Shown here: positions 1-64,000 of the stretch, piece after piece
Position numbering within the stretch: the first letter of the stretch is position 1
Layout: every line of letters starts with the position of its first letter
Assembly (NCBI RefSeq): GCF_024171725.1
Contig: NZ_JAMTCG010000003.1
Span: forward strand, 248,001 to 312,000
Length of the DNA stretch: 64,000 nucleotides
Direction: 5' to 3'
From: Williamsia serinedens
GTDB taxonomy: Bacteria; Actinomycetota; Actinomycetes; Mycobacteriales; Mycobacteriaceae
Notes under the pieces: generated by a model
The model's database searches: none
Seen by the model: only the letters and a program-made list of their open reading frames with translations
What the model was told of the DNA's origin: nothing
Made by a program: the position numbers and the translations under genes

Positions 1-1
1 G

Positions 2-406
2 TTGCGCCGCACGGTCGCCGAGCTCACCCGTCGGTATCCCGACTACCACCCCGAGCCGTACGTGGGCGACGCCGAGTACTTCGTCGCCCGACTCGACGGA
101 CGTCCGGTCGGCTGCATCGCCCTCGTCGTCCACGACGACCTGCCCGGCGTCGGCGAGGTGAAACGGTTGTACGTCGACGACTCCGCCCGGCGGGCCGGCG
201 TGGCGCAGGCGTTGATGTCAGGGCTCGAGGCCCGCGCGCGCGAGCGGGGGCTGACCAGGATCGTCCTGGAGACGGGGAATCGGCAGCCCGAGGCGGTCGC
301 GCTGTACGGACGCCTGGGCTACGTCGTCGTCGACCCGTACCACCCCCAGGGATGGAACGAGGTCAGCATCTTCATGGCCCGAGGCCTGGCGCCGCCCGAA
401 GAGTGA
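2..406 (+). CDS. GNAT-family N-acetyltransferase (5' end probably cut by window)
   Basis: This protein would transfer an acetyl group from acetyl-CoA to an amine on an unknown substrate in the cytoplasm. The visible 134 residues carry the GNAT acetyl-CoA loop (RRAGVA at about residues 63-68) after a beta strand, and the usual C-terminal ALYGRLGY segment near residue 100. GNAT proteins are normally 150-170 residues, so the reading frame probably continues upstream of the window; the TTG at position 2 is only the first possible start seen. The stop codon lies inside the inverted repeat that precedes the downstream tetR gene, so the two genes are packed tightly but need not be co-regulated. Confidence 0.8.
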   Translation: MRRTVAELTRRYPDYHPEPYVGDAEYFVARLDGRPVGCIALVVHDDLPGVGEVKRLYVDDSARRAGVAQALMSGLEARARERGLTRIVLETGNRQPEAVALYGRLGYVVVDPYHPQGWNEVSIFMARGLAPPEE

Positions 407-422
407 GTGTACGGTCACTCAC
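403..422. promoter_or_regulatory. Inverted-repeat operator abutting the tetR start
   Basis: GTGAGTG (403-409) and CACTCAC (416-422) are perfect complementary arms around a 6-base spacer and end exactly at the ATG of the TetR gene. A TANNNT-type -10 hexamer, TACGGT (410-415), lies in the centre, which would place the transcript start at or next to the ATG. Inference: this is the TetR protein's autoregulatory operator and the mRNA is leaderless. Confidence 0.6.
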
Positions 423-986
423 ATGGCCGCGACGCGCACGCTCTCGACCGCCGAGGAACGCTCCGACGCGCTCGTGCGCGCGGCGGTCCGCGTCTTCGCC
501 GGCGCCGGATTCCACGCGACACCGACCACCGCGGTCGCGGCCGAGGCCGGCATCTCGACCGCCTACGCGTTCAAGCTGTTCCCCACCAAGGTCGACCTGT
601 TCGTCGCCGCCGTCGACGCCTGCTACGACCGGATCGTCGACACCCTGCGCGGCGCAGTGGGTCCCGACGTGCGCGGACGCGCCGCGCTGGACGCCATGGG
701 CAGCGCATACGCCGCCCTGATCGCCGACCGCACCCTGCTGATGCTGCAGGTCCACGCCCTCGCGGCCACGTCGGAACCTCGGATCCGCGATGCCGTGCGC
801 CGGGGCGTCGCCCGGACGGTGGAGGTCGCGCAGGACCTGACCGGCGCGCCGGCGCAGGAGATCCAGGACTTCCTCGCCGTCGGCCAGCTGTGCCACCTGC
901 TGACCGCGATCGACGCCTTCGCCCTCGACGACGAATGGGCCACCACGGTCACCGAGGGCATCGAGCACCTGCCGACCCACCCCTGA
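423..986 (+). CDS. TetR-family transcriptional regulator
   Basis: A 187-residue repressor-type regulator. The N-terminal helix-turn-helix is at about residues 34-56 (TAVAAEAGISTAYAFKLF), followed by a variable ligand-binding helical domain, the usual TetR size and layout. Inverted repeats with related GTGAG/CACTC half-sites sit immediately before this gene and before the next gene, so it probably controls itself and the NAD(P)-binding protein at 1057. The ATG directly follows the first inverted repeat and no Shine-Dalgarno fits, consistent with leaderless translation. The inducer cannot be read from the sequence. Confidence 0.88.
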   Translation: MAATRTLSTAEERSDALVRAAVRVFAGAGFHATPTTAVAAEAGISTAYAFKLFPTKVDLFVAAVDACYDRIVDTLRGAVGPDVRGRAALDAMGSAYAALIADRTLLMLQVHALAATSEPRIRDAVRRGVARTVEVAQDLTGAPAQEIQDFLAVGQLCHLLTAIDAFALDDEWATTVTEGIEHLPTHP

Positions 987-989
987 TCC

Positions 990-1010
990 CCCACCACCGC
1001 CGGTGGTGGG
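990..1010 (+). terminator. Hairpin between tetR and the NAD(P)-binding gene
   Basis: CCCACCACCG (990-999) and CGGTGGTGGG (1001-1010) form a perfect 10-bp inverted repeat just after the tetR stop codon. There is no T-run, as is usual for actinobacterial terminators. It probably separates tetR transcription from the next gene, which has its own operator. Confidence 0.55.
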
Positions 1011-1016
1011 CCCATC

Positions 1017-1037
1017 GATCACTCGTAGTGAGTGATC
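1017..1037. promoter_or_regulatory. Second TetR-type operator
   Basis: GATCACTC (1017-1024) and GAGTGATC (1030-1037) form an 8-bp inverted repeat with a 5-base spacer; a further CACT half-site follows at 1041-1044. The half-site matches the one in front of tetR (403-422), so both are probably bound by the same regulator. A GAAAGG ribosome-binding site follows at 1046-1051, before the ATG at 1057. Confidence 0.6.
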
Positions 1038-1056
1038 AGTCACTGAAAGGTTCGCC

Positions 1057-2004
1057 ATGACCACCACACCGCTGCACGTCGTCCTCGGAGCCGGTCCCGC
1101 CGGCACGGCCGTCGTCGCCGAACTCCGTCGACGGGGGCTGCGCACGCGCCATGTGTCCCGATCGACGATCGACGGCGTCGACCCCGCGGTCGAGACCGTC
1201 GTCGCGGACGTCTCCGACCCCGAGTCCGCGGTCGCGGCGACCGCCGGGGCGTCGGTGATCTACCACGCGGTCAACGTGCCCTACCACCGCCAGGTGGCGG
1301 AGATGCCCGTCATCGCCGACGCGGTCGTCGGCGCGGCCGCCCACCACGACGCCACCCTCGTCGTCCTCGACACCCTGTACCCCTACGGCACCGCCGACGG
1401 CGACCACATCACCGAGGACACCCCGTTCGCCGCGACGTCGCAGAAGGGTCGGATGCGGGCCGACCTCGACCGTCGGTACCTGGCCGAGCACGCGCGCGGC
1501 CGGATCCGCGTGAGCCTGGGACGCTCCGCCGATTTCTTCGGCCCCGGCGTCTGGTCGTCGACCCTGGGCGCCGGGTTCTTCCCGCAGGCGATCGCCGGGG
1601 AGCCCGTGGTGGCGTTCGGCGACATCGAACTGCCGCACTCGTACAGCCACGTCCCCGACGTCGCCGCCGGGCTGGTGACCCTCGGGACCGACGACCGCGC
1701 GCTGGGCCGGGTGTGGCACCTGCCCACCGTCCCCGCGGTGTCCACCGCCGAGATCCATCGCCGGGTCGGCGCGCTGCTCGGGCGTCAGCTCGAGGCGCTG
1801 GTACTCGACGAGCCGACGCCGATCGGCGGGTTCGACGAGCAGTTCATGGCCGAGTACGCGGAGATGTTCTACCAGCACCGGATCCCGCAGAACATGGTGT
1901 CGACGGCCTTCGAGACGACCTTCGGCGTCGCTCCGACGCCGCTCGACCAGGCCCTGTCGACGACCCTGGGGTGGTTCACCGACGCGCTGACGCCGGCCGG
2001 CTGA
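1057..2004 (+). CDS. NAD(P)-binding epimerase/dehydratase-like protein
   Basis: A 315-residue Rossmann-fold protein of the atypical/extended SDR (NAD-dependent epimerase) group. The dinucleotide-binding loop GAGPAG is at residues 11-16, and there is a LDTLYPYG segment where the family carries its catalytic-tyrosine region. Such proteins act on small carbonyl compounds or sugar nucleotides; the substrate cannot be deduced. The ATG has a GAAAGG ribosome-binding site 5 bases upstream. The TetR-type operator directly in front, matching the one before the neighbouring tetR gene, suggests it is induced by a compound sensed by that regulator. Confidence 0.78.
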   Translation: MTTTPLHVVLGAGPAGTAVVAELRRRGLRTRHVSRSTIDGVDPAVETVVADVSDPESAVAATAGASVIYHAVNVPYHRQVAEMPVIADAVVGAAAHHDATLVVLDTLYPYGTADGDHITEDTPFAATSQKGRMRADLDRRYLAEHARGRIRVSLGRSADFFGPGVWSSTLGAGFFPQAIAGEPVVAFGDIELPHSYSHVPDVAAGLVTLGTDDRALGRVWHLPTVPAVSTAEIHRRVGALLGRQLEALVLDEPTPIGGFDEQFMAEYAEMFYQHRIPQNMVSTAFETTFGVAPTPLDQALSTTLGWFTDALTPAG

Positions 2005-2028
2005 TCGGCGCTGACTATCGTCGTCGGC

Positions 2029-2967
2029 ATGGAGATGCGGAGCGGGACAGCGCCGGTGGGGACCGCCGAGATCGACGGCGAGAAGTTCGACATCGAGCTG
2101 TACTACGAGGACCTCGGTGACGAGTCCGCCCCGCCGATCCTGCTCATCATGGGCCTTTCGGCACAGCTGACCGTGTGGCCCGTCGGGTTCTGCGAGGCCC
2201 TCGTCGACGCGGGCTTCCGGGTCATCCGCTTCGACAACCGCGACATCGGCTTGTCGACCCACCTCGACGGCGTCCGGGTGCGCGGATCGCTGATACCGCG
2301 GCTCATCCGCACCGAGCTCGGGTTCGGCAGTCCCGTGCCCTACACCGTCGTCGACATGGCGGCCGACGCGATCGGCCTGCTCGACCATCTCGGCCTCGAC
2401 CGCGTCCACGTCGTCGGCGCGTCGATGGGCGGGATGATCGCGCAGGTCGTCGCGGGCAAGTACCCGGAGCGGACCCTGTCGGCGGCGATCATCTTCTCGT
2501 CGACGCTGCAGATGTTCCTGCCGCCGCCGGCGCCGGAGAAGCTGATGGCGTTGCTGTCGGGTCCGGGCAAGGGCGCGACCCGCGAGGAGTACATCGCGAC
2601 GTCGGCGAAGGCGCTGCAGACCATCGGCAGCCCCGGGTACCCGCTGTCCGACGACGAGGCGTGGGAGCTCGCGGCGTCGTTCCACGACCGCGCGTTCGAC
2701 CCGGCCGGTGTGATGCGCCAGTCGGCGGCGGTCATGGGCAGCGGCAGCCTCCGCCGATACGCCCGGGCGATCACCGCACCGACCGTCGTCATCCACGGTC
2801 GCGCGGACACGCTGATGCGCCCGGCGGGCGGCAAGGCCATCGCGCACGCCGTCCCCGACTCACGGCTGCTGTTGCTCGACGGGATGGGTCACGACCTGCC
2901 GGAGCCGTTGTGGCCGCAGATCGTCGGCGCAATCACCGACAACATCGCGCGCGCGGTCACTGTCTAA
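2029..2967 (+). CDS. Alpha/beta-hydrolase
   Basis: A 312-residue serine hydrolase of the alpha/beta fold. The nucleophile elbow G-A-S-M-G-G puts the catalytic serine at residue 132, with the probable acid at D260 (HGRAD) and the base at H288 (GMGHD), a complete triad in canonical order. No signal peptide is seen, so it should be cytoplasmic. The enzyme class (esterase, lactonase, C-C hydrolase) cannot be fixed. It lies 24 bases after the NAD(P)-binding gene and 11 bases before metG, so it may be transcribed with either. A second in-frame ATG two codons downstream is an alternative start. Confidence 0.85.
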
Positions 2968-2978
2968 GCTGGCCCATC

Positions 2979-4532
2979 ATGGCTGACGACACCGCGACCC
3001 CGTTCTACGTCACGACCGCCATCGCCTACCCGAACGGTGTCCCGCACATCGGCCACGCCTACGAGTACGTCTCGGCCGACGCCATCGCCCGGTTCAAGCG
3101 GCTCGACGGCTTCGACGTCCGATTCCTCACCGGCACCGACGAACACGGCCAGAAGATGCAGCAGACCGCTGCGGCCGAGGGCATCCCGACGCGCGACCTG
3201 GCCGACCGCAACGCGGCCGCCTTCCGCGCGTTGCAGGAGACGTTGGGCAGCAGTTTCGACCGGTTCATCCGTACCACCGACGCCGACCACGAGGTCGCCA
3301 GCCAGGAACTGTGGCGCCGGATGGCCGACGCGGGCGACATCTACCTCGACACGTTCAGCGGGTGGTACTCCGTCCGCGACGAGGCCTACTTCGGCGAGGA
3401 CGAGCTGACGACGCTGGAGGACGGCAGCCGGGTCGCCACCGCGACCGGCACCCCGGTCGAGTGGACCGAGGAGGCCAGCTACTTCTTCCGGCTGTCGGCC
3501 TACCAGGACAGGCTGCTCGCGCTCTACGAGTCGCAGCCCGACTTCATCGGACCGGTGACGCGTCGCAACGAGGTCGCGAGCTTCGTCGCGGGCGGCCTGC
3601 GCGACCTGTCGATCTCGCGCACCAACTTCGACTGGGGCGTGCCCGTCCCCGGCGACCCCGACCACGTCATGTACGTCTGGGTCGACGCACTCACCAACTA
3701 CCTCACCGGCGCGGGCTTCCCCGACACCGATCCCGCTCTGCTGGAACGGTTCTGGCCGGCCGACCTGCACATCATCGGCAAGGACATCGTCCGGTTCCAC
3801 TGCGTGTACTGGCCGGCGTTCCTGATGAGTGCGGGGATCGAGCTGCCGAAACGGGTCTTCGCGCACGGCTTCCTGTTCAACAAGGGCGAGAAGATGAGCA
3901 AGTCGGTCGGCAACGTCGTCGACCCGTACGCGCTCGTCGACCAGTACGGACTCGACCCGCTGCGCTTCTTCCTGCTGCGCGAGGTCTCGTACGGCCAGGA
4001 CGGCAGTTACTCGCACGAGGCGATCGTGTCGCGGATCAACGCCGACCTCGCCAACGAGTTCGGCAACCTCGCACAGCGGTCACTGTCGATGATCGCCAAG
4101 AACTTCGACGGTGGCGTGCCCGAGCCGGGCGACTTCACCGACGACGACTCCGCACTGCTCGCCCGGGCCGACGGCCTGCTCGAGCGGGTGCGCGCCGAGT
4201 TCGACGTGCAGGCCATGCATCTCGCGCTCGAGGCGCTGTGGGAGGTCCTTGGTGAGACGAACCGCTACATCTCGGCGCAGGAGCCGTGGAAGCTCGCCAA
4301 GACCGACCTCTCGCGCGCCGGGACCGTCCTCTACGTCTGCGCCGAGGTGGTGCGGATCGTCGCGATCCTCGCGCAGCCGGTGATGCCGGAGTCGACGGGC
4401 CGCATCCTGGACCTGCTCGCCGTCGACGCCGGTGCCCGCACCTTCGCGCACGTCGGTGAGCGCCTCACCCCGGGGTCTGTGCTGCCGAAGCCGTCGCCGG
4501 TGTTCCCCCGCTACGACGACTCCCGCGACTGA
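2979..4532 (+). CDS. metG: Methionyl-tRNA synthetase
   Basis: Charges tRNA-Met with methionine, using ATP, for translation. The 517-residue protein has both class I signatures: PHIGHAY with HIGH at residues 23-26, and KMSKS at about 305-309. The length fits the short form lacking the C-terminal tRNA-binding extension, as in M. tuberculosis MetS. The reading frame is open far upstream, but the ATG at 2979 begins the conserved N-terminus ([12 protein letters not shown]). pabB starts 10 bases downstream, and the order metG-pabB-rsmI-pmt matches mycobacteria. Essential housekeeping gene. Confidence 0.97.
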
Positions 4533-4542
4533 CCCCGGGCCC

Positions 4543-5742
4543 ATGACGACCGAGGTGCTCGGCCCCGGCCGCAGCGCCGTCGACGTCCTGGGCGCACTCG
4601 CCGATCACGCACGGCGACATCGGTTCCCACCACCGGCGGCGCTCGTCGGCGACTGGCTCGGAGCCGATGCGGTGATCGCGCCGTCGGTGGACATCACCGC
4701 CGGGCGCGGACCGTCGTCGCGGCCGGATCGGTTCTGGTTCGGTGCGCTCTCGTTCCCGGACCGTCTCGACGAGGCGCGGCTCCCCGCCGTCCTCGGCGGC
4801 ACGTGCGACGGTGTCCTGCTGCTGCGGGACGGCGACTGGTCGTGGCACTCGACAGGTGACCGATGCCCGGATCTGCTGCGCGACAGCGTCGTCGGCGATC
4901 CCGTCCCCGTCGGACAGTGGGACGCGACGTGGCGTCCCCCCGACCGCGACCGCCACGAGTGGGCGATCCGCGAGTGCCTCGAGGCGATCGCCGCGGGTGA
5001 GATCTACCAGGCCTGCGTGTGCAGTCGGTTCACCGGCGACCTCACCGGGCAGCCCGTCGACGTCTTCCGCAGCGGCGTGCAGCAGATGGCGCCGCGCAAG
5101 GCCGCGTTCCTGTCCGGGCACTGGGGTTCGGTCGTGTCCTTCTCGCCCGAGACCTACCTGCGGCGCCGCGGCGAGATGGTGACCTCGAGCCCCATCAAGG
5201 GCACCCTCCCGCTCTCCGACGACCCCGCCCTCCTGCGCGCGTCGACGAAGGACGTCGCCGAGAACGTCATGATCGTCGACCTGGTCCGCAACGACCTGGG
5301 CCGCGTCGCGGTCCCCGGCAGCGTGACCGTCCCCGAACTGCTGTCGGTGCACGCGGCGCCCGGTGTCTGGCACCTCGTCTCGACCGTGGCCGCCCACGTC
5401 CCCACCGACGTTCGCACCGACGCCCTGCTGGAGGCCACGTTCCCACCCGGCTCGGTCACCGGGACGCCGAAGCTGCGGGCGCGAGAGATGTTGTCCGGCT
5501 GGGAGGCCGACGCCCGCGGGGTCTACTGCGGCGCGATCGGCGTGCGGTCGCCCGACGGTGACCTCGACCTGTCCGTCGCGATCCGCACCGTCGAGGTCAC
5601 ACCCGACGGTCGGATGGGCCTCGGCGTCGGCGGCGGCATCACCATCGACTCCGATCCCGCCCACGAATGGCAGGAGTGCCTGGACAAGGCGGCGTCGATC
5701 GTCGGGTTGCGCGATCAGCGCGCGGCGAGGACCGCCTCGTAG
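4543..5742 (+). CDS. pabB: Aminodeoxychorismate synthase component I
   Basis: Converts chorismate plus ammonia to 4-amino-4-deoxychorismate for p-aminobenzoate and folate synthesis. The 399-residue chorismate-binding protein carries PIKGT at residues 217-221; the lysine here distinguishes PabB from anthranilate synthase (PIAGT). Other conserved elements are SPETYL (about 201-206), VTGTPK (306-311) and a GGGITIDSDP segment near the C-terminus. The ATG at 4543 is chosen because it lies just after the metG stop and gives the normal N-terminus. The 3' end overlaps the convergent rsmI gene by 28 bases. Confidence 0.93.
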   Translation: MTTEVLGPGRSAVDVLGALADHARRHRFPPPAALVGDWLGADAVIAPSVDITAGRGPSSRPDRFWFGALSFPDRLDEARLPAVLGGTCDGVLLLRDGDWSWHSTGDRCPDLLRDSVVGDPVPVGQWDATWRPPDRDRHEWAIRECLEAIAAGEIYQACVCSRFTGDLTGQPVDVFRSGVQQMAPRKAAFLSGHWGSVVSFSPETYLRRRGEMVTSSPIKGTLPLSDDPALLRASTKDVAENVMIVDLVRNDLGRVAVPGSVTVPELLSVHAAPGVWHLVSTVAAHVPTDVRTDALLEATFPPGSVTGTPKLRAREMLSGWEADARGVYCGAIGVRSPDGDLDLSVAIRTVEVTPDGRMGLGVGGGITIDSDPAHEWQECLDKAASIVGLRDQRAARTAS

Positions 5743-6581
5743 AGGTCGCGGCGCGAGACACCCGCCCGCCCGGCCACCTCCGCACACGCGTCCTTGAGCC
5801 GCGCTCCGTCGGCGACGAGCGCCTCGACCTCGTCGACGAGGTCGGTCGGGTCGGCCGGCGCCGCGGTCGCGCCCTCCACCACCACGGTGATCTCGCCGCG
5901 CACCCCGTCGGCCGCCCAGGCGACAAGTTCGGCGAGGGTGCCGCGCCGAACCTCCTCGTAGGTCTTCGTCAGCTCACGGCAGACCGCGGCGCGACGGTCG
6001 GGGCCGAGCACCGCGGCCGCGTCGTCGAGGCAGTCGGCGAGGCGGTGCGGCGACTCGAAGAACACCACGGTGCGGGGTTGGTCGACGAGTTCGCGGAGCC
6101 ACGTGCGCCGCGCCGACGGCTTGCGGGGCGCGAACCCGTCGAAGCAGAAGCGTTCGACGGGCAGGCCCGACAGCGCCAGCGCCGTCGTCACCGCCGAGGG
6201 TCCGGGCAGGCAGGTGATCGGCAGACCCGCCTCCACGCACGCGACGACGAGTCGGTAGCCGGGGTCGCTCACCGACGGCATGCCCGCGTCCGTGACCAGC
6301 AGGACCCGCAGGCCCGCGGCGACGTCGTCGACGAGCGCCGGGGCACGACGCTCCTCGACCTGGTCGTAGTAGCTGACGACACGCCCGCTGATCGTCACGC
6401 CGAGCGCGGCGGCCAGCGCACGCGTGCGGCGTGTGTCCTCCGCTGCGACGACATCGGCGCTGCTCAGTGCCTCGCGCAGCCGGGGCGAGGCGTCGTCGGC
6501 GCGACCCATCGGCGTCGCGGCCAGGATCAGACAACCCGGACGCGCGGCCGGGTCGGCGTCGCCGTCATCCGTGGTCCCCAT
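5715..6581 (-). CDS. rsmI: 16S rRNA (cytidine-1402 2'-O)-methyltransferase
   Basis: Methylates the 2'-O of C1402 in 16S rRNA at the ribosomal P site, using SAM. The 288-residue protein has the family hallmarks: LILAATPMG near the N-terminus, VTDAGMPSVSDPG at about 96-108, LPGPSA at 125-130, FFESPHRL, and RELTKTYEEV. The chosen ATG at 6581 gives the normal short N-terminus; a longer frame exists but would run into the divergent pmt gene, whose start is only 25 bases away. The tail overlaps pabB. Same neighbours as M. tuberculosis Rv1003. Confidence 0.94.
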   Translation of the reverse strand: MGTTDDGDADPAARPGCLILAATPMGRADDASPRLREALSSADVVAAEDTRRTRALAAALGVTISGRVVSYYDQVEERRAPALVDDVAAGLRVLLVTDAGMPSVSDPGYRLVVACVEAGLPITCLPGPSAVTTALALSGLPVERFCFDGFAPRKPSARRTWLRELVDQPRTVVFFESPHRLADCLDDAAAVLGPDRRAAVCRELTKTYEEVRRGTLAELVAWAADGVRGEITVVVEGATAAPADPTDLVDEVEALVADGARLKDACAEVAGRAGVSRRDLYEAVLAAR

Positions 6582-6606
6582 CGTCGGACAGCCTACGATC
6601 GTGCGG

Positions 6607-8208
6607 GTGAGCACCGCCGCACCCGTCGACCCCCGTGGTCTCGTCGACGCGTCGGAGCTCCTCGACGGGCGCGGGCAGACCGAGGACCTCGGTGCGCGCC
6701 CCGGCCCGTCGGTCCCGCCGCCCGTGTTCGGCGCCACCGACACCCGCCGCGGGTGGATCATCGCCGCCGTCCTGACCGTGATCGCCGCGATCACGCGGTT
6801 CTGGGGACTCGGCCACCCCACCGACAACGGCACACCGGTCTTCGACGAGAAGCATTACGTCCCCCAGGCGTGGCAGGTCCTCACCGGCGGCAACTGGATC
6901 GAGGACAACCCGGCCTACGGGCTCGTCGTCCACCCGCCGGTCGGCAAGTGGATCATCGCGCTCGGTGAGGGGATGTTCGGGTACACACCGGTCGGGTGGC
7001 GGTTCGCGTCGGCCGTCCTGGGCACGCTCATGGTGCTGATCGTCTTCCGCATGACCCGGCGGCTGTCGCGCTCGACGCTGATCGGTGCGATCGCCGCGGT
7101 GTTCCTCATCTGCGACGGCGTGACGTTCGTGTCGTCGCGTGTCGGCATGCTCGACATCGTCCAGATCTTCTTCCTGCTCGCGGCCATGGCGACGCTCATC
7201 GCCGATCGCGACCAGATGCGTGCACGCATGCACCGGGTGTGGACCGAGGGACGGATCGCCGACACACCGTTCGGCCCCCGGCTGGGGTTCCGCTGGTGGC
7301 GGTTCGCGACCGCTCTCCTGCTCGGCCTGGGCTGCGCGACGAAGTGGTCGGGGATCTACTTCGTGCTCTTCTACCTGCTGCTGTCGCTCGGCTTCGACGT
7401 CGCCAACCGTCGCGCCTACCACGTGCAGCGACCGTGGATGGGCACGGTGCGGCGCGACGTCGTCCCTGCCGGCTTCAGCCTCGCGGTCACGCCGATCCTC
7501 GTGTACCTGGCCAGTTTCGCGCCGTGGTTCGCCGGCGAGACGTCGGTGTACCGCTACGCCGTCGGCAATCAGGTCGGCTACGACGGGGCGTTCTCCTGGG
7601 TGCCCGGGGCGTGGCGATCGCTCTGGTACTACGAGGCCGGGATTCTCAAGTTCCACGAGGGCCTCACGAACTCCGCGGGCAACCACCACCCGTGGGAGTC
7701 GAAACCGTGGACGTGGCCGATGAGCCTGCGCCCCATGCTCTACGCGGTACAGAACGGGCCCGACCAGTGCGGCGGCGGCGAGTGCATCCGCGTCCAGATG
7801 CTCATCGGCACCCCGGCGATGTGGTGGCTGGCGTTCCCGATGCTGCTGTGGGGGCTGTGGCGGTGGATCGCTCGCCGCGACTGGCGCTACGCCGTCGTGC
7901 TCGTCGGGTACGGCGCCGCGTGGCTGCCCTGGTTCGCGAACCTCGACCGCCAGATGTACTTCTTCTACGCCACCGCGATGGCGCCGTTCCTGGTGATCGG
8001 GTTGGCGTTGTGCGTCGGCGACCTGCTCGGCGCCGACGGGCGATGGCGGTCGTTCGGGCGGGAACGACGGATGCTCGGCGTGGCGCTGGCATCGGTCTAC
8101 ATCGGCCTGGTGATCACGAACTTCATCTGGATGTGGCCGATCCTCACCGGCGGCCCGCTCTCACTCCGCGAGTGGAACCTGCAGATGTGGTTGCCCAGCT
8201 GGCGCTGA
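6607..8208 (+). CDS. pmt: Dolichyl/polyprenyl-phosphate-mannose protein mannosyltransferase
   Basis: Integral membrane GT39 enzyme that O-mannosylates secreted proteins during Sec export, using polyprenyl-phosphomannose. About 533 residues with a cytoplasmic N-tail, about ten hydrophobic segments, and the catalytic FDE motif in the first external loop (residues 79-81). C-terminal hydrophobic segments contain many aromatic residues (MYFFYATAMAPF). GTG at 6607 is preferred; GTG at 6601 and upstream frames are alternatives. It is divergent from rsmI, as Rv1002c is in M. tuberculosis. The first 21-bp repeat cluster begins about 80 bases after its stop. Confidence 0.93.
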   Translation: MSTAAPVDPRGLVDASELLDGRGQTEDLGARPGPSVPPPVFGATDTRRGWIIAAVLTVIAAITRFWGLGHPTDNGTPVFDEKHYVPQAWQVLTGGNWIEDNPAYGLVVHPPVGKWIIALGEGMFGYTPVGWRFASAVLGTLMVLIVFRMTRRLSRSTLIGAIAAVFLICDGVTFVSSRVGMLDIVQIFFLLAAMATLIADRDQMRARMHRVWTEGRIADTPFGPRLGFRWWRFATALLLGLGCATKWSGIYFVLFYLLLSLGFDVANRRAYHVQRPWMGTVRRDVVPAGFSLAVTPILVYLASFAPWFAGETSVYRYAVGNQVGYDGAFSWVPGAWRSLWYYEAGILKFHEGLTNSAGNHHPWESKPWTWPMSLRPMLYAVQNGPDQCGGGECIRVQMLIGTPAMWWLAFPMLLWGLWRWIARRDWRYAVVLVGYGAAWLPWFANLDRQMYFFYATAMAPFLVIGLALCVGDLLGADGRWRSFGRERRMLGVALASVYIGLVITNFIWMWPILTGGPLSLREWNLQMWLPSWR

Positions 8209-8291
8209 CCGCCCGCCTCACCCCGGCGCCATCGCCCCGGAACCATCCGTCCGACCCCGGCTCCACCCCGTCAGCCCCATCAGCCATCTTA

Positions 8292-8450
8292 TGGGCGCCA
8301 GGAACCATCTGTTGGGCGCCAGGAACCATCTGTTGGGCGCCAGGAACCATCTGTTGGGCAGGTGGAACCGGTGGTTGGGCATTTGGATCACGCTCAGGCG
8401 CCGCGGCCGCCCAACGAACGGTTCCGGGTGCCCAACGAACGGTTCCGGGT
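8292..8450. repeat. 21-bp tandem/inverted repeat cluster, locus 1
   Basis: Five direct units starting at 8292, 8313, 8334, 8355 and 8376 share the start TGGGC and repeat every 21 bp (best form TGGGCGCCAGGAACCATCTG; the last two are degenerate). Two inverted units start at 8409 and 8430 (GCCCAACGAACGGTTCCGGG), again 21 bp apart. Transcribed, the two halves could pair into a long stem. It fills the space between the convergent pmt and secreted-protein genes. Short frames inside only echo the 7-codon period and are not counted as genes. Confidence 0.85.
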
Positions 8451-8487
8451 GCCGGGCAGACGGGTTGTCGGCGGCGGGCGTGCCGTG

Positions 8488-9075
8488 TCAGTTCGGCGGG
8501 ATCGCCCCGCGGAGGGTGTCGGTCGACCCGACGTCGGAGGCGACGTAGATCTGGTCGAGGCTCGTCTGCACGTCGAAGAACGCCAGCGGCAGGTTCTTGA
8601 GCCGGTCGTCCTGCGCGCGGAACAGCACCTGCCGCCCGGCGTAGCGCGTCTCGGTGTTCACGATCTGGTTCTTGTCCGTGCCGACGGGGTTGAAGATCAT
8701 CGGGCTGATGAACGGGGTGCCGCCGCGCACCGGGAAGCCGTCACGGATCGGCGGCCCGCTCACCGAGATAGCGGCCACCGACTGCCCCGTCCCGCCGGTG
8801 ACGTTGCGAGGCCCGTACAGCAGCACCGAGTAGGTCGGGCCGGTGCCGCGGCCGAAGCCCGGGAAGCCGCGCAAGGTCAGGGTGATGTCGAGACGCCCCG
8901 CAGCCCGGTCGTAGTCGACCGTCGCCGACCGCAGGTCGACGCTGCCCGGCGCGGCCTTCACCGGCGACGGCACCGTCACCGACCCGGCGGACGCCGGGGC
9001 CGCACCCACCGCGACGCCCGCGGCGACGAGGACTCCGGCGAGAGCTGTGGTGGACCACCGTGCGGTACGACGCAT
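8488..9075 (-). CDS. Secreted protein of unknown function
   Basis: A 195-residue exported protein. The N-terminus is a Sec-type signal peptide: MRRTAR, a hydrophobic stretch, and probable cleavage after ASA at residue 30. The mature part is rich in beta-strand-like segments and small residues (LDITLTLRGFPGFGRGTG) and has no recognised catalytic motif and no cysteines. The ATG at 9075 is chosen because AGGAG lies 6-10 bases upstream and because it gives a clean signal peptide. I do not recognise the family; it probably lies outside the membrane or in the cell envelope. Confidence 0.72.
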   Translation of the reverse strand: MRRTARWSTTALAGVLVAAGVAVGAAPASAGSVTVPSPVKAAPGSVDLRSATVDYDRAAGRLDITLTLRGFPGFGRGTGPTYSVLLYGPRNVTGGTGQSVAAISVSGPPIRDGFPVRGGTPFISPMIFNPVGTDKNQIVNTETRYAGRQVLFRAQDDRLKNLPLAFFDVQTSLDQIYVASDVGSTDTLRGAIPPN

Positions 9076-9180
9076 CGAGACTCCTGTGAGATCCGCCGCC
9101 GGGATGCGGCACTGTGACGAGTATCGCATCCCGGATCAACGATCCTCCGCCGAGTCAGCCCGTCGGCCGGCGCCCGCCCG

Positions 9181-10908
9181 TCAGATCTTGTCGGCGGGCG
9201 GCGGCGGGTCGAGCAGGGACGCGTCGACGGGGACGCTGCCCGACGGCAGGACGTCGGTCGTCGGGTCGGTCGCGGCGAGGGTGTTCGCGTGGACGCGGAC
9301 CTTGTCGTCGATGCCCTCCGCGCGCTGCCGCGCGGCGATGATCAGCGGGTCGCGACGGAGGTCCAGGAAGAGCGACACGCACATCGCGATCATGACGATG
9401 ACGAAGGGCAGCGCCGCGATGATCGCCATCGTCTTGATGCCCTCGAGTGCGTCGTCGCCGCTGACCCACAGCAACAGTGCCGCGACGGCACCGGTCAGGA
9501 CACCCCAGAAGACGGTCACGCTCCGCGACGGTTCGGCACGTCCCCGCTGCGACAGCGTGGCCATCACCAGCGAGGCGGAGTCCGCACCCGACACGAAGAA
9601 GATGGCGACCAGCACCATCACGAGCACCGAGGCGATCCCGGCGAGCGGCAGGTTGTTCAGCATGTCGAACAGCTGCGATTCCTCGTTCTCGCTGTTCGAC
9701 AGGCCCTTCCCGGCCATCTCCTGACTGATGGCGGTACCGCCGAAGACGGCGAACCACACCAGCGAGACGGTGGTCGGAACGATCATCACGCCGATGACGA
9801 ACTGACGGATGGTCCGGCCGCGACTGATCTTGGCCAGGAACATGCCGACGAACGGGGTCCAGGAGACCCACCACGCCCAGTAGAAGATCGTCCAGCCCGA
9901 CAGCCACTCCTGGCCGGCGGCGTCGGTGGTGGCGGCGCTGCGCGCGGCGTCGGACGTGATGTCGTTGAGGTAGCTGCCGATGGACGTCGGCATGATGTTC
10001 ATGATGAAGACCGTCGGCCCGACGACGAACACGAAGAGCGCGAGCACGATGGCCAGCACCATGTTGATGTTCGACAGCCACTGGATTCCCTTGGCCACAC
10101 CGGACACGGCCGAGGCGACGAATGCCGCTGTGAGCACCGCGATCACGGCCACGAGCAGGTACTTGCCGCTCTCCCCGACCCAGTCCAGTTCCTCGAAGCC
10201 CGAACCGATCTGTGCCGCACCGAGTCCCAGGGACGCGACGGTGCCGAACAGGGTGGCGAAGATGGCCAGGATGTCGATGACCTTGCCGCCCCAGCCGTTC
10301 GCGCGATGGCCGAGCAGCGGGGCGAACACCGCGCTCATCAGCTGGCCGCGACCGCAGCGATAGGTGCTGTAGGCGATCGCCAGGCCGACGACGGCGTACA
10401 TCGCCCAGGGGTGCAGACCCCAGTGGAACATGGTGGTGGCCATGGCGACACCCACGTCGCGCGCGTCGGTTCCGGGCGGCGCGTTGACGTAGTGCGTGAG
10501 CGGTTCGTAGGCGCCGTAGAACATCAAGCCGATGCCCATGCCGGCGCTGAACATCATCGCGATCCAGCTGATGGTGCGGTACTCGGGCTTCTCGCCGTCA
10601 CGCCCGAGGGGGATCTTCCCGTACTTGCTGACGGCCAGGAAGATCGCGAACAGCACGAACGCCGTCGCCGCGAGGATGAACAGCCAGCCCAGGTTGTCGG
10701 TGATGCCGGCCAGGACCGACGCCGTGCCCTCCTTCAGGCCCGACTTGTCGACGATCCCCCAGACGAGGAACGCGACGACCAGCACCGCGGTGACACCGAA
10801 CACGACGACGTCGACACCGGCACGTCGCCGACCGGTGGGCGGTGTGGGCGGGGCTCCGGCGGTGTCACCGTGCTCTCCGGTGGCGGGGGTGGGTGTCGTG
10901 ACTGCCAT
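9181..10908 (-). CDS. BCCT-family betaine/choline/carnitine transporter
   Basis: Sodium- or proton-coupled uptake of trimethylammonium compounds such as glycine betaine or choline, used for osmoprotection. About 575 residues with twelve hydrophobic segments. The family signature FYWAWWVSWTPFVGMFLAK is at about 342-360, and a SAGMGIGLMFYG glycine-rich helix is at about 121-132. A charged tail follows the last helix, as in osmotically regulated BCCT carriers. The ATG at 10908 is chosen; an upstream ATG at 10953 and a GTG at 10917 are in frame. No biosynthetic or regulatory partner is adjacent, so the exact substrate is open. Confidence 0.92.
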   Translation of the reverse strand: MAVTTPTPATGEHGDTAGAPPTPPTGRRRAGVDVVVFGVTAVLVVAFLVWGIVDKSGLKEGTASVLAGITDNLGWLFILAATAFVLFAIFLAVSKYGKIPLGRDGEKPEYRTISWIAMMFSAGMGIGLMFYGAYEPLTHYVNAPPGTDARDVGVAMATTMFHWGLHPWAMYAVVGLAIAYSTYRCGRGQLMSAVFAPLLGHRANGWGGKVIDILAIFATLFGTVASLGLGAAQIGSGFEELDWVGESGKYLLVAVIAVLTAAFVASAVSGVAKGIQWLSNINMVLAIVLALFVFVVGPTVFIMNIMPTSIGSYLNDITSDAARSAATTDAAGQEWLSGWTIFYWAWWVSWTPFVGMFLAKISRGRTIRQFVIGVMIVPTTVSLVWFAVFGGTAISQEMAGKGLSNSENEESQLFDMLNNLPLAGIASVLVMVLVAIFFVSGADSASLVMATLSQRGRAEPSRSVTVFWGVLTGAVAALLLWVSGDDALEGIKTMAIIAALPFVIVMIAMCVSLFLDLRRDPLIIAARQRAEGIDDKVRVHANTLAATDPTTDVLPSGSVPVDASLLDPPPPADKI

Positions 10909-11002
10909 GGCCTTCACTCTCGCAAGGAATCGGCCCAACCGCCAAAAGATCACACAAAGGACATTCAGGCGTTACCCGACATCCGCGCAGCGCACACGCG
11001 CG

Positions 11003-11371
11003 TCAGGGCCGGCGTCGCACCGCGGCTGCCAGCATCGATGTGATCTCGTCGTCGGCGATCCCCAGCGCCCGCAACGCGGCGACGTGCTCGGTCGTCGCCC
11101 GTTGCGCCTGGTCGCGCGCCGAGTCCGACCGGGCGGCGACGAACGAGCCGTGCCGTCCGCGCGTCTCGATCACCCCGGCGGCCTCGAGTTCGCGGTAGGC
11201 GCGGGCGGCGGTATTGGCCGCGATCCCCAGCGCGTCGGCGAGCGCGCGAACGGTCGGGAGCCGCGTGCCCACGATGAGGTCACCGCGCGCGACGAGCTCC
11301 ATCACCCCGCGTCGGACCTGCTCGAACGGCGGTTCCGACGACGACGGGTCGATGGTGATGTCGAGCGCCAC
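11003..11371 (-). CDS. GntR-family regulator, YtrA-like
   Basis: A 122-residue short GntR protein. The winged helix covers about residues 10-75 (FEQVRRGVMELVARGDLIVGT, then LPTVRALADALGIAANTAARAYREL), followed by a short helical tail instead of a large effector domain, as in the YtrA subgroup. The GTG start at 11371 lies 2 bases after the arcA stop, so it is translationally coupled to arcA. YtrA-type genes often regulate their own operon, so control of arcA is plausible but not shown. Confidence 0.85.
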   Translation of the reverse strand: MALDITIDPSSSEPPFEQVRRGVMELVARGDLIVGTRLPTVRALADALGIAANTAARAYRELEAAGVIETRGRHGSFVAARSDSARDQAQRATTEHVAALRALGIADDEITSMLAAAVRRRP

Positions 11372-11373
11372 GG

Positions 11374-12606
11374 CTACGCCCCCGGGAGCGGGTCGCGCGT
11401 GACCGGGCAGGACATGCACCGTGGGCCGCCGCGGCCGGACCCGAGCTCGCTACCGGAGATGGTGAGCACCTCGATCCCCGACTGCGACAGCCGACGATTC
11501 GTCTCGACGTTGCGGTCGTAGGCGACGACCACCCCCGGGGCGATGGCCAGGGTGTTGTTGCCGTCGTCCCACTGCTCGCGTTCCGCGGTGACGGGGTCGA
11601 GCCCGGTGTCGATGACGCGGAGCTTCCCGATCCCCATCGCGTCGGCGGCGGCCTCGACGAACGGTCGGGGCCCGCTGACCGACCCGGCGTCGCGGGTGAT
11701 GATGAAGGCCGAGAGGGTGTCGTGGACAGCCGGGTACATGACGACGGCGTCGGTGTCGACCATGGTGCAGACGGTGTCGAGGTGCATCGACGCGCGCCGC
11801 TGCTCGATGGGCACGGCGAGCACGGTGTGCGCCAGTCCGTCGTCGAACAGACTGTGCGCCAACGCCTCCGCGCCGGCCGGTGTGGTGCGTTCCCCCACCC
11901 CGACGGCGACCACCCCCGGCGCCATGAGCAGCACGTCGCCACCCTCGACGGGCGCCGAGTGGGACTCGTAGGCCCGACGGGCACCTCGGAACCGGGGATG
12001 GTGGGCGTAGACGATGTCGGTGAGCGAGGTCTCCCGGGACCGGGCGGGCAGGGCGAGGCTGGTGATGGCGAACCGAGGCCCGATCCAGAACGAACTGTCG
12101 CGGGTGAACAGCAGGTTCGGCAGCGGGTCGATGGCGAACTCGACGCCGTGGTGCATGCGCCGGACCAGTGACGTGCGTGCCGCGGCGGGACTCTCGGGGA
12201 GTTCGTCGAACGTCATCCCGGCGGTGAGCACCGAGACGAGTTCGACGGCGTCGACGCCCCGTAGGTACGCCGCGAGCTCGGCGGCGAGATGGGGGCCGAG
12301 ACGGCGCGCGCTGACGGCCGCGGCGATCCCCTGCATCCGCGCCGCGCCGCTGGCCTGCATGGTCTCGATCAACAGGTCACCGAGCAGCAACACCTCGACG
12401 CCGTGGTCGCTCAGCAGCGCGGCGAAGGCGTCGTGTTCCTCCTGCGCCCGGTCGACCCAGGGCAGACCGTCGAACAGCAGCTGGTCGCTGTTGCGCGGGG
12501 TGAGGCGGCGGAGTTCGTCACCGGGCCGGTGCAGCAGCACGGTGCGCAGGCGACCCACCTCCGAGTCGGCACCCGGGGGCGTCGGTGTCGACGGCTCGGT
12601 CTCCAT
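11374..12606 (-). CDS. arcA: Arginine deiminase
   Basis: Hydrolyses L-arginine to citrulline and ammonia, the first step of the arginine deiminase pathway. The 410-residue protein has the guanidino-modifying-enzyme signatures [16 protein letters not shown] (about 44-59), [15 protein letters not shown], and GGPRCMSCP at the C-terminus, where C397 is the expected nucleophile. No arcB, arcC or arcD is adjacent, so the energy-yielding pathway is not encoded here; ammonia release or acid tolerance are alternatives. It forms a 2-gene unit with the downstream GntR regulator. M. tuberculosis Rv1001 occupies the same neighbourhood next to pmt. Confidence 0.95.
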
Positions 12607-12645
12607 GGACCCACGGTAGTGGCCGCGTGGGGTGCCTGTCGGGGT

Positions 12646-13866
12646 TCACACGCCGTCGGTCGCCGACGGCGACGCGGCTCCCGACCGGACCGGCGCCGTC
12701 TCCCGGGCGACCGACCAGAATCCCAGGGCGACGAGCGGGACGACACCGGTGAGCAGGAACGCCGGACCGAAACCCGCGCTCTGCGCGACGTATCCGGCCA
12801 CGACGGGCCCGCTCACCGCGCCGATGTCGGAGGTCATCTGGAACGCCGCGAGCGCGGTGCCGCCCTGCCCGCGCACCGACAACAGGTCGGCGAGCGACGC
12901 CTGGTGCGTCGGCGCGAACAGCCCGGAGCCGATCCCCGCCGCGAAACTGAGCAGGCCGGCGAGCACGATCGTCCCGCTGAAGCCGAGGACGAGCGTCGAC
13001 GCCGCCATGATCGCGAGACCCGGCAGCATCAGGGGTTTGCGCCCGAACCGGTCCGAGAGACGTCCCGCCGCCAGGATCGCGACGACGTTGCCGGCGGCGT
13101 AGACGGCGAGCAGCACCCCGGCCAGCGCGGGCGACTCGTCGAGACCGTCGGCGTCGACGACGAACAGCGGGACGAGCGCGACCCGCACACCCATCGAGGC
13201 GAACCCCTGGGTGAAGTTCGAGGTGAGGATCGCTCGATAGGCGCTGTCGCGCAACGCCTCGACGAACGACAGGGGCTCGACCACGGGCGCCGACGCGTCC
13301 ACGACGGGTCGCCCACCGACGCCGCGCAGGAGTGTCGCGACGACCAGCGAGGCGACGATCAGCGCGATCGCATAGACCACGAACGGCATCCGTAGCCCGA
13401 ACCCGACCAGCGCGCCGCCGATCAGCGGCCCGGTGATGCTGCCCATGAGGAAACCCGCGCTGAAGAACCCTGACGCGCGGCCGCGGATCTCGGCCGGGGC
13501 CAACCGGATCAGCAGCGCGAGCGCGGAGACGGTGAACATCGTCGAGCCGATGCCGCCGGCCGCGCGGAACAGCAGCAGCTGCCAGTAGGACTGGGCGAAC
13601 GCGCACGCCAGCGTCGATGCGGACACGATCACCAGGCCGGTCAGGTAGATCCGACGCTCCCCCAGCCGCGACACCAGCCGCCCACCGACGGGCGCGAACA
13701 CCAGCCGCATCGCGGCGAAGGCGGACACGATCACCGACGCCGCGCCCACACCCACGTCGAAGCTCCGGGCGAACGCGGGCAGTGCCGGCGCGATCAGCCC
13801 GTACCCGAGCGCGATCACGACGTTGGCCGACAGCAGGACCCAGATCTCGCGGGGGATCGCGCGCAT
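12646..13866 (-). CDS. Major facilitator superfamily exporter
   Basis: A 406-residue twelve-helix MFS protein of the drug:proton antiporter type. The loop between helices 2 and 3 carries GGRLVSRLGERR (motif A-like), and RAAGGIGSTMF with GSITGPLIGG resembles the antiporter motif C region. Substrate unknown. Its ATG overlaps the stop of the upstream acetyltransferase (TGATG), so the two are translated from one mRNA. An acetyltransferase plus exporter pair suggests modification and efflux of a toxic compound, which is an inference from context only. Confidence 0.88.
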   Translation of the reverse strand: MRAIPREIWVLLSANVVIALGYGLIAPALPAFARSFDVGVGAASVIVSAFAAMRLVFAPVGGRLVSRLGERRIYLTGLVIVSASTLACAFAQSYWQLLLFRAAGGIGSTMFTVSALALLIRLAPAEIRGRASGFFSAGFLMGSITGPLIGGALVGFGLRMPFVVYAIALIVASLVVATLLRGVGGRPVVDASAPVVEPLSFVEALRDSAYRAILTSNFTQGFASMGVRVALVPLFVVDADGLDESPALAGVLLAVYAAGNVVAILAAGRLSDRFGRKPLMLPGLAIMAASTLVLGFSGTIVLAGLLSFAAGIGSGLFAPTHQASLADLLSVRGQGGTALAAFQMTSDIGAVSGPVVAGYVAQSAGFGPAFLLTGVVPLVALGFWSVARETAPVRSGAASPSATDGV

Positions 13867-14465
13867 CAGATGGTCCCCGTTCGGATTCGGCGCAGGACAT
13901 GGTGACGGGGATCGTCGACAGGGTTGTCCGGCGGGATGTCACCGGATGCGACGATCACGAACCCGGCCTTCTTCAGCGTCCGCCACGACGCGCGGTTGGC
14001 CGCGACGACCGGCACGAGGATCTCGGTCGCCTCCGGGTACCGGGAGAAGGTGTCGTCCACGGCAGCGGTGACCATCCGCGGTCCGAGTCCGCGCCCACGG
14101 TCGGTCTCGGCGCCGATCAGGTAGTCGAGACACCACGCCGTCGCCGGTACGGGTCCCACGATCGGTTCGAGCGCTGCGACGTCCTCGGGGAGATCGCGGA
14201 TGCGCGACCGCTGGAGCAGTCCGACGGCGCGGCCGTCGATCTCGACGACGAGATCCTCCCCCGGCTCGGTGCCGTCGATCTGCGGTCCGAAGTCCTTCTC
14301 GACCGCCGCGTCGGTGTGATCCTGGAACCACCAGCGGTGCACACGATCGTCGGCGAGCCAGCGCGCCAGCATCGGGAAGTCCGTGCGGGTGAGCGGTCTG
14401 AAGGTGATCGCCCCGGGCACGTTCTCTCGACGGGGGGATCCACTCACCCCTCGATGGTCGGGCAT
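13866..14465 (-). CDS. GNAT acetyltransferase, aminoglycoside 6'-acetyltransferase-like
   Basis: About 199 residues. The pattern ITFRPLTRTDFPMLARWL, then VHRWW and DYLIG, followed by a DRGRGLGPRMV acetyl-CoA loop and a C-terminal NRASWRTLKKAGF, is that of the AAC(6')-Ib/IucB-like GNAT branch. It may acetylate an aminoglycoside-like amine or a siderophore hydroxylamine; the sequence does not decide. The start is uncertain: ATG at 14465 or GTG at 14420 (the latter has GAGAG a few bases upstream). It overlaps the exporter gene by one base and is divergent from the ABC-transporter operon. Confidence 0.82.
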   Translation of the reverse strand: MPDHRGVSGSPRRENVPGAITFRPLTRTDFPMLARWLADDRVHRWWFQDHTDAAVEKDFGPQIDGTEPGEDLVVEIDGRAVGLLQRSRIRDLPEDVAALEPIVGPVPATAWCLDYLIGAETDRGRGLGPRMVTAAVDDTFSRYPEATEILVPVVAANRASWRTLKKAGFVIVASGDIPPDNPVDDPRHHVLRRIRTGTI

Positions 14466-14528
14466 CGGATCACCGCGCTCCAAACTCCTCCCCGCGACCA
14501 GCGACGATGGGGTGCCTACGATGTCCCG

Positions 14529-15401
14529 ATGCCGCTCTCCCTCACCCGTGCCGCGACCGTCGTGTCGGTGCTCGCCCTGTCCGCCCTCGCCGCGTGCGCA
14601 CCGGCCTCGGAGTCGTCCTCCCCGGCCGCGTCGTCGTCGGTCGCGCTCACCGACTGCACGCCCTCGACGCTGAAGGTCATGACGCCGGGCAAGCTCACCG
14701 TCGCCACCGACGACCCCGCCTACGAGCCGTGGTTCTCCGACAACGACCCCACCAACGGGCGCGGGTTCGAGTCCGCGGTGGCCTACGCCGTGGCGGCCAA
14801 GCTCGGCTTCGCCCGGGACGCGGTCACATGGACGAAGGCCGGGTTCAACCAGGTGATCCAACCGGGGCCGAAGAACTTCGACGTCGACATCAACCAGTTC
14901 TCCATCTCCACGCAGCGCGAGAAGGCGGTCGACTTCTCCGCGCCCTACTACCGGGCGGCGCAGGCGATCATCACGCTCAAGGACTCCCCGTTCGCCGGGG
15001 CGACGTCGCTGTCGGCCCTGAAGAACGCGCGACTGGGCGCGCAGATCGCGACCACGTCCCTCACCGCCATCGACCAGATCGCACCGACGAGCAAACCCCT
15101 CGTTTACGACGACACCTCGAAGGCGGCGCAGGCTCTGCAGAACCGGCAGGTCGACGCGATCGTCGCCGACCTGCCGACCGCCTACTACCTGACGTCGGCC
15201 GAACTGACCGGCGCGACGATCGTGGGTCAGTTCCAACCCACCCGCGGTGAGCAGGAGCAGTTCGGCATGCTGCTGGCCAAGGGCAGCCCGCTGACGTCGT
15301 GCGTCAGCGCCGCGGTGAACGCGCTCCGCGCCGACGGCACCCTCGCCGCACTGCAGAAGCAGTGGCTGAGCCAGGCGACCGACGTCCCCGAGCTGCGGTG
15401 A
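14529..15401 (+). CDS. Amino-acid ABC transporter substrate-binding lipoprotein
   Basis: Captures a polar amino acid or similar solute outside the membrane and delivers it to the permease. The 290-residue protein starts with a lipoprotein signal peptide whose lipobox LAAC puts the lipidated cysteine at residue 22. The mature part is a family 3 periplasmic-binding fold (LTVATDDPAYEPWF, FDVDINQFSISTQREKAVDF, VDAIVADLPTAYY). It is the first gene of a three-gene operon; its TGA overlaps the GTG of the permease gene. The family suggests glutamine, glutamate, cystine or arginine; which one cannot be told. Confidence 0.92.
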   Translation: MPLSLTRAATVVSVLALSALAACAPASESSSPAASSSVALTDCTPSTLKVMTPGKLTVATDDPAYEPWFSDNDPTNGRGFESAVAYAVAAKLGFARDAVTWTKAGFNQVIQPGPKNFDVDINQFSISTQREKAVDFSAPYYRAAQAIITLKDSPFAGATSLSALKNARLGAQIATTSLTAIDQIAPTSKPLVYDDTSKAAQALQNRQVDAIVADLPTAYYLTSAELTGATIVGQFQPTRGEQEQFGMLLAKGSPLTSCVSAAVNALRADGTLAALQKQWLSQATDVPELR

Positions 15402-16255
15402 CCGACACCTCCACCGAGCCCCGCACGCCGAGCGCCCGCCGGCTCGAGCGCGACCGGTTCCGGCGACGGCGCACGCGGACCCGCGCGACGATCGCCGCCG
15501 TCTCGACCGTGGTGGTGCTCGGGGCACTCGCGGCGCTCGTCGTCACCTCACCGGGGTGGGACCGCGTGCAAGCCACGTTCTTCAGCCCGTCCGACGCGGC
15601 GGCCGCCCTGCCCGACGTCGCCGAGGCGTTCTGGCTGAACATCCGGCTGTTCCTGGTCGTCGAGGTCTTCGTTCTCGCGCTCGGGCTGCTGGTCGCGGTG
15701 ATCCGCGTGGTCCCGAGTCCCGCGCTCGCGCCGCTCAAGGTGGTCGCGGTGGTCTACACCGACGTCTTCCGCGGCACCCCCACGCTCCTCGTGGTGCTGC
15801 TCGTCGGGTTCGGCATACCCGCACTGCAGCTCACGGGCGCACCGACGAGCCTGTTCTGGCTGGGGACGATCGCGCTGACGCTGAGCTACGGCGCGTACGT
15901 GGCCGAGGTCTTTCGAGCCGGCATCCAGTCGATCCACCCCACGCAGTGGGCGGCCGGGCGCGCCATCGGTCTGTCCTACCGCTCGACGCTGCGGTTCGTC
16001 GTGCTCCCGCAAGCAGTCCGACGGGTGGGGCCGCCCCTGCTCAACGACTTCGTCTCGTTGCAGAAGGACACCGCGCTGCTGTCGACGATCGGGCTCGTCG
16101 AGTCGCTGCGCGCGGCGCAGGTGATCTCCGGCCGCGACTTCGTCTTCACGCCCTATGTCGTGGCCGCGTGTTTCTTCATCGTCGCGACCATCCCGCTCGC
16201 GCGCGTCACCGATCACCTCACGATGCGGTCGCTGCGTCGGGAGAACGCGCTGTGA
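15398..16255 (+). CDS. Amino-acid ABC transporter permease
   Basis: Membrane channel subunit of a polar amino-acid importer. 285 residues with an arginine-rich cytoplasmic N-tail (RRRRTRTR), an extra N-terminal hydrophobic segment, and the HisM/GlnP core with the ATPase-docking loop QWAAGRAIGLSYRSTLRF followed by VVLPQAV. The GTG start overlaps the preceding stop (GTGA), and its own stop overlaps the next start in the same way, indicating strict translational coupling. A single permease gene implies a homodimeric channel. Confidence 0.93.
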   Translation: MTDTSTEPRTPSARRLERDRFRRRRTRTRATIAAVSTVVVLGALAALVVTSPGWDRVQATFFSPSDAAAALPDVAEAFWLNIRLFLVVEVFVLALGLLVAVIRVVPSPALAPLKVVAVVYTDVFRGTPTLLVVLLVGFGIPALQLTGAPTSLFWLGTIALTLSYGAYVAEVFRAGIQSIHPTQWAAGRAIGLSYRSTLRFVVLPQAVRRVGPPLLNDFVSLQKDTALLSTIGLVESLRAAQVISGRDFVFTPYVVAACFFIVATIPLARVTDHLTMRSLRRENAL

Positions 16256-17010
16256 GCGACCGCGAGCTGCTGCGTCTCGTCGACGTCCGGAAGTCGTACT
16301 CCCGTCGCGGCGGACCGGATCACGAGGTGCTCGGTGGGATCGACCTCACCGTGACCGCGGGCGAGGTGGTCTGCCTGATCGGCGCGTCGGGGTCCGGGAA
16401 GTCGACGCTGCTGCGGTGCATCGACCTGCTCGACGAGGTCGACGATGGCGAGATCTGGTTCGACGGACGCGAGATCACCGACCCGCGTGTCGAACCGGAC
16501 GACGTGCGGCGGCGCATCGGCGTGGTGTTCCAGGCCTACAACCTATTCCCGCACCTGACCGTCCGCGACAACATCACGCTGGGGCCCGTGCGGGTGCACG
16601 GTCGGTCACGCTCCGACGCGCGACGATCGGCCCAGGCACTGCTCGAGCGGGTGGGCCTGCCCGACAAGGGGACCGCGTACCCCGACGAGCTGTCGGGTGG
16701 GCAGCAGCAGCGGGTGGCGCTCGCCCGGGCCGTCGCCGGCGACCCCGAGCTGCTGCTGCTCGACGAGGTGACCGCCGCGCTCGACCCGCTGCTCGTCGGC
16801 GAGGTCCTGCAGGTCGTCCGCGGTCTCGCCGCCGACGGGATGACCATCGTGATGGCCACCCACGAAATGGCGTTCGCCCGCGAGGTCGCCGACCGCGTCG
16901 TGTTCCTCGCCGACGGTCGCATCGAGGAGGCGGGCACCGCCGAGCAGGTGTTCACCGCGCCGCGCAGTACCCGCACCGCCGAGTTCCTCGCCCGTTTCCG
17001 GGGAGTGTGA
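16252..17010 (+). CDS. Amino-acid ABC transporter ATP-binding protein
   Basis: ATPase subunit that powers the importer. The 252-residue protein has Walker A GASGSGKST at residues 44-52, a Q-loop (VVFQAYNLFPH), the ABC signature LSGGQQQR, Walker B LLLLDEVTAALD and the switch histidine in MATHEMAF. The Walker B context has valine where GlnQ-type proteins usually have proline (DEPTSALD), a conservative oddity. The GTG start overlaps the permease stop. It closes the operon; a 132-base gap follows before the next gene. Confidence 0.95.
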   Translation: MSDRELLRLVDVRKSYSRRGGPDHEVLGGIDLTVTAGEVVCLIGASGSGKSTLLRCIDLLDEVDDGEIWFDGREITDPRVEPDDVRRRIGVVFQAYNLFPHLTVRDNITLGPVRVHGRSRSDARRSAQALLERVGLPDKGTAYPDELSGGQQQRVALARAVAGDPELLLLDEVTAALDPLLVGEVLQVVRGLAADGMTIVMATHEMAFAREVADRVVFLADGRIEEAGTAEQVFTAPRSTRTAEFLARFRGV

Positions 17011-17142
17011 CGATCGGGCCCGATCCGACGCGAGGTCGTCCGTCGACACCCGCGGAGGTTCCCGGGGTGCTGTTGGTGAACGCCCACCCGGACGTGTGTA
17101 CTGCAGACCCTGAACCCCCGCACGACGATAGGAATCCGTTCG

Positions 17143-18273
17143 GTGACCTCGACCACCGCGAACACGTTCCTGAGCACAGCCCGTCGCGTCGTGACCCTCC
17201 TCGGGGAGTGGTGGCGCGATCCCGTCGACCACCTGTGGCTGCGGGCATTTCTCGAGAGCCGCGCGCTCACGGCGGTGGTGCGGGTCGTCGTCGGGGTGGT
17301 CGCCGGGTCGTTGACCGTCGCCGTTCTGCTGATGATGGCCTCGCCCGCGGGCCCCGAGGGCGTCGTCGGCTCGGTCGTCGCGATCACCTGCGCAGCGATC
17401 GGTGTTTCCTGGTTTGTCCGCTGGGTCGTCGGCGCGTGGCCGGGTGTCGTGGTGTCCTGTGCGTTCGCGGTGAGTGCGGACCTCGCGATCGGGGTCGCCT
17501 CGTCGCTCGACGCCGACCCGATGACCGGTCTCAGCGGCGCTCTCATGCTGCTCGTCCCAGGTCTCTACCTGACCGTGTTCCACGGTCCCCGTGCGGTGGT
17601 CCTCCACGCGGTCTTCTCGGCCACGGTCGTCGTCGTGGTGCTCCTCCCGCTGGTGTTCGACCCACCGACCGACGTCCCGCGCGCCGTGGCGAAAGGTGTG
17701 ATGTCCGCGTCGGTGCTCGTCGTGATCCCGATCCTCTCGCACATGGGTTGGTGGCTGCTTCGTGAGGAGGCCGCCGAATCCCTCGTCGACCCGCTCACCG
17801 GCCTGCTCAACCGGCGAGGGCTTCGAGGGGCACTGCTGCGCAGAGTCGTCGAGACACCCGCGGGCCCGGGGGACGCGCTGCTGGCAGCCGTCTACGATCT
17901 CGACGCCTTCAAGGCTGTGAACGATCGCCACGGACACGACGTCGGTGATCGTGTGCTCGCCGACGTCTCACGGCGAGTCCAGGCGGCGACCCCGCACCTG
18001 ATCCACGCGCGGCTCGGTGGCGAGGAGTTCGCGGCGGTCGGATTCGTCGACCGTCGCGAGGTGGAATCCGTCGCGCACCGGATGAAGGCGGCCGTCGCGG
18101 GTGCGGCGCGACCGCGTGTCACCGCGAGCGTCGGGGTCGTGGTCGTGGACAGCGCAGACGTCGTGGCCTCTCGCCTCGAGGACCTGATGGACGGGTGGAT
18201 GCGGCGCGCCGACGTCGAGATGTACGCAGCGAAGAGCCGGGGTGGCGACACCGTGTCCTTCGCCGAGGAATGA
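17143..18273 (+). CDS. Membrane diguanylate cyclase (GGDEF)
   Basis: Synthesises cyclic di-GMP from two GTP. The N-terminal half has about six hydrophobic segments (roughly residues 40-205) forming a membrane sensor of unknown ligand. The C-terminal half is a GGDEF domain: DPLTGLLNRRG, the metal site in YDLDAFKAVNDRHGHDVGD and the catalytic loop RLGGEEF. The inhibitory RxxD site that normally lies just before the loop is absent (LIHA instead), so product feedback is not expected. GTG start at 17143. No phosphodiesterase or effector is adjacent. Confidence 0.93.
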   Translation: MTSTTANTFLSTARRVVTLLGEWWRDPVDHLWLRAFLESRALTAVVRVVVGVVAGSLTVAVLLMMASPAGPEGVVGSVVAITCAAIGVSWFVRWVVGAWPGVVVSCAFAVSADLAIGVASSLDADPMTGLSGALMLLVPGLYLTVFHGPRAVVLHAVFSATVVVVVLLPLVFDPPTDVPRAVAKGVMSASVLVVIPILSHMGWWLLREEAAESLVDPLTGLLNRRGLRGALLRRVVETPAGPGDALLAAVYDLDAFKAVNDRHGHDVGDRVLADVSRRVQAATPHLIHARLGGEEFAAVGFVDRREVESVAHRMKAAVAGAARPRVTASVGVVVVDSADVVASRLEDLMDGWMRRADVEMYAAKSRGGDTVSFAEE

Positions 18274-18289
18274 CCACCCGGCACCGGGG

Positions 18290-19366
18290 TCAGGACACCT
18301 GACCCTGTTTGCGCGGCCGTTCGAACGCGGTGACCATCGGCGACGCGTGCGCGTCGAGGGCGCGCTCGGTGAGCGTGCGTCCGAGGTCGATCGCCTCGGT
18401 CGCGCGGTGGAAGTCGAGCGAGCGGATCGCCGTCCGCGGGATCTGGATCAGGATGTCCGGCGGGAGCGCCGCCAGCTGATGCCGGGCGAGCGCCTCCTGC
18501 ATGATGTCCAGCGACCGGTTCATCACGGCGAACCGACTGAGCTTGCGCGCCGCGTCACCGGCATTGCCCGACCCCGACCGCTGTTCCGCGGCGATGGCGT
18601 CGATCACCTGGTCGGAACCACCCATCGAGTCGCCGGCGACCCGGTCGACGATGGACTTCACGAAGTCGCTGTCGAGTGCGTGCGATCCGAGTCGGCGCAG
18701 ACGCGACAGCGCGTCGAGAGGCAGTCCCGGCCCCGTTTCGCCCGACCGCTGCACCGTCTCCTCGGCGTCGGCGTCCGACGGCCTCCCCTCGGTCAGGTCG
18801 TCGTCGACGCCGACGCCCTCCGAACCGAGGTCGACACCGATCACCACGTCGGCGGGGGCCGCGGCGAGCGGGGCGATCGGCAGCGGGTCGAGGATGCCGC
18901 CGTCGACCAGGACCCGCCCGTTCATCACGTGTGGGGTGATGACGCCGGGGATGGCGATGGACGCACGGATCGCGACATCGACGGGGCCGCGCTGGAACCA
19001 CTGCGGCCGGCCGGACGTCAGGTCGGTCGCGACCGCGGTGAACGGGATGTCGAGGTCCTCGATGGCCCGGTCGCCGAGGATCTCGCGGACCTTGTCGAGG
19101 ATCTTGTCGGCGTGGATCATGCCGGGCGCGGTGAGCGACACGTCCAGCAGTCGCATGACGTCGAGCTGGCCCAGACCGGTGACCCAGTCGACGTACTCGT
19201 CGAGTGTTCCCGCGGCGTGCAGCCCCGCGACCAACGCCCCCATCGACGACCCGCTGATCGCGACGATCTCGTAACCGCGTCGTTCCAGCACCTCGAGGAC
19301 GCCGATGTGTGCGTACCCGCGTGCTCCCCCGCTGCCGAGCGCCACGGCCGCCGTCGGTTTCCTCAC
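18290..19366 (-). CDS. Patatin-like phospholipase (RssA type)
   Basis: A 358-residue acyl hydrolase with a Ser-Asp dyad. The oxyanion loop GSGGARG is at residues 11-17, the nucleophile motif G-S-S-M-G at 39-43 gives Ser41, and DGG at 155-157 gives the catalytic Asp. The C-terminal 150 residues are variable and acidic and have no recognised domain. No signal peptide is present, so it should act on the inner membrane face or in the cytosol. The GTG at 19366 begins the conserved core; it is divergent from the LysE gene with only 48 bases between. Confidence 0.9.
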   Translation of the reverse strand: MRKPTAAVALGSGGARGYAHIGVLEVLERRGYEIVAISGSSMGALVAGLHAAGTLDEYVDWVTGLGQLDVMRLLDVSLTAPGMIHADKILDKVREILGDRAIEDLDIPFTAVATDLTSGRPQWFQRGPVDVAIRASIAIPGVITPHVMNGRVLVDGGILDPLPIAPLAAAPADVVIGVDLGSEGVGVDDDLTEGRPSDADAEETVQRSGETGPGLPLDALSRLRRLGSHALDSDFVKSIVDRVAGDSMGGSDQVIDAIAAEQRSGSGNAGDAARKLSRFAVMNRSLDIMQEALARHQLAALPPDILIQIPRTAIRSLDFHRATEAIDLGRTLTERALDAHASPMVTAFERPRKQGQVS

Positions 19367-19414
19367 GGTTGCCAGATTACGGATGGTCGACGCGACGGTC
19401 GTATCCTCAGCCTC

Positions 19415-20044
19415 GTGGACTGGGCCGGTTACGCGATGTTCCTGGGGTTCGCCGTCGTGTTGACGCTGATCCCGGGGCCGGACACGGCCGTGTCCATCGC
19501 GAACACCCTTGCCGGCGGGCGAGCACGCGGGCTGTCGGCCGTTGCCGGGATCGGGGTGGCGAGCCTCGTCCAGAGCGTGGCGGCGGCGGCCGGCCTCAGC
19601 GTGCTGGTGGTCCGTGTCGAACCACTGTTCCTGACCATCAAATGGGTGGGTGCGGCCTACCTCATGTACCTCGCGGTCCAGACGTTCCGGACCATGCGCC
19701 GACACCGTTCGGGGGAGGACGTCGGGGCAGGCGCGACACGGACGGACGACCGGCGTGTCCGGACCGGCCTGCGGCAGGGCTTCCTGTCGAACATCTGCAA
19801 CCCGAAGATCATCGCCTTCTATCTGGCGGTCCTTCCCCAATTCCTGGGCACCGACCCTTCGGCGGGGACCGTCGCGCTCTACGCGGTGACCCTCCCCGCG
19901 ATCGGCTGCTCCTACCTGCTTGCGGTCGTCGTCGGTGTCGACCGCGCTCGCGCCGTGTTCTCACGCTCGCGCGTCCGCGCCGCGATGGACGCGGTCACGG
20001 GCACCGCGTTGGTGGCCTTCAGCCTCCGCCTGGCGACCGAGTAG
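19415..20044 (+). CDS. LysE/RhtB-family exporter
   Basis: Proton-driven efflux of amino acids or related metabolites. The 209-residue protein has six hydrophobic segments with the family signature LTLIPGPDTA near the N-terminus and NPKIIAFYLAVLPQF in the middle. GTG at 19415 is chosen because it gives the standard N-terminus (YAMFLGFAVVLTLIPGPD). No convincing Shine-Dalgarno precedes it, so translation may be leaderless. Substrate not determined. It ends 6 bases before the convergent soxR stop. Confidence 0.88.
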   Translation: MDWAGYAMFLGFAVVLTLIPGPDTAVSIANTLAGGRARGLSAVAGIGVASLVQSVAAAAGLSVLVVRVEPLFLTIKWVGAAYLMYLAVQTFRTMRRHRSGEDVGAGATRTDDRRVRTGLRQGFLSNICNPKIIAFYLAVLPQFLGTDPSAGTVALYAVTLPAIGCSYLLAVVVGVDRARAVFSRSRVRAAMDAVTGTALVAFSLRLATE

Positions 20045-20050
20045 CAGCTC

Positions 20051-20515
20051 TCACTCGTCGGTGATCTCCGGTGGGATCGCCAGACGCTGGGCCCCGGGCC
20101 CGCTGCGGGCGGCGATGTCGTCGGGGTTGAGCAGCTTGCACGACGTCATCGACAGACACCCGCAGCCGACGCACGACCCCATGAGATCGCGCATGTGCGT
20201 GAGCAGCTCGATGCGGGCGTCGAGGTCGGCGACCCACTTCTTCGACGCCTTCTCCCACATCTTCGGCGTCGGCGACTCGGTGTCCCCGAGCACCGCGAGG
20301 ACCTCGGCGATCTTCGACAGCGGGATCCCGGCCGCGGCCGACGCGCGGATGAACGCCACCCGACGCAGCATCGCCCGGTGGTAGCGCCGCTGGTTGCCCG
20401 AGGTACGGCGGGAGAAGATGAGGCCCTTGTCCTCGTAGAACCGCAGCGCCGACGTGCTCACCCCGGACCGGCGCGCCAGGTCGCCGATCGTGAGTTCCAC
20501 CGCCCGCGGGGCCAT
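20051..20515 (-). CDS. soxR: Redox-sensing MerR-family regulator SoxR
   Basis: A [2Fe-2S] transcription factor activated by redox-cycling compounds. The 154-residue protein has a MerR winged helix (LTIGDLARRSGVSTSALRFY, residues 8-27), a dimerisation helix, and the cluster-binding cysteines C115, C118, C120 and C126 in the SoxR spacing C-x2-C-x-C-x5-C. In actinobacteria SoxR usually controls small sets of oxidoreductase, monooxygenase or efflux genes rather than soxS. The divergent VOC-fold gene is the nearest candidate target, but I could not see an obvious SoxR box between them. Upstream in-frame starts exist. Confidence 0.93.
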   Translation of the reverse strand: MAPRAVELTIGDLARRSGVSTSALRFYEDKGLIFSRRTSGNQRRYHRAMLRRVAFIRASAAAGIPLSKIAEVLAVLGDTESPTPKMWEKASKKWVADLDARIELLTHMRDLMGSCVGCGCLSMTSCKLLNPDDIAARSGPGAQRLAIPPEITDE

Positions 20516-20618
20516 GTCCTGGGAGGGTACGCGGGACACCGTGTGCGACGGCGATGAGTTCTCGCGCCCCGGCGAGTCCACATGTCCGAGACCATCCTCG
20601 ACCGCGAAGGAGACCGCC

Positions 20619-21077
20619 ATGGCCGCCCCCGTCACCCCGTTCCTCTGGTTCGACGACGACCTCGGAGACGCGCTCGAGCTGTACGGCCGCGTCTTCCCCG
20701 ACTTCCTCGTGCACGAGAAGGGCATGGCCGGCGACGCGGTGTTCACCGCGACGTTCGAGTGCAACGGACAACGCTTCCAGGCGATGAACGCCGGACCGCA
20801 GTTCCCGTTCACCGAGGCCGTCTCGTTCATGATCCTGTGCGAGGACCAGGAGGAGACCGACCACTACTGGTACGGCCTGCTTGCCGACGGGGGCGTCGAA
20901 TCGCAGTGCGGCTGGCTGAAGGACCGGTTCGGGCTGAGCTGGCAGGTGACGCCGAAGCGCCTGCTGGAGCTCAACGGCGACCCGGATCCCGAGCGGGCCC
21001 GGGCGTCGATGGCCGCGATGATGACGATGCAGCGCATCGTGATCGCTGATCTCGAGGCAGCCGTCGCCGCGGTGTGA
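20619..21077 (+). CDS. VOC-fold protein, PhnB/3-demethylubiquinone methyltransferase-like
   Basis: A 152-residue protein of the PhnB-like glyoxalase/VOC superfamily. It begins with VTPFLWFDDDLGDALELYGRVFP and contains FTATFECNGQRFQAMNAGP and SFMILCEDQEETDHYW, the usual pattern of this group. The C-terminal GLSWQVTPKRLLEL is also typical. Function is unknown; most relatives are annotated by fold only. The ATG has a strong ribosome-binding site (GAAGGAG, 7 bases away). It is divergent from soxR, so redox control is possible. Confidence 0.85.
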   Translation: MAAPVTPFLWFDDDLGDALELYGRVFPDFLVHEKGMAGDAVFTATFECNGQRFQAMNAGPQFPFTEAVSFMILCEDQEETDHYWYGLLADGGVESQCGWLKDRFGLSWQVTPKRLLELNGDPDPERARASMAAMMTMQRIVIADLEAAVAAV

Positions 21078-21133
21078 ACCGGCGACGACGGGCGGTCCCG
21101 ACCGGCCGAATCGGACACCGTTAGTCTCCGAAA

Positions 21134-22501
21134 ATGACCACCGTCGACGCGTCCGTGCCCACGGTCGCCGCACGTCTCGACCGGTTGCCCGTCGTGCGGG
21201 CGCACCGGGTCGCGACGGCGGTGATCGGTCTGGGGTTGTTCTTCGACCTCTACGAGAACTTCCTCGCCGCGACCATCTCCGGCGTGCTCAAGTCGGAGTT
21301 GTCGCTCGACCGGACCGAGCTGAACCTGCTCCTGGGATCGGCGTTCCTCGGACAGTTCCTGGGGGCCGCGGTGATGGGCCGCTACGCCGACCGCGTGGGC
21401 CGTCGGCGGGCGTTCATGGTGAACCTGGCGGTCTACTCGCTGTTCTCGCTGCTGGGTGCGTTCTCGCCGAACGCCGCGTTCCTCGTCGTCACCCGTTTCG
21501 TCGCCGGGGTCGGGATCGGCGCGGAGTTCGCCCTCGCCGACTCCTACCTCTCCGACCTGCTGCCCAAGAACGCCCGCGGTCGGATGATCTCGTGGGCGTA
21601 CACCGTCGCGTTCTTCGGCGTACCCGTCGTCGGGTTGCTCGCACGATGGTTGGTCCCGCTGCAGCCGCTGGGCGTCGACGGCTGGCGATGGCTGTTCGTG
21701 TTCGGCGCACTCGGGTCCTTCGCGGTGTGGATCGTGCGACGGGGCCTGCCCGAGTCGCCACGCTGGCTCGAGGCCCAGGGCCGACATGAGGAGGCCGATG
21801 CGATCTGTCGACAGTTCGAGGAGCAGGCGATCGCGGCGGGGCATCGTCTCGCCGAACCCGATCGGACACTTGTCGTCACGCCCACACGGGCGGTCGGGGT
21901 GCGGGCGCTGTTCCGGACTCCGCTGACCAAGCGCACGACGATGCTGTGGATCCTGTCGGTGCTCGAGGTGTTCGGCTACTACGGCTTCGGCACGCTTGCG
22001 CCGATCGTGCTGCTGGACAAGGGCTTCGACCTCGTCACGTCGCTCGGGTTCCTCGCCGCGACCTACTTCGGCTACCCGCTGGGATCGGTGCTGGCGGTCC
22101 CCGTCGTCGAACGTGTCGAACGGAAGTGGCTCGTCATCGGGTCGGCCGGTGCGATGGCCGCGTTCGGACTCTGGTTCGGCTTCGCCGGCGCCGCGTGGGC
22201 GATCGTCGTGTCCGGCGTGCTCTACACCATGGCCAGCAACCTGTTCTCGAACGCCTATCACGTCTACCTCGCGGACTCCTATCCGACGGCGATCCGCGGC
22301 ACCGCCGCCGGCGCGGCGTACTCCCTGTCGAAGCTGACGACCGGCATCCTGCCGTTCATCCTGCTGCCGTTCCTCGACGCGAACGGATCAGGGCCGGTGT
22401 TCGCGCTGGTCGCGGCGGTGATGGTGGCGCTCATGGTCAACGTCGGCGTCCTGGGGCACCGCAGCACCGGCCTCTCCGCCGACGCAACCATCGCCCGCTG
22501 A
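21134..22501 (+). CDS. MFS transporter, metabolite:proton symporter type
   Basis: A 455-residue twelve-helix transporter of the sugar-porter/metabolite:H+ symporter branch. Motif A is GRYADRVGRRRAF after helix 2, and a FVAGVGIGAEFALADSYLSDLLP segment follows in helix 4-5, typical of aromatic-acid and dicarboxylate symporters. The central cytoplasmic loop contains RGLPESPRWLE, a hallmark of the sugar-porter fold. Substrate unknown. The ATG at 21134 lies 56 bases after the VOC gene, so it may have its own promoter. The second 21-bp repeat cluster begins directly at the stop codon. Confidence 0.9.
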   Translation: MTTVDASVPTVAARLDRLPVVRAHRVATAVIGLGLFFDLYENFLAATISGVLKSELSLDRTELNLLLGSAFLGQFLGAAVMGRYADRVGRRRAFMVNLAVYSLFSLLGAFSPNAAFLVVTRFVAGVGIGAEFALADSYLSDLLPKNARGRMISWAYTVAFFGVPVVGLLARWLVPLQPLGVDGWRWLFVFGALGSFAVWIVRRGLPESPRWLEAQGRHEEADAICRQFEEQAIAAGHRLAEPDRTLVVTPTRAVGVRALFRTPLTKRTTMLWILSVLEVFGYYGFGTLAPIVLLDKGFDLVTSLGFLAATYFGYPLGSVLAVPVVERVERKWLVIGSAGAMAAFGLWFGFAGAAWAIVVSGVLYTMASNLFSNAYHVYLADSYPTAIRGTAAGAAYSLSKLTTGILPFILLPFLDANGSGPVFALVAAVMVALMVNVGVLGHRSTGLSADATIAR

Positions 22502-22641
22502 CCGCCCACTCGACGTTCGGAACCGCCCACTCGACGTTCGTGATCACCCGTCGAGTGGGCAGTTGGAGACGTCGAGTGGGCAGTTAGGAACGTCGAGTGG
22601 GCAGTTGGGAACGTCGAGTGGGCAGTTGGAGACGTCGAAGG
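22502..22641. repeat. 21-bp tandem/inverted repeat cluster, locus 2
   Basis: Two inverted units start at 22502 and 22523 (CCGCCCACTCGACGTTCG) and are followed by direct units at 22550, 22571, 22592 and 22613 (GTCGAGTGGGCAGTT), with a decayed fifth at 22634; the period is 21 bp throughout. The innermost halves form a perfect 12-bp stem, 22525-22536 with 22549-22560, around a 12-base loop. Relative to locus 1 the order of the two orientations is reversed. It starts at the stop codon of the MFS gene and may act as its terminator. Confidence 0.87.
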
Positions 22642-22649
22642 GGCGACGC

Positions 22650-23057
22650 GTGACTTGTCCCGCGCTCATTGCGTCGCGCCGGTGTCGTCGGGATGCTGGA
22701 GACATCGAACCTTTCCATGACGCCCCCGCCGACGGTCCCCGCCCGGACCGCGGTCCCACCCTGCGCTCCGCCGCCCTCTACGTCGTGTCGGTGTTCGCGT
22801 TCGCGATCGCGTTCCTCGTCATCGGGTCGCTCCTGTACGACCCGGTCCCGCTGTGGGTCCTCGTCGTCTTCCCGTTGCTCGTGTTCGCCGGCGCCGTCGG
22901 CGCTCTGTGGCGGACCTTCCGCATGTGGCAGGCGGAACGCTCCGGGGCGATCACCCCGCGGGGTCGGTGGCAGGTCTGGCAGGGAGCGGGGTGGTTCCTG
23001 CTCGCGATGTTCCTGTTGTCGCTGGGCGGAACCGGCGGCGCGTTGATGGATCGCTGA
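22650..23057 (+). CDS. Small two-to-three-helix membrane protein
   Basis: About 135 residues. An N-terminal polar part (about 45 residues, uncertain) is followed by two adjacent hydrophobic helices (AALYVVSVFAFAIAFLVIG and WVLVVFPLLVFAGAVGALW), a charged loop and a third helix (GAGWFLLAMFLLSLG). No family recognised. GTG at 22650 is chosen because GAAGGGG lies 7 bases before it; that ribosome-binding site falls in the decayed last unit of the repeat cluster. The 3' end overlaps the convergent MocR gene by about 107 bases. The start could also be further downstream. Confidence 0.6.
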   Translation: MTCPALIASRRCRRDAGDIEPFHDAPADGPRPDRGPTLRSAALYVVSVFAFAIAFLVIGSLLYDPVPLWVLVVFPLLVFAGAVGALWRTFRMWQAERSGAITPRGRWQVWQGAGWFLLAMFLLSLGGTGGALMDR

Positions 23058-24468
23058 CCTGATCATCCGACGAGGTGATCACCCGTTCGACGATCCGCGC
23101 CGCCTCCGAGAACCGCGCCGGGTCGGCCCAGGCGTAGTTCAGCCGCAGGTGAGGACCCGGGACCGCCGCCGGGAACCACTCGTCCCCCGGGGACACCGCC
23201 ACACCGTCGGCGAGACACCGCGCCGCGACGATCTGCGCATCGAGATCGCGTGGCATCCGCGTCCACAGGTTCAGACCGCCTTCCGGCAGCGCCGTGAGTT
23301 GCAGCGATGGTGCGTGGGTCGACACCGCATCGGCGAGCGCATCACGTCGACGCCGCAGCTCACGCCGTAGTCGTGCGAGGTGGGTATCCCACGACGGCCG
23401 GGTCACGACGTCGAGGGCCGCGCGCTGCAGCACCGGCGAGACGTACAGGTCGCTTGACGCCAGCGCCCCGGCGATCCGGTCGCGCACGGGCCCGCGGGCG
23501 ATGACCGCTCCCACCCGGAGCGTGAGGGACGCGCTCTTCGTCAGCGACCGGATGTAGACCACGTGACCGTCCGGGTCGTCGGTGACCATCGGTGGGCGCG
23601 GCTCGTCGATCGCGAGGTCGCGGGCCCAGTCGTCCTCGACGAGGAACGCACCGCGATCGGCGGCGACGCGCAGGATGGCGGACCGTTCGGCGGCGGCCCA
23701 GTGCGCACCCGTCGGGTTCGCGAACGTCGGTTGAACGTAGGCGATCCGGGCGCCCGAGGTCCGCAGGGCATCGTCCACGTCCTCGGCTCGCGGCGCCCCG
23801 GCCGTCCGGGCGACCGGCACGATGACCAGGCCCGCCTGACGGGCCGCCGCGATCGCGCCCCAATAGGTCGGCGACTCCATCACGACCGGGTCGCCCGGGG
23901 CCGCGAGCGCTCGGAACACCGCGGACAGAGCCGCCTGGCCGCCCGCGGTCACGACGACGTCGGACGGTCGCGGTGCGGCGCCGGCCGATCCGGCGGCCAC
24001 CTCGCGGGCGAACCACGCCCGCAGCTCGGGCATGCCGACGAGCGGTGGTCGGTCCCACGCGTCGTCGCCACGGGCGGCGCGCTGCAGCGCGGACCGCACG
24101 TCACGCATCGGTAGCAGATCCGGCGACGGGTAGCCGCTGTGGAGGGCGATGGTGCCCGGCCCCACGTCGCGGAGCGTCGATCCGACGGTGGTCGGCCCGG
24201 TGCGGTCGGGGCCCAGACTCGTGGTCTGCCAGTCGACGTCACCAACGGGCGACGCGGACGGCCTGTCGAGCACGAAAGTGCCTATCCCCGGACGGGTCTC
24301 GACGAGACCGGCCGCCACGAGACGGGCGATCGCGCGTTGCACCGTCACCGGGCCGGCGGTGAAGCGCCGGGCGATGTCCCGTGTCGAGGGCAGACGCGTC
24401 CCCGGGCTCGCGGTCTGCAGTTCGCGGCGAAGCTCTCGCGCGATCGCGACACTGCTATCGTCAGACAT
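22951..24468 (-). CDS. MocR-type regulator (GntR domain fused to PLP aminotransferase)
   Basis: A 505-residue transcription factor. The N-terminal GntR winged helix (about 24-60: RLPSTRDIARRF, VTVQRAIARLV) is joined to a fold-type I aminotransferase domain that binds pyridoxal phosphate; the Schiff-base lysine is K311 in SLTKSASL, and NPTG at 251-254 is also conserved. Such proteins sense PLP or an amine and usually control the divergent gene, here a DMT exporter. A perfect 10-bp inverted repeat surrounds the two start codons. The last 40 residues look like read-through beyond the family end and overlap the convergent gene. Confidence 0.92.
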   Translation of the reverse strand: MSDDSSVAIARELRRELQTASPGTRLPSTRDIARRFTAGPVTVQRAIARLVAAGLVETRPGIGTFVLDRPSASPVGDVDWQTTSLGPDRTGPTTVGSTLRDVGPGTIALHSGYPSPDLLPMRDVRSALQRAARGDDAWDRPPLVGMPELRAWFAREVAAGSAGAAPRPSDVVVTAGGQAALSAVFRALAAPGDPVVMESPTYWGAIAAARQAGLVIVPVARTAGAPRAEDVDDALRTSGARIAYVQPTFANPTGAHWAAAERSAILRVAADRGAFLVEDDWARDLAIDEPRPPMVTDDPDGHVVYIRSLTKSASLTLRVGAVIARGPVRDRIAGALASSDLYVSPVLQRAALDVVTRPSWDTHLARLRRELRRRRDALADAVSTHAPSLQLTALPEGGLNLWTRMPRDLDAQIVAARCLADGVAVSPGDEWFPAAVPGPHLRLNYAWADPARFSEAARIVERVITSSDDQVSDPSTRRRFRPATTGTSRAGTTPLPARPATDPAG

Positions 24469-24484
24469 GAAACATGACGATAGC
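24454..24484. promoter_or_regulatory. Perfect inverted repeat across two divergent start codons
   Basis: GCTATCGTCA (24454-24463) and TGACGATAGC (24475-24484) are perfect 10-bp arms with an 11-base spacer. The spacer holds both divergent ATGs: the minus-strand MocR start (24466-24468) and the plus-strand exporter start (24467-24469). The site is therefore inside both coding starts. Inference: MocR binding here controls both genes, and both mRNAs begin at or within a few bases of their ATG. Confidence 0.65.
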
Positions 24485-25453
24485 GCTACCACCGAGAACC
24501 CGTCGCCGCTACCGATCGGTTCCGGGCTGGCCTTCGGCGGCGTCGGCGTCGCGGCGTTCTCCTTCACCGTCCCGCTCACCCGGGTGGCGGTCGCCGACCT
24601 CGACCCGCTGCTCGTCGGTGTTGGTCGCGCGGTGGTCGCCGGCATCCTCGCGGTTGCCCTCCTCGCGATCGCCCGTCCCCGCGTACCCCGCGCCGGGCAG
24701 TGGATGCGCCTGGCCGTCGCGGCGGGCGGTGTCGTCGTCGGGTTCCCGGTGCTGACCTCGCTCGCGCTGACCTCGACGACCGCAGCACATGCCGCCGTCG
24801 TCGTCGGTCTGCTGCCGGCCGCGACCGCCGTCGCGGCGGTCCTCCGGACCGGCGAGCGGCCCCCCACCCGCTTCTGGGTCTTCGCCGTCGCCGGCGCCGT
24901 CGCGGTGGGTGTGTTCTCGTCACTCGGCCACGGATCGTTCGGGCCACCGCGGGTCGGGGACCTGCTGTTGCTCGGGGCCGTCGTGGCGGGTGCGATCGGG
25001 TACGCCGAGGGCGGGGTGCTCGCCCGCGAGCTCGGGGCCTGGCAGACCATCAGCTGGGCGCTGGTGGTCGCACTCCCGGTGACGACGGTGGTCACCGCGA
25101 TCCTCACGACGCGATCGACGCCGACGGCCGACGGTGCGGCCTGGGCGGCGTTCGTCTACCTGTCGGCTGTGAGCATGTTCCTGGGCTTCTTCGCCTGGTA
25201 CCGCGGGCTGGCCATCAGCCCGATGACGACGGTCAGCCAGATCCAGCTGGTGCAACCGGTCCTGTCCCTGCTGTGGTCGGTCGTCCTGATCGGCGAGGGC
25301 CTCAGCACCGCCGTGGCCGTCGGCGCCGCGGCGATCATCGCCTGCGCGACGTGCGCGGTGCGCAGCCGCCCGTCTACTGGATCGACGAGTCCGGCGGCGC
25401 CACCCCGAAGCGCGGTGCCTGCTCGATCGAGGCGACCCCGCGTATCGCACTGA
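24467..25453 (+). CDS. EamA/DMT-family exporter
   Basis: A 328-residue drug/metabolite transporter with two EamA repeats and about ten hydrophobic helices; the second repeat ends with FLGFFAWYRGLAISPMTTVS and QIQLVQPVLSLLWSVVLIGE, a typical EamA C-terminal pattern. It probably exports an amino acid or amine. The ATG at 24467 overlaps the start of the divergent MocR gene, leaving no untranslated leader. The MocR-DMT pairing suggests that the sensor's ligand is the exporter's substrate. The 3' end overlaps the convergent I9-like gene by 80 bases. Confidence 0.9.
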   Translation: MKHDDSATTENPSPLPIGSGLAFGGVGVAAFSFTVPLTRVAVADLDPLLVGVGRAVVAGILAVALLAIARPRVPRAGQWMRLAVAAGGVVVGFPVLTSLALTSTTAAHAAVVVGLLPAATAVAAVLRTGERPPTRFWVFAVAGAVAVGVFSSLGHGSFGPPRVGDLLLLGAVVAGAIGYAEGGVLARELGAWQTISWALVVALPVTTVVTAILTTRSTPTADGAAWAAFVYLSAVSMFLGFFAWYRGLAISPMTTVSQIQLVQPVLSLLWSVVLIGEGLSTAVAVGAAAIIACATCAVRSRPSTGSTSPAAPPRSAVPARSRRPRVSH

Positions 25454-25607
25454 GCGGCCCGCGGGCGTCGTCGGCGACCGTCCCGGAGATGATCCCGATG
25501 GCCGCGTGGACCGACGTCACGTGCACGCCGGCGGCGCGCACCGACGCGACGACCTCGTCGAGCGCGCCGAGGTGGTCGTCGTCGACGGTGATCGTCACGT
25601 CCGGCAT
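25374..25607 (-). CDS. Free-standing I9-like (subtilisin propeptide-type) protein
   Basis: A 77-residue protein resembling the inhibitor I9 / subtilisin propeptide fold: beta strand VTITVDDD, a long helix, AGVHVTSVHAAIGIISGTVAD, a second helix PLSAIRG, and the closing strand VASIEQAP, which parallels the usual 'GV..VE.D' end of I9 domains. It lies 41 bases downstream of the subtilisin gene on the same strand and is probably in its operon. That protease lacks a recognisable propeptide of its own, so this protein may act in trans as chaperone or inhibitor. Relatives may be mislabelled 'ketohydroxyglutarate aldolase'. Confidence 0.7.
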   Translation of the reverse strand: MPDVTITVDDDHLGALDEVVASVRAAGVHVTSVHAAIGIISGTVADDARGPLSAIRGVASIEQAPRFGVAPPDSSIQ

Positions 25608-25648
25608 GGGCGTCGATCCTACGCCCGCGGATCGGCCCGCGGCCCAGC

Positions 25649-26971
25649 TCAGCGCGGTGCCTGCACCAGCCCGGCGCCGACGTCGGAGGCGGGGACGTCG
25701 AGGCGACGTGCCTGCTGTGTCAGCGTCGTCCACAGGTCGCGCCCGCGGCGACCGGTCGTCTGCGCCCACAACGCCGCGATGCCCGCGACGTGCGGCGTCG
25801 CCATGGAGGTGCCGCTGATGGTGTTGTACCGGCTGGCCGCTCCGCCCTCCGACGAGCCGGGCGGGAACACCGGCCACGACGAGTACACGTCGACACCGGG
25901 TGCGGCGATGTCCACGTTCCCGCCCTCGACGTCGGTGCTGCGCGCGGAGAACGGCGCGATCGCCGAGCGCTGGTCGGTGGCGCCGACCGCGGCGATCGAC
26001 GGGCTGTTCGCGGGGACACCCACGAACCCCGGATCGGCCGGGCGGTTCGCGTTGTTCCCCGCTGCCGCCACGATGAGGGTCCCCGCCGACAGGGCACGAC
26101 GGCCGACGGTCTCGTACGCCGCCGACACCGTCCGGACGTCGGCGCCGAGTGACATCGACACGACGTCGACGCGGTTCGTCAGCGCCCAGTTCAGCCCGGC
26201 GAGGATGCCCTCGTCGGCGCCGCTCCCGTCGTCACCCAGGACCTTCCCGACGAACAGTGTTGCCTCGTAGGCGATCCCGAACCGGCGCCCGGTGCTCGGC
26301 GTCCGGGGACCACACGACGTCCCGACGCAGTGCGTGCCGTGCCCGTGGCCGTCCTGCGCGCTCGTGACGCCGTCGACGAACGCGGCCGACGTGATCTCGC
26401 GTCCCGCGAAGTCGGGGTGGGTGAGGTCGAGACCGGTGTCGAGGACCGCGACCCGCACACCGGACCCGGTGGCGCCCGTCGTCGACACACCGGTGGCCAG
26501 CAGCCCCCAGGTGAACTCGTCGGTGTCGGCGAAGGCCTGCGTGGCCAGAGCGGTGGTGGCTACACCGCCGAGACGGGCCGCGAGGTCGGCCACACCGTCG
26601 GAGTAGCCGCGCAGGTAGGCCGCGCGATCGGCGTCGGGGACACCGGTACCCGCAGTCCGGATGCTGTGCACCCGTTCGGGTTCCACGGCGAGGATGTCCC
26701 CGTCGGCCGAGCAGTTCGCCGCCAGTGCGGACGCTTGGTCGTCGTCGGCCGCGACCACCGCGACACCGAGGTCGGCGAAGACGGTCGCCTGCGCCCGCGC
26801 CGTCTGGGTGTGATCGACGACACGATCGCCGAAATCGGCTGTGGACGCGACCTCGGTGAGGCCTGCCACCCGGCGGAGCACGTCGGCGTATCCGGATTCC
26901 CCGGCCGCATCCCCGAAGACGACGAGTCGCCGTCCGGTCTGTGTGCCGTCCGCGTTCGATGTCCCGATCAT
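25649..26971 (-). CDS. S8 (subtilisin) serine peptidase without signal peptide
   Basis: A 440-residue serine protease with the full catalytic triad: D178 in AVLDTGLDLTHPDF, H211 in DGHGHGTHCVG and S389 in SGTSMATPHVAG; N306 is the likely oxyanion residue. The ATG at 26971 has GGAGGG a few bases before it. No signal peptide or membrane anchor is seen, so it should stay in the cytoplasm. The first 150 residues contain no clear I9 propeptide; instead a separate I9-like gene follows. The physiological substrate is unknown. Confidence 0.93.
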   Translation of the reverse strand: MIGTSNADGTQTGRRLVVFGDAAGESGYADVLRRVAGLTEVASTADFGDRVVDHTQTARAQATVFADLGVAVVAADDDQASALAANCSADGDILAVEPERVHSIRTAGTGVPDADRAAYLRGYSDGVADLAARLGGVATTALATQAFADTDEFTWGLLATGVSTTGATGSGVRVAVLDTGLDLTHPDFAGREITSAAFVDGVTSAQDGHGHGTHCVGTSCGPRTPSTGRRFGIAYEATLFVGKVLGDDGSGADEGILAGLNWALTNRVDVVSMSLGADVRTVSAAYETVGRRALSAGTLIVAAAGNNANRPADPGFVGVPANSPSIAAVGATDQRSAIAPFSARSTDVEGGNVDIAAPGVDVYSSWPVFPPGSSEGGAASRYNTISGTSMATPHVAGIAALWAQTTGRRGRDLWTTLTQQARRLDVPASDVGAGLVQAPR

Positions 26972-27081
26972 CGAGCCCTCCCATGGTCGTATTCGCACAC
27001 CGTAATGCGGGCCTGTGACAGCCGCCGCGGCCCGAGGCAGGCGTTAGGCTGTGTCCCACTTCGTCGATGGAGGAGACACGG

Positions 27082-27369
27082 ATGCCCGTACACGGACTGG
27101 TCGCCAAGGCCGCGTCCACGGTGGTGACCGGTGCCGTCGGCGCCGTCGCCTACGACCTCGCGCGCGCGGCGGTGCGGCGCGCGCCCCTGCGTGAGGGCGC
27201 GGTGGTCGTCACCTCGTGGGGTCTGCGCGGCACCCGACGCGCCGAGACGGTGGCCGAGTCCGCACGGCTGTCGGTGGCCGACGTCGTCGCCGAGGCCCGC
27301 GAGCGCATCGGCGAGGAGGCGACGCCGCCCGGTACCGCCGACACCGCAGACCACGGACACGAGCACTGA
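27082..27369 (+). CDS. DUF1490 / PacL-type metal chaperone-like membrane protein
   Basis: A 95-residue member of DUF1490. In mycobacteria these proteins (PacL1-3, beside ctpC, ctpG and ctpV) form membrane platforms that stabilise P-type metal pumps. The N-terminal segment GLVAKAASTVVTGAVGAVAYDLARAAV is the weakly hydrophobic membrane helix; a helical acidic part follows, and the C-terminus DHGHEH (residues 90-95) is the expected metal-binding tail. The ATG at 27082 is preferred over 27067 because GGAGGAG precedes it. It ends 8 bases before the P-type ATPase gene. Confidence 0.87.
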   Translation: MPVHGLVAKAASTVVTGAVGAVAYDLARAAVRRAPLREGAVVVTSWGLRGTRRAETVAESARLSVADVVAEARERIGEEATPPGTADTADHGHEH

Positions 27370-27377
27370 CACCCCCG

Positions 27378-29549
27378 ATGGTGGACGGCGTCGCCGTCCT
27401 GTCCGATGCGGCCGGACGCATCCGCCTCACCGTCGCGTGGGTGCGCGATGACGCCGTCCGAGCCGTCGCGGTGGAGGACGCGCTCGTCAAGATCCCCGGT
27501 GTGCGTGTCGCACATGCCTATCCGCGCACCGGTTCGGTCGTCGCCTGGTACCGCCGGGACACCACCGGGGTGGGTGAACTGGTCCAGGCGATCGTCGCCG
27601 CCCGTGCTGTTCCCGCCGAACTGGTCGCGCGTCGCGCGCCCCATTCGTCGGACGTCGCCAACGCCGACGTCGCACGCATGGCGCTCGGCGGCGCCGCCCT
27701 GGTGGTGCTGGGGATCCGGCGCTACGGGTTCCGACGACCACCGGTCCTCGGCCCGACGGGCCGACTCGCCGCGACCGGCGTCACCATCGTCACCGGGTAC
27801 CCGTTCCTGCGCGGTGCGCTGCGATCCCTCGGCGGCGGCAAGTCCGCCGGCACCGACGCGCTGGTCTCCGCCGCGACCATCGCCAGCCTGCTGCTCCGCG
27901 AGAACGTCGTCGCGTTGACGGTGCTGTGGCTGCTGAACATCGGGGAGTTCCTGCAGGACCTGACGCTCCGCCGGACTCGTCGCGCGATCCGGGACCTGTT
28001 GCGTGGCAACCAGGACACGGCGTGGACGCGTCTGCCCGACGGCACCGAGGTGCAGGTGGGCATCGAGTCCATCACCGTCGGCACCGAGGTCGTCGTGCAC
28101 GACCGAGTCGCCGTGCCGGTCGACGGGGTCGTCGTCGACGGCACCGCGCTGGTCGACCAGTCCGCCATCACCGGCGAGAACCTCCCGGTGGCCGCAGAGG
28201 TCGGCTCCCGGGTGTTCGCCGGGTCGGTGGTGATGAACGGCCGTCTCGTCCTGCGTGCCGAGGCCGTCGGCGACGACACCGCCATCGGACGGATCGTCGC
28301 CCGCGTCGAGGAGGCCCAGCACGACCGCGCCCCCATCCAGACCGTCGGCGAGAACTTCTCGCGACGCTTCGTCCCGGCGTCGTTCGCGCTGTCCGTGGCG
28401 ACGCTGCTCGTGACGCGAGACGTCCGGCGCGCCATGACGATGCTGCTCATCGCGTGCCCCTGTGCGGTCGGACTCGCGACCCCGACCGCGATCAGCGCAG
28501 CCATCGGCAACGGCGCCCGTCGCGGCATCCTCATCAAGGGCGGTTCCCACCTCGAGCGGTCGGGCCGCTTCGACGCGGTCGTGTTCGACAAGACCGGCAC
28601 CCTCACCCAGGGACGGCCGGTGGTCACCAACGTGGTGTCGTTCGATGACGACTGGCAGCCCGAACAGGTGCTGGCCTACGCGGCGTCGTCGGAGATCCAC
28701 TCGCGACACCCGTTGGCGGAAGCCGTGATCCGGTCGACCGAGGAACGTCACATCGCCATCCCGCCCCACGAGGAGTGCGAGGTCCTCGTCGGGCTCGGGA
28801 TGCGCACCCGCGCGGACGGTCGAACGCTGTTGCTGGGCAGTCCCGCCCTGCTGGCCGGCGAGGGGGTCGCCGTCAGCGACGACGCCACCGACTGGGTCGA
28901 CAGGTTGCGACTGCGTGCCGAGACGCCACTGCTGCTCGCCGTCGACGGCACCCTCATCGGACTCATCAGTCTGCGTGACGAGATCCGACCGGAGGCGCTG
29001 TCGGTCCTCGACGACCTGCGTAGCGCCGGTGTGGACCGCATCCTCATGCTCACCGGCGACCACCCGGTCACCGCGGCGGCCGTCGCCGCCGAACTCGGCA
29101 TCGACGAGTGGCGCGCCGAGGTGCTCCCCGAGGACAAGCTCGCGGCCGTCCGCGCGCTCAAGCAGGACGGTCACGTGGTCGCGATGGTCGGCGACGGCAT
29201 CAACGACGCACCTGCGCTCGCCGCGGCCGACGTCGGCATCGCCATGGGCCTCGGTGGTACCGACGTCGCCGTCGAGACCGCCGACGTCGCCCTCGCCTCC
29301 GACGACCTGTCCGCGGTGATCGACGTCCGCGAACTGGGTTCGCGCACCGTCGATCTCATCGGACAGAACTACGCGATGTCGATCGCGGTCAACGCGATCG
29401 GGCTCGCCGTCGGTGCGGGTGGGGCCCTGTCCCCCGTCGTCGCGGCCATCCTCCACAACGCGTCGTCGGTGGCGGTGGTCGCCAACAGCTCGCGACTCAT
29501 CGGGCACCGCCTCGGGGAGGATGCGGCTCCGGCGACCGCTCAGGACTGA
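27378..29549 (+). CDS. P1B-type metal-efflux ATPase, CtpC-like
   Basis: Exports a heavy-metal cation (Zn, Mn, Cu or Cd) using ATP. The 723-residue pump has TGEN (265-268), the transmembrane metal site CPC (360-362), the phosphorylation site DKTGT (404-408), the P1B HP locus (444-445), GDGIND, and a C-terminal NAIGLAVGAGGALSPVVAAILHNASS helix. The N-terminal 80 residues resemble a heavy-metal-associated domain that has lost its CxxC. Together with the PacL-type partner this matches the Rv3269-ctpC pair, which protects against zinc. No metal-responsive repressor is adjacent. Confidence 0.93.
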   Translation: MVDGVAVLSDAAGRIRLTVAWVRDDAVRAVAVEDALVKIPGVRVAHAYPRTGSVVAWYRRDTTGVGELVQAIVAARAVPAELVARRAPHSSDVANADVARMALGGAALVVLGIRRYGFRRPPVLGPTGRLAATGVTIVTGYPFLRGALRSLGGGKSAGTDALVSAATIASLLLRENVVALTVLWLLNIGEFLQDLTLRRTRRAIRDLLRGNQDTAWTRLPDGTEVQVGIESITVGTEVVVHDRVAVPVDGVVVDGTALVDQSAITGENLPVAAEVGSRVFAGSVVMNGRLVLRAEAVGDDTAIGRIVARVEEAQHDRAPIQTVGENFSRRFVPASFALSVATLLVTRDVRRAMTMLLIACPCAVGLATPTAISAAIGNGARRGILIKGGSHLERSGRFDAVVFDKTGTLTQGRPVVTNVVSFDDDWQPEQVLAYAASSEIHSRHPLAEAVIRSTEERHIAIPPHEECEVLVGLGMRTRADGRTLLLGSPALLAGEGVAVSDDATDWVDRLRLRAETPLLLAVDGTLIGLISLRDEIRPEALSVLDDLRSAGVDRILMLTGDHPVTAAAVAAELGIDEWRAEVLPEDKLAAVRALKQDGHVVAMVGDGINDAPALAAADVGIAMGLGGTDVAVETADVALASDDLSAVIDVRELGSRTVDLIGQNYAMSIAVNAIGLAVGAGGALSPVVAAILHNASSVAVVANSSRLIGHRLGEDAAPATAQD

Positions 29550-30010
29550 GGGCGCAGCGCAGCCTCCACACGTTCCAGCAGAGGTCGTTGGGCGGACAGG
29601 ATCTTGCGGCCTGCGGTGTCGAGGTCGAACCACTCGACGCGGTCCACCTCCGGGAATGCCTGCACGCGACCGGATCCGCGCGGCCACTCCATCTCGAAGG
29701 TGTTGCTCACCGACGTGCGCGGGTCGACGTCGACCTCGATGACGAACGCGGTGACCACCTTCCCGCTCTTCTGGGTGATCTCGCCGATGGCCGCCAGTCC
29801 GGCGGGATCGACTGCGACGCCGACCTCCTCGGCGAACTCGCGTGCGGCGGCGTCCCGCGGGTCCTCGTCGGTGTACTCCCCCTTCGGGATCGACCACGCG
29901 CCCTCGTCGCGGCGGGCCCACAGCGGGCCGCCGGGGTGGGCGAGCAGGACCTGAAGGGGCGCTCCGGAGGCGCGGCGGACCGCGATCACCCCGGCGCTAC
30001 GGCGTGGCAA
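29540..30010 (-). CDS. NUDIX hydrolase
   Basis: A 156-residue NUDIX pyrophosphohydrolase, likely active on nucleotides or dinucleoside polyphosphates. The NUDIX box spans residues 44-64 (GEYTDEDPRDAAAREFAEEVG) and fits G-x5-E-x7-REUxEExGU. The N-terminal VLLAHPGGPLWARRDEGAWSIPKG resembles small Ap4A/ADP-ribose hydrolases. The ATG at 30010 lies within the end of the small membrane-protein gene, so both are co-translated. It overlaps the convergent ATPase gene by 10 bases. Confidence 0.9.
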   Translation of the reverse strand: MPRRSAGVIAVRRASGAPLQVLLAHPGGPLWARRDEGAWSIPKGEYTDEDPRDAAAREFAEEVGVAVDPAGLAAIGEITQKSGKVVTAFVIEVDVDPRTSVSNTFEMEWPRGSGRVQAFPEVDRVEWFDLDTAGRKILSAQRPLLERVEAALRPQS

Positions 30011-30146
30011 CGCTCGTCGTCTCCTCTCGGGACGCGCGTCGACGTTCGCACTCGCTGCGGCGGATCGCCGCGCCGATCGTCAGCGCGGTCGCGGCCGCGA
30101 TCATCAGCCACACCACCACGGCTATGACGACGATCACAGCGATCAT
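29997..30146 (-). CDS. Single-helix small membrane protein
   Basis: A 49-residue protein: an N-terminal transmembrane helix (MIAVIVVIAVVVWLMIAAAT) and a basic cytoplasmic tail (RRSECERRRASREE). ATG at 30146 is chosen; a longer form starting at 30179 is possible. It overlaps the start of the NUDIX gene by 14 bases, which favours it being translated. No function can be assigned. Confidence 0.5.
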   Translation of the reverse strand: MIAVIVVIAVVVWLMIAAATALTIGAAIRRSECERRRASREETTSVATP

Positions 30147-30203
30147 GTCGAAATCGTCGCCGTCCGAGGCGAGGAACACAAGGGCCGACGGGCAACGCGC
30201 CGG

Positions 30204-31118
30204 TCACGACTTGCTCACGATCGCGTCGAGCAGCGCGACGATCTCGGCCGGCGCGGGGTAGGAGGCATGCGTTCCCGACGTCTGTACGGCCAGCGAACCC
30301 GCGGCCACCGCCCACCGGATCGCCTCGGGCAGCGCATCACCGACGGCCAGTCGCGCAGCCAGCACGCCGACGAAAGCATCTCCGGCACCGGTGGAGTCGA
30401 CCACCTCCACCTCGGGCGGCGTCACAGAACCGCCCGCCTCGGCTGTCACCCACACAGCTCCCGCCGCTCCGAGTGTGACGACGACCGACAGCGCGCCGCG
30501 ATCGATCACGGACGCGGCGGCCGACCGTGCCTGCGACGGACCGTCGACGACGACGTCGGCGAGGACGGCGAGCTCGTGTTCGTTGACCACCAACGGATCA
30601 CACGACGGCAGCACGTCGGTCACGTCCCGGGCGGGTGCGGCGTTCACGACCAGTCGACCGCGACATGCCTCCGCCACAGCGGCGTTCACTGTCGAGGGGA
30701 TCTCCATCTGACAGACGACGACCGCGGCGTCGGCGACCCGGCGCCGTTCACCGTCGTCGAGTCCGTCCCATGCGTCGTTGGCGCCCGCGTCCAGGACGAT
30801 CGTGTTCTCGCCCGCCGCGACCTGGATGAACGCCGTGCCGGTCGCGGCGTCGGGGACCTCCCGCAGCAGTGCGACGTCGACGTCATGTGCGGCCATCTCG
30901 TCACGGACCGCGCGGCCCTCCGGTCCACCGCCGACGCGTCCGACGAACGCGACGTCGTCGTGCACGCGTCGGGCCGCGACCGCCTGGTTGGCACCCTTGC
31001 CACCCAGGTTGCGACGGACCTCGACCGCCCGCAGCGTCTCACCCGGCCGCGGGAACCGCTCCAGTTCGGCCACGACGTCGGTGTTCACCGACCCGACCAC
31101 CACGACCGACGCACCCAT
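30204..31118 (-). CDS. rbsK: Ribokinase
   Basis: Phosphorylates D-ribose to ribose 5-phosphate in the cytoplasm. The 304-residue PfkB-family protein begins with VVVVGSVNTDVV, has the substrate-binding NLGGKGANQA (37-46) and the C-terminal signature DSTGAGDAFVG, whose aspartate is the catalytic base; NEHELA is also typical. No ribose transporter or repressor is adjacent, so it may salvage ribose from nucleosides. Strict substrate cannot be proved from sequence, but the pattern is ribokinase rather than fructokinase. Confidence 0.92.
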   Translation of the reverse strand: MGASVVVVGSVNTDVVAELERFPRPGETLRAVEVRRNLGGKGANQAVAARRVHDDVAFVGRVGGGPEGRAVRDEMAAHDVDVALLREVPDAATGTAFIQVAAGENTIVLDAGANDAWDGLDDGERRRVADAAVVVCQMEIPSTVNAAVAEACRGRLVVNAAPARDVTDVLPSCDPLVVNEHELAVLADVVVDGPSQARSAAASVIDRGALSVVVTLGAAGAVWVTAEAGGSVTPPEVEVVDSTGAGDAFVGVLAARLAVGDALPEAIRWAVAAGSLAVQTSGTHASYPAPAEIVALLDAIVSKS

Positions 31119-31200
31119 GGGTCCGATGATGCCGGATCGGCGGGCCCGGGCCGCTGAGTAAGGTCGGGTGGGTCACACCAGCGGGCAGCGGAGGTAGGTC

Positions 31201-32904
31201 GTGGACGTCGACGTCATCGTGGTCGGAGCCGGTCTCGCCGGCCTGGTCACCGCACACGAGCTCACGACGGCGGGCCACCGCGTCGCCCTGCTCGACCAGG
31301 AGAACGCCGCGAACCTCGGCGGGCAGGCCTGGTGGTCCTTCGGCGGCCTGTTCTTCGTCGACAGCCCCGAGCAGCGCCGCCTGCGTGTCCACGACTCCCT
31401 CGAGCTCGCATGGCGCGACTGGCAGAACAGCGCCGGGTTCGACCGACTCGACGACGAGGACTCGTGGGCGGTGAGGTGGGCCCGCGCGTACGTCGAGTTC
31501 GCGGCCGGCGAGAAGCGATCGTGGCTCGACGGCCACGGGGTCACCTTCCTCCCGACCGTCGGGTGGGCCGAGCGCGGCGGCATGCGCGCCGACGCGCACG
31601 GCAACTCCGTCCCCCGCTTCCACGTCGCCTGGGGCACCGGCACCGGGATCGTGAAGCCGTTCGCCGAGTCGGCGCGGCGAGCGTCGACCACCGGGTCGCT
31701 CGACCTCCACCACCGCCACCGCGTCGACGAACTGATCGTCGAGGGCGGCGCTGTCGTCGGTGTGCGGGGCTCGCTCCTCGAGCCCGACGTCGCCGTCCGC
31801 GGCGCACCGTCGTCGCGGGTCGTGATCGGCGACTTCGAGATGCGTGCACAGGCGGTCGTCGTCACCTCCGGTGGCATCGGCGGCAACCACGAGATGGTCC
31901 GCAAGTTCTGGCCGGAACGTCTCGGCACGCCCCCGACGACGATGGTCACGGGTGTGCCCGAACACGTCGACGGCCGCATGCTCGACATCGCCGAGTCCGC
32001 CGGGGCCCGGCTGGTGAACCGGGATCGCATGTGGCACTACACCGAGGGTGTCGCGAACTGGGACGCGATCTGGCCGTCGCACGGCATCCGCATCCTGCCG
32101 GGCCCGTCGTCGATGTGGTTCGACGCGCTCGGCCGCCGCCTGCCCGACCCGTGCCTCCCCGGCTTCGACACCCTCTCGACGCTGCGCCACCTGCGCACCA
32201 CGCCGGACATCGCGGTGTACGACCACTCCTGGTTCGTCCTCAACCAACGGATCATCGCCAAGGAGTTCGCTCTCTCGGGCTCGGAGCAGAACCCCGACAT
32301 CACCTCCGGCGGCCGGATGGCGATGGTGCGCGAGCGCGTCCTCGGTTCGGGCGCACCCGCGCCCGTGCAGGCGTTCATCGACAAGGGCGTCGACTTCGTG
32401 ACCGCGTCCACCGTCGAGGAACTCGTGCGGAAGATGAACGGCCTCACCGACTCCCCCCTGCTCGACGCGGCGGCCGTCCGTCGCCAGATCGAGGCGCGCG
32501 ACGCCCAGCTGGACAACGCGTACTGCAAGGACAGCCAGATCATGGCGATCCGCAACTCGCGCGGGTTCATCGGCGAGCGCCTCGGCCGCACCGCGGCTCT
32601 CGGGAAGATCCTCGACCCCGACGACGGCCCGCTGATCGGTGTGAAACTGCACGTGCTGACACGGAAGTCGTTGGGCGGCATCCAGACCGATCTGTCGTCG
32701 CGGGTGCTCGGCCTCGACGGGCAGCCCGTCGACGGGCTGTACGCCGCGGGTGAGGCGGCCGGCTTCGGCGGTGGCGGGGTGCACGGGTACAACTCGCTGG
32801 AGGGCACGTTCCTCGGTGGGTGCCTGTTCTCCGGTCGGACCGCCGGTCGGGCGATCGCCGCGGCCCTGGGCAGTCGTCGTGCCGCCGTGCGGGAGAACGC
32901 CTGA
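31201..32904 (+). CDS. FAD-binding dehydrogenase (fumarate reductase/ketosteroid dehydrogenase-like)
   Basis: A 567-residue flavoprotein of the group that includes fumarate reductase flavoprotein and 3-ketosteroid delta-1-dehydrogenase. FAD-binding loop GAGLAG is near residue 8; the C-terminal segment GLYAAGEAAGFGGGGVHGYNSLEGTFLGG closes the FAD site. The middle part (SGGIGGNHEMVRKFWP, LSTLRHL) resembles the mycobacterial Rv0785-type FAD-binding dehydrogenases. It probably oxidises or reduces a C-C bond next to a carbonyl; the substrate is not known. GTG start at 31201. It lies 2 bases ahead of the HugZ-like gene, so both form an operon. Confidence 0.88.
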   Translation: MDVDVIVVGAGLAGLVTAHELTTAGHRVALLDQENAANLGGQAWWSFGGLFFVDSPEQRRLRVHDSLELAWRDWQNSAGFDRLDDEDSWAVRWARAYVEFAAGEKRSWLDGHGVTFLPTVGWAERGGMRADAHGNSVPRFHVAWGTGTGIVKPFAESARRASTTGSLDLHHRHRVDELIVEGGAVVGVRGSLLEPDVAVRGAPSSRVVIGDFEMRAQAVVVTSGGIGGNHEMVRKFWPERLGTPPTTMVTGVPEHVDGRMLDIAESAGARLVNRDRMWHYTEGVANWDAIWPSHGIRILPGPSSMWFDALGRRLPDPCLPGFDTLSTLRHLRTTPDIAVYDHSWFVLNQRIIAKEFALSGSEQNPDITSGGRMAMVRERVLGSGAPAPVQAFIDKGVDFVTASTVEELVRKMNGLTDSPLLDAAAVRRQIEARDAQLDNAYCKDSQIMAIRNSRGFIGERLGRTAALGKILDPDDGPLIGVKLHVLTRKSLGGIQTDLSSRVLGLDGQPVDGLYAAGEAAGFGGGGVHGYNSLEGTFLGGCLFSGRTAGRAIAAALGSRRAAVRENA

Positions 32905-32906
32905 CC

Positions 32907-33725
32907 ATGGCCGAGACACTGCGCGACCACGGCGATCCGGGTGATGCACCGTCGGTGCCGGCCCCGCTCGTCGAGCCCACGAACCCGGTTCGTCCGAGTG
33001 CGGCCGAGGAGGCGCGGACCATCGCGGCGTCGACGAACACCGCGACCCTGGCCAGCCTCACCGCCGACGGCGACCCCTGGGCGTCGTACGTGACGTTCGG
33101 CCTGCTCGGCGGAGACCCGGTGCTGTGCGTGTCGCACATGGCCGAGCACGGACGCAATCTCGCGACCGATCCCCGTGCCAGCCTCGCGGTCGTCGCCCCC
33201 ACGTCCGACACGGATCCGTTGGCGGGCAGTCGGATCACGCTCGCGGGCCGCGTCGAGAAGCCCACCGGGGACGACTACGACGCGGCGCGGACGGCGCACC
33301 TGGCGGCGGTGCCGGCGGCGAGGTACTACGTCGACTACAGCGACTTCACCCTGTGGGTCCTGCGTGTCGAGCGGGTGCGCTGGGTCGGCGGGTACGGCCG
33401 GATGGACTCGGCGACGGGACCCGATTACGCGGCGGCGCAGCCGGACCCGGTGGCACCGGCGTCCGGGCCGGCGGTCGACCACCTCAACGCGGACCACGCC
33501 GACTCGCTCGCGTCCATGGCGCGGGCGTTCGGTGGTTTCCCCGACGCCACGGCGGCCAGCTGTACGGGCGCCGACCGCTACGGTCTCGACCTCAAGGTGA
33601 CGACACCCCGCGGCGTCGCCTACACCCGCGTCGGCTACACGACACCGATCGACGGCATCGACGATCTCCGCGCCGCCACCGTCGACCTCGCCCGCCGAGC
33701 CCGCGAGACCGCCGAGACCGCCTGA
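32907..33725 (+). CDS. HugZ-like protein (PPOX domain plus DUF2470)
   Basis: A 272-residue protein with an N-terminal split-barrel flavin/heme-binding PPOX domain (about 30-180: ATLASLTADGDPWASYVTFGLL, RASLAVVAP, FTLWVLRVERVRWVGGYGRM) and a C-terminal DUF2470 domain beginning VDHLNADHADSL. This layout is that of HugZ-type heme-iron utilisation proteins, some of which open the heme ring; others bind flavin. The ATG lies 2 bases after the stop of the FAD dehydrogenase. The third 21-bp repeat cluster follows 30 bases after its stop. Confidence 0.85.
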   Translation: MAETLRDHGDPGDAPSVPAPLVEPTNPVRPSAAEEARTIAASTNTATLASLTADGDPWASYVTFGLLGGDPVLCVSHMAEHGRNLATDPRASLAVVAPTSDTDPLAGSRITLAGRVEKPTGDDYDAARTAHLAAVPAARYYVDYSDFTLWVLRVERVRWVGGYGRMDSATGPDYAAAQPDPVAPASGPAVDHLNADHADSLASMARAFGGFPDATAASCTGADRYGLDLKVTTPRGVAYTRVGYTTPIDGIDDLRAATVDLARRARETAETA

Positions 33726-33754
33726 CGCACCTCGCCGGACCCCACCCCCACTCC

Positions 33755-33892
33755 GTCGACTGGGCGGTTCCGGACGTCGACTGGGCGGTTCCGGACGTCG
33801 ACTGGGCGGTTCCGGACACGTGTCATCGCCACCAGCCCAACGGACGTCTGTAACTGCCCACTCGACGTCTGTAACTGCCCACTCGACGTCGG
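33755..33892. repeat. 21-bp tandem/inverted repeat cluster, locus 3
   Basis: Three direct units begin at 33755, 33776 and 33797 (GTCGACTGGGCGGTTCCGGA); after a short spacer three inverted units follow, the first decayed at about 33834, then at 33851 and 33872 (TAACTGCCCACTCGACGTC). The period is 21 bp. The core TGGGC(A/G)GTT is the same as in locus 2. It separates the convergent HugZ-like and LemA genes and could serve both as a terminator. Confidence 0.87.
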
Positions 33893-33924
33893 AGGCACGG
33901 CGCCCGGAGGCCGCATGACGACCG

Positions 33925-34488
33925 TCAGAAGCTGACGGTCGGGGGCGCCTGCTGACCCTCGGGGGCCTTGTAGAACTCCCGACGACCCACCTTCGCGATC
34001 CCGGAGAAGAACATCCACGGGATCGTCGAGACGAGGGTGTTCAGGGTGCTCACCGCGTCGTTGTAGTACTGCCGGGCGAACGAGATCTGGTTCTCGGTGT
34101 CGGTGAGCTGGCGCTGGAGGTCGAGGAAGCTGCTGTCGGCCTTGAGGTCCGGGTAGGCCTCGGCGACGGCCATCACGTCGACGAGGGACTTCTGCAGCTG
34201 CGCGTCCGCGGCAGCCTTCTCCGGTACCGACCCGCCCTGCGCGGCTGCCGCGACGCGTGAGCGCGCCTCGGTGACGGCCTCCAGCACACCCTTCTCGTGT
34301 GCCGCATAGCCCTTCACCGTGTTCACCAGGTTGGGGATCAGGTCTGCGCGGCGGGTCAGCTGCACGTCGATGCCGCCGAGCGCCTCCTGGGCGCCGATGT
34401 CGGCCTTGCGCAGCTTGTTGAAGCCGACGACGCCGCCGATCACCAGGATCACCACGACGACGACGATCACGATCAGCGCGATCAGCAT
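33925..34488 (-). CDS. LemA-family membrane protein
   Basis: A 187-residue protein with one N-terminal transmembrane helix (ALIVIVVVVVILVIGGVVGF) and a long helical domain with the LemA hallmarks LRKADIGAQEALGGIDVQL, RRADLIPNLVNTVKGYA and FARQYYNDAVSTLNT. Function is not established; LemA proteins are often next to DUF2207 membrane proteins, as here. The ATG at 34488 has GAGGAG about 8 bases upstream and lies 25 bases after the DUF2207 stop, so the two form an operon. Confidence 0.92.
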   Translation of the reverse strand: MLIALIVIVVVVVILVIGGVVGFNKLRKADIGAQEALGGIDVQLTRRADLIPNLVNTVKGYAAHEKGVLEAVTEARSRVAAAAQGGSVPEKAAADAQLQKSLVDVMAVAEAYPDLKADSSFLDLQRQLTDTENQISFARQYYNDAVSTLNTLVSTIPWMFFSGIAKVGRREFYKAPEGQQAPPTVSF

Positions 34489-34513
34489 GCGAGAACTCCT
34501 CTGTCACCGGTTG

Positions 34514-36274
34514 TCACCATGAACCGCCTCCCCCTCCACCGCCGCCCCCGCCACCGGAGAAGCCGCCGCCCGAGAACCCGCCGCTCGAGCTCGACGACGA
34601 CTTCTGCGTCGCCTCGTACGACGAGATCGCCGACGACACCGATGACGAGAAGTCCGACGAGAACGCCGCGAACGTGCCTGCCCCGTAGCCGGCGTAGAAG
34701 CCGGGGCCGCCGGAGAACCAGCCGGGCGCCGGCGGGTCCTCGCCCGTCTGCACGCGGTACTTCTCGGCCCACACGTCGGCCACGCCGAACGCGACGGCCC
34801 ACGGGATGTACTGCGTGTACATCTCTTTCCGACCACTGAAGTCGAAGCGCGCCTCCGACGAGCGCGTGCCCAGGACACGCCGGAAGCCGCCGACCTGCGA
34901 CCACACGTCCCGGCCCGCCTTGGTGCGGAACGTGACCGCACCGGGCTGCAGGACGGGCAGGCAGATGACCGCGAACACGGCGAAGGGCAGGCCCAGGATC
35001 GACATCTCGAGGGGGTTCCAGATGTAGATCGCAGCACCGACGATCGCCGCCAGCACCAGGGCCACCCGTGCGGCCTGCGCGAGGCGTGCCGCCTGCAGCA
35101 GACCCGACGATGTCGCCCACGAGCGCAGCGTGCTGTCGAAGATCGATCGGACGTCCTTGAGCTGCTTGCCCGCGTCGACGTCGGAGGGGTCGGCGGTGAA
35201 CGTCGCACCGGGACGGACGCCGAGCGATGCGGCGACGTCGTGGGTGACGGTGTCCAGGGGTGTGGGCGGGCGCTCGCTGCCGCGAATCGACCACGTGTCG
35301 CCCTCTTTCGCGATCGTCGCCGCGCCGCGCTCCCCCATCTCGAGGATGGTCGCCGCGAAGAGGTCATCCGATGTGCGCTCGGTCATCACGAACGCACCCT
35401 GCGCCGGACCGAGCCCGGCCGGTGGGGCGTACATCAGCGGGAACGCGGGCGACGGTTCGTGGGTGGTGCGGACGATGTAGGCAGCCGCGCCGCCGGCGAT
35501 CACTGCGATCACACCCACGACGATCGCCCACGGCACTGATCGGCCGAACACGGAGTCGAACGCGACCGTCCACGGCAAAGTGGTCCGGTCGGGCGTGGCG
35601 ACGTCGATCCGCGTCTGCACGGTGACCGGCGTGTGCGGTTCCAGCTCACCGGTCGCCACGGTGAGCGCCTGGCCCGACGTCTGCGCGGTGCATCCCGTCG
35701 TCGAGGCCGTGCCCACCGCGCACCGGACGTCCTGCGGGGCCGCGGGCAACTCGACTCGGAGCCGGCTGCGACCGATGGGCATCTGCCATCCGCCCGGGAT
35801 GACGTTCCAGTAGAACTGCGACCCCGCGGCACCGTTCTCCGCCCGGCCCAGCACCCCCGGGATCGTGTACTCGATGACGTAGCGGTGGGCGCCGCTGATC
35901 GTGACGTCCGCATCGCCGATCCGCGCGACCCGGTAGCGCCCGTTCGACTGCGACGACACGTCGAGCCCGTCGGGCTGTCCGTCGCGGGTCACCGAGATGT
36001 CCTCCGGGATCAACCGCACGTGGGGATCGGCGGGATCGACGACGTCGAAGAACCGGAAGATGCCGTGCTTGCTGACGGGGAAGTCGACGTCGAGGGTCTC
36101 GGTCGCGCGGAGCCGTCCGTCGGCGTCGACGCGGAAGTCGGCGGCGTAGTCGGTGATGCGGGCGGTCTCCGTGGTCGGCGCGCCGGAGTCGTCGCCGGCG
36201 CCGGCGAGCAGCGGGATGAACATCGCCCCGACGGCGACGAGCAGCCCCACCACCACGGTGACCGCTCGCCTCAT
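34514..36274 (-). CDS. DUF2207 membrane protein with poly-glycine tail
   Basis: A 586-residue membrane protein. The N-terminal signal/anchor is followed by an extracytoplasmic beta-rich DUF2207 domain (VDADGRLRATETLDVDF, HGIFRFFDVVD), a transmembrane segment near residue 240, a cytoplasmic stretch, two further helices near residue 405-440, and a tail rich in Ser and Gly ending in about ten glycines and SW. This matches the YciQ-like proteins that accompany LemA. The glycine tail suggests interaction with a partner or membrane surface. Function unknown. Confidence 0.9.
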   Translation of the reverse strand: MRRAVTVVVGLLVAVGAMFIPLLAGAGDDSGAPTTETARITDYAADFRVDADGRLRATETLDVDFPVSKHGIFRFFDVVDPADPHVRLIPEDISVTRDGQPDGLDVSSQSNGRYRVARIGDADVTISGAHRYVIEYTIPGVLGRAENGAAGSQFYWNVIPGGWQMPIGRSRLRVELPAAPQDVRCAVGTASTTGCTAQTSGQALTVATGELEPHTPVTVQTRIDVATPDRTTLPWTVAFDSVFGRSVPWAIVVGVIAVIAGGAAAYIVRTTHEPSPAFPLMYAPPAGLGPAQGAFVMTERTSDDLFAATILEMGERGAATIAKEGDTWSIRGSERPPTPLDTVTHDVAASLGVRPGATFTADPSDVDAGKQLKDVRSIFDSTLRSWATSSGLLQAARLAQAARVALVLAAIVGAAIYIWNPLEMSILGLPFAVFAVICLPVLQPGAVTFRTKAGRDVWSQVGGFRRVLGTRSSEARFDFSGRKEMYTQYIPWAVAFGVADVWAEKYRVQTGEDPPAPGWFSGGPGFYAGYGAGTFAAFSSDFSSSVSSAISSYEATQKSSSSSSGGFSGGGFSGGGGGGGGGGGSW

Positions 36275-36390
36275 GGCTCGGGAGCGTAGTCGACCGGGGC
36301 CGGATCGCCCGGCTCATGAGCCTCGTCGGGATCGCGACGCCCGATTTCGGACCCGTCCCGTCCCTTTGCTAGCCTGGGTGAGCTTCACCA

Positions 36391-36463
36391 GGGGCTATAG
36401 CGCAGTTGGTAGCGCGTCTCGTTCGCATCGAGAAGGTCAGGGGTTCGATTCCCCTTAGCTCCA
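36391..36463 (+). tRNA. tRNA-Ala (anticodon CGC)
   Basis: A complete 73-nt cloverleaf. Acceptor arms GGGGCTA and TAGCTCC pair, with a G3-U70 wobble, the identity element of alanine tRNAs. The anticodon stem TCTCG/CGAGA encloses the loop TTCGCAT, anticodon CGC, reading GCG codons. The T arm is AGGGG-TTCGATT-CCCCT. The 3' CCA is not encoded. Confidence 0.96.
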
Positions 36464-37149
36464 CTCATCCAAGCGGTTCCCGATGTCGTCGATGACGCAC
36501 TCTCCCCGGTGATAATCAAGCAGAACACCCCGACCCTGCGGCGACTCCCCCTTCGGCGAGCCAGGGTGTTCTGAGCGTTCCACGGACCGGCCGTCCGATG
36601 TGAACGATCACTAATTGCGACGACGAATCTTGTATACCGGACGGGCATGCGTGCCTGGCAGAGATGTCTGTGGGATGTCCGCCACAGGCGTTCACGCTCG
36701 TCGAGGGCGACACGCCCTCGGCGGCCGTGCGTGTTCGTGTCCTCCGCCGGCGAATGACCGCGCCGAACCCGCACCGTCGCGCAGGACATGGACGTTCGTC
36801 AGGGCAGTCGACCACACCTGCGCGGCCCGCCCCGGTCCGAGGTGGCCCCGACAACTTGATCTCGGTCCCTGGGGCATGCCGTGTGTCTCGAGGCCGGAGG
36901 GCGGGCAGGCTGAGCACCGACTTCACAATCCGAGCGGTCATCGCGATCGGCTACGACCTCGGCATGGTCGAGAGCACCTACCTACGCATCGACGACACCC
37001 GGCCGGGCCTGACGTTGACCCACCCCGAGCCCGGGAAGGTCTACGCCAGCAGCTACGGCACCCCGCCCGACCTGCGGCGCGGTCCAGGGCGACACTGAGG
37101 CAGGATCGACCGCAGGTCCCCGCACCTGAGGACGAGAGGCGACGACCAC
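36464..37149. other. Gene-poor stretch after the tRNA
   Basis: No reading frame here looks like a real gene. A perfect 10-bp inverted repeat, CAGAACACCC (36521-36530) with GGGTGTTCTG (36564-36573), could end tRNA transcription or form a structured RNA. Short AT-rich patches (around 36511-36520 and 36610-36635) stand out from the surrounding GC-rich DNA. A plus-strand frame at about 36664-37098 has a coding-like tail but no recognisable start, family or ribosome-binding site. The block may be decayed sequence at the edge of the accessory genes that follow. Confidence 0.45.
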
Positions 37150-37785
37150 ATGGCTGCTCGACGTGCCTACGCGGGCCGTACCGCCGAGGAGCGTGACGAG
37201 CAGCGGCGACGACAACTCCTCGACGCCGGCCTCGATGTCTTCGGCACGACGGGTTTCCGCACAGCCACCGTGCGGGGACTGTGCCGAGAGGCCCGGGTGG
37301 CGGATCGCTCGTTCTATGAGCTCTACTCGACCACGGAGGAGCTGCTCCTCGACGTGTACCGCGACTGTGTGAGCCGAATGATGACCGCCGTGACCGAGGC
37401 GATCGCGGAGTCGGAGAACAGCGACGACGACATCGAGCCCCTTGCTCGCCGCGGTCTGGACGCGTTCTTCGAGGTTCTCTCCGATCGCCGCGTCGCCCGA
37501 GTGGTGTGGCTCGAGGTGTTGGGCGTCAGCGATGCGGTCGACGCCGAATACGTCACGACGATGGACGAATTCGGCGTTCTACTCCTGACGCAGATGCAGG
37601 CACGGAACCTCCGAGCTGCCGCGTCCCCGAAGGCGTCGATGTTCGCGACCGCGGCAGTCGGCGGAATCCGTCACACCGGGACGAAGTGGCTGCTCGAAGG
37701 CTTCGTCACCGAACGCGCCGACCTCGTCGACGCCTGCGCACTGTTCCTGGTCGCGGTTGCCGCGGCAGCCGGCGAGGGCTCCTGA
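37150..37785 (+). CDS. TetR-family regulator next to ChoD-like operon
   Basis: A 211-residue TetR repressor. The helix-turn-helix lies at about residues 36-60 (TATVRGLCREARVADRSFYELY), preceded by a basic N-terminus. The ligand domain contains an acidic patch (SENSDDDIE) and shows no known effector signature. It lies just upstream of, and in the same direction as, the ChoD-like oxidase gene. An 18-bp perfect palindrome over that gene's start is the obvious candidate operator. Steroid or lipid responsiveness is an inference from the neighbours. Confidence 0.88.
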   Translation: MAARRAYAGRTAEERDEQRRRQLLDAGLDVFGTTGFRTATVRGLCREARVADRSFYELYSTTEELLLDVYRDCVSRMMTAVTEAIAESENSDDDIEPLARRGLDAFFEVLSDRRVARVVWLEVLGVSDAVDAEYVTTMDEFGVLLLTQMQARNLRAAASPKASMFATAAVGGIRHTGTKWLLEGFVTERADLVDACALFLVAVAAAAGEGS

Positions 37786-37826
37786 TCCACCGATTGCGCC
37801 TGGCTCGCCACGCGTGTGCAGTAATG

Positions 37827-37844
37827 TGATGACACGTGTCATCA
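37827..37844. promoter_or_regulatory. 18-bp palindrome over the ChoD-like start codon
   Basis: TGATGACACGTGTCATCA (37827-37844) is a perfect 18-bp palindrome that contains the GTG start codon (37836-37838). A TANNNT -10 hexamer, TAATGT, occupies 37822-37827, placing transcription start at about 37834-37836. Inference: a leaderless mRNA blocked by a TetR dimer bound on the start site. Confidence 0.62.
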
Positions 37845-39446
37845 GATATCGACTGGCTGGTCGTCGGGTCCGGGTTCGGTGGGAGCGTCGCCGCATTGCG
37901 TCTTGCCGAAAAGGGCTACGACGTCTGCGTGATGGAAAAAGGCCGGCGGTTCGACGACCACGATTTCGCGGAGAACGCGTGGCAGGCGGATCGCCTGCTG
38001 TGGGCTCCTCTCGCCGGCCTGCGCGGGATCATGGCGATGACACCGCTCAAGCACGTCACCGTCCTGAGCGGCGTGGGCGTCGGCGGCGGGTCGCTGGTCT
38101 ACGGCAACACGCTGTACACGCCCCATTCCGACGACTTCTACCGCCACCCCCAGTGGGCGGACCTCGCCGACTGGCGCACCGAACTGACGCCACATTTCGC
38201 CACGGCGAAGCGGATGCTCGGTGTCACCACCTTCGTCGGCGAGGGCCCCAGCGAGAACCTCCTCGCCGAGATCGCCGGCGACCTGGGCTGTTCCGATCGC
38301 GTCCACACGACCGACGTCGGCGTGTTCTTCGGGACGCCGGGCGTGACGGTCGCCGACCCCTACTTCGACGGCGCGGGCCCGGCTCGCACCGGTTGCGTGC
38401 GCTGCGGCCAGTGCATGCTCGGGTGCCGCCACAACGCCAAGAACACCCTCACCAAGAACTACCTGCACCTGGCCGAACGGGCCGGCGTGCGGGTGGAGGC
38501 CGAGCGCACCGTCGTCGACATACGACCACTCGGCGCGGCGGACGGCTCCGACGGATACGCGGTGACCACCCAGCGTTCAGGGGCGTGGATCCGTCGAGAC
38601 CGCCGCACCGTCACAACCCACGGGGTGGTCGTCGCCGGCGGTGCGCTCGGCACCACCACCCTGCTGCAGAAGCTCCGAGAGAAGGGATCGTTGCCGCATC
38701 TCTCGCACCGACTCGGCCACCTCGTCCGCACCAACAGCGAGGCGATCGTCGCCGTCATATCCGACGACCCGGACGCCGACCTGCGCACCGACATCGCGAT
38801 CACCACCAGCGTCCACCCCGACGACCAGACCCACTTCACCAACAACACCTACGGCGCCGGCGGCAACGCGATGGGGCTCACGTTCGGGCCGCTGACCGGC
38901 GGCCGACTACGGATCCTGCAGTTCATCCTCGCCGTGCTCCGCCATCCGACCCGCTGGCTCCTGCCCTCGAGACTGCGCGACTGGTCACGCCGATCGGTCG
39001 TCTTCACGATCATGCAGAGCACCGACACGGCACTTCGTCTCCGGCGCGGGCATTTCGGGCTCGTGACCACCGACAAGGGCGACGGAGACCTACCCGAGGG
39101 TGACCTGCCGATCGCGCGGCGCATCGCCGAGAGCGCGGTCCGCCACCTCGGCGGTCACGCCTCGACAGCGGTCACCGAGTCGCTGCTGGCCCGCCCGACC
39201 ACAGCTCACATCCTGGGCGGCGCGGTGATGGCAGCGGATCGCGTGCACGGTGTCGTCGATCGCCACCATCGGGCGTTTGGTTATCAGAACCTCCTGATCA
39301 CCGATGGCGCAGCCATCCCTGCCAATCCCGGCGTGAACCCCAGCCTCACCATCACAGCGATGGCCGAGGAGGCGATGAGCCATGTGCCCGAGAAGAGCTC
39401 GCGCGCTGACGGCGCGCAGCGCACCCACCTCGAGGCGGCGCGGTGA
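37836..39446 (+). CDS. ChoD-like GMC-family oxidoreductase
   Basis: A 536-residue flavoenzyme close in pattern to mycobacterial ChoD (annotated cholesterol oxidase). It would oxidise a hydroxyl to a ketone, with oxygen or another acceptor. FAD-binding GSGFGGS is at residues 11-17; other shared blocks are LSGVGVGGGSLVYGNTLY, the cysteine-rich GAGPARTGCVRCGQCMLGC, RHNAKNTLTKNYL, and the C-terminal TDGAAIPANPGVNPSLTI. No signal peptide, so intracellular. GTG start within the palindromic operator. The stop overlaps the start of the SDR gene, so the two are coupled. Confidence 0.87.
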   Translation: MSSDIDWLVVGSGFGGSVAALRLAEKGYDVCVMEKGRRFDDHDFAENAWQADRLLWAPLAGLRGIMAMTPLKHVTVLSGVGVGGGSLVYGNTLYTPHSDDFYRHPQWADLADWRTELTPHFATAKRMLGVTTFVGEGPSENLLAEIAGDLGCSDRVHTTDVGVFFGTPGVTVADPYFDGAGPARTGCVRCGQCMLGCRHNAKNTLTKNYLHLAERAGVRVEAERTVVDIRPLGAADGSDGYAVTTQRSGAWIRRDRRTVTTHGVVVAGGALGTTTLLQKLREKGSLPHLSHRLGHLVRTNSEAIVAVISDDPDADLRTDIAITTSVHPDDQTHFTNNTYGAGGNAMGLTFGPLTGGRLRILQFILAVLRHPTRWLLPSRLRDWSRRSVVFTIMQSTDTALRLRRGHFGLVTTDKGDGDLPEGDLPIARRIAESAVRHLGGHASTAVTESLLARPTTAHILGGAVMAADRVHGVVDRHHRAFGYQNLLITDGAAIPANPGVNPSLTITAMAEEAMSHVPEKSSRADGAQRTHLEAAR

Positions 39447-40291
39447 GGACGACCCGGCGACCATCCTGGCTTCGTCCCGGCCGTCACGTCCTGGTGACCG
39501 GCGGGTCGTCGGGCCTGGGACTGGAGTTGTGTCGACGCTTCGTCGCACGAGGTGTCTCGGTCACCATCGTCGCGCGCGACCGGGACAGGTTGTCCGCGTG
39601 CGCCGACGAGCTCACCCGACTCGCATGCGACGGCGCTTCTGTCGCGACGGTGTCGGTCGACGTCGCCGTTCCCGACTCCGTCGAGAGGGCTGTCACTGGG
39701 ATCGCGCGAATACGCCCGCTCGACGGTGTGGTCACGTCCGCGGGCATCATGCGCGAGGGACGCGTCGGCGACCTCTCGCTCGCCGACTACAGCGACGTCC
39801 TCGACATCAACGTCCTCGGCACCATCGCGGTGATCCGCGCCGCGCTTCCCCATCTCCCGCGTCCCGGTGGTCTCGTCGTGCCGATCGCGTCTGTCGCCGG
39901 CCTCACGGGTGTCTACGGCTACACCGCCTACTGCGCGGCCAAGCACGCCATCGTGGGTTTCGCCGACGCGTTGCGCTACGAGGTCGAGCCCGACGGGATC
40001 GGCGTGCAGCTCGTCTGTCCCGGTGAGTTCGACTCGCCGTTCGTCGATGCACTGGACAAGACGCGCACGCCGGAGAACCGCGCGCACACCCTGACCATCC
40101 CGAAGCTGCCGGCGGGACGGATCGCCGACTCGGTGATCGCGTCGATGGACCGCGGCGGCAGTCGACGCGTGGTGCCGGGGACGATGACGCAGCTCATTGT
40201 GCTCGGTCAGCATCTGGCGCCGGCAGCCGGACGCTTCGTCGGCCGAAGGAAGATCGCCGCCGTCCAGAACGCAATGCCAGCACCGCCATGA
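39443..40291 (+). CDS. Short-chain dehydrogenase/reductase
   Basis: A 282-residue classical SDR. The NAD(P)-binding motif TGGSSGLG is at 19-26, with S150, Y163 and K167 as catalytic residues (YxxxK). The C-terminus is basic with a weakly hydrophobic patch, reminiscent of ketosphinganine/retinol-type membrane-associated SDRs. The GTG start overlaps the ChoD-like stop (GTGA), so it is translated in step with the oxidase and may process the same substrate, for example a steroid or long-chain alcohol. Substrate is unproven. Confidence 0.9.
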   Translation: MRTTRRPSWLRPGRHVLVTGGSSGLGLELCRRFVARGVSVTIVARDRDRLSACADELTRLACDGASVATVSVDVAVPDSVERAVTGIARIRPLDGVVTSAGIMREGRVGDLSLADYSDVLDINVLGTIAVIRAALPHLPRPGGLVVPIASVAGLTGVYGYTAYCAAKHAIVGFADALRYEVEPDGIGVQLVCPGEFDSPFVDALDKTRTPENRAHTLTIPKLPAGRIADSVIASMDRGGSRRVVPGTMTQLIVLGQHLAPAAGRFVGRRKIAAVQNAMPAPP

Positions 40292-40476
40292 CCCGGTGGT
40301 CGTCGAGCCCCCGCGATCAGACGTCCGCGTGACACCATCACCACCGACGGCGCCCCCACCCTCCGCTCCCAGTTCGTGGGACGCGACCCTCCGGACCGAG
40401 TGACGGACCGTCTCGACGACGGCTGACGACCATCGCACCAACGCCCACGTACCTTGCCCGACCATCCGAGGTGACC

Positions 40477-41355
40477 ATGACCCGCAGCCCGTTCCCGACG
40501 ATCCCGCCGCTCGACCTGCACGACGCCGTCGTCCTGGTGACCGGCGCCGCCGGAGGGATCGGGCGGGCTGTCGCCCGCGAACTGCATCGCCGCGGTGCCC
40601 GACTGGTCCTCCTCGATCTCGACCTCGCCGCCGTGCGGGACGCGGCGCGCGACATCCCGTCCGACCGGGTGATCTGCCTGGCCGCCGACGTCACCCGCCG
40701 CGAGGACCTCGACGCCGCCGTCGCGGCAGCCCTCGACGCCTGGGGCAGGCTCGACGTGGCGTTCGCCAACGCCGGCATCTCCAGCGGCAACACCGCCGAC
40801 ACGGTCGCGAGCGTCGCCGACGGGGTGTTCGAGCGGGTGATCGCGGTGAACCTGCAGGGCGTGTGGAACACCGTTCGAGCCACGCTGCCCGCGGTGCTCG
40901 AGGCACAGGGGCACGTCCTCATCACGTCGTCGACCTACGCCTACGTCAACGGGATGGTGAACGCGCCGTACGCGGCCACGAAGGCCGCCGTCGAGCAGAT
41001 CGGACGCGCACTGCGGGTCGAGGTCCGCGGCCACGGCGCCACCGCGGGAGTCCTCTACCCGGGGTGGGTGCGGACCCCCATCGCCGACGTCGCCTTCGGC
41101 AAGGACCCGCTTGCGACCGCCCTGGTCGACAAGGCCTTCCCCGGTCCGTTGAAGCGCCCGATCGACCCGTCACGCGTCGGCACGGCGGTGGCCGACGGGA
41201 TCGAGCAGCGGCGCGCCCGCATCCAGGTGCCCCGGCGGTGGATCCCCGTCTCGGCGCTGCGCGGGATCGTGAACCCCGCCTCGGATGCGGTGCTCCGATC
41301 GGACCGACGGCTGCTCGACCTCGTGCGCGAGGTGGAGAGCCGCCGGCGCAGCTGA
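40477..41355 (+). CDS. Short-chain dehydrogenase/reductase
   Basis: A 292-residue classical SDR. Cofactor motif TGAAGGIG is at 22-29; NAG at 98-100; catalytic serine at 151-152; Y165 and K169 form YxxxK (YAATK). The ATG at 40477 with GAGGTG upstream is preferred over GTG at 40471. It is 185 bases after the previous SDR, so probably has its own promoter or is loosely linked to the TetR-ChoD cluster. The basic C-terminus (RRWIPVSALRG) is similar to mycobacterial SDRs acting on lipids. Substrate not determined. Confidence 0.9.
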   Translation: MTRSPFPTIPPLDLHDAVVLVTGAAGGIGRAVARELHRRGARLVLLDLDLAAVRDAARDIPSDRVICLAADVTRREDLDAAVAAALDAWGRLDVAFANAGISSGNTADTVASVADGVFERVIAVNLQGVWNTVRATLPAVLEAQGHVLITSSTYAYVNGMVNAPYAATKAAVEQIGRALRVEVRGHGATAGVLYPGWVRTPIADVAFGKDPLATALVDKAFPGPLKRPIDPSRVGTAVADGIEQRRARIQVPRRWIPVSALRGIVNPASDAVLRSDRRLLDLVREVESRRRS

Positions 41356-41400
41356 TCGGCGGCGACGACGAAACGCACAACACGGACCCGTAACAATGCG

Positions 41401-41416
41401 GTTCACGATCGTGAAC
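41401..41416. promoter_or_regulatory. 16-bp palindrome at probable ncRNA promoter
   Basis: GTTCACGATCGTGAAC (41401-41416) is a perfect palindrome. A -10-like hexamer TACAGT follows at 41422-41427, which would start transcription near 41434, just before the first C-loop hairpin. The palindrome is in the -35/spacer position, fitting a regulator that controls the small RNA. Confidence 0.5.
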
Positions 41417-41433
41417 GTGCGTACAGTCGACAC

Positions 41434-41552
41434 TGGGTCCGGATGGGGTGTCCCCCCCAATCCCCATCCGGCCCACCCTGCGCACGATTGCGCAGGGGAT
41501 CTCCTCGGAGATGCCGACGGCCCCCTGTCTCCCCCGACCCGGGGGCCGTCGG
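41434..41552 (+). ncRNA. 6C-type small RNA candidate
   Basis: Hairpin 1 pairs CCGGATGGGG (41439-41448) with CCCCATCCGG (41462-41471); its loop holds a run of seven C. Hairpin 2 pairs CCGACGGCCCCC (41514-41525) with GGGGGCCGTCGG (41541-41552); its loop holds five C. Both loops start TGTC. Between them lies CCTGCGC/GCGCAGG (41478-41497) and a small ATCTCC/GGAGAT hairpin. Two hairpins with C-run loops are the definition of the actinobacterial 6C RNA (B11 in M. tuberculosis), whose C-rich loops pair with G-rich ribosome-binding sites. The second hairpin probably ends the transcript. Exact ends are estimates. Confidence 0.65.
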
Positions 41553-41573
41553 TCTCCGGAGACCGGCCAGACG

Positions 41574-41837
41574 TCAGGACGACGCCGTCTGGGCATCCTC
41601 CGACCCGACCACGGTGCGCAGGGTGTCGATGTGCGCCCGGGCTTCCGACAGCTCCTCGCGCCGGATCCGCGCATCGGCGAGCAACCGTGGCCTCGTCCGG
41701 CAGTTCGGCTCTGCCGCAGCACCTTCCAGTGCGGCCACCTGACGTTCGAGCTGAGTGGCCACGGCGTCGAGATGACCGATCAGCGACTCCGCCTGATCAC
41801 GCGCGATGCCCGCCGAGTGCACGTCGTCGTGTGTCAT
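41574..41837 (-). CDS. Small helical, probably coiled-coil protein
   Basis: An 87-residue, nearly all-helical protein with heptad-like stretches (AESLIGHLDAVATQLERQVAAL, ADARIRREELSEARAHIDTLRTVV). A single cysteine is in the middle. ATG at 41837. No family recognised. It is convergent with the candidate 6C RNA; the perfect palindrome GGTCTCCGGAGACC (41551-41564) between them may end transcription from both sides. It could be a small adaptor, but nothing in the sequence fixes a role. Confidence 0.6.
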   Translation of the reverse strand: MTHDDVHSAGIARDQAESLIGHLDAVATQLERQVAALEGAAAEPNCRTRPRLLADARIRREELSEARAHIDTLRTVVGSEDAQTASS

Positions 41838-41924
41838 GCGAACAAACTACCCGTAATCAGGCATGCGTGACACATCAGAGGACCGCGCCATGGATGGCAC
41901 CATCGAGGGTGTGGTGAACAGAGG

Positions 41925-43409
41925 GTGACGCGCGTCGTCGTCGTGGGGGCCGGGGTCGGAGGACTCTCCGCAGCCGTGCGCCTCGCCGCGGCCGGCCACG
42001 AGGTGACGGTCCTCGAGCACGCGGACGAACCGGGCGGCAAACTGGGCGTCATCCGTCACGGCGGCTTCGTCTTCGACACCGGCCCGTCGCTCGTGACCAT
42101 CCCCGACATCCTCGAGGACCTCTTCGCGGCAACCGGGCGCCCGCTGCGCGAGGTACTCGACCTGCAACGACTGCCCGTCGCCGCCCGCTACCGCTTCCCG
42201 GACGGGACCGTTCTCGACATGCCCGGCCACCTCGCCGACATCCCCGACGCACTCGACGCCGCCCTCGGCCCGGGCCGCGGCGACCAGTGGTCGGCGTTTT
42301 TAGGCCGGGCCGAGCGGATGTGGGAGGCGTCGCGGGCGACGTTCCTCGAGAACCCGCTGACCGTCTCGGCGCTCCGCGACAACCACCCGCCGCTGCGCGA
42401 CCTGCCTGCCATCGCGCCGCTGCGCACCCTGCGCGGCATCGGCCGGAAGTACCTCTCGGACCCCCGGCTGATGATGCTGCTCGATCGCTACGCCACCTAC
42501 ACCGGCTCCGATCCCCGTCGGGCCCCGGCCGCGCTCGCGACGGTGCCGTGGGCCGAGCAGGCCTACGGATCCTGGTACATCCGCGGTGGGCTCGGCCAGA
42601 TCGCCGTCGCCCTGCAGGACCGGCTCTTCGCACTCGGCGGTCGGATCGAGTTCGGCGCGTCGGTCGGGACCATCACCGCCGAGGGCGGTCGCGCGAGCGG
42701 CGTCGCGCTCGTCGACGGCGCCCACGTCCCCGCCGACGTCGTCGTGGCCAACGCCGATGCCCGCTCGGTGTACGGACACCTGCTGCGCACACCGGCCACG
42801 AAGCGGATGGCCCGGCGGGTCCTGAAACCCACGCCGTCGTTCTCGGGCTTCGTCCTCCTCCTGGCGGTCGACGCACCGCCGGCGGGCCATCCGCACCACG
42901 AGGTGCTCTTCGCCGAGGACTACGACGCCGAGTTCGACGCGCTGTTCGGCCGACGGGGCGGCCCCCGACCCGTCGGCCGACCGACGGTGTACATCTCCGC
43001 ACCCGACGACCCGGCCGTCGTCCCGGGTCCGGGCACGGGGGCGTGGTTCGTCCTGGTCAACGCACCGCGCCACGAACCCGGCCGCGGGGTCGACTGGGAC
43101 ACACCGGGACTCGCCGAGACCTACGCCGATCGCATCCTCGACGTCATGGCCGAGCGCGGTGTCGACGTCCGGGATCGCATCCGGTGGCGCGGCATCCTCT
43201 CCCCGGCCGACCTCGAACGACGCACCCTCACCCCCGGCGGGTCGATCTACGGGTCGTCGTCGAACGGTGCGCGGGCGGCGTTCCTCCGGCCGCAGAACGC
43301 CTCACCGGTCCCCGGGGTGTACCTCGTCGGCGGGTCGTCGCACCCGGGCGGTGGGCTGCCGCTGGTCATGCTCTCGGGGAAGATCGTCGCCGACCTCGTC
43401 GGTCGCTGA
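41925..43409 (+). CDS. CrtI-family carotenoid desaturase/oxidase
   Basis: A 494-residue flavoenzyme of the phytoene-desaturase family. FAD-binding VVGAGVGGLSAAVRLA is at 6-21, EHADEPGGKLG follows, FDTGPSLVTIPDIL is characteristic of CrtI, and the C-terminal YLVGGSSHPGGGLPLVMLSGKI closes the FAD site. It would desaturate phytoene or oxidise an acyclic carotenoid end group. No crtB, crtE or cyclase gene is in the window, so its partners must be elsewhere. GTG start at 41925. A single copy like this may be a CrtO/CrtP-like modifier rather than the main desaturase. Confidence 0.9.
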   Translation: MTRVVVVGAGVGGLSAAVRLAAAGHEVTVLEHADEPGGKLGVIRHGGFVFDTGPSLVTIPDILEDLFAATGRPLREVLDLQRLPVAARYRFPDGTVLDMPGHLADIPDALDAALGPGRGDQWSAFLGRAERMWEASRATFLENPLTVSALRDNHPPLRDLPAIAPLRTLRGIGRKYLSDPRLMMLLDRYATYTGSDPRRAPAALATVPWAEQAYGSWYIRGGLGQIAVALQDRLFALGGRIEFGASVGTITAEGGRASGVALVDGAHVPADVVVANADARSVYGHLLRTPATKRMARRVLKPTPSFSGFVLLLAVDAPPAGHPHHEVLFAEDYDAEFDALFGRRGGPRPVGRPTVYISAPDDPAVVPGPGTGAWFVLVNAPRHEPGRGVDWDTPGLAETYADRILDVMAERGVDVRDRIRWRGILSPADLERRTLTPGGSIYGSSSNGARAAFLRPQNASPVPGVYLVGGSSHPGGGLPLVMLSGKIVADLVGR

Positions 43410-43414
43410 GTCAG

Positions 43415-43744
43415 TCAGCCCTCGTACCGGGCTTGCACACGCTTCGGCGCGCGACGACGCCACGCGTCGGTGATGAGGTCGCGGACGACGTCGGAGTCGG
43501 CGTCGGGGAGCCTCACCGCGACCGCCGAGAGCTTCTGCCCCCACAGCACCGGTGTGCACCAGTCGAACTCGGCGATCGTCTCCTCGATCTGCTCCGGTGT
43601 CAGCATGATCCGCAGCGTCTCGTCGTCGGGGCGTGTCGCGAGAACGGAGGTCCGGAACCGGAGGCTGTCCATGCCGTGATGGTCACCGACGGTGACCTCG
43701 GGGAGACGGGCCGCGTGCACGACGACGTCGTCCCACGTGGTCAC
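43415..43744 (-). CDS. MmcQ/YjbR-family protein
   Basis: A 109-residue protein of the MmcQ/YjbR family, a small double-wing fold thought to bind DNA or a ligand. Conserved features are LPEVTVGDHHGMDSLRF at the N-terminus, MLTPEQIEETIAE in the middle, and a C-terminal RDLITDAWRRRAPKRV. Function is not established in the family. Ends 6 bases from the convergent CrtI-type gene and is 11 bases downstream of glpR, so it may be the last gene of that transcript. Confidence 0.85.
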   Translation of the reverse strand: MTTWDDVVVHAARLPEVTVGDHHGMDSLRFRTSVLATRPDDETLRIMLTPEQIEETIAEFDWCTPVLWGQKLSAVAVRLPDADSDVVRDLITDAWRRRAPKRVQARYEG

Positions 43745-43755
43745 CGACGCACGCC

Positions 43756-44838
43756 TTATTGGCCGACGGCCCTGCGGTACTCGGGTTCCTCGCGCATCAT
43801 GCGGCGGTGCTGGAACGGCGGCAGGTGGTCGAACACGGGATGCTCGTCGTCGATCTCGAGGATCACCGCCCCGGGCCGGCGGAGGTGGAACGGGATCTCG
43901 TCGGCGAACGGATCGCCCACGTCGTCGAAGTCGCGGTGCCGCTGCGGCGTCCGGGTCGCACGCGACACACGACGACGACGGATCTGCTCCTCGATCCGCA
44001 CCGCGCGACGCAGGAACGCCATGTACATCACCAGCAGGCCGACCGTGACGCCGGTTGCGGTCCAGGCGATCCCGCCGAGGGCGATGCCCACGCCGAGTCC
44101 GGCCAGCGACAGCACCGCCAGGATCAGGACGCTCCGTTGGCGTGCGCGGTAGCGCTTCTCGCTGCGCCGGGTGTCCGCGTCGGGGTCATAGCCACCGCGC
44201 CCGCGGCGAGCGGGCTCGACGTCGTCGACGTCCAGGTCGTCCTCGTCGTCCGCGAGGTCGTCCGCATCGCCCCGGCGGTCGTCGTCATCCGTCTCCACGA
44301 GGTCCTCGTCGGTCAGGTTCTCGTCGGTCACGTCGTCGTCGGTCTCGGCATCGGTGGCGGTGCCGGCCCCGTCGGTGTCCGCGCCGGCCGTCCGCGTCGG
44401 GGCGCCCTCCGCCCGCGGCGTCCCGAGGTGGATGGCGTCGAGATCGACGACGGGGCCGTCGGAACCGTCGTCGGCGGACGTGTCCTCGGACGCGGAGCTG
44501 TCGTCGGTCGCGGACGTGTTCTCGTCCGCGACGGCCGTCGCGGTGCGGGCGGCCACGCGTTCACGGCGTGCGTCGACGTGATCGTCGGCGTCGTTGATGA
44601 GGTCGCCCGCCTTGCGGTACTCCCGCTCGGGCGCGACCCAGTCGGCGTCGTGGGGATGACGACCGGATGCGATGCGCCGCGTCGCCCGCGACATCGCCTT
44701 GCCGCCACGGTCGATGACGCGGGTGGCCAGGGTCGCCTGGGTGGGCTTGCGCACCTCGGGCCGGCCCTTGATGAGCATCGGGACCAGGACGAACAGCCAG
44801 ATCGCCACCAGACAGATCCACAGCACGGAGTTGGGCAT
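43756..44838 (-). CDS. glpR: Divisome membrane protein GlpR/SepX
   Basis: A 360-residue membrane protein matching the actinobacterial SepX/GlpR family (Rv0996 type). In Corynebacterium GlpR is the membrane receptor that brings the gephyrin-like Glp to FtsZ during division. The N-terminal helix (VLWICLVAIWLFVLVPMLI) is followed by a basic region, a 100-residue acidic linker (strings of D and E), two further helices (about 235-285) and a basic C-terminal region with HRDFDDVGDPFADEIPF. ATG at 44838 has AGGAGG upstream. The glp gene lies two genes away on the same strand. Confidence 0.87.
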   Translation of the reverse strand: MPNSVLWICLVAIWLFVLVPMLIKGRPEVRKPTQATLATRVIDRGGKAMSRATRRIASGRHPHDADWVAPEREYRKAGDLINDADDHVDARRERVAARTATAVADENTSATDDSSASEDTSADDGSDGPVVDLDAIHLGTPRAEGAPTRTAGADTDGAGTATDAETDDDVTDENLTDEDLVETDDDDRRGDADDLADDEDDLDVDDVEPARRGRGGYDPDADTRRSEKRYRARQRSVLILAVLSLAGLGVGIALGGIAWTATGVTVGLLVMYMAFLRRAVRIEEQIRRRRVSRATRTPQRHRDFDDVGDPFADEIPFHLRRPGAVILEIDDEHPVFDHLPPFQHRRMMREEPEYRRAVGQ

Positions 44839-44943
44839 GCGGGTGGCCTCCTCTCGGCGTCATCCCTGTGACCACATCAGTCACATCCGACTGCCGTGAA
44901 GGCTAGTGCCGCGGGGGGCTCCACCAGCGCAGACGCGCCGGGG

Positions 44944-45624
44944 TCAGGACCGGGAGTTTCCGGCCGGGAAGGCGGCGCGGCCGCTGCGAACGATGGTCTC
45001 CGCGGCGGTGCCGACGACCTCCTCGACGGTGAGCGCGAACAGCAGGTGGTCACGCCACCCGCGGTCGACGTCCATGTACCGCTCGAGCAGGCCCTCGCGC
45101 CGGAAGCCCACCTTGGTGAGCACGGCCTTGGACGCCTCGTTGGACGGCTGCACCGTCGCCTCGACGCGGTGGAGTCCCACCGGACCGAAACAGTGGTCCA
45201 CGGCGAGTGCGACCGCGGCGGTGACGACGCCGTTGTTCGTGCGGTCGGCGTCGATCCAGTACCCCACCCACGCGTTGCGCAGCGCACCGCGCTGGATGTT
45301 GCCGACGGTCAGCTGTCCGACGAACTCGCCGTCGACCTCGATGGCCAGCGGGATCATCGTCCCCGCCTTGGCCTCTCGACGCAGCACCGAGAACAACGCG
45401 GGCCACGCGGTGACGTGGTGGCGGTCGTTCCAGTCGCCCTCGCCGGTCGGTTCCCACGGGATCAGCGTCGCCTGGTTCTTGATGCGCAACGCACTCCACT
45501 GGCGACCGTCGCGCAGCCGCACACCCCGCAGGCTCACCACACCACCGGGGGTGACCAGCGGCCCGAGCTGCGCGGGCCACCCGGGATGCGGTCCACCGCG
45601 CCTGTTCGCCGAACGCCGGAACAC
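44944..45624 (-). CDS. RimJ/RimL-type protein N-acetyltransferase
   Basis: A 226-residue GNAT protein of the RimJ type, likely acetylating protein N-termini (RimJ acetylates ribosomal S5 in E. coli; Rv0995 is the mycobacterial counterpart by position). Features: GVVSLRGVRLRDGRQWSALR, IEVDGEFVGQLTVGNI, the central WVGYWIDADRTNNGVVTAAVAL and the C-terminal HRVEATVQPSNEASKAVLTKVGF. GTG start at 45624, 29 bases after the glp stop. It lies between glp and glpR in the conserved order of the divisome cluster. Confidence 0.88.
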   Translation of the reverse strand: MFRRSANRRGGPHPGWPAQLGPLVTPGGVVSLRGVRLRDGRQWSALRIKNQATLIPWEPTGEGDWNDRHHVTAWPALFSVLRREAKAGTMIPLAIEVDGEFVGQLTVGNIQRGALRNAWVGYWIDADRTNNGVVTAAVALAVDHCFGPVGLHRVEATVQPSNEASKAVLTKVGFRREGLLERYMDVDRGWRDHLLFALTVEEVVGTAAETIVRSGRAAFPAGNSRS

Positions 45625-45653
45625 GACCGAACTGTAATACGCGCGCAGGCCGT

Positions 45654-46919
45654 TCAGCCGCGTTGCGCCAGGAACAGGACGTCGACCTCGTCGCCGGTGT
45701 GGACCTCGTCGACGTCGGACTCCACGACCACGAGACAGTTCGCCTCCGCCAGGCCGGCCAGCAGGTGCGACGACCCGCTCTCCGACGAACCGATCACCTG
45801 CACCAGGTACTCGCCGGTCTGCTCGTCGCGCATGAGTTGGCCGCGCAGGTATCCCCGACGGCCCCGCACCGAGGCGATCGGTCCGACCGTGCGGGCACGG
45901 ATGACCCGGCGCATCGGCTTGCGCTTGCCCAACGCGATCCGGACGAGCGGGCGGACCATGACCTCGAACGCGACCAGCGCGCTGACGGGGTTCGACGGCA
46001 ACAGGAAGGTCGGGACCTCGTCGCGGCCGAGCTGACCGAACCCCTGCACGGAGCCGGGATGCATGGCGATGCGGTCGATCTCGATGTCCCCCAGGGGCGC
46101 GAGCGCGTCACGGATGTTCTCCGACGCCGTGCCGCCGAGCGGGGCGCAGATGACCACGATCTCCGAGCGGATCAGCTGGCCCTCGACGACGTCGCGCAGC
46201 TGCGACGCCTCGCGGCTGGCGATCCCGACACGGTTGACGTCGGCGCCGGCGTCCCGCGCGGCGGCGGCCAACGAGTAGCTGTTGACGTCGAAGACCTGGC
46301 CGGGGCCGGGGGTCCGGTCGATGTCGACGAGTTCGCCGCCGACGGAGATCACCGACAGCCGGGGGCGCGGATGCACGAGCACCCGCGTCCGGCCGACCGC
46401 CGCGAGCAGCCCGACCTGCGCCGCACCGATGATGGTGCCCGCACGGACGGCGACGTCACCGGGCTGCACGTCGTCGCCGACATGCCGGACGTAGTCACCG
46501 GACTCGACCGCGTGGCCGATCTTCACCTTCGACAGGCCGCCGTCGGTCCATCGCAGCGGCAGAACCGCGTCGGCGAGGGTGGGCAGCGGGGCTCCCGTCT
46601 CGACGCGGACGGCCTGTCGCGGCTGCAGTCGCGTCGGTGTCCGCGACCCGGCGGACACCTCACCCACCACGGGCAGCACGACGACGATGTGCTCACCCGG
46701 GGAGTCGGAGTCGTCGGCGGCGATGCCCGCCTCGGCGACATCCACACTGCGGACCGCGTATCCGTCGATGGCGGCCTGGTCGAAACCGGGCAGCGGGTTC
46801 TCGGTGACGACCTCCTCGGCGCACAGCAGACCCTGCGCCTCGCTGATGGCCACCCGGACCGGGCGGGGTGCGACCGCCGCGGCGGTCACCCGCGTCAACT
46901 GGTCCTCGACCGAGCGCAT
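45654..46919 (-). CDS. glp: Gephyrin/MoeA-like protein Glp
   Basis: A 421-residue member of the MoeA/gephyrin family. MoeA inserts molybdate into molybdopterin, but the paralogue next to galU and glpR (Rv0994, previously moeA1) corresponds to corynebacterial Glp, which binds FtsZ and its receptor GlpR in cell division. Family motifs: NPLPGFDQAAIDGYAVRS near residue 41, the central LSVISVGGELVD, and SNPVSALVAFEVMVRPL. True MoeA function cannot be excluded by sequence; no other molybdopterin genes are in the window. Transcribed after galU with an 89-base gap. Confidence 0.87.
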   Translation of the reverse strand: MRSVEDQLTRVTAAAVAPRPVRVAISEAQGLLCAEEVVTENPLPGFDQAAIDGYAVRSVDVAEAGIAADDSDSPGEHIVVVLPVVGEVSAGSRTPTRLQPRQAVRVETGAPLPTLADAVLPLRWTDGGLSKVKIGHAVESGDYVRHVGDDVQPGDVAVRAGTIIGAAQVGLLAAVGRTRVLVHPRPRLSVISVGGELVDIDRTPGPGQVFDVNSYSLAAAARDAGADVNRVGIASREASQLRDVVEGQLIRSEIVVICAPLGGTASENIRDALAPLGDIEIDRIAMHPGSVQGFGQLGRDEVPTFLLPSNPVSALVAFEVMVRPLVRIALGKRKPMRRVIRARTVGPIASVRGRRGYLRGQLMRDEQTGEYLVQVIGSSESGSSHLLAGLAEANCLVVVESDVDEVHTGDEVDVLFLAQRG

Positions 46920-46943
46920 CTCGCCTCCCGCCTGCTCCCCTGC

Positions 46944-46958
46944 CCCGGCCGTGCCGGG
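46944..46958 (-). terminator. Intergenic hairpin between galU and glp
   Basis: CCCGGC (46944-46949) and GCCGGG (46953-46958) form a 6-bp stem with a 3-base loop in the 89-base gap between galU and glp. It could be a weak terminator or attenuator that lowers glp transcription relative to galU. Confidence 0.35.
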
Positions 46959-47008
46959 ACCGATCGTCGGGGACTGACGTTAGCCGGTGTGGTGCGTGAC
47001 CGGTGCGA

Positions 47009-47944
47009 TCACGCGTCCTGGGCGAGCCGTTCCACCAGGTACTCGCGCAGCTCCGGGCCGATGTCGTCGCGATCGAGCGCGAAATCGACGGCGGCCTTGA
47101 GGTATCCGCCCGGGTTGCCGAGGTCGTGGCGCGTGCCGTGGTGGACCACGACGTGCACCGGGTGGCCCTCGGAGATCAGCAGGGCGATGGCGTCGGTCAG
47201 CTGCAACTCACCGCCCGCGCCGGGCTCGATGCGCCGGAGGGCGTCGAAGATGGCGCGGTCGAGGATGTAGCGGCCCGCGGCGGCGAGGTTCGACGGCGCG
47301 TCCTCCTTCGCCGGCTTCTCGACCATCCCCGTCAGCTTCATGACGTTGGGGTTGTTCGCGTCCTCGAGCGGCTCGACCTCGAACACGCCGTAGGCGCTGA
47401 TCTTCTCGTGCGGCACCTCGATGGCGCACAGCACGGTGCCGCCGCGCCGGGCGCGCGTGCGCGCCATCACCTCGAGGACCCCACCGGGCAGCACCAGGTC
47501 GTCGGGCAGGAGGACGGCGATGGCGTCCTCGTCGTCGCGCAGTTCGGCCTCGACGCAGCCCACGGCGTGACCCAACCCGAGCGGCTTGTCCTGGACGACC
47601 GCGGCGACCTCCATCAGCGACGGCGCCTTGCGCACCTTCGCCAGCATCGACGCCTTGCCACGCTTCTCCAGCGTCGACTCGAGCACCAGGTCCTCGACGA
47701 AGTGCGCGACGACGCCGTCCTTGCCCGGCGACGTGACGATCAGGAGCCGCTCGGCCCCAGCCGATTTCGCCTCCTCGGCCACCAGCTCGATGCCCGGGGT
47801 GTCGACCACCGGCAGCAGCTCCTTGGGCACCGTCTTCGTCGCCGGGAGGAAGCGGGTGCCCAGTCCGGCCGCCGGGACGATCGCCGTGCGCGGGATCGGC
47901 GGAGTGTTCGGAACGCTCTCGTACTCGACGCCCTTGGGTCCCAT
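47009..47944 (-). CDS. galU: UTP-glucose-1-phosphate uridylyltransferase
   Basis: Makes UDP-glucose from UTP and glucose 1-phosphate, feeding trehalose, galactan and other cell-wall sugar pathways. The 311-residue protein has the nucleotide-binding signature AAGLGTRFLPATKTVPKE (about 26-43), LLPVVDTPGIELVAEEA, LPDDLV and GELQLTDAI. ATG at 47944 with GAGAGGT upstream. It heads the galU-glp-rimJ-glpR series found in the same order in mycobacteria (Rv0993-Rv0996). Confidence 0.95.
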   Translation of the reverse strand: MGPKGVEYESVPNTPPIPRTAIVPAAGLGTRFLPATKTVPKELLPVVDTPGIELVAEEAKSAGAERLLIVTSPGKDGVVAHFVEDLVLESTLEKRGKASMLAKVRKAPSLMEVAAVVQDKPLGLGHAVGCVEAELRDDEDAIAVLLPDDLVLPGGVLEVMARTRARRGGTVLCAIEVPHEKISAYGVFEVEPLEDANNPNVMKLTGMVEKPAKEDAPSNLAAAGRYILDRAIFDALRRIEPGAGGELQLTDAIALLISEGHPVHVVVHHGTRHDLGNPGGYLKAAVDFALDRDDIGPELREYLVERLAQDA

Positions 47945-48016
47945 GACCTACCTCTCACCTCACCTGTCCGTGTCGTCGGCGACCCTAGGCTCGATCCCCG
48001 ACCGTCACCTGTGAAC

Positions 48017-48859
48017 CTATCGGGTGTCCGCTGTGCGCGCGGGCCGTGCGAGCACCGCGATCCGGGAGCCGTCGACGTGCCACGACACCGCACGCACGGC
48101 ACGACGTGCCCGTTCGACCGCGTCGGCGAGGGAGGCCGCGTCGGCGGCTGCCAGCCGGTCGGCGGACGCCGCGGCGAGGCGGCCGAGATGGCGCAGGGCA
48201 TGCCGTTCCGCGGCGTCGTCCGAGGTCGGATCGGCCGCGGTGACGAACTCGTGCACGTCGACGACCTCCCATCCGTTCTCCCCGACCAGGCGCGCCCAGG
48301 GCCCGCTGTGCAGCGGCATGACCTCGCGTAGCCGCGTCCCGAGCGCCTCGGCGGCGCGGCGCTCGGCCGGGGCGGCCGGGTCGTCGTCGGCCAGGACCCG
48401 CATCGGCCGTGCGACCTCCACCACACAGAGCAGTGCGTCGTCGGTGGCCACGTCACGCGTCCTGCGCAGCACCGCGCCCGCGTCGCCCACGTGGTGCAGG
48501 CAGTTCGACGCGAACACGAGGCCGGCGGACCCGGCCGGGAGGGGGATCCCGTCGTCGATGTCGGCGACGACGGTGCGCACCCGATCGCCCACTCCGGCAC
48601 GTTCTGCCCGTTTCCGCAGGATGCCGAACCACGTGTCCTGGGCGTCCACCGCGAGCACCCGGGAGGCGGGCAATCGTCGGGCGAGTCCGATCGCCGCGAC
48701 TCCGGTGCCGGTTCCGAGGTCGATGGCGGTCGACGGCTCGCCGGCGCTATCCGCGACCCGGTCGAGCACCTCGTCCCAGTGCCGCGCGAACGCTGCGGTC
48801 TCGTCGTCGAGGCCGTCGAAGGCGCCGGTGTGGCCGTGGTGACCGTGTTCGTGTGGCAT
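48017..48859 (-). CDS. Class I SAM-dependent methyltransferase
   Basis: A 280-residue methyltransferase. SAM-binding motif I is IDLGTGTGVAAIGLA (about 45-59); a VLAVDAQD acidic loop and NCLHHVGDA follow. The N-terminus is histidine-rich (MPHEHGHHGHTG), a possible metal-binding tail that is unusual in this fold. The C-terminal 80 residues are an alanine-rich helical region without a known domain. Substrate unknown. ATG at 48859; lies 72 bases upstream of galU and may share its transcript. Confidence 0.85.
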   Translation of the reverse strand: MPHEHGHHGHTGAFDGLDDETAAFARHWDEVLDRVADSAGEPSTAIDLGTGTGVAAIGLARRLPASRVLAVDAQDTWFGILRKRAERAGVGDRVRTVVADIDDGIPLPAGSAGLVFASNCLHHVGDAGAVLRRTRDVATDDALLCVVEVARPMRVLADDDPAAPAERRAAEALGTRLREVMPLHSGPWARLVGENGWEVVDVHEFVTAADPTSDDAAERHALRHLGRLAAASADRLAAADAASLADAVERARRAVRAVSWHVDGSRIAVLARPARTADTR

Positions 48860-49103
48860 GGGACGACCCTAGGGTGTACTTCGCGAAAACGGCACATTCA
48901 TGTGCTGAAACGGCACATCATGCGGTGGCTGCTGACCGTGCACCGTCGGTCGGGAGGGTCAGGCGTAGGGTCACACCCATCGGTCCTCATATCTGACAGA
49001 ACCCTGTTGGCGTCGCCGGTGTCGCAACGACCACGTGGTGGTCAGTCAGGTGAACCGTGATCATCTCCGACTTCTGTGTCGTTGCCGCCCGAGGAACCGA
49101 CTG

Positions 49104-49622
49104 ATGCCCCCGGTGCTGGGGCCGACCCGCCTCCACCTCCAGGCTGATCTGACTCAGCCCATCGCGGGTGTGTGGTTCCCGTACACGTCCACCTTGAGTG
49201 ACGAGCTCGCCACGTTCTCCAGCGCGATCGTCCCGACGTTGGGGTCGATCGTGGCGCTGCAGATGGACTGGCGTTCCTTCCGAGCCCGCCCGGGCCTCGA
49301 CTCGGAGGGCTCACCCCCCGTACCCCCGCTGATGCGGGTGACCACGAACCGCATGACCGTCGAGCTGATGGTCATCCCCCCACGTACACCGTCCACGCTG
49401 GCGGTGGCACTGATCCGGCTCGCCGGCGGGACACCGATACCACCGGAGCTCCGACACTCGCTGCTGGTCGAGCGCGCCCGACACATCCTCGAGCGGGCAT
49501 CCGCCGACGTCGAGCACCGCAACGCCACCACCGTCCCCCCGGCCCCGCCCGGAGGCTCGGGGGATCTGCCGCCGCGCGATCTGCCCACGCCGGTTCCATC
49601 AGTGGCGGAGAACACGAACTGA
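49104..49622 (+). CDS. Protein of unknown function
   Basis: A 172-residue protein with an N-terminal beta-like segment, a hydrophobic stretch (LATFSSAIVPTLGSIVAL), a MRVTTNRMTVELMVI strand and a proline-rich disordered tail. No signal peptide or known motif. ATG at 49104 with GAGGAACC upstream is preferred to a frame opening at 49035. Upstream, two copies of AACGGCACAT about 20 bases apart (near 48893 and 48913) sit between this gene and the divergent methyltransferase and may be regulator half-sites. Real but unassigned. Confidence 0.55.
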   Translation: MPPVLGPTRLHLQADLTQPIAGVWFPYTSTLSDELATFSSAIVPTLGSIVALQMDWRSFRARPGLDSEGSPPVPPLMRVTTNRMTVELMVIPPRTPSTLAVALIRLAGGTPIPPELRHSLLVERARHILERASADVEHRNATTVPPAPPGGSGDLPPRDLPTPVPSVAENTN

Positions 49623-49660
49623 CACCAGGCGGACGGCCGCAGGTGGGGCATGCTGCACCC

Positions 49661-50380
49661 ATGCGCGTCTCCGACCACCTCGTGGCGAGCTACCTCCGCC
49701 ACCCGACGCATGGGCCCCTTCCGGCGATCCTGCTTGCGCTCACCGTCACGACCGGCGTGGTGGACGCCGTGAGCATCCTCGGCCTGGGCCGGGTCTTCGT
49801 GGCCAACATGACGGGCAACGTGGTGTTCATCGGGTTCGCCCTCGCCGGCGCTCCCGGGTTCTCGTTGTGGGGGTCGGTGGTCGCGTTGGCCGCATTTCTC
49901 GGCGGGGCGATGCTCGGTGGACGTGCGGTCGCCCGGTGGGGCGGTCACCGAGGGCGCCTGATCCGCGACGCGGTTGCCGTCATGGTCGTCGTGTCGATCG
50001 GTGCGCTCGTCGCCGCGCCGTGGGTGTCGGTGTTCGCGGTGTCGCTCGTCGTCCTCGCGCTCCTCGCGGTGGGGCTCGGCGTCCAGAACGCCGTCGTGCG
50101 GTTCCTCGCCGTGCCCGACCTGACGACCACGGTCCTCACGATGACCCTCACCGGTATCGGCGCCGACCTGCGGAAGCGGGACGTCGCGACGGTCGTCCGC
50201 CGGATGAGCGCCGTCGTCGCGATGCTGGTGGGAGCGGCCGTGGGCGCCTCCCTGGTCCTGTCGGCAGGACTGACGGCCGGTCTGACGACGGTGCTCGTCC
50301 TGTCGGTGCTCACCCTCGTACCGGCGGTCGTCGGCGCACGGTCGACCGCCGTGTGGACCTGCTCGTCGAGAGCGGGCTGA
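49661..50380 (+). CDS. YoaK-family (DUF1275) membrane protein
   Basis: A 239-residue membrane protein with about six helices. It has the DUF1275 pattern: DAVSILGLGRVFVANMTGNVVFIG after the first helix, then a conserved NAVVRFLAVPDLTTTVLTMTLTGI segment. Function unknown; some relatives are linked to export of small molecules. ATG at 49661, 38 bases after the preceding hypothetical gene. The N-terminal HPTHGPLPAILLALTVTTGVVDAVS is typical of the group. Confidence 0.88.
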   Translation: MRVSDHLVASYLRHPTHGPLPAILLALTVTTGVVDAVSILGLGRVFVANMTGNVVFIGFALAGAPGFSLWGSVVALAAFLGGAMLGGRAVARWGGHRGRLIRDAVAVMVVVSIGALVAAPWVSVFAVSLVVLALLAVGLGVQNAVVRFLAVPDLTTTVLTMTLTGIGADLRKRDVATVVRRMSAVVAMLVGAAVGASLVLSAGLTAGLTTVLVLSVLTLVPAVVGARSTAVWTCSSRAG

Positions 50381-50421
50381 GCTCTGCTGACAGTGCCATC
50401 GACGGATGGCAGGATGCTGGG

Positions 50422-50940
50422 ATGCGCACCACGCCGGCCGCCCTGGGGCCACGCAAGACCCCGTTCCATCGGTGGCTGTTCCGGCCCGCGCGGTTCCGCG
50501 TGCTGGTGAGCCTGTACCCGCCTCTGCTGGGTGCGGGGGTGCGCGTCTCGCGCATCGCCGAGGACTGGACGTCGGGCACGGTGAGCCTGCGCGTCTACCC
50601 CTGGACGGCCAACCTCCACGGTGCGGCGTTCGGCGGTGCGCTCTTCAGTGCCACCGACATCCTCTACGGGATGATGCTCGCGGCCCAGCTCGGCCGACGG
50701 TTCGAGGTCTGGACCAAGGCGGCGCAGATCGAGTTCCACGCCCCCGGCCGCGGGCGACTCCACCTCGACGTCTCCCTGACCCACGACGAGGCCGACCGGA
50801 TCCGCCGGGACACCGAACGCGACGGGTCGTCGGACGTCATCCATCGCGTCGCGATCGTCGACGCCGCCGGGGTGACCGTCGCCGAGGCGACGCACACGAT
50901 GCGGGTCCGCACGCGGGGAGAACGATCGCCCGAGGCCTGA
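50422..50940 (+). CDS. DUF4442 hotdog-fold protein, thioesterase-like
   Basis: A 172-residue hotdog-fold protein of the DUF4442 group, related to acyl-CoA thioesterases. The pattern NLHGAAFGGALFSATDILYGMMLAAQLG, then WTKAAQIEFHAPGRGRL and VAEATHTMRVR, is that of the hotdog fold; the N-terminal 45 residues are specific to DUF4442. It may hydrolyse acyl-CoAs or bind acyl chains. ATG at 50422 lies 42 bases after the DUF1275 gene. It ends 8 bases from the convergent tetR gene. Confidence 0.82.
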   Translation: MRTTPAALGPRKTPFHRWLFRPARFRVLVSLYPPLLGAGVRVSRIAEDWTSGTVSLRVYPWTANLHGAAFGGALFSATDILYGMMLAAQLGRRFEVWTKAAQIEFHAPGRGRLHLDVSLTHDEADRIRRDTERDGSSDVIHRVAIVDAAGVTVAEATHTMRVRTRGERSPEA

Positions 50941-50947
50941 ACGACGA

Positions 50948-51598
50948 TCACTCGACGCCGTGTCGGTGGCGCAGGATCCCCCCGATCGCGTAGTCGACGT
51001 AGGTCTCGACGAGCGCGTCGATGTCGTGGTCGTCGCGAAGCCACCAGCTGACGCCGTTCATGAGATCGAGGACGGCGATGGCCGCACGCGTCGGGTCGGC
51101 CACCACGAAGTCCCCGGACCGCACACCGGCAGCGATCACGTCACGAACGCGTCGCTGGTAGTAGCGGCGATAGTCGAGGATGCGCTCGCGGTGGTCCTGC
51201 GAGAGGGCGGCCAGCTCGCGCAGGCTCACCAGGTGTTCGACGCGGTTGGCGGCGAGGAATCGCAGGTGCACCTCGACGAGCGTCGACAGGCGGTCTGCCG
51301 GCGTGCCGGCCTCGTCGAGCACGAGCATGTGCTCCTCGACCGGGACCTTGGTCATTCTCAGTGCGATGGCGTAGAGGATGTCCTCCTTCGACCCGAAGTG
51401 GTTGTAGAGGCTGGCACCCTTGATGCCCACCGAGTCCGCGATGCCGCGCATCCCCGCCGCGTGGTACCCGACCTCGGCGAAGTACTCGGCGGCCGCGGAG
51501 ACGATCTCGTCCCGGCGGTTCCGCGGACGTCCCAGCGGCGTGACACCCTCGGAGTCAGCCGCCAGGTCAGGCCGGGGCGCCACGTCGTCGGAGTTCAC
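50948..51598 (-). CDS. TetR-family regulator of the catabolic cluster
   Basis: A 216-residue TetR regulator. After an acidic, disordered N-terminus the helix-turn-helix (MRGIADSVGIKGASLYNHFGSKEDI, about 50-74) and a helical ligand domain follow. GTG at 51598 is chosen (GTG at 51583 is an alternative); this start overlaps the 3' end of the acyl-CoA synthetase gene by about 31 bases, so the regulator is the last gene of that operon. Regulators of this type often bind acyl-CoA intermediates. Repeated ACTGTTAGT sites in the operon's control region are its likely targets. Confidence 0.85.
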   Translation of the reverse strand: MNSDDVAPRPDLAADSEGVTPLGRPRNRRDEIVSAAAEYFAEVGYHAAGMRGIADSVGIKGASLYNHFGSKEDILYAIALRMTKVPVEEHMLVLDEAGTPADRLSTLVEVHLRFLAANRVEHLVSLRELAALSQDHRERILDYRRYYQRRVRDVIAAGVRSGDFVVADPTRAAIAVLDLMNGVSWWLRDDHDIDALVETYVDYAIGGILRHRHGVE

Positions 51599-53168
51599 GC
51601 TTGAGGATCTTGCCCTGCGCGTCGACGGGGACCGCGTCGACGAGGTGGACACGCTTGGGCACCTTGTACGAGGCGAGCGTGGTCCGGCAGTGATCGCGCA
51701 GCTCCTCCGCGGTGACGTCGCTCCCCTCGACGGGGATCACGAACGCGGTCACGGCCTCCACCCAGTAGTCGTCCGGGAGACCGACCACCGCGGCGCGTGC
51801 GACACCCGGATGAGACTGGAGCGACCGCTCGACCTCCTGCGACGACACGTTGTAGCCGCCGGTCTTGATCATGTCCTTGATGCGGTCGAGGAAGAACAGG
51901 TTGCCCTCGTCGTCGCGGCGGACCCGGTCCCCGGTGTGTACCCAGCCGCCCGCCATCACGGCCTGCGTCTTTTCCGGCGCGTCCAGGTAGCCGATCATCA
52001 CCGATGGAGTGCGACAGAGGAGTTCGCCGGTGTCGGAGTCGTGGCCGTCCTCGTCGACCACCCGGATCTCGAGGTGTCCGACCGGCTTGCCGATCCATGT
52101 CGGGTCGTTGCCGGGGACGTCCTCGAGGCGGCTGAACCACCCGACGGAGCCGAGCTGCGCGAGTTCGGACTGCCCCCAATAGGTCCCCCAGACCGACCCA
52201 TGGGCCGCGTCGGCCCAGGCGTCGACGGTCCGCGGCGACACCTGGCCGCCGTAGGTCAGGCACCGCTGGACCGTGCCGACGGTCGCCGTCCCGAAGTCGG
52301 GGTGATCGGCGAGGGCGAGATAGAAGGTGGGCGTCTGGGCGAGGACGGTGACACCCTCGTCGCGGATCACCCGCAGGGCGTCGGCAGGCGCGACGCTCGA
52401 CGGGAAGACCAGGGTCGCGCCCAGCAGCAGAAGGGATGTGGCCGAACCGATCCCGGCGATGGTGTGCAACGGCATGACGAAGAGCCACACGTCGTCGTCG
52501 CGGCACCGCAGCCCCCACGTGTAGGCCGGTGCGGTGGAGATCAGGTAGTGGCGGTGCGTGAGCATCACACCCTTCGGCGCCGCCTCGGTCCCGCTCGTGT
52601 AGACGATCATCGCGAGGTCGTGTTCGTCGACGACGCAGTCGGGTTCGGTCCCCGGCATGGTCGCGACGAGCCCGTCGAAGCCGCGCGGACCGTCTCCACC
52701 GAGGACGACGATCTGCGGCCGATGCGGCGCTCCGGCGATCGCCGCGTCGACGGTCGGTTCGAGCTCCGCCGCGACGACGACGACCGACGGCCGCAGATGG
52801 TCGAGCTGTTGGGCGACCTCGTCGCGCCCGAACAGCGCGTTGATGCCCGAGAAGGACGCGCCCACCTTGAGCAGGCCGTAGTACACGACGATCGACTCGA
52901 CCCGGTTGCGCGACATGACGGCGACGCGGTCGCGGCGACCCACGCTCATCGAGAGGAACAGGTGCGCAGCCTGATTCGCGCGGCGGTCCAACTCGGCGTA
53001 GGTGGTCACCGCTCGGGTCCCGGCGGCGTCGTAGGTGACGATCGCCGGGCGCGCACCGCGGGTCTGCGCGTGTCGACGCAACTGGTCACCGAGTGTGGCC
53101 CGCCGCATCAGGGTCTCCTGGGCCGCGGTGAGGACCGGGCGGTCGGAGACCTCGGGTGGGGCGGTCAC
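51567..53168 (-). CDS. Acyl-CoA synthetase (AMP-forming)
   Basis: Activates a carboxylic acid to its CoA thioester through an acyl-adenylate. The 533-residue protein has the AMP-binding motif YTSGTEAAPKGVMLT (190-204), the WGTYWGQSELAQLG region, TGD (near 420), and a C-terminal GKILKREL motif whose last lysine (K523) is catalytic. The GTG start overlaps the nitroreductase stop (GTGA). With the Baeyer-Villiger oxygenase and CoA-transferase/racemase genes on the other strand it suggests breakdown of a cyclic or branched ketone to acyl-CoAs. Substrate unknown. Confidence 0.93.
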   Translation of the reverse strand: MTAPPEVSDRPVLTAAQETLMRRATLGDQLRRHAQTRGARPAIVTYDAAGTRAVTTYAELDRRANQAAHLFLSMSVGRRDRVAVMSRNRVESIVVYYGLLKVGASFSGINALFGRDEVAQQLDHLRPSVVVVAAELEPTVDAAIAGAPHRPQIVVLGGDGPRGFDGLVATMPGTEPDCVVDEHDLAMIVYTSGTEAAPKGVMLTHRHYLISTAPAYTWGLRCRDDDVWLFVMPLHTIAGIGSATSLLLLGATLVFPSSVAPADALRVIRDEGVTVLAQTPTFYLALADHPDFGTATVGTVQRCLTYGGQVSPRTVDAWADAAHGSVWGTYWGQSELAQLGSVGWFSRLEDVPGNDPTWIGKPVGHLEIRVVDEDGHDSDTGELLCRTPSVMIGYLDAPEKTQAVMAGGWVHTGDRVRRDDEGNLFFLDRIKDMIKTGGYNVSSQEVERSLQSHPGVARAAVVGLPDDYWVEAVTAFVIPVEGSDVTAEELRDHCRTTLASYKVPKRVHLVDAVPVDAQGKILKRELRRRGAPA

Positions 53169-53812
53169 GCGAACATGGGGTTGTCGAAACGGTCGAGGAA
53201 CGCGACGTCGGCCACCTCGGCACGGGTCAGCTTCGTGGGGAAGCCCTTGGCGGGGTACCCGACGGCGACGTGCGCGGCGGTGATCACGTCGTCGGGGATG
53301 TTCAGCAGCTCCTTCACGGCCGGCTCCTCGGCGCAGAGCAGGGTCGTCACCGCGGACGCGACGCCCTGGTCGCGCAGCGCGAGGGTCAGGTTCTGGACCA
53401 CGGGGTAGATCGACGCGCCACCGACCACGCTGAGCCGACCGAGTTCGTGATCGGTCGGGTGCAGGCCCGCCATCTCCGCACAGACGACGACCAGCACCGG
53501 GACCTCGGCGAGGTGGTTGGCGAAGTAGTTCGCGCTCTCCACCGTCCGGTCGATGGCACCGACAGCCTTCTGCCCCTCCTTGATCGCCGCGTAGTAGGCG
53601 TTCCAGTACGGCATGTAGAGCTCGGCGAGACGGGCCTTGGTCGCGTCGTCGCGCACGACGATCCACCGGACCGGCTGCCGGTTGCCGCCCTGCGGGCCGA
53701 ACCGGGCGTGGTCGAACGCCTGACGAAGCACCTCGTCGGTCACCAGCTCGTCGCTGAAGTACCGGCAGGTACCCGTCGTCCGCATCGCCTCCACCAGTTC
53801 CACTGGATTCAC
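53165..53812 (-). CDS. Nitroreductase-family flavoprotein
   Basis: A 215-residue FMN-dependent nitroreductase-fold enzyme. Features: VELVEAMRTTGTCRYFSDELVTDEVL, ARFGPQGGNRQPVRWIVVRD (phosphate-binding) and the C-terminal VGYPAKGFP. GTG at 53812 is chosen because it opens the conserved domain; an ATG at 53857 upstream would add residues coming from the promoter. AGGAGG directly abuts the GTG, closer than normal spacing. First gene of the nitroreductase/acyl-CoA ligase/TetR operon. It could reduce an enoyl or quinone-type intermediate; the reaction is not known. Confidence 0.87.
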   Translation of the reverse strand: MNPVELVEAMRTTGTCRYFSDELVTDEVLRQAFDHARFGPQGGNRQPVRWIVVRDDATKARLAELYMPYWNAYYAAIKEGQKAVGAIDRTVESANYFANHLAEVPVLVVVCAEMAGLHPTDHELGRLSVVGGASIYPVVQNLTLALRDQGVASAVTTLLCAEEPAVKELLNIPDDVITAAHVAVGYPAKGFPTKLTRAEVADVAFLDRFDNPMFA

Positions 53813-53833
53813 CCTCCTGATCGGGAAACTACC

Positions 53834-53942
53834 CACTGTTAGTGAGATCCAGGTCATAGTTGCACCGCGAGGCGGCGGCGTCAACGGTTCTGGACCGCCG
53901 AATCCGCTCAGCCCTTCCCGCCTTCGCTAACTACTGTTAGTT
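53834..53942. promoter_or_regulatory. Divergent control region with two ACTGTTAGT sites
   Basis: The 137-base gap between the two catabolic operons holds two copies of ACTGTTAGT in the same orientation: one inside CACTGTTAGTG (53834-53844) and one inside AACTACTGTTAGTT (53929-53942), each near one start. Both have short dyad symmetry (CACT/AGTG; AACTA/TAGTT). Each lies close to a possible -10 hexamer. Inference: the TetR protein of the operon represses both directions. Confidence 0.55.
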
Positions 53943-53949
53943 TCGAGTC

Positions 53950-55911
53950 ATGACCGCGATGACCGACGGTGACCACGCCCGTCTCGACCGTGCGATCGCG
54001 TCGGGAAGCATCCCGACGATGCTCGCGGTGCTCGTCGAGTACACGGGTGATCACCGTTGGCTGAGCGCCCGGTTCCGCCCGACGCGCAGTCGCGGGATGG
54101 ACGAGAACGCCTCCGGCGGGCTCCCGGAGGACGTGCAGGACGAGATCCGTGCCGCGTTCGCCGACGCCGTCCGCGACTGGTGGAGGACGGGGCGTCCACG
54201 CCGCCGTGACCTCGGCGACGACGAGGTCGGGACCATCCTGTCGTTCACGACCGGGGAGAGCGTCCCACCCGACGTCGCGTCGATGATGGCCGAGATCGTG
54301 ACCGGACCGCAGCCCGTGCCCACGGCCCCGGTCGTCACCACGGACCTCCGCGCGATCGTGATCGGCGCCGGCGTCGCGGGGATGCTGATCTCGGTCGCAC
54401 TGGACCGCCTCGGCATCGATCACGTCATCCTCGAGAAGAACGAGGAGGTCGGCGGATCCTGGTGGGAGAACCGGTATCCCGGCGCCGGCGTCGACACCCC
54501 GAGCCACCTCTACTCCATCTCCGGGTTCGACCACGACTGGTCGACCTTCTTCGGCAAGCGCGACGAGGTGGAGGGGTACCTGCAGGCATACGCCGACGCG
54601 CACGACATCCGCCGACGCGTCCGGTTCGGCACCGAGGTGACACGTGCGGCGTTCGACGAGGCCGCCCAGGTGTGGCGGGTGACCGCCGTCGACGAACGCG
54701 GCGAGCCCGTCGACCTCGACGCCCCGATCCTCATCAGCGCCGTCGGGCTGCTGAACCGGCCGAAGGTGCCCGACCTGCCCGGCATCGACGACTTCGGCGG
54801 CCGGGTCTTCCACTCCGCCCGCTGGCCCGAGGACCTGGACGCGCCCGACTCGCTGCGGGACAGGTCGGTCGGCATCATCGGTGCGGGTGCCAGCGCCATG
54901 CAGATCGGCCCCGCCATCGTCGACCGCGTGGGCTCGCTCACCGTCTTCCAACGGTCGCCGCAGTGGATCGCGCCGAACGCCGACTACTTCCGGCCGGTCT
55001 CCGAGGACGTCCACTGGCTGATGGACTCGGTCCCCGGGTACCGCGCGTGGTACCGCGCGCACCTGTCCTGGATCTTCAACGACAAGGTGCACCCGTCGCT
55101 CCAGGTCGACCCGGAGTGGCCGGAGGATCGGCTGTCGATCAACGAGACCAACCACGGCCACCGTGGCTTCTACGAGCGGTACCTGCGCGACCAGCTCGGC
55201 GACCGCACCGACCTGATCGAGGCGTCCCTGCCCGACTATCCGCCCTTCGGCAAGCGGATGCTGTTGGACAACGGCTGGTACGCGATGCTGCGCGAGCCGC
55301 ACGTCGAGCTCGTCACGCGCGGGGTCCGCTCGTTCACCGCGGACGGCGTCGTCGACACCGACGGTGTCGAGCACCCGCTCGACGTCGCCGTCCTCGCCAC
55401 CGGGTTCCACAGCACCCGGATGCTGTACCCGATGGAGATCGTCGGGCGCTCCGGCCGATCCACCCGCGAGGTCTGGGGCGACGACGACGCGCGGGCGTAT
55501 CTCGGGATCACCGTCCCCGACTTCCCGAACCTGTTCGTCCTCACCGGTCCGAACACCGCGCTCGGCCACGGTGGCAGCTTCATCACCATCCTCGAGTGCC
55601 AGGTCCGCTACATCGTCGACGCACTGCACCGCATGCAGACCGAGGGCATCGCCGTGCTCGAGTGTCGATCGGAGGTCTGCGACCGCTACAACGCGGAGGT
55701 CGACGCCCGTCACGCCCGCATGGTGTGGACGCACCCGGCGATGCAGAACTGGTACCGCAACGACGACGGTCGTGTGGTCGCCGTGTTGCCCTGGCGCATC
55801 ACCGATTACTGGTCCATGACGCACCAGGTCGACCTGGACGACTTCGACGTCGAACCTCCCCGCGCGAGCGCCGAGCCCGCCGGGGCAGCCGGTCACCGGA
55901 CCGCGTCGTGA
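53950..55911 (+). CDS. Baeyer-Villiger monooxygenase with N-terminal extension
   Basis: Inserts one oxygen next to a ketone, giving an ester or lactone, with NADPH and O2. The 653-residue flavoprotein has two Rossmann motifs, GAGVAG (139-144) and GAGASA (311-316), flanking the BVMO fingerprint F-x-G-x3-H-x3-W-P at 282-293. The 130-residue N-terminal helical extension resembles that of 4-hydroxyacetophenone monooxygenase (HAPMO). ATG at 53950; its stop overlaps the next gene. In this setting it probably opens an aryl or cyclic ketone whose acid product is then activated by the acyl-CoA synthetase. Confidence 0.93.
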   Translation: MTAMTDGDHARLDRAIASGSIPTMLAVLVEYTGDHRWLSARFRPTRSRGMDENASGGLPEDVQDEIRAAFADAVRDWWRTGRPRRRDLGDDEVGTILSFTTGESVPPDVASMMAEIVTGPQPVPTAPVVTTDLRAIVIGAGVAGMLISVALDRLGIDHVILEKNEEVGGSWWENRYPGAGVDTPSHLYSISGFDHDWSTFFGKRDEVEGYLQAYADAHDIRRRVRFGTEVTRAAFDEAAQVWRVTAVDERGEPVDLDAPILISAVGLLNRPKVPDLPGIDDFGGRVFHSARWPEDLDAPDSLRDRSVGIIGAGASAMQIGPAIVDRVGSLTVFQRSPQWIAPNADYFRPVSEDVHWLMDSVPGYRAWYRAHLSWIFNDKVHPSLQVDPEWPEDRLSINETNHGHRGFYERYLRDQLGDRTDLIEASLPDYPPFGKRMLLDNGWYAMLREPHVELVTRGVRSFTADGVVDTDGVEHPLDVAVLATGFHSTRMLYPMEIVGRSGRSTREVWGDDDARAYLGITVPDFPNLFVLTGPNTALGHGGSFITILECQVRYIVDALHRMQTEGIAVLECRSEVCDRYNAEVDARHARMVWTHPAMQNWYRNDDGRVVAVLPWRITDYWSMTHQVDLDDFDVEPPRASAEPAGAAGHRTAS

Positions 55912-57017
55912 CACCGCCACCGCCGGATCGAGGTCCGCTGCACGGGGTCCGCGTGATCGAGATGGAGGGGATCGGGCCCCTGCTGCACGCCGGGATGATG
56001 CTGGCCGACCTCGGCGCCGACATCGTCCGCGTCTCGCGACCCCGACGGGGAGGGCGATCGGACGACGGCGTGTCCGACGCCGACGCCGCGATGCTGCGCG
56101 GCCGCGTCGAGGTCACGGTGGATCTCGCCGATCCCGCAGGCGCGGAACGGCTCCGGGATCTGGTGTCGCGCGCCGACATCCTGGTCGAGGGCTTCCGCCC
56201 GGGCACGATGGAGAGGCGCGGATTCGGACCCGAGCAGTGCGCCCGCGTGAACCCTCGGTTGGTCTACGGACGCATGACCGGCTGGGGCCAGTCCGGCCCG
56301 CTCGCCCACACCGCAGGCCACGACCTGAACTACCTCGCCGAATCAGGTGCGCTGCACCCGATCGGTCCCCGCGACACGGCACCGACGCCTCCGCTCAACT
56401 ACGTCGCGAACTTCGGAGGTGGCTCGATGTTCCTCGTCGTCGGGCTCCTCGCCGCTCTCCACGACCGGAGTCGCACCGGTCTCGGGCAGGTCGTCGACGC
56501 GGCGATGATCGACGGCGCGAGTTCGCTCACCAGCCTCGTGCGGTCGTGGCGGCATGCCGGCCGGTGGTCCGACGTGCGCGGGACCAACCTCCTCGACGGG
56601 TCCGCGCCGTTCTACCGCGCCTACACCTGCCGTGACGGACGGTTCGTGGCCGTCGGCGCTCTGGAGGACGTCTTCTACGACGAGTTCGTCCGCGGCCTCG
56701 GCCTCGACCCCGCCGACCTCCCCGACCGATGGGACCGCGCGCGGTGGCCCCGTCTCACCGAGCGGTTCGTCGAGATCATCGCGAGGCGCGACCGCGACGA
56801 GTGGGTGGAGGCGTTCCGCGGACGCGACGCGTGCCTGTCGCCCGTCCTGACCCTCGACGAGGCGACCGCGACCGAGCACGCCCGGCATCGCCAGGCGTTC
56901 ACCACATCGGGTCCGGTGACCATGCCGGCGCCCGCACCCCGATTGACCCGATCCGGTGCCGTCGCGGCGCCGCGAACCCACGACGACGCGGACGCGGTCA
57001 TCGGCCGCTGGGCGTGA
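55908..57017 (+). CDS. CaiB/BaiF family, alpha-methylacyl-CoA racemase-like
   Basis: A 369-residue family III CoA-transferase-fold protein. It has GVRVIEMEGIGPLLHAGMMLADLGADIVRVSRP at the N-terminus, DILVEGFRPGTMERRGFGP and TGWGQSGPLAHTAGHDLNYLA, where the GHDLNY block carries the racemase catalytic histidine; this favours an alpha-methylacyl-CoA racemase over a CoA transferase. It would invert the methyl-branched CoA ester so that beta-oxidation can proceed. GTG start overlaps the monooxygenase stop (GTGA), so the two genes are translated together. Confidence 0.9.
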   Translation: MTPPPPDRGPLHGVRVIEMEGIGPLLHAGMMLADLGADIVRVSRPRRGGRSDDGVSDADAAMLRGRVEVTVDLADPAGAERLRDLVSRADILVEGFRPGTMERRGFGPEQCARVNPRLVYGRMTGWGQSGPLAHTAGHDLNYLAESGALHPIGPRDTAPTPPLNYVANFGGGSMFLVVGLLAALHDRSRTGLGQVVDAAMIDGASSLTSLVRSWRHAGRWSDVRGTNLLDGSAPFYRAYTCRDGRFVAVGALEDVFYDEFVRGLGLDPADLPDRWDRARWPRLTERFVEIIARRDRDEWVEAFRGRDACLSPVLTLDEATATEHARHRQAFTTSGPVTMPAPAPRLTRSGAVAAPRTHDDADAVIGRWA

Positions 57018-57067
57018 GGACGCGCCGGCAAGTCCGCACCCCTCCGGTCGGACGGCATCATGGGGTC

Positions 57068-57658
57068 GTGAGCGATCCCGCTGCCGCGAAGAAGGCGCTG
57101 CGCGCCGATCTGATCCGCCGACGCGACGCCCTGTCCGACGGCGACCGCGCGCAGGTGAGTGCCGCACTCGCCCGGCACCTGGGTGACGCCCCCGTGGCGA
57201 TCGGCCCCGACAGCACCGTGTGCGCGTACGTCTCCATCGGCACCGAACCGCCCACCGGGCCGTTGCTCGCCGCCATCGCCGAGACCGGTGCGCGGGTACT
57301 GCTGCCGATCAGCCTGCCCGGGACCCCGTCTCCGCTGGAGTGGGCGGTCGCCGACGGACCGGATGCGCTCGCACCGGGACGTTTCGGCCTGCTCGAGCCG
57401 ACGGGCGAGCGGCTCGGACCGGACGCGGTGAGCAGGGCCGACCTCGTGTTCGTGCCCGCGCTCGCCGTCGACACCCGCGGAGTGCGGCTCGGGCGGGGCG
57501 CGGGCTTCTACGACCGGTCGTTGGTCGGTGCCCGAGGGGCGCTGATCGCCGTCGTGCACGACGACGAGGTGCTCCCCCACGTCCCCGGCGACGCACACGA
57601 CATCCCGATGACCTGGGCTCTCACCCCGACCGGCGGGTTCCGAAGTCTCGGCGGGTGA
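57068..57658 (+). CDS. 5-formyltetrahydrofolate cyclo-ligase
   Basis: Converts 5-formyl-THF to 5,10-methenyl-THF with ATP, recycling stored folate. The 196-residue protein begins with KKALRADLIRRRDALS and ends with the family signature VPALAVDTRGVRLGRGAGFYDR near residue 140, then HDIPM. GTG at 57068. It is 50 bases after the racemase gene and is followed by the CIRCE-controlled fmdB/ruc gene, the same neighbour order as Rv0992c and Rv0991c in M. tuberculosis. Confidence 0.92.
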   Translation: MSDPAAAKKALRADLIRRRDALSDGDRAQVSAALARHLGDAPVAIGPDSTVCAYVSIGTEPPTGPLLAAIAETGARVLLPISLPGTPSPLEWAVADGPDALAPGRFGLLEPTGERLGPDAVSRADLVFVPALAVDTRGVRLGRGAGFYDRSLVGARGALIAVVHDDEVLPHVPGDAHDIPMTWALTPTGGFRSLGG

Positions 57659-57673
57659 CCGCCACGCGCATCG

Positions 57674-57700
57674 TTGGCACTCGCGTCGGTCGAGTGCCAG
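57674..57700. promoter_or_regulatory. CIRCE-type HrcA operator upstream of ruc
   Basis: TTGGCACTC (57674-57682), nine bases, then GAGTGCCAG (57692-57700). This has the exact 9-9-9 layout and the GCACTC/GAGTGC core of the CIRCE element (TTAGCACTC-N9-GAGTGCTAA) bound by the heat-shock repressor HrcA. A -10-like TAGACT follows at 57710-57715, so the repressor would block the promoter. A GGTCCC/GGGACC hairpin (57722-57739) follows in the untranslated leader. Confidence 0.82.
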
Positions 57701-57767
57701 TCGGCGCGCTAGACTGTCCACGGTCCCGGGTCCGGGACCCAGGTTCTTCCCTCCCGGAGGTGAGTCG

Positions 57768-58124
57768 GTGCCGACCTACTCGTATGCGTGCACGGAGTGC
57801 GACAACAAGTTCGACATCGTGCAGTCCTTCAGTGACGACTCGCTGACGGAGTGCCCGCGCTGCGGCGGACGCCTCCGCAAGCTGTTCAACTCGGTCGGCA
57901 TCGTGTTCAAGGGCAGCGGCTTCTACCGCACCGACAGCCGCTCGGGATCGACCGTGGGCAGCAGCGATTCCGGCTCCGACTCGTCGTCGAGTTCGGATTC
58001 GTCGTCCTCGAAGGACAGCTCCTCGAGCAGCAGCTCGTCGTCCTCGACCTCGAAGGACAGCTCGTCCTCGAGCAGCAGCACGTCGAGTTCGTCGTCGAGC
58101 AGCACGCCGGCCAAGGCCTCCTGA
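57768..58124 (+). CDS. FmdB-type zinc-ribbon protein, Ruc-like redox chaperone
   Basis: A 118-residue protein with an N-terminal zinc ribbon (cysteines 8, 11, 29 and 32 in two CxxC pairs) and a long disordered tail of serine, aspartate and lysine. The layout is that of mycobacterial Rv0991c (Ruc), a heat-inducible holdase chaperone that is switched on when oxidation releases zinc and pairs its cysteines. GTG at 57768 with GGAGGTGA upstream. The CIRCE element 68 bases before the start predicts HrcA-controlled heat induction. Cytosolic. Confidence 0.88.
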   Translation: MPTYSYACTECDNKFDIVQSFSDDSLTECPRCGGRLRKLFNSVGIVFKGSGFYRTDSRSGSTVGSSDSGSDSSSSSDSSSSKDSSSSSSSSSSTSKDSSSSSSSTSSSSSSSTPAKAS

Positions 58125-58221
58125 CCGCGGTCCGTCCCCAGATCGGCCTGCTCCCCCAACTCGGTCGTCCCCTGTCGCGCAGCGGTCCGTCGGCGTCCAC
58201 CGTGCGTCATACGGTTCGCCC

Positions 58222-58920
58222 ATGCCGCGACCCCCTGCCCGCGACCTCCGGCTCGACCCGACGCTCGTCGACCGGATCCGTGGCGCACTCCGCCCCGGAT
58301 GGGCACGATCGTTGGCCGTCCGACGGATCGCGGCGGTCGTCCTCGTCGGCGTCGCCCTCACCTCGGCACTCATCGCCCACCGGGGAACCCGCCTCGCGAC
58401 GGTGATGGTGGCGGCCCGCGATCTCACCCCGGGTACCGAGCTCGTCGCCGAGGATCTACGCGCCGCCGACGTCGACCCCGCCCTCGTCCCTCCGGGTGCA
58501 CTCCGGATGACCCGGGACGGGGTGGGCCGCACGGTCACCGGGCCCGTCCACGACGGGGAGATGCTCACCGACTGGAGACTGCTCTCCCCGCGACTACCCG
58601 CACTCCTCGCCGACGACGACGGGGCGCGCCTGGTCCCGGTGCGGCTGGCCGACGACGCCGTCGTCGATCTGCTGCGCACCGGCGACGTCGTCGACGTCCT
58701 CACCGAATCCGACGACACGACCGCCGACGTCTCCGCGAGGCAGCCGGCCCGCCACGGCGGCACGGTGCTGGTCCGCGGCGCCGTCGTCGCCGTGGTCCCA
58801 CCGCCGCGGACCACACGGGACACCCGCGCGCCGGTGGTCATGCTCGCGATGCCCGAACGGGACGCCCACGCGGTCGCCGGCACCGCACTTGCCGCGCCGG
58901 TGACGGTCGTCTTCCACTGA
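58222..58920 (+). CDS. SAF-domain membrane-anchored protein
   Basis: A 232-residue protein: a basic cytoplasmic N-tail, one transmembrane helix (about 33-52, RRIAAVVLVGVALTSALIAH), then a SAF domain (VMVAARDLTPGTELVAEDLR, 61-80) related to CpaB/RcpC and FlgA, and a C-terminal RcpC-like region ending in TVVFH. CpaB/RcpC proteins help pilus assembly, but no other pilus genes are here. Its role may be in the cell envelope. ATG at 58222, 97 bases after the Ruc-like gene. Confidence 0.83.
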   Translation: MPRPPARDLRLDPTLVDRIRGALRPGWARSLAVRRIAAVVLVGVALTSALIAHRGTRLATVMVAARDLTPGTELVAEDLRAADVDPALVPPGALRMTRDGVGRTVTGPVHDGEMLTDWRLLSPRLPALLADDDGARLVPVRLADDAVVDLLRTGDVVDVLTESDDTTADVSARQPARHGGTVLVRGAVVAVVPPPRTTRDTRAPVVMLAMPERDAHAVAGTALAAPVTVVFH

Positions 58921-58934
58921 GCGCACCGGCGACC

Positions 58935-59219
58935 TCAGCGGTCGGGACGCTCCGACGCCTCGTTCAGCAGGGCCGCGACGTCGCGCTGCCGGAATCGACG
59001 GTGGCCGCCCGGGGTCGTGATGCAGGGCAGTTCGCCGGCGTCAGCCCACCGAGACACCGTTTTCGGCCGGACGTTGAAGATCGCGGCGACGTCACCCGGG
59101 GTCAGCGTGTGCTCGGTGGCGAACTCCGGGGTGATCGCCGCCCCACGGCCGACCTGCTCGTCGCCCCCCGACGTCGATGCGTCGTCGGGGTTGGGCTGCG
59201 TCGGCGATGTCTGATCCAT
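58935..59219 (-). CDS. BldC-like small MerR-type DNA-binding protein
   Basis: A 94-residue regulator. The disordered N-terminus precedes a winged-helix core at 38-85: LTPGDVAAIFNVRPKTVSRWADAGELP, then TPGGHRRFRQRDVAALL. This is the pattern of BldC, the Streptomyces developmental regulator that binds variable numbers of direct repeats. It lacks an effector domain. In non-sporulating Mycobacteriales the BldC role is undefined. Start ATG at 59219. It is convergent with the SAF gene, 14 bases away. Confidence 0.87.
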   Translation of the reverse strand: MDQTSPTQPNPDDASTSGGDEQVGRGAAITPEFATEHTLTPGDVAAIFNVRPKTVSRWADAGELPCITTPGGHRRFRQRDVAALLNEASERPDR

Positions 59220-59244
59220 TCGGGCCCTCGTCTCGCTGCGGATC

Positions 59245-59421
59245 TCAGGTCGGTGTGCCGTCGAGGTGGCCCCAGCGTTGCTGGGCGGCCTCGACGGTCA
59301 GGCCCGTGGCCGGGCCGATGTCCGCCAGCACGTACCCCATGAGCAGACACTCGCGGACACACGCGACGATGGCCGGTTCGTCCCCGGGGTGGTCTCGCAC
59401 CGTGGCGACGAGCGACGGCAT
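59245..59421 (-). CDS. Small unknown protein
   Basis: A 58-residue, mostly helical protein (ATVRDHPGDEPAIVACVRECLLMGYVLADIGPATGLTVEAAQQRWG) whose end resembles a helix-turn-helix half. Two cysteines (VACVREC) lie four residues apart. ATG at 59421; in-frame GTG starts upstream are possible. It lies 25 bases before the BldC-like gene in the same direction, so could be in its operon. No family recognised. Confidence 0.5.
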   Translation of the reverse strand: MPSLVATVRDHPGDEPAIVACVRECLLMGYVLADIGPATGLTVEAAQQRWGHLDGTPT

Positions 59422-59501
59422 CGGATCACCCGTCGGAGGCACCGCTCCGTGACTCACCACGGACGGATTCTCACCGATCCGACCTGAAGGGACGCTGAGA
59501 G

Positions 59502-60236
59502 CTACCGCGAGAGGTGGACGAACTCCGTTCCACTCCTCACCAAGATGGGCAGAGCGGCCCGAAAGCCCTCGGCGGTACCACCGTCGGGCTTGTTCATGTG
59601 GCACAGCACGATCGCCCCGGAAGGCGCTGTGAGGAGTTGCTGCGCGACCTGACGGGGCTCGAGTGTCGCGCCGGCGTCGCCGTTGACGGCGTAGCCGGCG
59701 ATCCACAGACCCATCCCGCCGACGATCGCCACCGCCGGGCCGTCGTAGTGGGCCGTGCCCGTGCGGAACCACCCTGGAGACCGCCCGAACTCCGTGGTCA
59801 TGAAGGCCTGGTTGTCTGCCACCTCGCGGGCGGCATCGGAGGGTGATCGGGTCCCCGCGATGCCGTACGCGCTGCGGCCGCTCACCGACAGCGGGACGTG
59901 CCGGGTCCCGTGATTGCCGAGGGCGAAGAGGGGATCCGCTGCCAGCGTGTGAGCGAGTTCGAGGTTGGCCGCGATCCACCGCCGGTTCAGGAAGAGCGTC
60001 GCGGGGACCTGGTAACGGAGCAGCACGTCGAGCAGCTCGACATCGACATCGTTGCCCCTCGGCCCACCACAGGCATCGAAGGTCAATGCCAGCGTCGGGC
60101 GTCCACCGGTGGGCACGGTCTGCACGATGCCCGGCAGGTCGGTTCCGAATGCTCCGGGCGACGCCGTGGCTCGGGCTCCCGTCACCGCCGACATCGCGAT
60201 GCCGGCCGCAGCGGTGAACACCGCGCGCCGCGTCAT
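59502..60236 (-). CDS. Exported polysaccharide deacetylase (NodB-like)
   Basis: Carbohydrate esterase 4 family enzyme that removes acetyl groups from cell-wall glycan or other polymers outside the membrane. About 244 residues. The N-terminus is a Tat-like signal: MTRRAVFTAAAGIAMSAVTG with a twin arginine. NodB motifs are TLALTFDACGG (metal Asp), then HGTRH with the two metal-binding histidines, and HMNKPDGG at the end. ATG at 60236 is preferred over a longer frame starting at 60365. It is divergent from a small zinc-ribbon membrane gene. Confidence 0.85.
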   Translation of the reverse strand: MTRRAVFTAAAGIAMSAVTGARATASPGAFGTDLPGIVQTVPTGGRPTLALTFDACGGPRGNDVDVELLDVLLRYQVPATLFLNRRWIAANLELAHTLAADPLFALGNHGTRHVPLSVSGRSAYGIAGTRSPSDAAREVADNQAFMTTEFGRSPGWFRTGTAHYDGPAVAIVGGMGLWIAGYAVNGDAGATLEPRQVAQQLLTAPSGAIVLCHMNKPDGGTAEGFRAALPILVRSGTEFVHLSR

Positions 60237-60393
60237 GTCGATCGCCACCTCGAGAGTCCCCGTCCTCGGTCCGTCGGCGATCGCTCCCGTCCTGACCGCC
60301 GGCGCGAAGATAGGGGGCCCAGTCGACGGAACGGTGAACGCTCGATGACAGCCGTTGCCAGGCACCTCACAGCATCATCAGACTGATTCGGTG

Positions 60394-60597
60394 ATGGTGA
60401 GCGACTCGCTGCTCCTCGTGCTGTGGGTCATGGTGGCCGCGCTCGCCGTGATCCACTCGCCCCGCGACCGGCCCGGCATCGTGTGGTGCCGACACTGCGC
60501 CGACCGCCCCGTGTCAGGGCCACGCGGCCTCTGTGCCGTCTGCGGCGCTCGACCGATGCCAATCGGCGACAACGGGATCGAGGAACTCGGCTTCTGA
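60394..60597 (+). CDS. Small membrane protein with C-terminal zinc ribbon
   Basis: A 67-residue protein: one transmembrane helix (LLLVLWVMVAALAVIH) and a cytoplasmic CRHC-x11-CAVC zinc ribbon. ATG at 60394 is preferred; a start at 60355 is possible. The family is not recognised. Small membrane-anchored zinc ribbons may act as adaptors in membrane complexes, but there is no direct clue here. Confidence 0.65.
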   Translation: MVSDSLLLVLWVMVAALAVIHSPRDRPGIVWCRHCADRPVSGPRGLCAVCGARPMPIGDNGIEELGF

Positions 60598-60706
60598 CCA
60601 CGAGCCTTGGTGTTGCCGAGGGCGGGGGCGGAGGTGTCTCAGTCCGGGGCGCCCGGAGGAAGGGAGTTCACGAACTTCGCCACCTGACAGCCGGCGGCGG
60701 TGTCGC

Positions 60707-61318
60707 TCACGGCGTGCGCGCGGTCGGGGTGTCGCCGGTCGGGGTCTGTTCGAAGGCGTAGTAGAGCGCGAGCCCCCCGATGGCCACCAGGATGAGAGGC
60801 GGCCAGATGAGCCCGACGACGGTGGCCGCGGGATACGCCAGGGTGCCGAGACCGAAGCGCCGGATCGCCCGCCTTCCCACAGCGGCATCGACCGGCTCGA
60901 CGAGCAGATCGTGCCGGACCATTCGGGCGAACATCGCCGTGAAGCCCACGGCCATACCGATGTTGCTGAGGCCGTAGAGCAGCACCGCCCACCGAGCGTC
61001 GGCGTCCGACGCTCCGACGTGCTCGGCCAGGGTGGCGGTGGTGAACGGCATCGTCGTGACGAACAGCAGGAGGAAGAGGTTCTGGAACAGCAGCACCCGG
61101 TCCACACGCGCGATGCGTGACAGCAGACTGTGGTGGTTGATCCAGATGACACCGATGACGAGGAAGCTCACCACGTAGGCGGCGTACGACGGCCAGTGCT
61201 CGGCGAGCTGGTGCGGGATCGAACCGTCGGCGGCGTCGAGATGGAGATCGAGCACCAGCAGCGTGATCGCCACCGCGAGCACCCCGTCACTGAACGCCTC
61301 GAGCCGACCCTTGTCCAT
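60707..61318 (-). CDS. TMEM175-type (DUF1211) potassium channel
   Basis: A 203-residue membrane protein with six helices, one TMEM175 repeat; bacterial TMEM175 assembles as a tetramer and conducts K+. The defining first-helix motif RLEAFSDGVLAVAITLLVL is at residues 5-23. HHSLLSRIARVDRVLLFQNLFLLLFVTTMPF is also conserved in the family. ATG at 61318. No obvious regulatory partner adjacent. Confidence 0.92.
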   Translation of the reverse strand: MDKGRLEAFSDGVLAVAITLLVLDLHLDAADGSIPHQLAEHWPSYAAYVVSFLVIGVIWINHHSLLSRIARVDRVLLFQNLFLLLFVTTMPFTTATLAEHVGASDADARWAVLLYGLSNIGMAVGFTAMFARMVRHDLLVEPVDAAVGRRAIRRFGLGTLAYPAATVVGLIWPPLILVAIGGLALYYAFEQTPTGDTPTARTP

Positions 61319-61745
61319 CGGTCACCGTGTGTCTCTGCGCAGGAGCGCATCGCCCTGCTCGTACCGCGTTAACACCCGTTCGGCCGTGCTGTCGACGGTG
61401 ACGTGGATACCCGTTCTCCACATCGTCGCCTCCATCCACGGTGCAGGTCTGTCATCTCGTGCTGCCGATTGACTCTAGTCCGGTTCGAACTCGGTGACGA
61501 TCGCTCAGCGGAAGAGGTCGGCCCGGGACCGCCATGAGCAGGCCGGTCCGAGAATCTCTGCGATCAACGGTGTTTCGATCGCATGTCGACACGGTCGGCC
61601 CGATTCGTTTCCGCTCCACAGCGGGACCACTCGCCCGAATCGTTCGACCCCTGAGTCGTTTCTCAGCCGGTCCCAGCATTCTCACAGTGCGTCCTCGGCA
61701 CCCTCGAGCCTGTCCGAAGGGCTCGGGCACAGTGAGGAGGAACCG
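61319..61745. other. 427-base intergenic region without a gene
   Basis: No convincing gene on either strand. It contains a stem CTGAG/CTCAG (about 61651-61666) and a CGAGCC/GGCTCG hairpin just upstream of the GGAGG ribosome-binding site of the next gene (about 61703-61726). TTGACT at about 61469 followed by a GGTTCGAAC palindrome-like sequence could be part of a promoter. This long leader may carry the promoter and regulation of the small secreted protein gene. Confidence 0.4.
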
Positions 61746-62033
61746 ATGATGAGGAGAATGCGAACGAGGTCGGCTGTCGCCGCGGTGGCGATCGGCGCTG
61801 CAGCGCTGACCGGTGCCGGGTTCGGCATCGCGAGTGCGATGACCCCTACACCGCCGCCGGCGTCCGTGCAGCACCAGGCACCGCAGAGCGCCGTGGACAA
61901 GCCCGGGGCCGGCGACACCCCGGACGCGCCCGGGGCGGTCGACAAGCCCGAGGCCGGCGACACCCCGGACGCACCCCGGGCGGTCGACAAGCCCGAGGCC
62001 GGCGACACCCCGGACGCGCCCGGCCAGAACTGA
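61746..62033 (+). CDS. Small secreted protein with 15-residue repeats
   Basis: A 95-residue secreted protein. The signal peptide (MMRRMRTRSAVAAVAIGAAALTGAG) probably ends after about residue 35; the mature part has a proline-rich linker and three copies of VDKPxAGDTPDAPxA, ending in N. The repeat is acidic, proline-rich and disordered. ATG at 61746 with GGAGGAACC upstream. It lies 80 bases upstream of the response-regulator gene and could be its ligand or target, or a cell-wall spacer. No family recognised. Confidence 0.75.
   Translation: MMRRMRTRSAVAAVAIGAAALTGAGFGIASAMTPTPPPASVQHQAPQSAVDKPGAGDTPDAPGAVDKPEAGDTPDAPRAVDKPEAGDTPDAPGQN
61893..62027 (+). repeat. 45-bp coding tandem repeat, three copies
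   Basis: Three in-frame 45-bp units begin at 61893, 61938 and 61983, encoding 15-residue repeats in the small secreted protein. They are nearly identical, differing in a few codons, which suggests recent expansion. Copy number may vary between strains. Confidence 0.85.
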
Positions 62034-62113
62034 CCGTCGGCGACGCCATCCGGCGGTGCCCGCACCGGGCATCGCCGGATGCTGTATTCGTTGACCATCA
62101 CGAGGAGGCGGCC

Positions 62114-62788
62114 GTGCGGATCCTGGTCATCGACGACGACGCGAACGGCGCGGAGACCGTCCGCAGGACTCTGGTCGCCGAGGGCTGGGTCGTCGATGTC
62201 GTCGACAACGGCGACGACGGACTGCTCCAGGGCCTCCACGGGCGATACCAGGCCATCGTGTGCGACATCATGATGCCCGGGTTGAACGGCTACGAGGTGG
62301 TGCGCCGGCTGCGGTCGGAGCAGGTGTGGACCCCGGTGCTCATGTTGACGGCCAAAGACGGGGATTACGACGAGATCGACGCGTTCGACCTCGGCGCCGA
62401 CGACTACCTGACCAAGCCGTTCTCGGTGGAGGTGCTCGTCGCCCGTCTCCGAGCGGTGATACGGAGAGCGGGACCCGGTCGAGCAGCTGTTCTCACCGCC
62501 GGATCGCTCACCCTCGACCCTGCCGCTCACGTCGTGCGCCGCCGCGGCTCCGAGATCTCGCTGACTCCCAAGGAGTTCGGGGTTCTCGAGTTCCTCCTGC
62601 AGAACGCGGGAGTGGCCGTCACGAAGGCCGAGATCCTGCAGGCTGTGTGGGACAGCAACTTCGACGGGGACCTGAACGTGGTGGAGGTGTACATCGGCTA
62701 TCTCCGCAAGCGGGTGGACCGGCCGTTCGGATGTGCGTCCATCGAGACGGTGCGCGGTGTCGGATACCGGCTAGTCGCGGTCGACTGA
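62114..62788 (+). CDS. OmpR-family response regulator
   Basis: A 224-residue response regulator. The receiver domain has DDD near residue 7, the phospho-acceptor D51 (VCDIMMPGLNGYE) and the conserved T and K (MLTAKD; LTKPF); the C-terminal winged helix contains LTPKEFGVLEFLL, VVEVYIGYLRKRV and a VRGVGYRL end. GTG at 62114 with GAGGAGG upstream. Its 3' end overlaps the histidine-kinase gene, which is on the opposite strand. It probably controls the upstream small secreted protein. Confidence 0.95.
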   Translation: MRILVIDDDANGAETVRRTLVAEGWVVDVVDNGDDGLLQGLHGRYQAIVCDIMMPGLNGYEVVRRLRSEQVWTPVLMLTAKDGDYDEIDAFDLGADDYLTKPFSVEVLVARLRAVIRRAGPGRAAVLTAGSLTLDPAAHVVRRRGSEISLTPKEFGVLEFLLQNAGVAVTKAEILQAVWDSNFDGDLNVVEVYIGYLRKRVDRPFGCASIETVRGVGYRLVAVD

Positions 62789-64000
62789 GGCCTCGTCGAC
62801 GTCGTCGCACTCGGCGGGGATGCTCATCGTCACGGACGCTCCGCCGATCCTGGCGACGCCGATGGTGACCGCTCCGCCGTGCGCACGGACGATCTCGTCG
62901 ACGATGGCGAGTCCGAGCCCGGTGCCGCCACTGCTGCGACGACGGTCGGGGTCGAGGCGGACGAACCTGTCGAGGACACGCTGTCGGTCGTCGTGAGGGA
63001 TACCGTCGCCGTCGTCGTCGATGGTGATCGTGCATGATCGCGACCCTGCGTCGGACCGCAGCCCGATCTCGATCGCCGAGTGCGCATGTCGCAAGGCGTT
63101 GTCGGCGACGTTGCGTACTGCCCGAACCAGCTTGTCGCGGTCGCCGGAGACCTGGACGGCGTCGATGTGGACGACCACCGACACGGTCCCCAGTCGCCGT
63201 AGCCGCGCGGCCTCGTCCGCGACGATGTCGTCCACGTCGACGACGCTGCGTCGCAGCGGGATCCCGCGCTCGTCGGCGCGTGCGAGTATCAGCAGGTCGT
63301 CGACCATCATCTGCAGGCGAATCGCCTCGGGGTGGAGGATGCTGTCGATCGTCGCGTAATTGATCGATTCCCCCCGTGTGCGCGCAAGGTCCAGCAGGCC
63401 CACCAGCGTGACGAGCGGGCTACGGAGTTCGTGGGAGGCGTCACCGACGAATCTCAACTGCGCCTCGTTGGCCGTCTGCAGCCGCTGCAGCATCGCGTTC
63501 ATCGTCCCCGCCAGCCGGTCCACCTCGTCCCCGGTGTGCGGCTCGGACACTCGCTTGCTGAGGTCACTGCTGGTGATCACGGCCACCTCCGAACGGATGC
63601 GTTCCACCGGCCGCAGCGTCCGCCCGACGAAGAACCAGGTGGCGGCAGCCAGCAGGACGAGAACGAGGGGGAACACCGACGCGAACAGAATCGCCACGGT
63701 CAGGACGACCTCGGTGATCGGTCCTTCTGCGGCGGCGACGGCGACCGTCACGGTCCCGCGAGAGGTCGCCACACCGACTGCTGTCGCCCGGTATTCGGTG
63801 GGATCGTCTCCGATGGTGGCTCCATCCAGCGTGGCTCGGGACCCGGCTCTCAGGGGTCTCGTGATCGGCGTGGTGCGGTCACCCGGCGTCGCCGCCACGA
63901 CCCGACCGCCGGCCTCGATGATCTGGATGGCGTCGATGTCCTTGGACGTCGTCAGCGACGAGGCGTCGAGTCCCGCGATGGATTCGGTTCGAAGCGTTGC
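62771..64000 (-). CDS. Sensor histidine kinase (5' end beyond window)
   Basis: At least 409 residues, open to the window edge, so the N-terminus is missing. The sensor part ends with a hydrophobic transmembrane segment (TVAILFASVFPLVLVLLAAATWFFVG), followed by HAMP, HisKA with FVGDASHELRSPLVTLVG (phospho-acceptor His) and HATPase with N-box VADNALRHA, DDDGDGIP and GGTGLGLAIV. It probably phosphorylates the neighbouring OmpR-type regulator. The two genes are tail to tail and overlap by 18 bases, not in the usual same-strand order. Confidence 0.94.
   Translation of the reverse strand, partial: ATLRTESIAGLDASSLTTSKDIDAIQIIEAGGRVVAATPGDRTTPITRPLRAGSRATLDGATIGDDPTEYRATAVGVATSRGTVTVAVAAAEGPITEVVLTVAILFASVFPLVLVLLAAATWFFVGRTLRPVERIRSEVAVITSSDLSKRVSEPHTGDEVDRLAGTMNAMLQRLQTANEAQLRFVGDASHELRSPLVTLVGLLDLARTRGESINYATIDSILHPEAIRLQMMVDDLLILARADERGIPLRRSVVDVDDIVADEAARLRRLGTVSVVVHIDAVQVSGDRDKLVRAVRNVADNALRHAHSAIEIGLRSDAGSRSCTITIDDDGDGIPHDDRQRVLDRFVRLDPDRRRSSGGTGLGLAIVDEIVRAHGGAVTIGVARIGGASVTMSIPAECDDVDEASVDRD

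Follow-up and report, generated by a model that had tools for sequence, protein, structure and literature searches.

The inverted tandem repeat arrays dispersed through the genome of Williamsia serinedens are probably the nuclease-less form of a REPtron-like element, a reading based on sequence comparison to which we give a probability of about two thirds. The enzyme of this element would be a protein combining an AbiEi-like part and a Vsr/EDxHD-like nuclease, whose gene, located outside the window (the 64,000-nucleotide stretch of DNA analysed here), is flanked by the same kind of inverted arrays. The association of this nuclease with genome-wide repeats points to an undescribed partnership, with a layout resembling that of REP/RAYT systems and an unrelated enzyme; in open-access PMC literature no description of such a nuclease-array system was found, only papers on the domains and on REPs.

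Arrays of the window and their repeat family

The three arrays (Table 1) display an exact 21-bp step inside each arm and both orientations at each locus, and thereby bear out the initial annotation, which had described 21-bp TGGGC units in both orientations at three intergenic loci, two of them between convergent genes. The latter are array 1 (84 and 53 bp from the called gene ends) and array 3 (36 and 43 bp); array 2 begins 3 bp past a stop, the next called gene is codirectional, and the <<>> order of this array recurs in W. deligens and 235-3Z. The units had also been regarded as a single family, alike within a locus and sharing TGGGC and a G(A/G)AC-type end. The family and the likeness within loci stand, array 1 being of type B (CCGTTCGTTGGGC-like) and arrays 2 and 3 of type A (ACGTCGASTGGGC-like); the common core, for its part, consists of TGGGC with its preceding bases, and the G(A/G)AC end is not the shared part. 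An Rfam search of the window at the gathering score matched a tRNA at 36391-36463 and none of the arrays.

Table 1. Repeat arms and neighbouring genes in the window (>, forward unit; <, reverse unit)
Feature	Positions	Strand	Remarks
Gene upstream of array 1, orthology anchor (pmt), presumably protein mannosyltransferase-like	6571..8208	+	ORF 6424-8208
Array 1, forward arm, five 21-bp type-B units	8284..8388	+	TGGGC at 8292, 8313, 8334, 8355, 8376
Array 1, reverse arm, two type-B units	8401..8453	-	GCCCA at 8409, 8430; last > to first < = 33 bp
Convergent gene downstream of array 1	8488..9009	-	
Gene upstream of array 2, which we take to be MFS transporter-like	21134..22501	+	
Array 2, reverse arm, two type-A units	22501..22540	-	GCCCA at 22504, 22525; abuts stop codon ending 22501
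Array 2, forward arm, four exact-core type-A units and one with a one-mismatch core	22549..22644	+	TGGGC at 22556, 22577, 22598, 22619; one-mismatch copy at 22640
Gene upstream of array 3	32907..33725	+	
Array 3, forward arm, three type-A units	33754..33817	+	TGGGC at 33761, 33782, 33803
Array 3, reverse arm, three type-A units	33827..33890	-	GCCCA at 33835, 33856, 33877; last > to first < = 32 bp
Convergent gene downstream of array 3, assumed to be LemA-like	33925..34488	-	

A three-unit TGGGC pattern matched the W. serinedens genome 115 times (67+48), against 8 matches (3+5) for the same pattern read backward as a control, and each of the eight Williamsia genomes contained 58-143 such matches, against 0-8 in the control. 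The initial annotation had held that absence or random occurrence in related genomes would count against the family, which is not the case. Its placing of arrays at gene 3' ends agrees with the wider sample, as 26 of 41 W. serinedens arrays sit between convergent genes; these 41 arrays come from the window and from 38 stretches taken from the first 100 matches listed, two-unit arrays and later contigs being left out, and the background for gene context was drawn from the same array-containing stretches. Some arrays display a single orientation only. By reading, the Williamsia consensus units are non-palindromic, with a TGGGC or CGTGC core and no GTAG tag; in most types the core is close to CG[TC]CGA[GC][TC]G[GT]GC, and TGGGC types occur across much of the genus.

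A wide distribution of the TGGGC family in the order was rejected, since only three of 397 genomes (G000, G396 and G329) exceeded the control on both strands. One-strand excesses were also observed, for instance in G192 (11+0) and G189 (9+0), the matches listed for the latter being TGGGCTG runs. A viral source was likewise set aside: at least 120 stretches of viral contigs were matched, and 78 of the 80 entries listed contain one match each.

The bracketed nuclease and its matched arrays

In the complete element (>>>gene<<<), units of 20-22 bp form inverted tandem arrays on each side of a gene of about 290 codons, in which an AbiEi-like protein is fused to a Vsr/EDxHD-like nuclease, both parts being recognised by profile or fold resemblance. 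The PADLOC AbiEi model matched all 19 Williamsia homologues and, at E-values up to 0.1, Pfam AbiEi_1 matched 14 and Pfam MTES_1575 all 19, with member 1 scoring under the curated cut-off of MTES_1575 REase (PF18741). Foldseek related the AbiEi-like part to 1zel (Rv2827c) and the C-terminal domain to 3r3p, the I-Bth0305I catalytic domain (TM on target 0.75, with a weak E-value of 0.015), and a search of solved structures by the nuclease sequence returned no match. In the nuclease part, the acidic and histidine residues E186, D219, D232, H237 and D250 are invariant in 19/19 homologues, and dN/dS ranged from 0.06 to 0.15 in nine pairs. Several homologues match anti-phage protein models weakly, and the nuclease may serve in defence. 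At two loci (L327 and L328), where neighbouring ORFs were read by eye only, no toxin gene such as the DUF1814 gene of AbiE systems was recognised beside the nuclease, and the neighbours are presumably GH15-, CDF-, MFS- and S9-like.

All 19 close homologues, from 8/8 Williamsia genomes, carry tandem arrays, 13 of them on both flanks and 6 on a single flank. In three other genera, arrays were found on both sides at 15/15 untruncated top-scoring nuclease loci, these being the best-scoring ones after exclusion of L401, L407 and L412, which are cut by contig ends. For the 34 loci together, both sides are occupied in 28 and one side in 6; one flank of L333 contains a run of N, and a further g5 locus counted among the other genera (L494) reached the tandem threshold on a single side. 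All four g4 loci carry the same repeat, which makes the mismatched-pair null of this flank analysis uninformative for g4. Around the pmt control gene, arrays were present on both sides in 0/64 cases and on one side in 4. Further, among 208 genes called in the W. serinedens stretches, which were picked around arrays, the nuclease is the only one flanked on both sides. The single repeats of genus g2 are imperfect palindromes; a pattern built from three g2 nuclease loci gave 40 matches, at least 7 of them at those loci.

Nuclease divergence tracks unit divergence, with a Mantel r of 0.73 for the 19 Williamsia loci (0/5000 permutations) and of 0.56 across the 34 loci (0/2000 permutations), and 16 of 18 paralogue contrasts agree with co-evolution of nuclease and unit. 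A type-B nuclease of W. serinedens is encoded at C7:381373-382242, and W. deligens has one of type A. Against the REPtron-like reading, W. serinedens harbors 17 type-A loci, but no type-A nuclease among its nuclease matches, and no further array of the type found at its C10 nuclease (L344) was detected in about 310 kb of its sequence, mostly stretches around TGGGC arrays.

Orthologous sites, arm geometry and a proposed mode of spread

The site between the GH15- and CDF-like genes contains the complete element in 3/8 genomes and is empty in the other five, which lack the arrays as well; thus, array and gene seem to have arrived there together. At the site between the MFS- and S9-like genes, seven of the eight genomes contain the nuclease, and W. 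serinedens has a >><< array alone. Many array sites are common to W. serinedens and W. deligens (19 compared), with most orders kept, which suggests that movement is slow; one pair with common flanks and arrays that do not map onto each other (L301/L364) was dropped, so that 14 of 15 pairs were kept. Array type differs at 5/19 orthologous sites and, taken with the gain at a new site, these differences call for a copying process. Neither a target-site duplication nor an exact junction was found at the element sites.

Other genes were also seen beside arrays. In 235-3Z (L464), an HNH-like ORF adjoins a type-B arm at the site corresponding to array 3 of the window; it matches Pfam HNH weakly (E 0.11), no NCBIfam family is credible for it, and we take it to be 13E12/DUF222-like. 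A broken gene between arrays at L313 resembles this ORF by eye. We regarded a YqeY gene between arrays (L329) as an ordinary one whose two ends each carry an array. If the arrays were host sequences serving as homing targets, into which this nuclease and others such as the HNH-like gene insert as parasites, both the HNH-like ORF and its broken look-alike would be accounted for, and so would the fold match of the nuclease part to an EDxHD homing endonuclease domain; however, the empty GH15-CDF sites have no arrays and the unit type follows the nuclease, and we regard this explanation as very improbable.

The distances between inverted arms are helically phased. Among those of up to 80 bp, 39/41 lie within 1.5 bp of 0.96+10.5k, including 17/17 of the distances outside the dominant class, and the best-fitting period is 10.55; three longer distances (98, 99 and 120 bp) are off phase by approximately 2.5-3.5 bp. 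Complementarity of the arms, which tuned hairpins would keep locus by locus, is not maintained in any of three permutation tests: in W. serinedens, arms of the same locus are less alike than permuted arms for type A (16.57 versus 17.29 of 21 positions) and type B (15.0 versus 15.82), and in W. deligens the type-A values are 16.56 versus 16.76.

These observations bear on whether the arrays act at the RNA level, as bidirectional terminators or 3' stabilisers whose arms pair in the transcript, the nuclease being an incidental association of mobile genes landing in 3' intergenic space. The frequent location between convergent genes agrees with such a role, as do the predicted folds of arrays 1, 2 and 3 of the window (-100.9, -92.7 and -94.2 kcal/mol; z-scores -6.4, -5.8 and -9.3 from 100 mononucleotide shuffles each) and the ordinary long hairpins found 3' of pmt in the three relatives folded. 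Nevertheless, RNA stems do not need a 10.5-bp arm step, some arrays have one orientation only, and the tandem arrays around the nuclease in 34/34 loci would be left unexplained. Since the arms follow this spacing and are no more complementary within loci than across them, an array of DNA-bound protein accounts for them better than a tuned hairpin of RNA would, and the terminator explanation seems to us quite unlikely. Of the functions initially suggested, protein-binding arrays are therefore the option retained, and strong folding of the RNA is indeed predicted; a tuned terminator or stabiliser hairpin lacks support as the principal reading, the arms not being matched by locus and their spacing following the DNA helix.

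Protein binding would also be expected if the arrays were AbiEi-type operators, providing self-regulation and dispersed control of genes or of the nucleoid, with a nuclease devoted to defence or element protection and not to array spread. AbiEi and Rv2827c control their own expression by way of inverted 23-bp repeats (PMC7319586), and the AbiEi model matches, the weak anti-phage matches, the phasing of the arms and the many sites with conserved order are all compatible with this idea. Operators are, however, expected upstream of genes, whereas the arrays are mostly found at 3' ends and bracketing the nuclease; moreover, the invariant residues of the nuclease part and the need for a copying process argue against it, and we consider it unlikely.

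According to the REPtron-like reading, the AbiEi part would bind each unit, on one face of the DNA because 21 bp equal two helical turns, and the arrays would load the protein from either side. Its nuclease part may then nick or cut at or near arrays or palindromic terminator sites, and repair would copy the arrays, and occasionally the gene too, onto other gene ends, slippage or conversion afterwards rendering the units within a locus uniform. At convergent gene ends, where arrays stand in the place of the ordinary hairpins of relatives, they may terminate transcription, either as a by-product or in an adopted role. In a broader form, which we favor by a small measure, this would be a second class of REPtron independent of RAYT, in which an AbiEi-Vsr/EDxHD nuclease of Mycobacteriaceae recognises helically phased units, spreads arrays to terminator sites and converts their type, and co-evolves with the unit; most genera would show the basal state, in which the inverted repeats are single, and Williamsia and a few related genera an expansion to 20-22 bp tandem arrays. 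If this is true, the interspersed repeats of bacteria are served by a dedicated enzyme of a second kind that has no relationship to RAYT. The natural pairs of nuclease and matched unit from many species could also inform on how AbiEi-type domains read DNA, and the system would constitute a case of repeats standing in for ordinary terminators.

Comparison with known systems

Each part of the nuclease has described relatives. All Williamsia members match the MTES_1575 REase, a Vsr-family domain present in proteins that also contain HEPN, helicase and wHTH domains, and differ in having a repeat partner, none being mentioned for MTES_1575 in the accessible part of the same source (PMC3710099). The C-terminal domain is similar in predicted fold to the EDxHD homing endonuclease I-Bth0305I, whose target spans nearly 60 bp (PMC3943268), but the Williamsia gene is flanked by arrays with dispersed copies and its DNA-binding part is AbiEi-like. 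This N-terminal part resembles the AbiEi antitoxins of AbiE and Rv2827c, whose binding sites are inverted repeats of 23 bp, the gaps measuring 3 and 13 bp (PMC7319586); unlike them, the Williamsia protein carries a fused nuclease-like domain.

Regarding repeats without a transposase, CGTC REPs are intergenic, found mainly as inverted dimers at 3' ends, with no dedicated transposase reported, and are palindromes with 8-9 bp stems present in five phyla excluding Actinomycetota, while REP-like sequences without a tag are mentioned for M. tuberculosis; the origin of such transposase-less families is left open in that work (PMC3733652). The Williamsia arrays are also intergenic and located at 3' ends, and a link of CGTC REPs to their CGTCGA core is no more than a lead. 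If the proposed system is real, it offers a testable model for the origin of such families.

In layout, the element resembles RAYT/REP systems (REPtron, REPIN, BIME). In REPtrons the enzyme gene is bracketed by inverted repeats and enzyme-less copies are dispersed, often at 3' ends and between convergent genes, and enzyme and repeat trees agree (PMC2817692, PMC3733652; see also PMC3116915). This shared layout could suggest that the arrays themselves are REP/BIME elements mobilised by a RAYT transposase, to which we assign practically no likelihood: the Y1 HUH transposase domain (Y1_Tnp, PF01797) was detected in 0/8 Williamsia genomes at E 0.001, with a control search positive in 5/14, and mobilisation by RAYT or IS200-type enzymes was rejected on this result. 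In Williamsia, the place of RAYT, an HUH Y1 transposase, is taken by the AbiEi-Vsr/EDxHD-like nuclease, and that of the GTAG-tagged palindrome by inverted, helically phased arms made of 21-bp tandem units.

Array family and anatomy

The initial annotation had described three inverted arrays of 21-bp units with a TGGGC core, and recommended searching related genomes for them. These arrays are real, with a period of exactly 21 bp, and the family was found genome-wide in all eight Williamsia genomes compared (58-143 matches each, against 0-8 for the control). In Williamsia serinedens, the three-unit pattern gave 67+48 matches and its reversed form, used as control, 3+5. Among 397 genomes of the order, an excess on both strands was displayed only by the two sampled Williamsia genomes and by G329, whose genus (g5) is probably Gordonia. 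The remainder of the unit varies by species, e.g., TGGGCGGTTGGAGACGTCGAG in W. deligens and TGGGCACGTAACGACCGCAGT in W. herbipolensis.

Two unit types were distinguished in W. serinedens, with 23 loci of type B, 17 of type A and one mixed. The arrays of at least three units (n=41) lie between convergent (26), codirectional (11) or divergent (3) genes, one being undecided. For comparison, convergent gaps make up 40 of the 163 between called genes in those stretches, array gaps counted in and genes called by a simple codon model trained on the stretches themselves. Denoting the TGGGC core as > and GCCCA as <, the order is >>><<< in most paired arrays and <<>> in four (window locus 2, L302, L306 and L323); some loci are one-sided. 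As orthology anchor and control we used the gene upstream of window locus 1, which we take to encode a protein mannosyltransferase (pmt), its product being 97% identical in uncultured Williamsia 235-3Z and 88% in W. deligens. A record titled Kitasatospora arboriphila (L069), whose pmt gene shows 67% identity to that of the Williamsia query, ranked among Williamsia and Gordonia records and is possibly a mislabelled assembly.

Coordinates of arrays and associated features in the window and in compared stretches
Sequence	Positions	Feature
Window	8292-8450	TGGGC array, locus 1, type B
Window	22502-22641	TGGGC array, locus 2, type A
Window	33755-33892	TGGGC array, locus 3, type A
Window	61896-62023	45-bp tandem repeat, 2.8 copies, outside the TGGGC family
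L073 (W. faeni)	6800-7020	Inverted repeats with CGTGC core, 3' of pmt
L464 (235-3Z)	448-1842	HNH-like ORF adjoining a type-B arm, in the stretch orthologous to window locus 3
L313 (W. serinedens)	3091-4413	Broken gene between two arrays
L367 (W. deligens)	2509-3932	Arms about 1.3 kb apart, orthologous to W. serinedens L297; no gene called between

Helical phasing and folding

Arm distance was defined as the interval between the last > core and the first < core (24 values from W. serinedens, 11 from W. deligens and 9 from W. herbipolensis, the latter taken from three-unit matches). Of those up to 80 bp, 39 of 41 fall within 1.5 bp of 0.96+10.5k; leaving out the dominant 31-34 class, 17/17 are in phase, with a best period of 10.55 bp. 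Three longer distances (98, 99 and 120) deviate from the phase by about 2.5-3.5 bp. Since the loss of a unit shifts the distance by 21 bp, the loci are not fully independent; both phase classes, 11/32/53/75 and 22/43, are present. The seven <> distances of reversed-order arrays (27-31 and 52) were too few and were excluded. As 21 bp corresponds to two turns of B-DNA, the phasing together with the unit length would reflect the requirement of a protein on one DNA face, not of RNA stems.

The earlier proposal that each transcript could fold into a long stem holds insofar as strong stems are possible at the three window loci (-100.9, -92.7 and -94.2 kcal/mol; z of -6.4, -5.8 and -9.3, with 100 mononucleotide shuffles each), but not as a tuned hairpin, as the within-locus likeness of arms does not exceed that obtained by permuting arms among same-type loci: 16.57 vs 17.29 for W. 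serinedens A (n=14), 15.00 vs 15.82 for its B (n=13), and 16.56 vs 16.76 for W. deligens A (n=9). In W. serinedens, nearly all permutations gave a higher likeness than the within-locus arms, which looks like an avoidance of long perfect palindromes. Any terminator activity of the arrays at convergent ends may be secondary.

Association of the arrays with a nuclease gene

Array pairs about 1 kb apart at L327 of W. serinedens and at a different locus of W. deligens (L328) enclose homologous genes, encoding an AbiEi-like protein fused to a Vsr/EDxHD-like nuclease. Among the 59 matches listed by a search of the eight genomes, 30 come with loci; they comprise 19 close homologues (at least 242 bits, every genome having one or more) and 11 remote homologues (<80 bits). 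A TGGGC scan detected arrays at 15 of the close homologues, 11 of which have them on both sides; at L344 and L347 the unit proper belongs to a CGTGC type and shows TGGGC on the opposite strand. The other four carry inverted arrays with a different core, of 22-bp period in three. Under a single autocorrelation threshold, tandem arrays flank 13 of the 19 on both sides and six on one, as they do on both sides at 15/15 untruncated top-scoring loci of genera g98, g92 and g5; the pmt control gave 0/64 on both sides and four on one, three of these being the Williamsia pmt arrays themselves. At the 11 remote paralogues no TGGGC arrays were found, and one passed the tandem threshold, on one side.

Furthermore, nuclease and unit distances are correlated (Mantel r 0.73 at 19 Williamsia loci, 0/5000 permutations as high; 0.56 at 34 loci, 0/2000). 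The unit was compared with that of the closest nuclease from a different genome and with that of a same-genome paralogue; the former was the nearer in 16 of 18 contrasts, both failures involving G396. Whole-locus descent contributes to this correlation.

At E up to 0.1, a PADLOC AbiEi model and the Pfam family MTES_1575, a Vsr-like REase, are each matched by all 19 proteins, AbiEi_1 by 14 and DUF559 by 13; the MTES_1575 score of member 1 is below the curated cut-off. The invariant residues include E186, D219, D232, H237 and D250, which are presumably catalytic, and dN/dS is 0.06-0.15 (nine pairs). The AlphaFold model (pLDDT 79.7) matches Rv2827c (1zel, E 8.7e-5) and the I-Bth0305I catalytic domain (3r3p, E 0.015, TM on target 0.75). 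AbiEi and Rv2827c have been described as binding inverted repeats of 23 bp separated by 3 and 13 bp, gaps that lie about one helical turn apart (PMC7319586). Weak anti-phage matches (NCBIfam ProA 5/19, Hhe 2/19; PADLOC PDC-S37 15/19, Hhe 11/19), spanning the nuclease part where shown, allow for a possible defence role.

Profile A1, built from the 19 nucleases, hits 141 of 301 family genomes, spread over 21 of 31 genera, at E <= 1e-40; across the phylum it hits 13 of 396 genomes at E <= 1e-35, 11 of them in the same family. The flanks examined in genus g2, probably Mycobacterium, and in other genera carry single inverted repeats instead of tandem ones, with at least 20/24 matched bases at 11/20 and 9/20 loci (5.3% and 6% of mismatched pairs); thus, about half are without a clear inverted repeat. 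The same measure gave 1/64 for pmt (0.3%) and 5/11 for the remote Williamsia paralogues (8.2%). Several single repeats have a common core, e.g., CGCCGAGTGTGAATCTCACGACGC; a pattern from three such loci gave 40 matches in 7 of 12 genomes and none in the control, at least seven sitting at the source loci and 12 making inverted pairs 39 bp apart. Some remote paralogues (L358, L354, L353 and L359) have inverted, partly palindromic repeats of their own on either side (e.g., ATCCGCTCCGGTTGCAACCGGAGCGGAC in L358), and repeat partners may therefore exist in the AbiEi-Vsr superfamily more widely.

Site history and relation to known elements

At a site between genes we take to be GH15-like and CDF-like, W. 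serinedens, 235-3Z and W. deligens have the complete element, the gene bracketed by inverted arrays, and five other genomes a short stop-to-stop gap without arrays. Between presumed MFS-like and S9-like genes, the nuclease is present in 7/8 genomes (both flanks matched in six, one in G396), and W. serinedens has a >><< type-B array without it. Downstream of pmt, where the far-side gene is not identical in all genomes, arrays are of type B in W. serinedens and type A in 235-3Z and W. deligens, with hairpins in W. maris, W. soli, W. limnetica and sp. 1135; with the W. faeni repeats, a single terminator site has possibly been occupied independently. At window locus 2, arrays occur in W. serinedens, 235-3Z and W. 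deligens but are absent from the orthologous stretch of W. herbipolensis, W. maris and G400; its ortholog in a Williamsia MAG (L470) displays a different, TGCGGAGCGCAGCGAC-like tandem repeat plus a run of N.

Across 19 orthologous sites of W. serinedens and W. deligens (14 mapping-checked pairs plus pmt, window loci 2 and 3, MFS-S9 and GH15-CDF), array type agrees at 11, is mixed at three and differs at five (L296/L368, L318/L371, L322/L373, pmt and MFS-S9). Arm order is mostly kept, exceptions including L290/L378 and L326/L379.

The HNH-like ORF of L464, with a weak Pfam HNH match and a listed start within the array, presumably resembles the 13E12/DUF222 family, and the broken gene of L313 is similar to it by eye; such genes are perhaps a second nuclease family using array sites.

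No description of the array-nuclease system was found in open-access PMC. The simplest account is a REPtron-like element, with an enzyme gene between inverted repeats and dispersed enzyme-less copies, both co-evolving. The array-nuclease linkage, the helical phasing and the site histories are shown by the data; beyond these, the nuclease protein would bind the units and its nuclease activity would move them. According to PMC2817692, a RAYT always has an inverted REP on each of its two sides. A RAYT search of the eight genus genomes found none and the array-linked enzyme is unrelated to RAYT, therefore the element is not a member of the RAYT/REP family, which it nevertheless resembles in layout.
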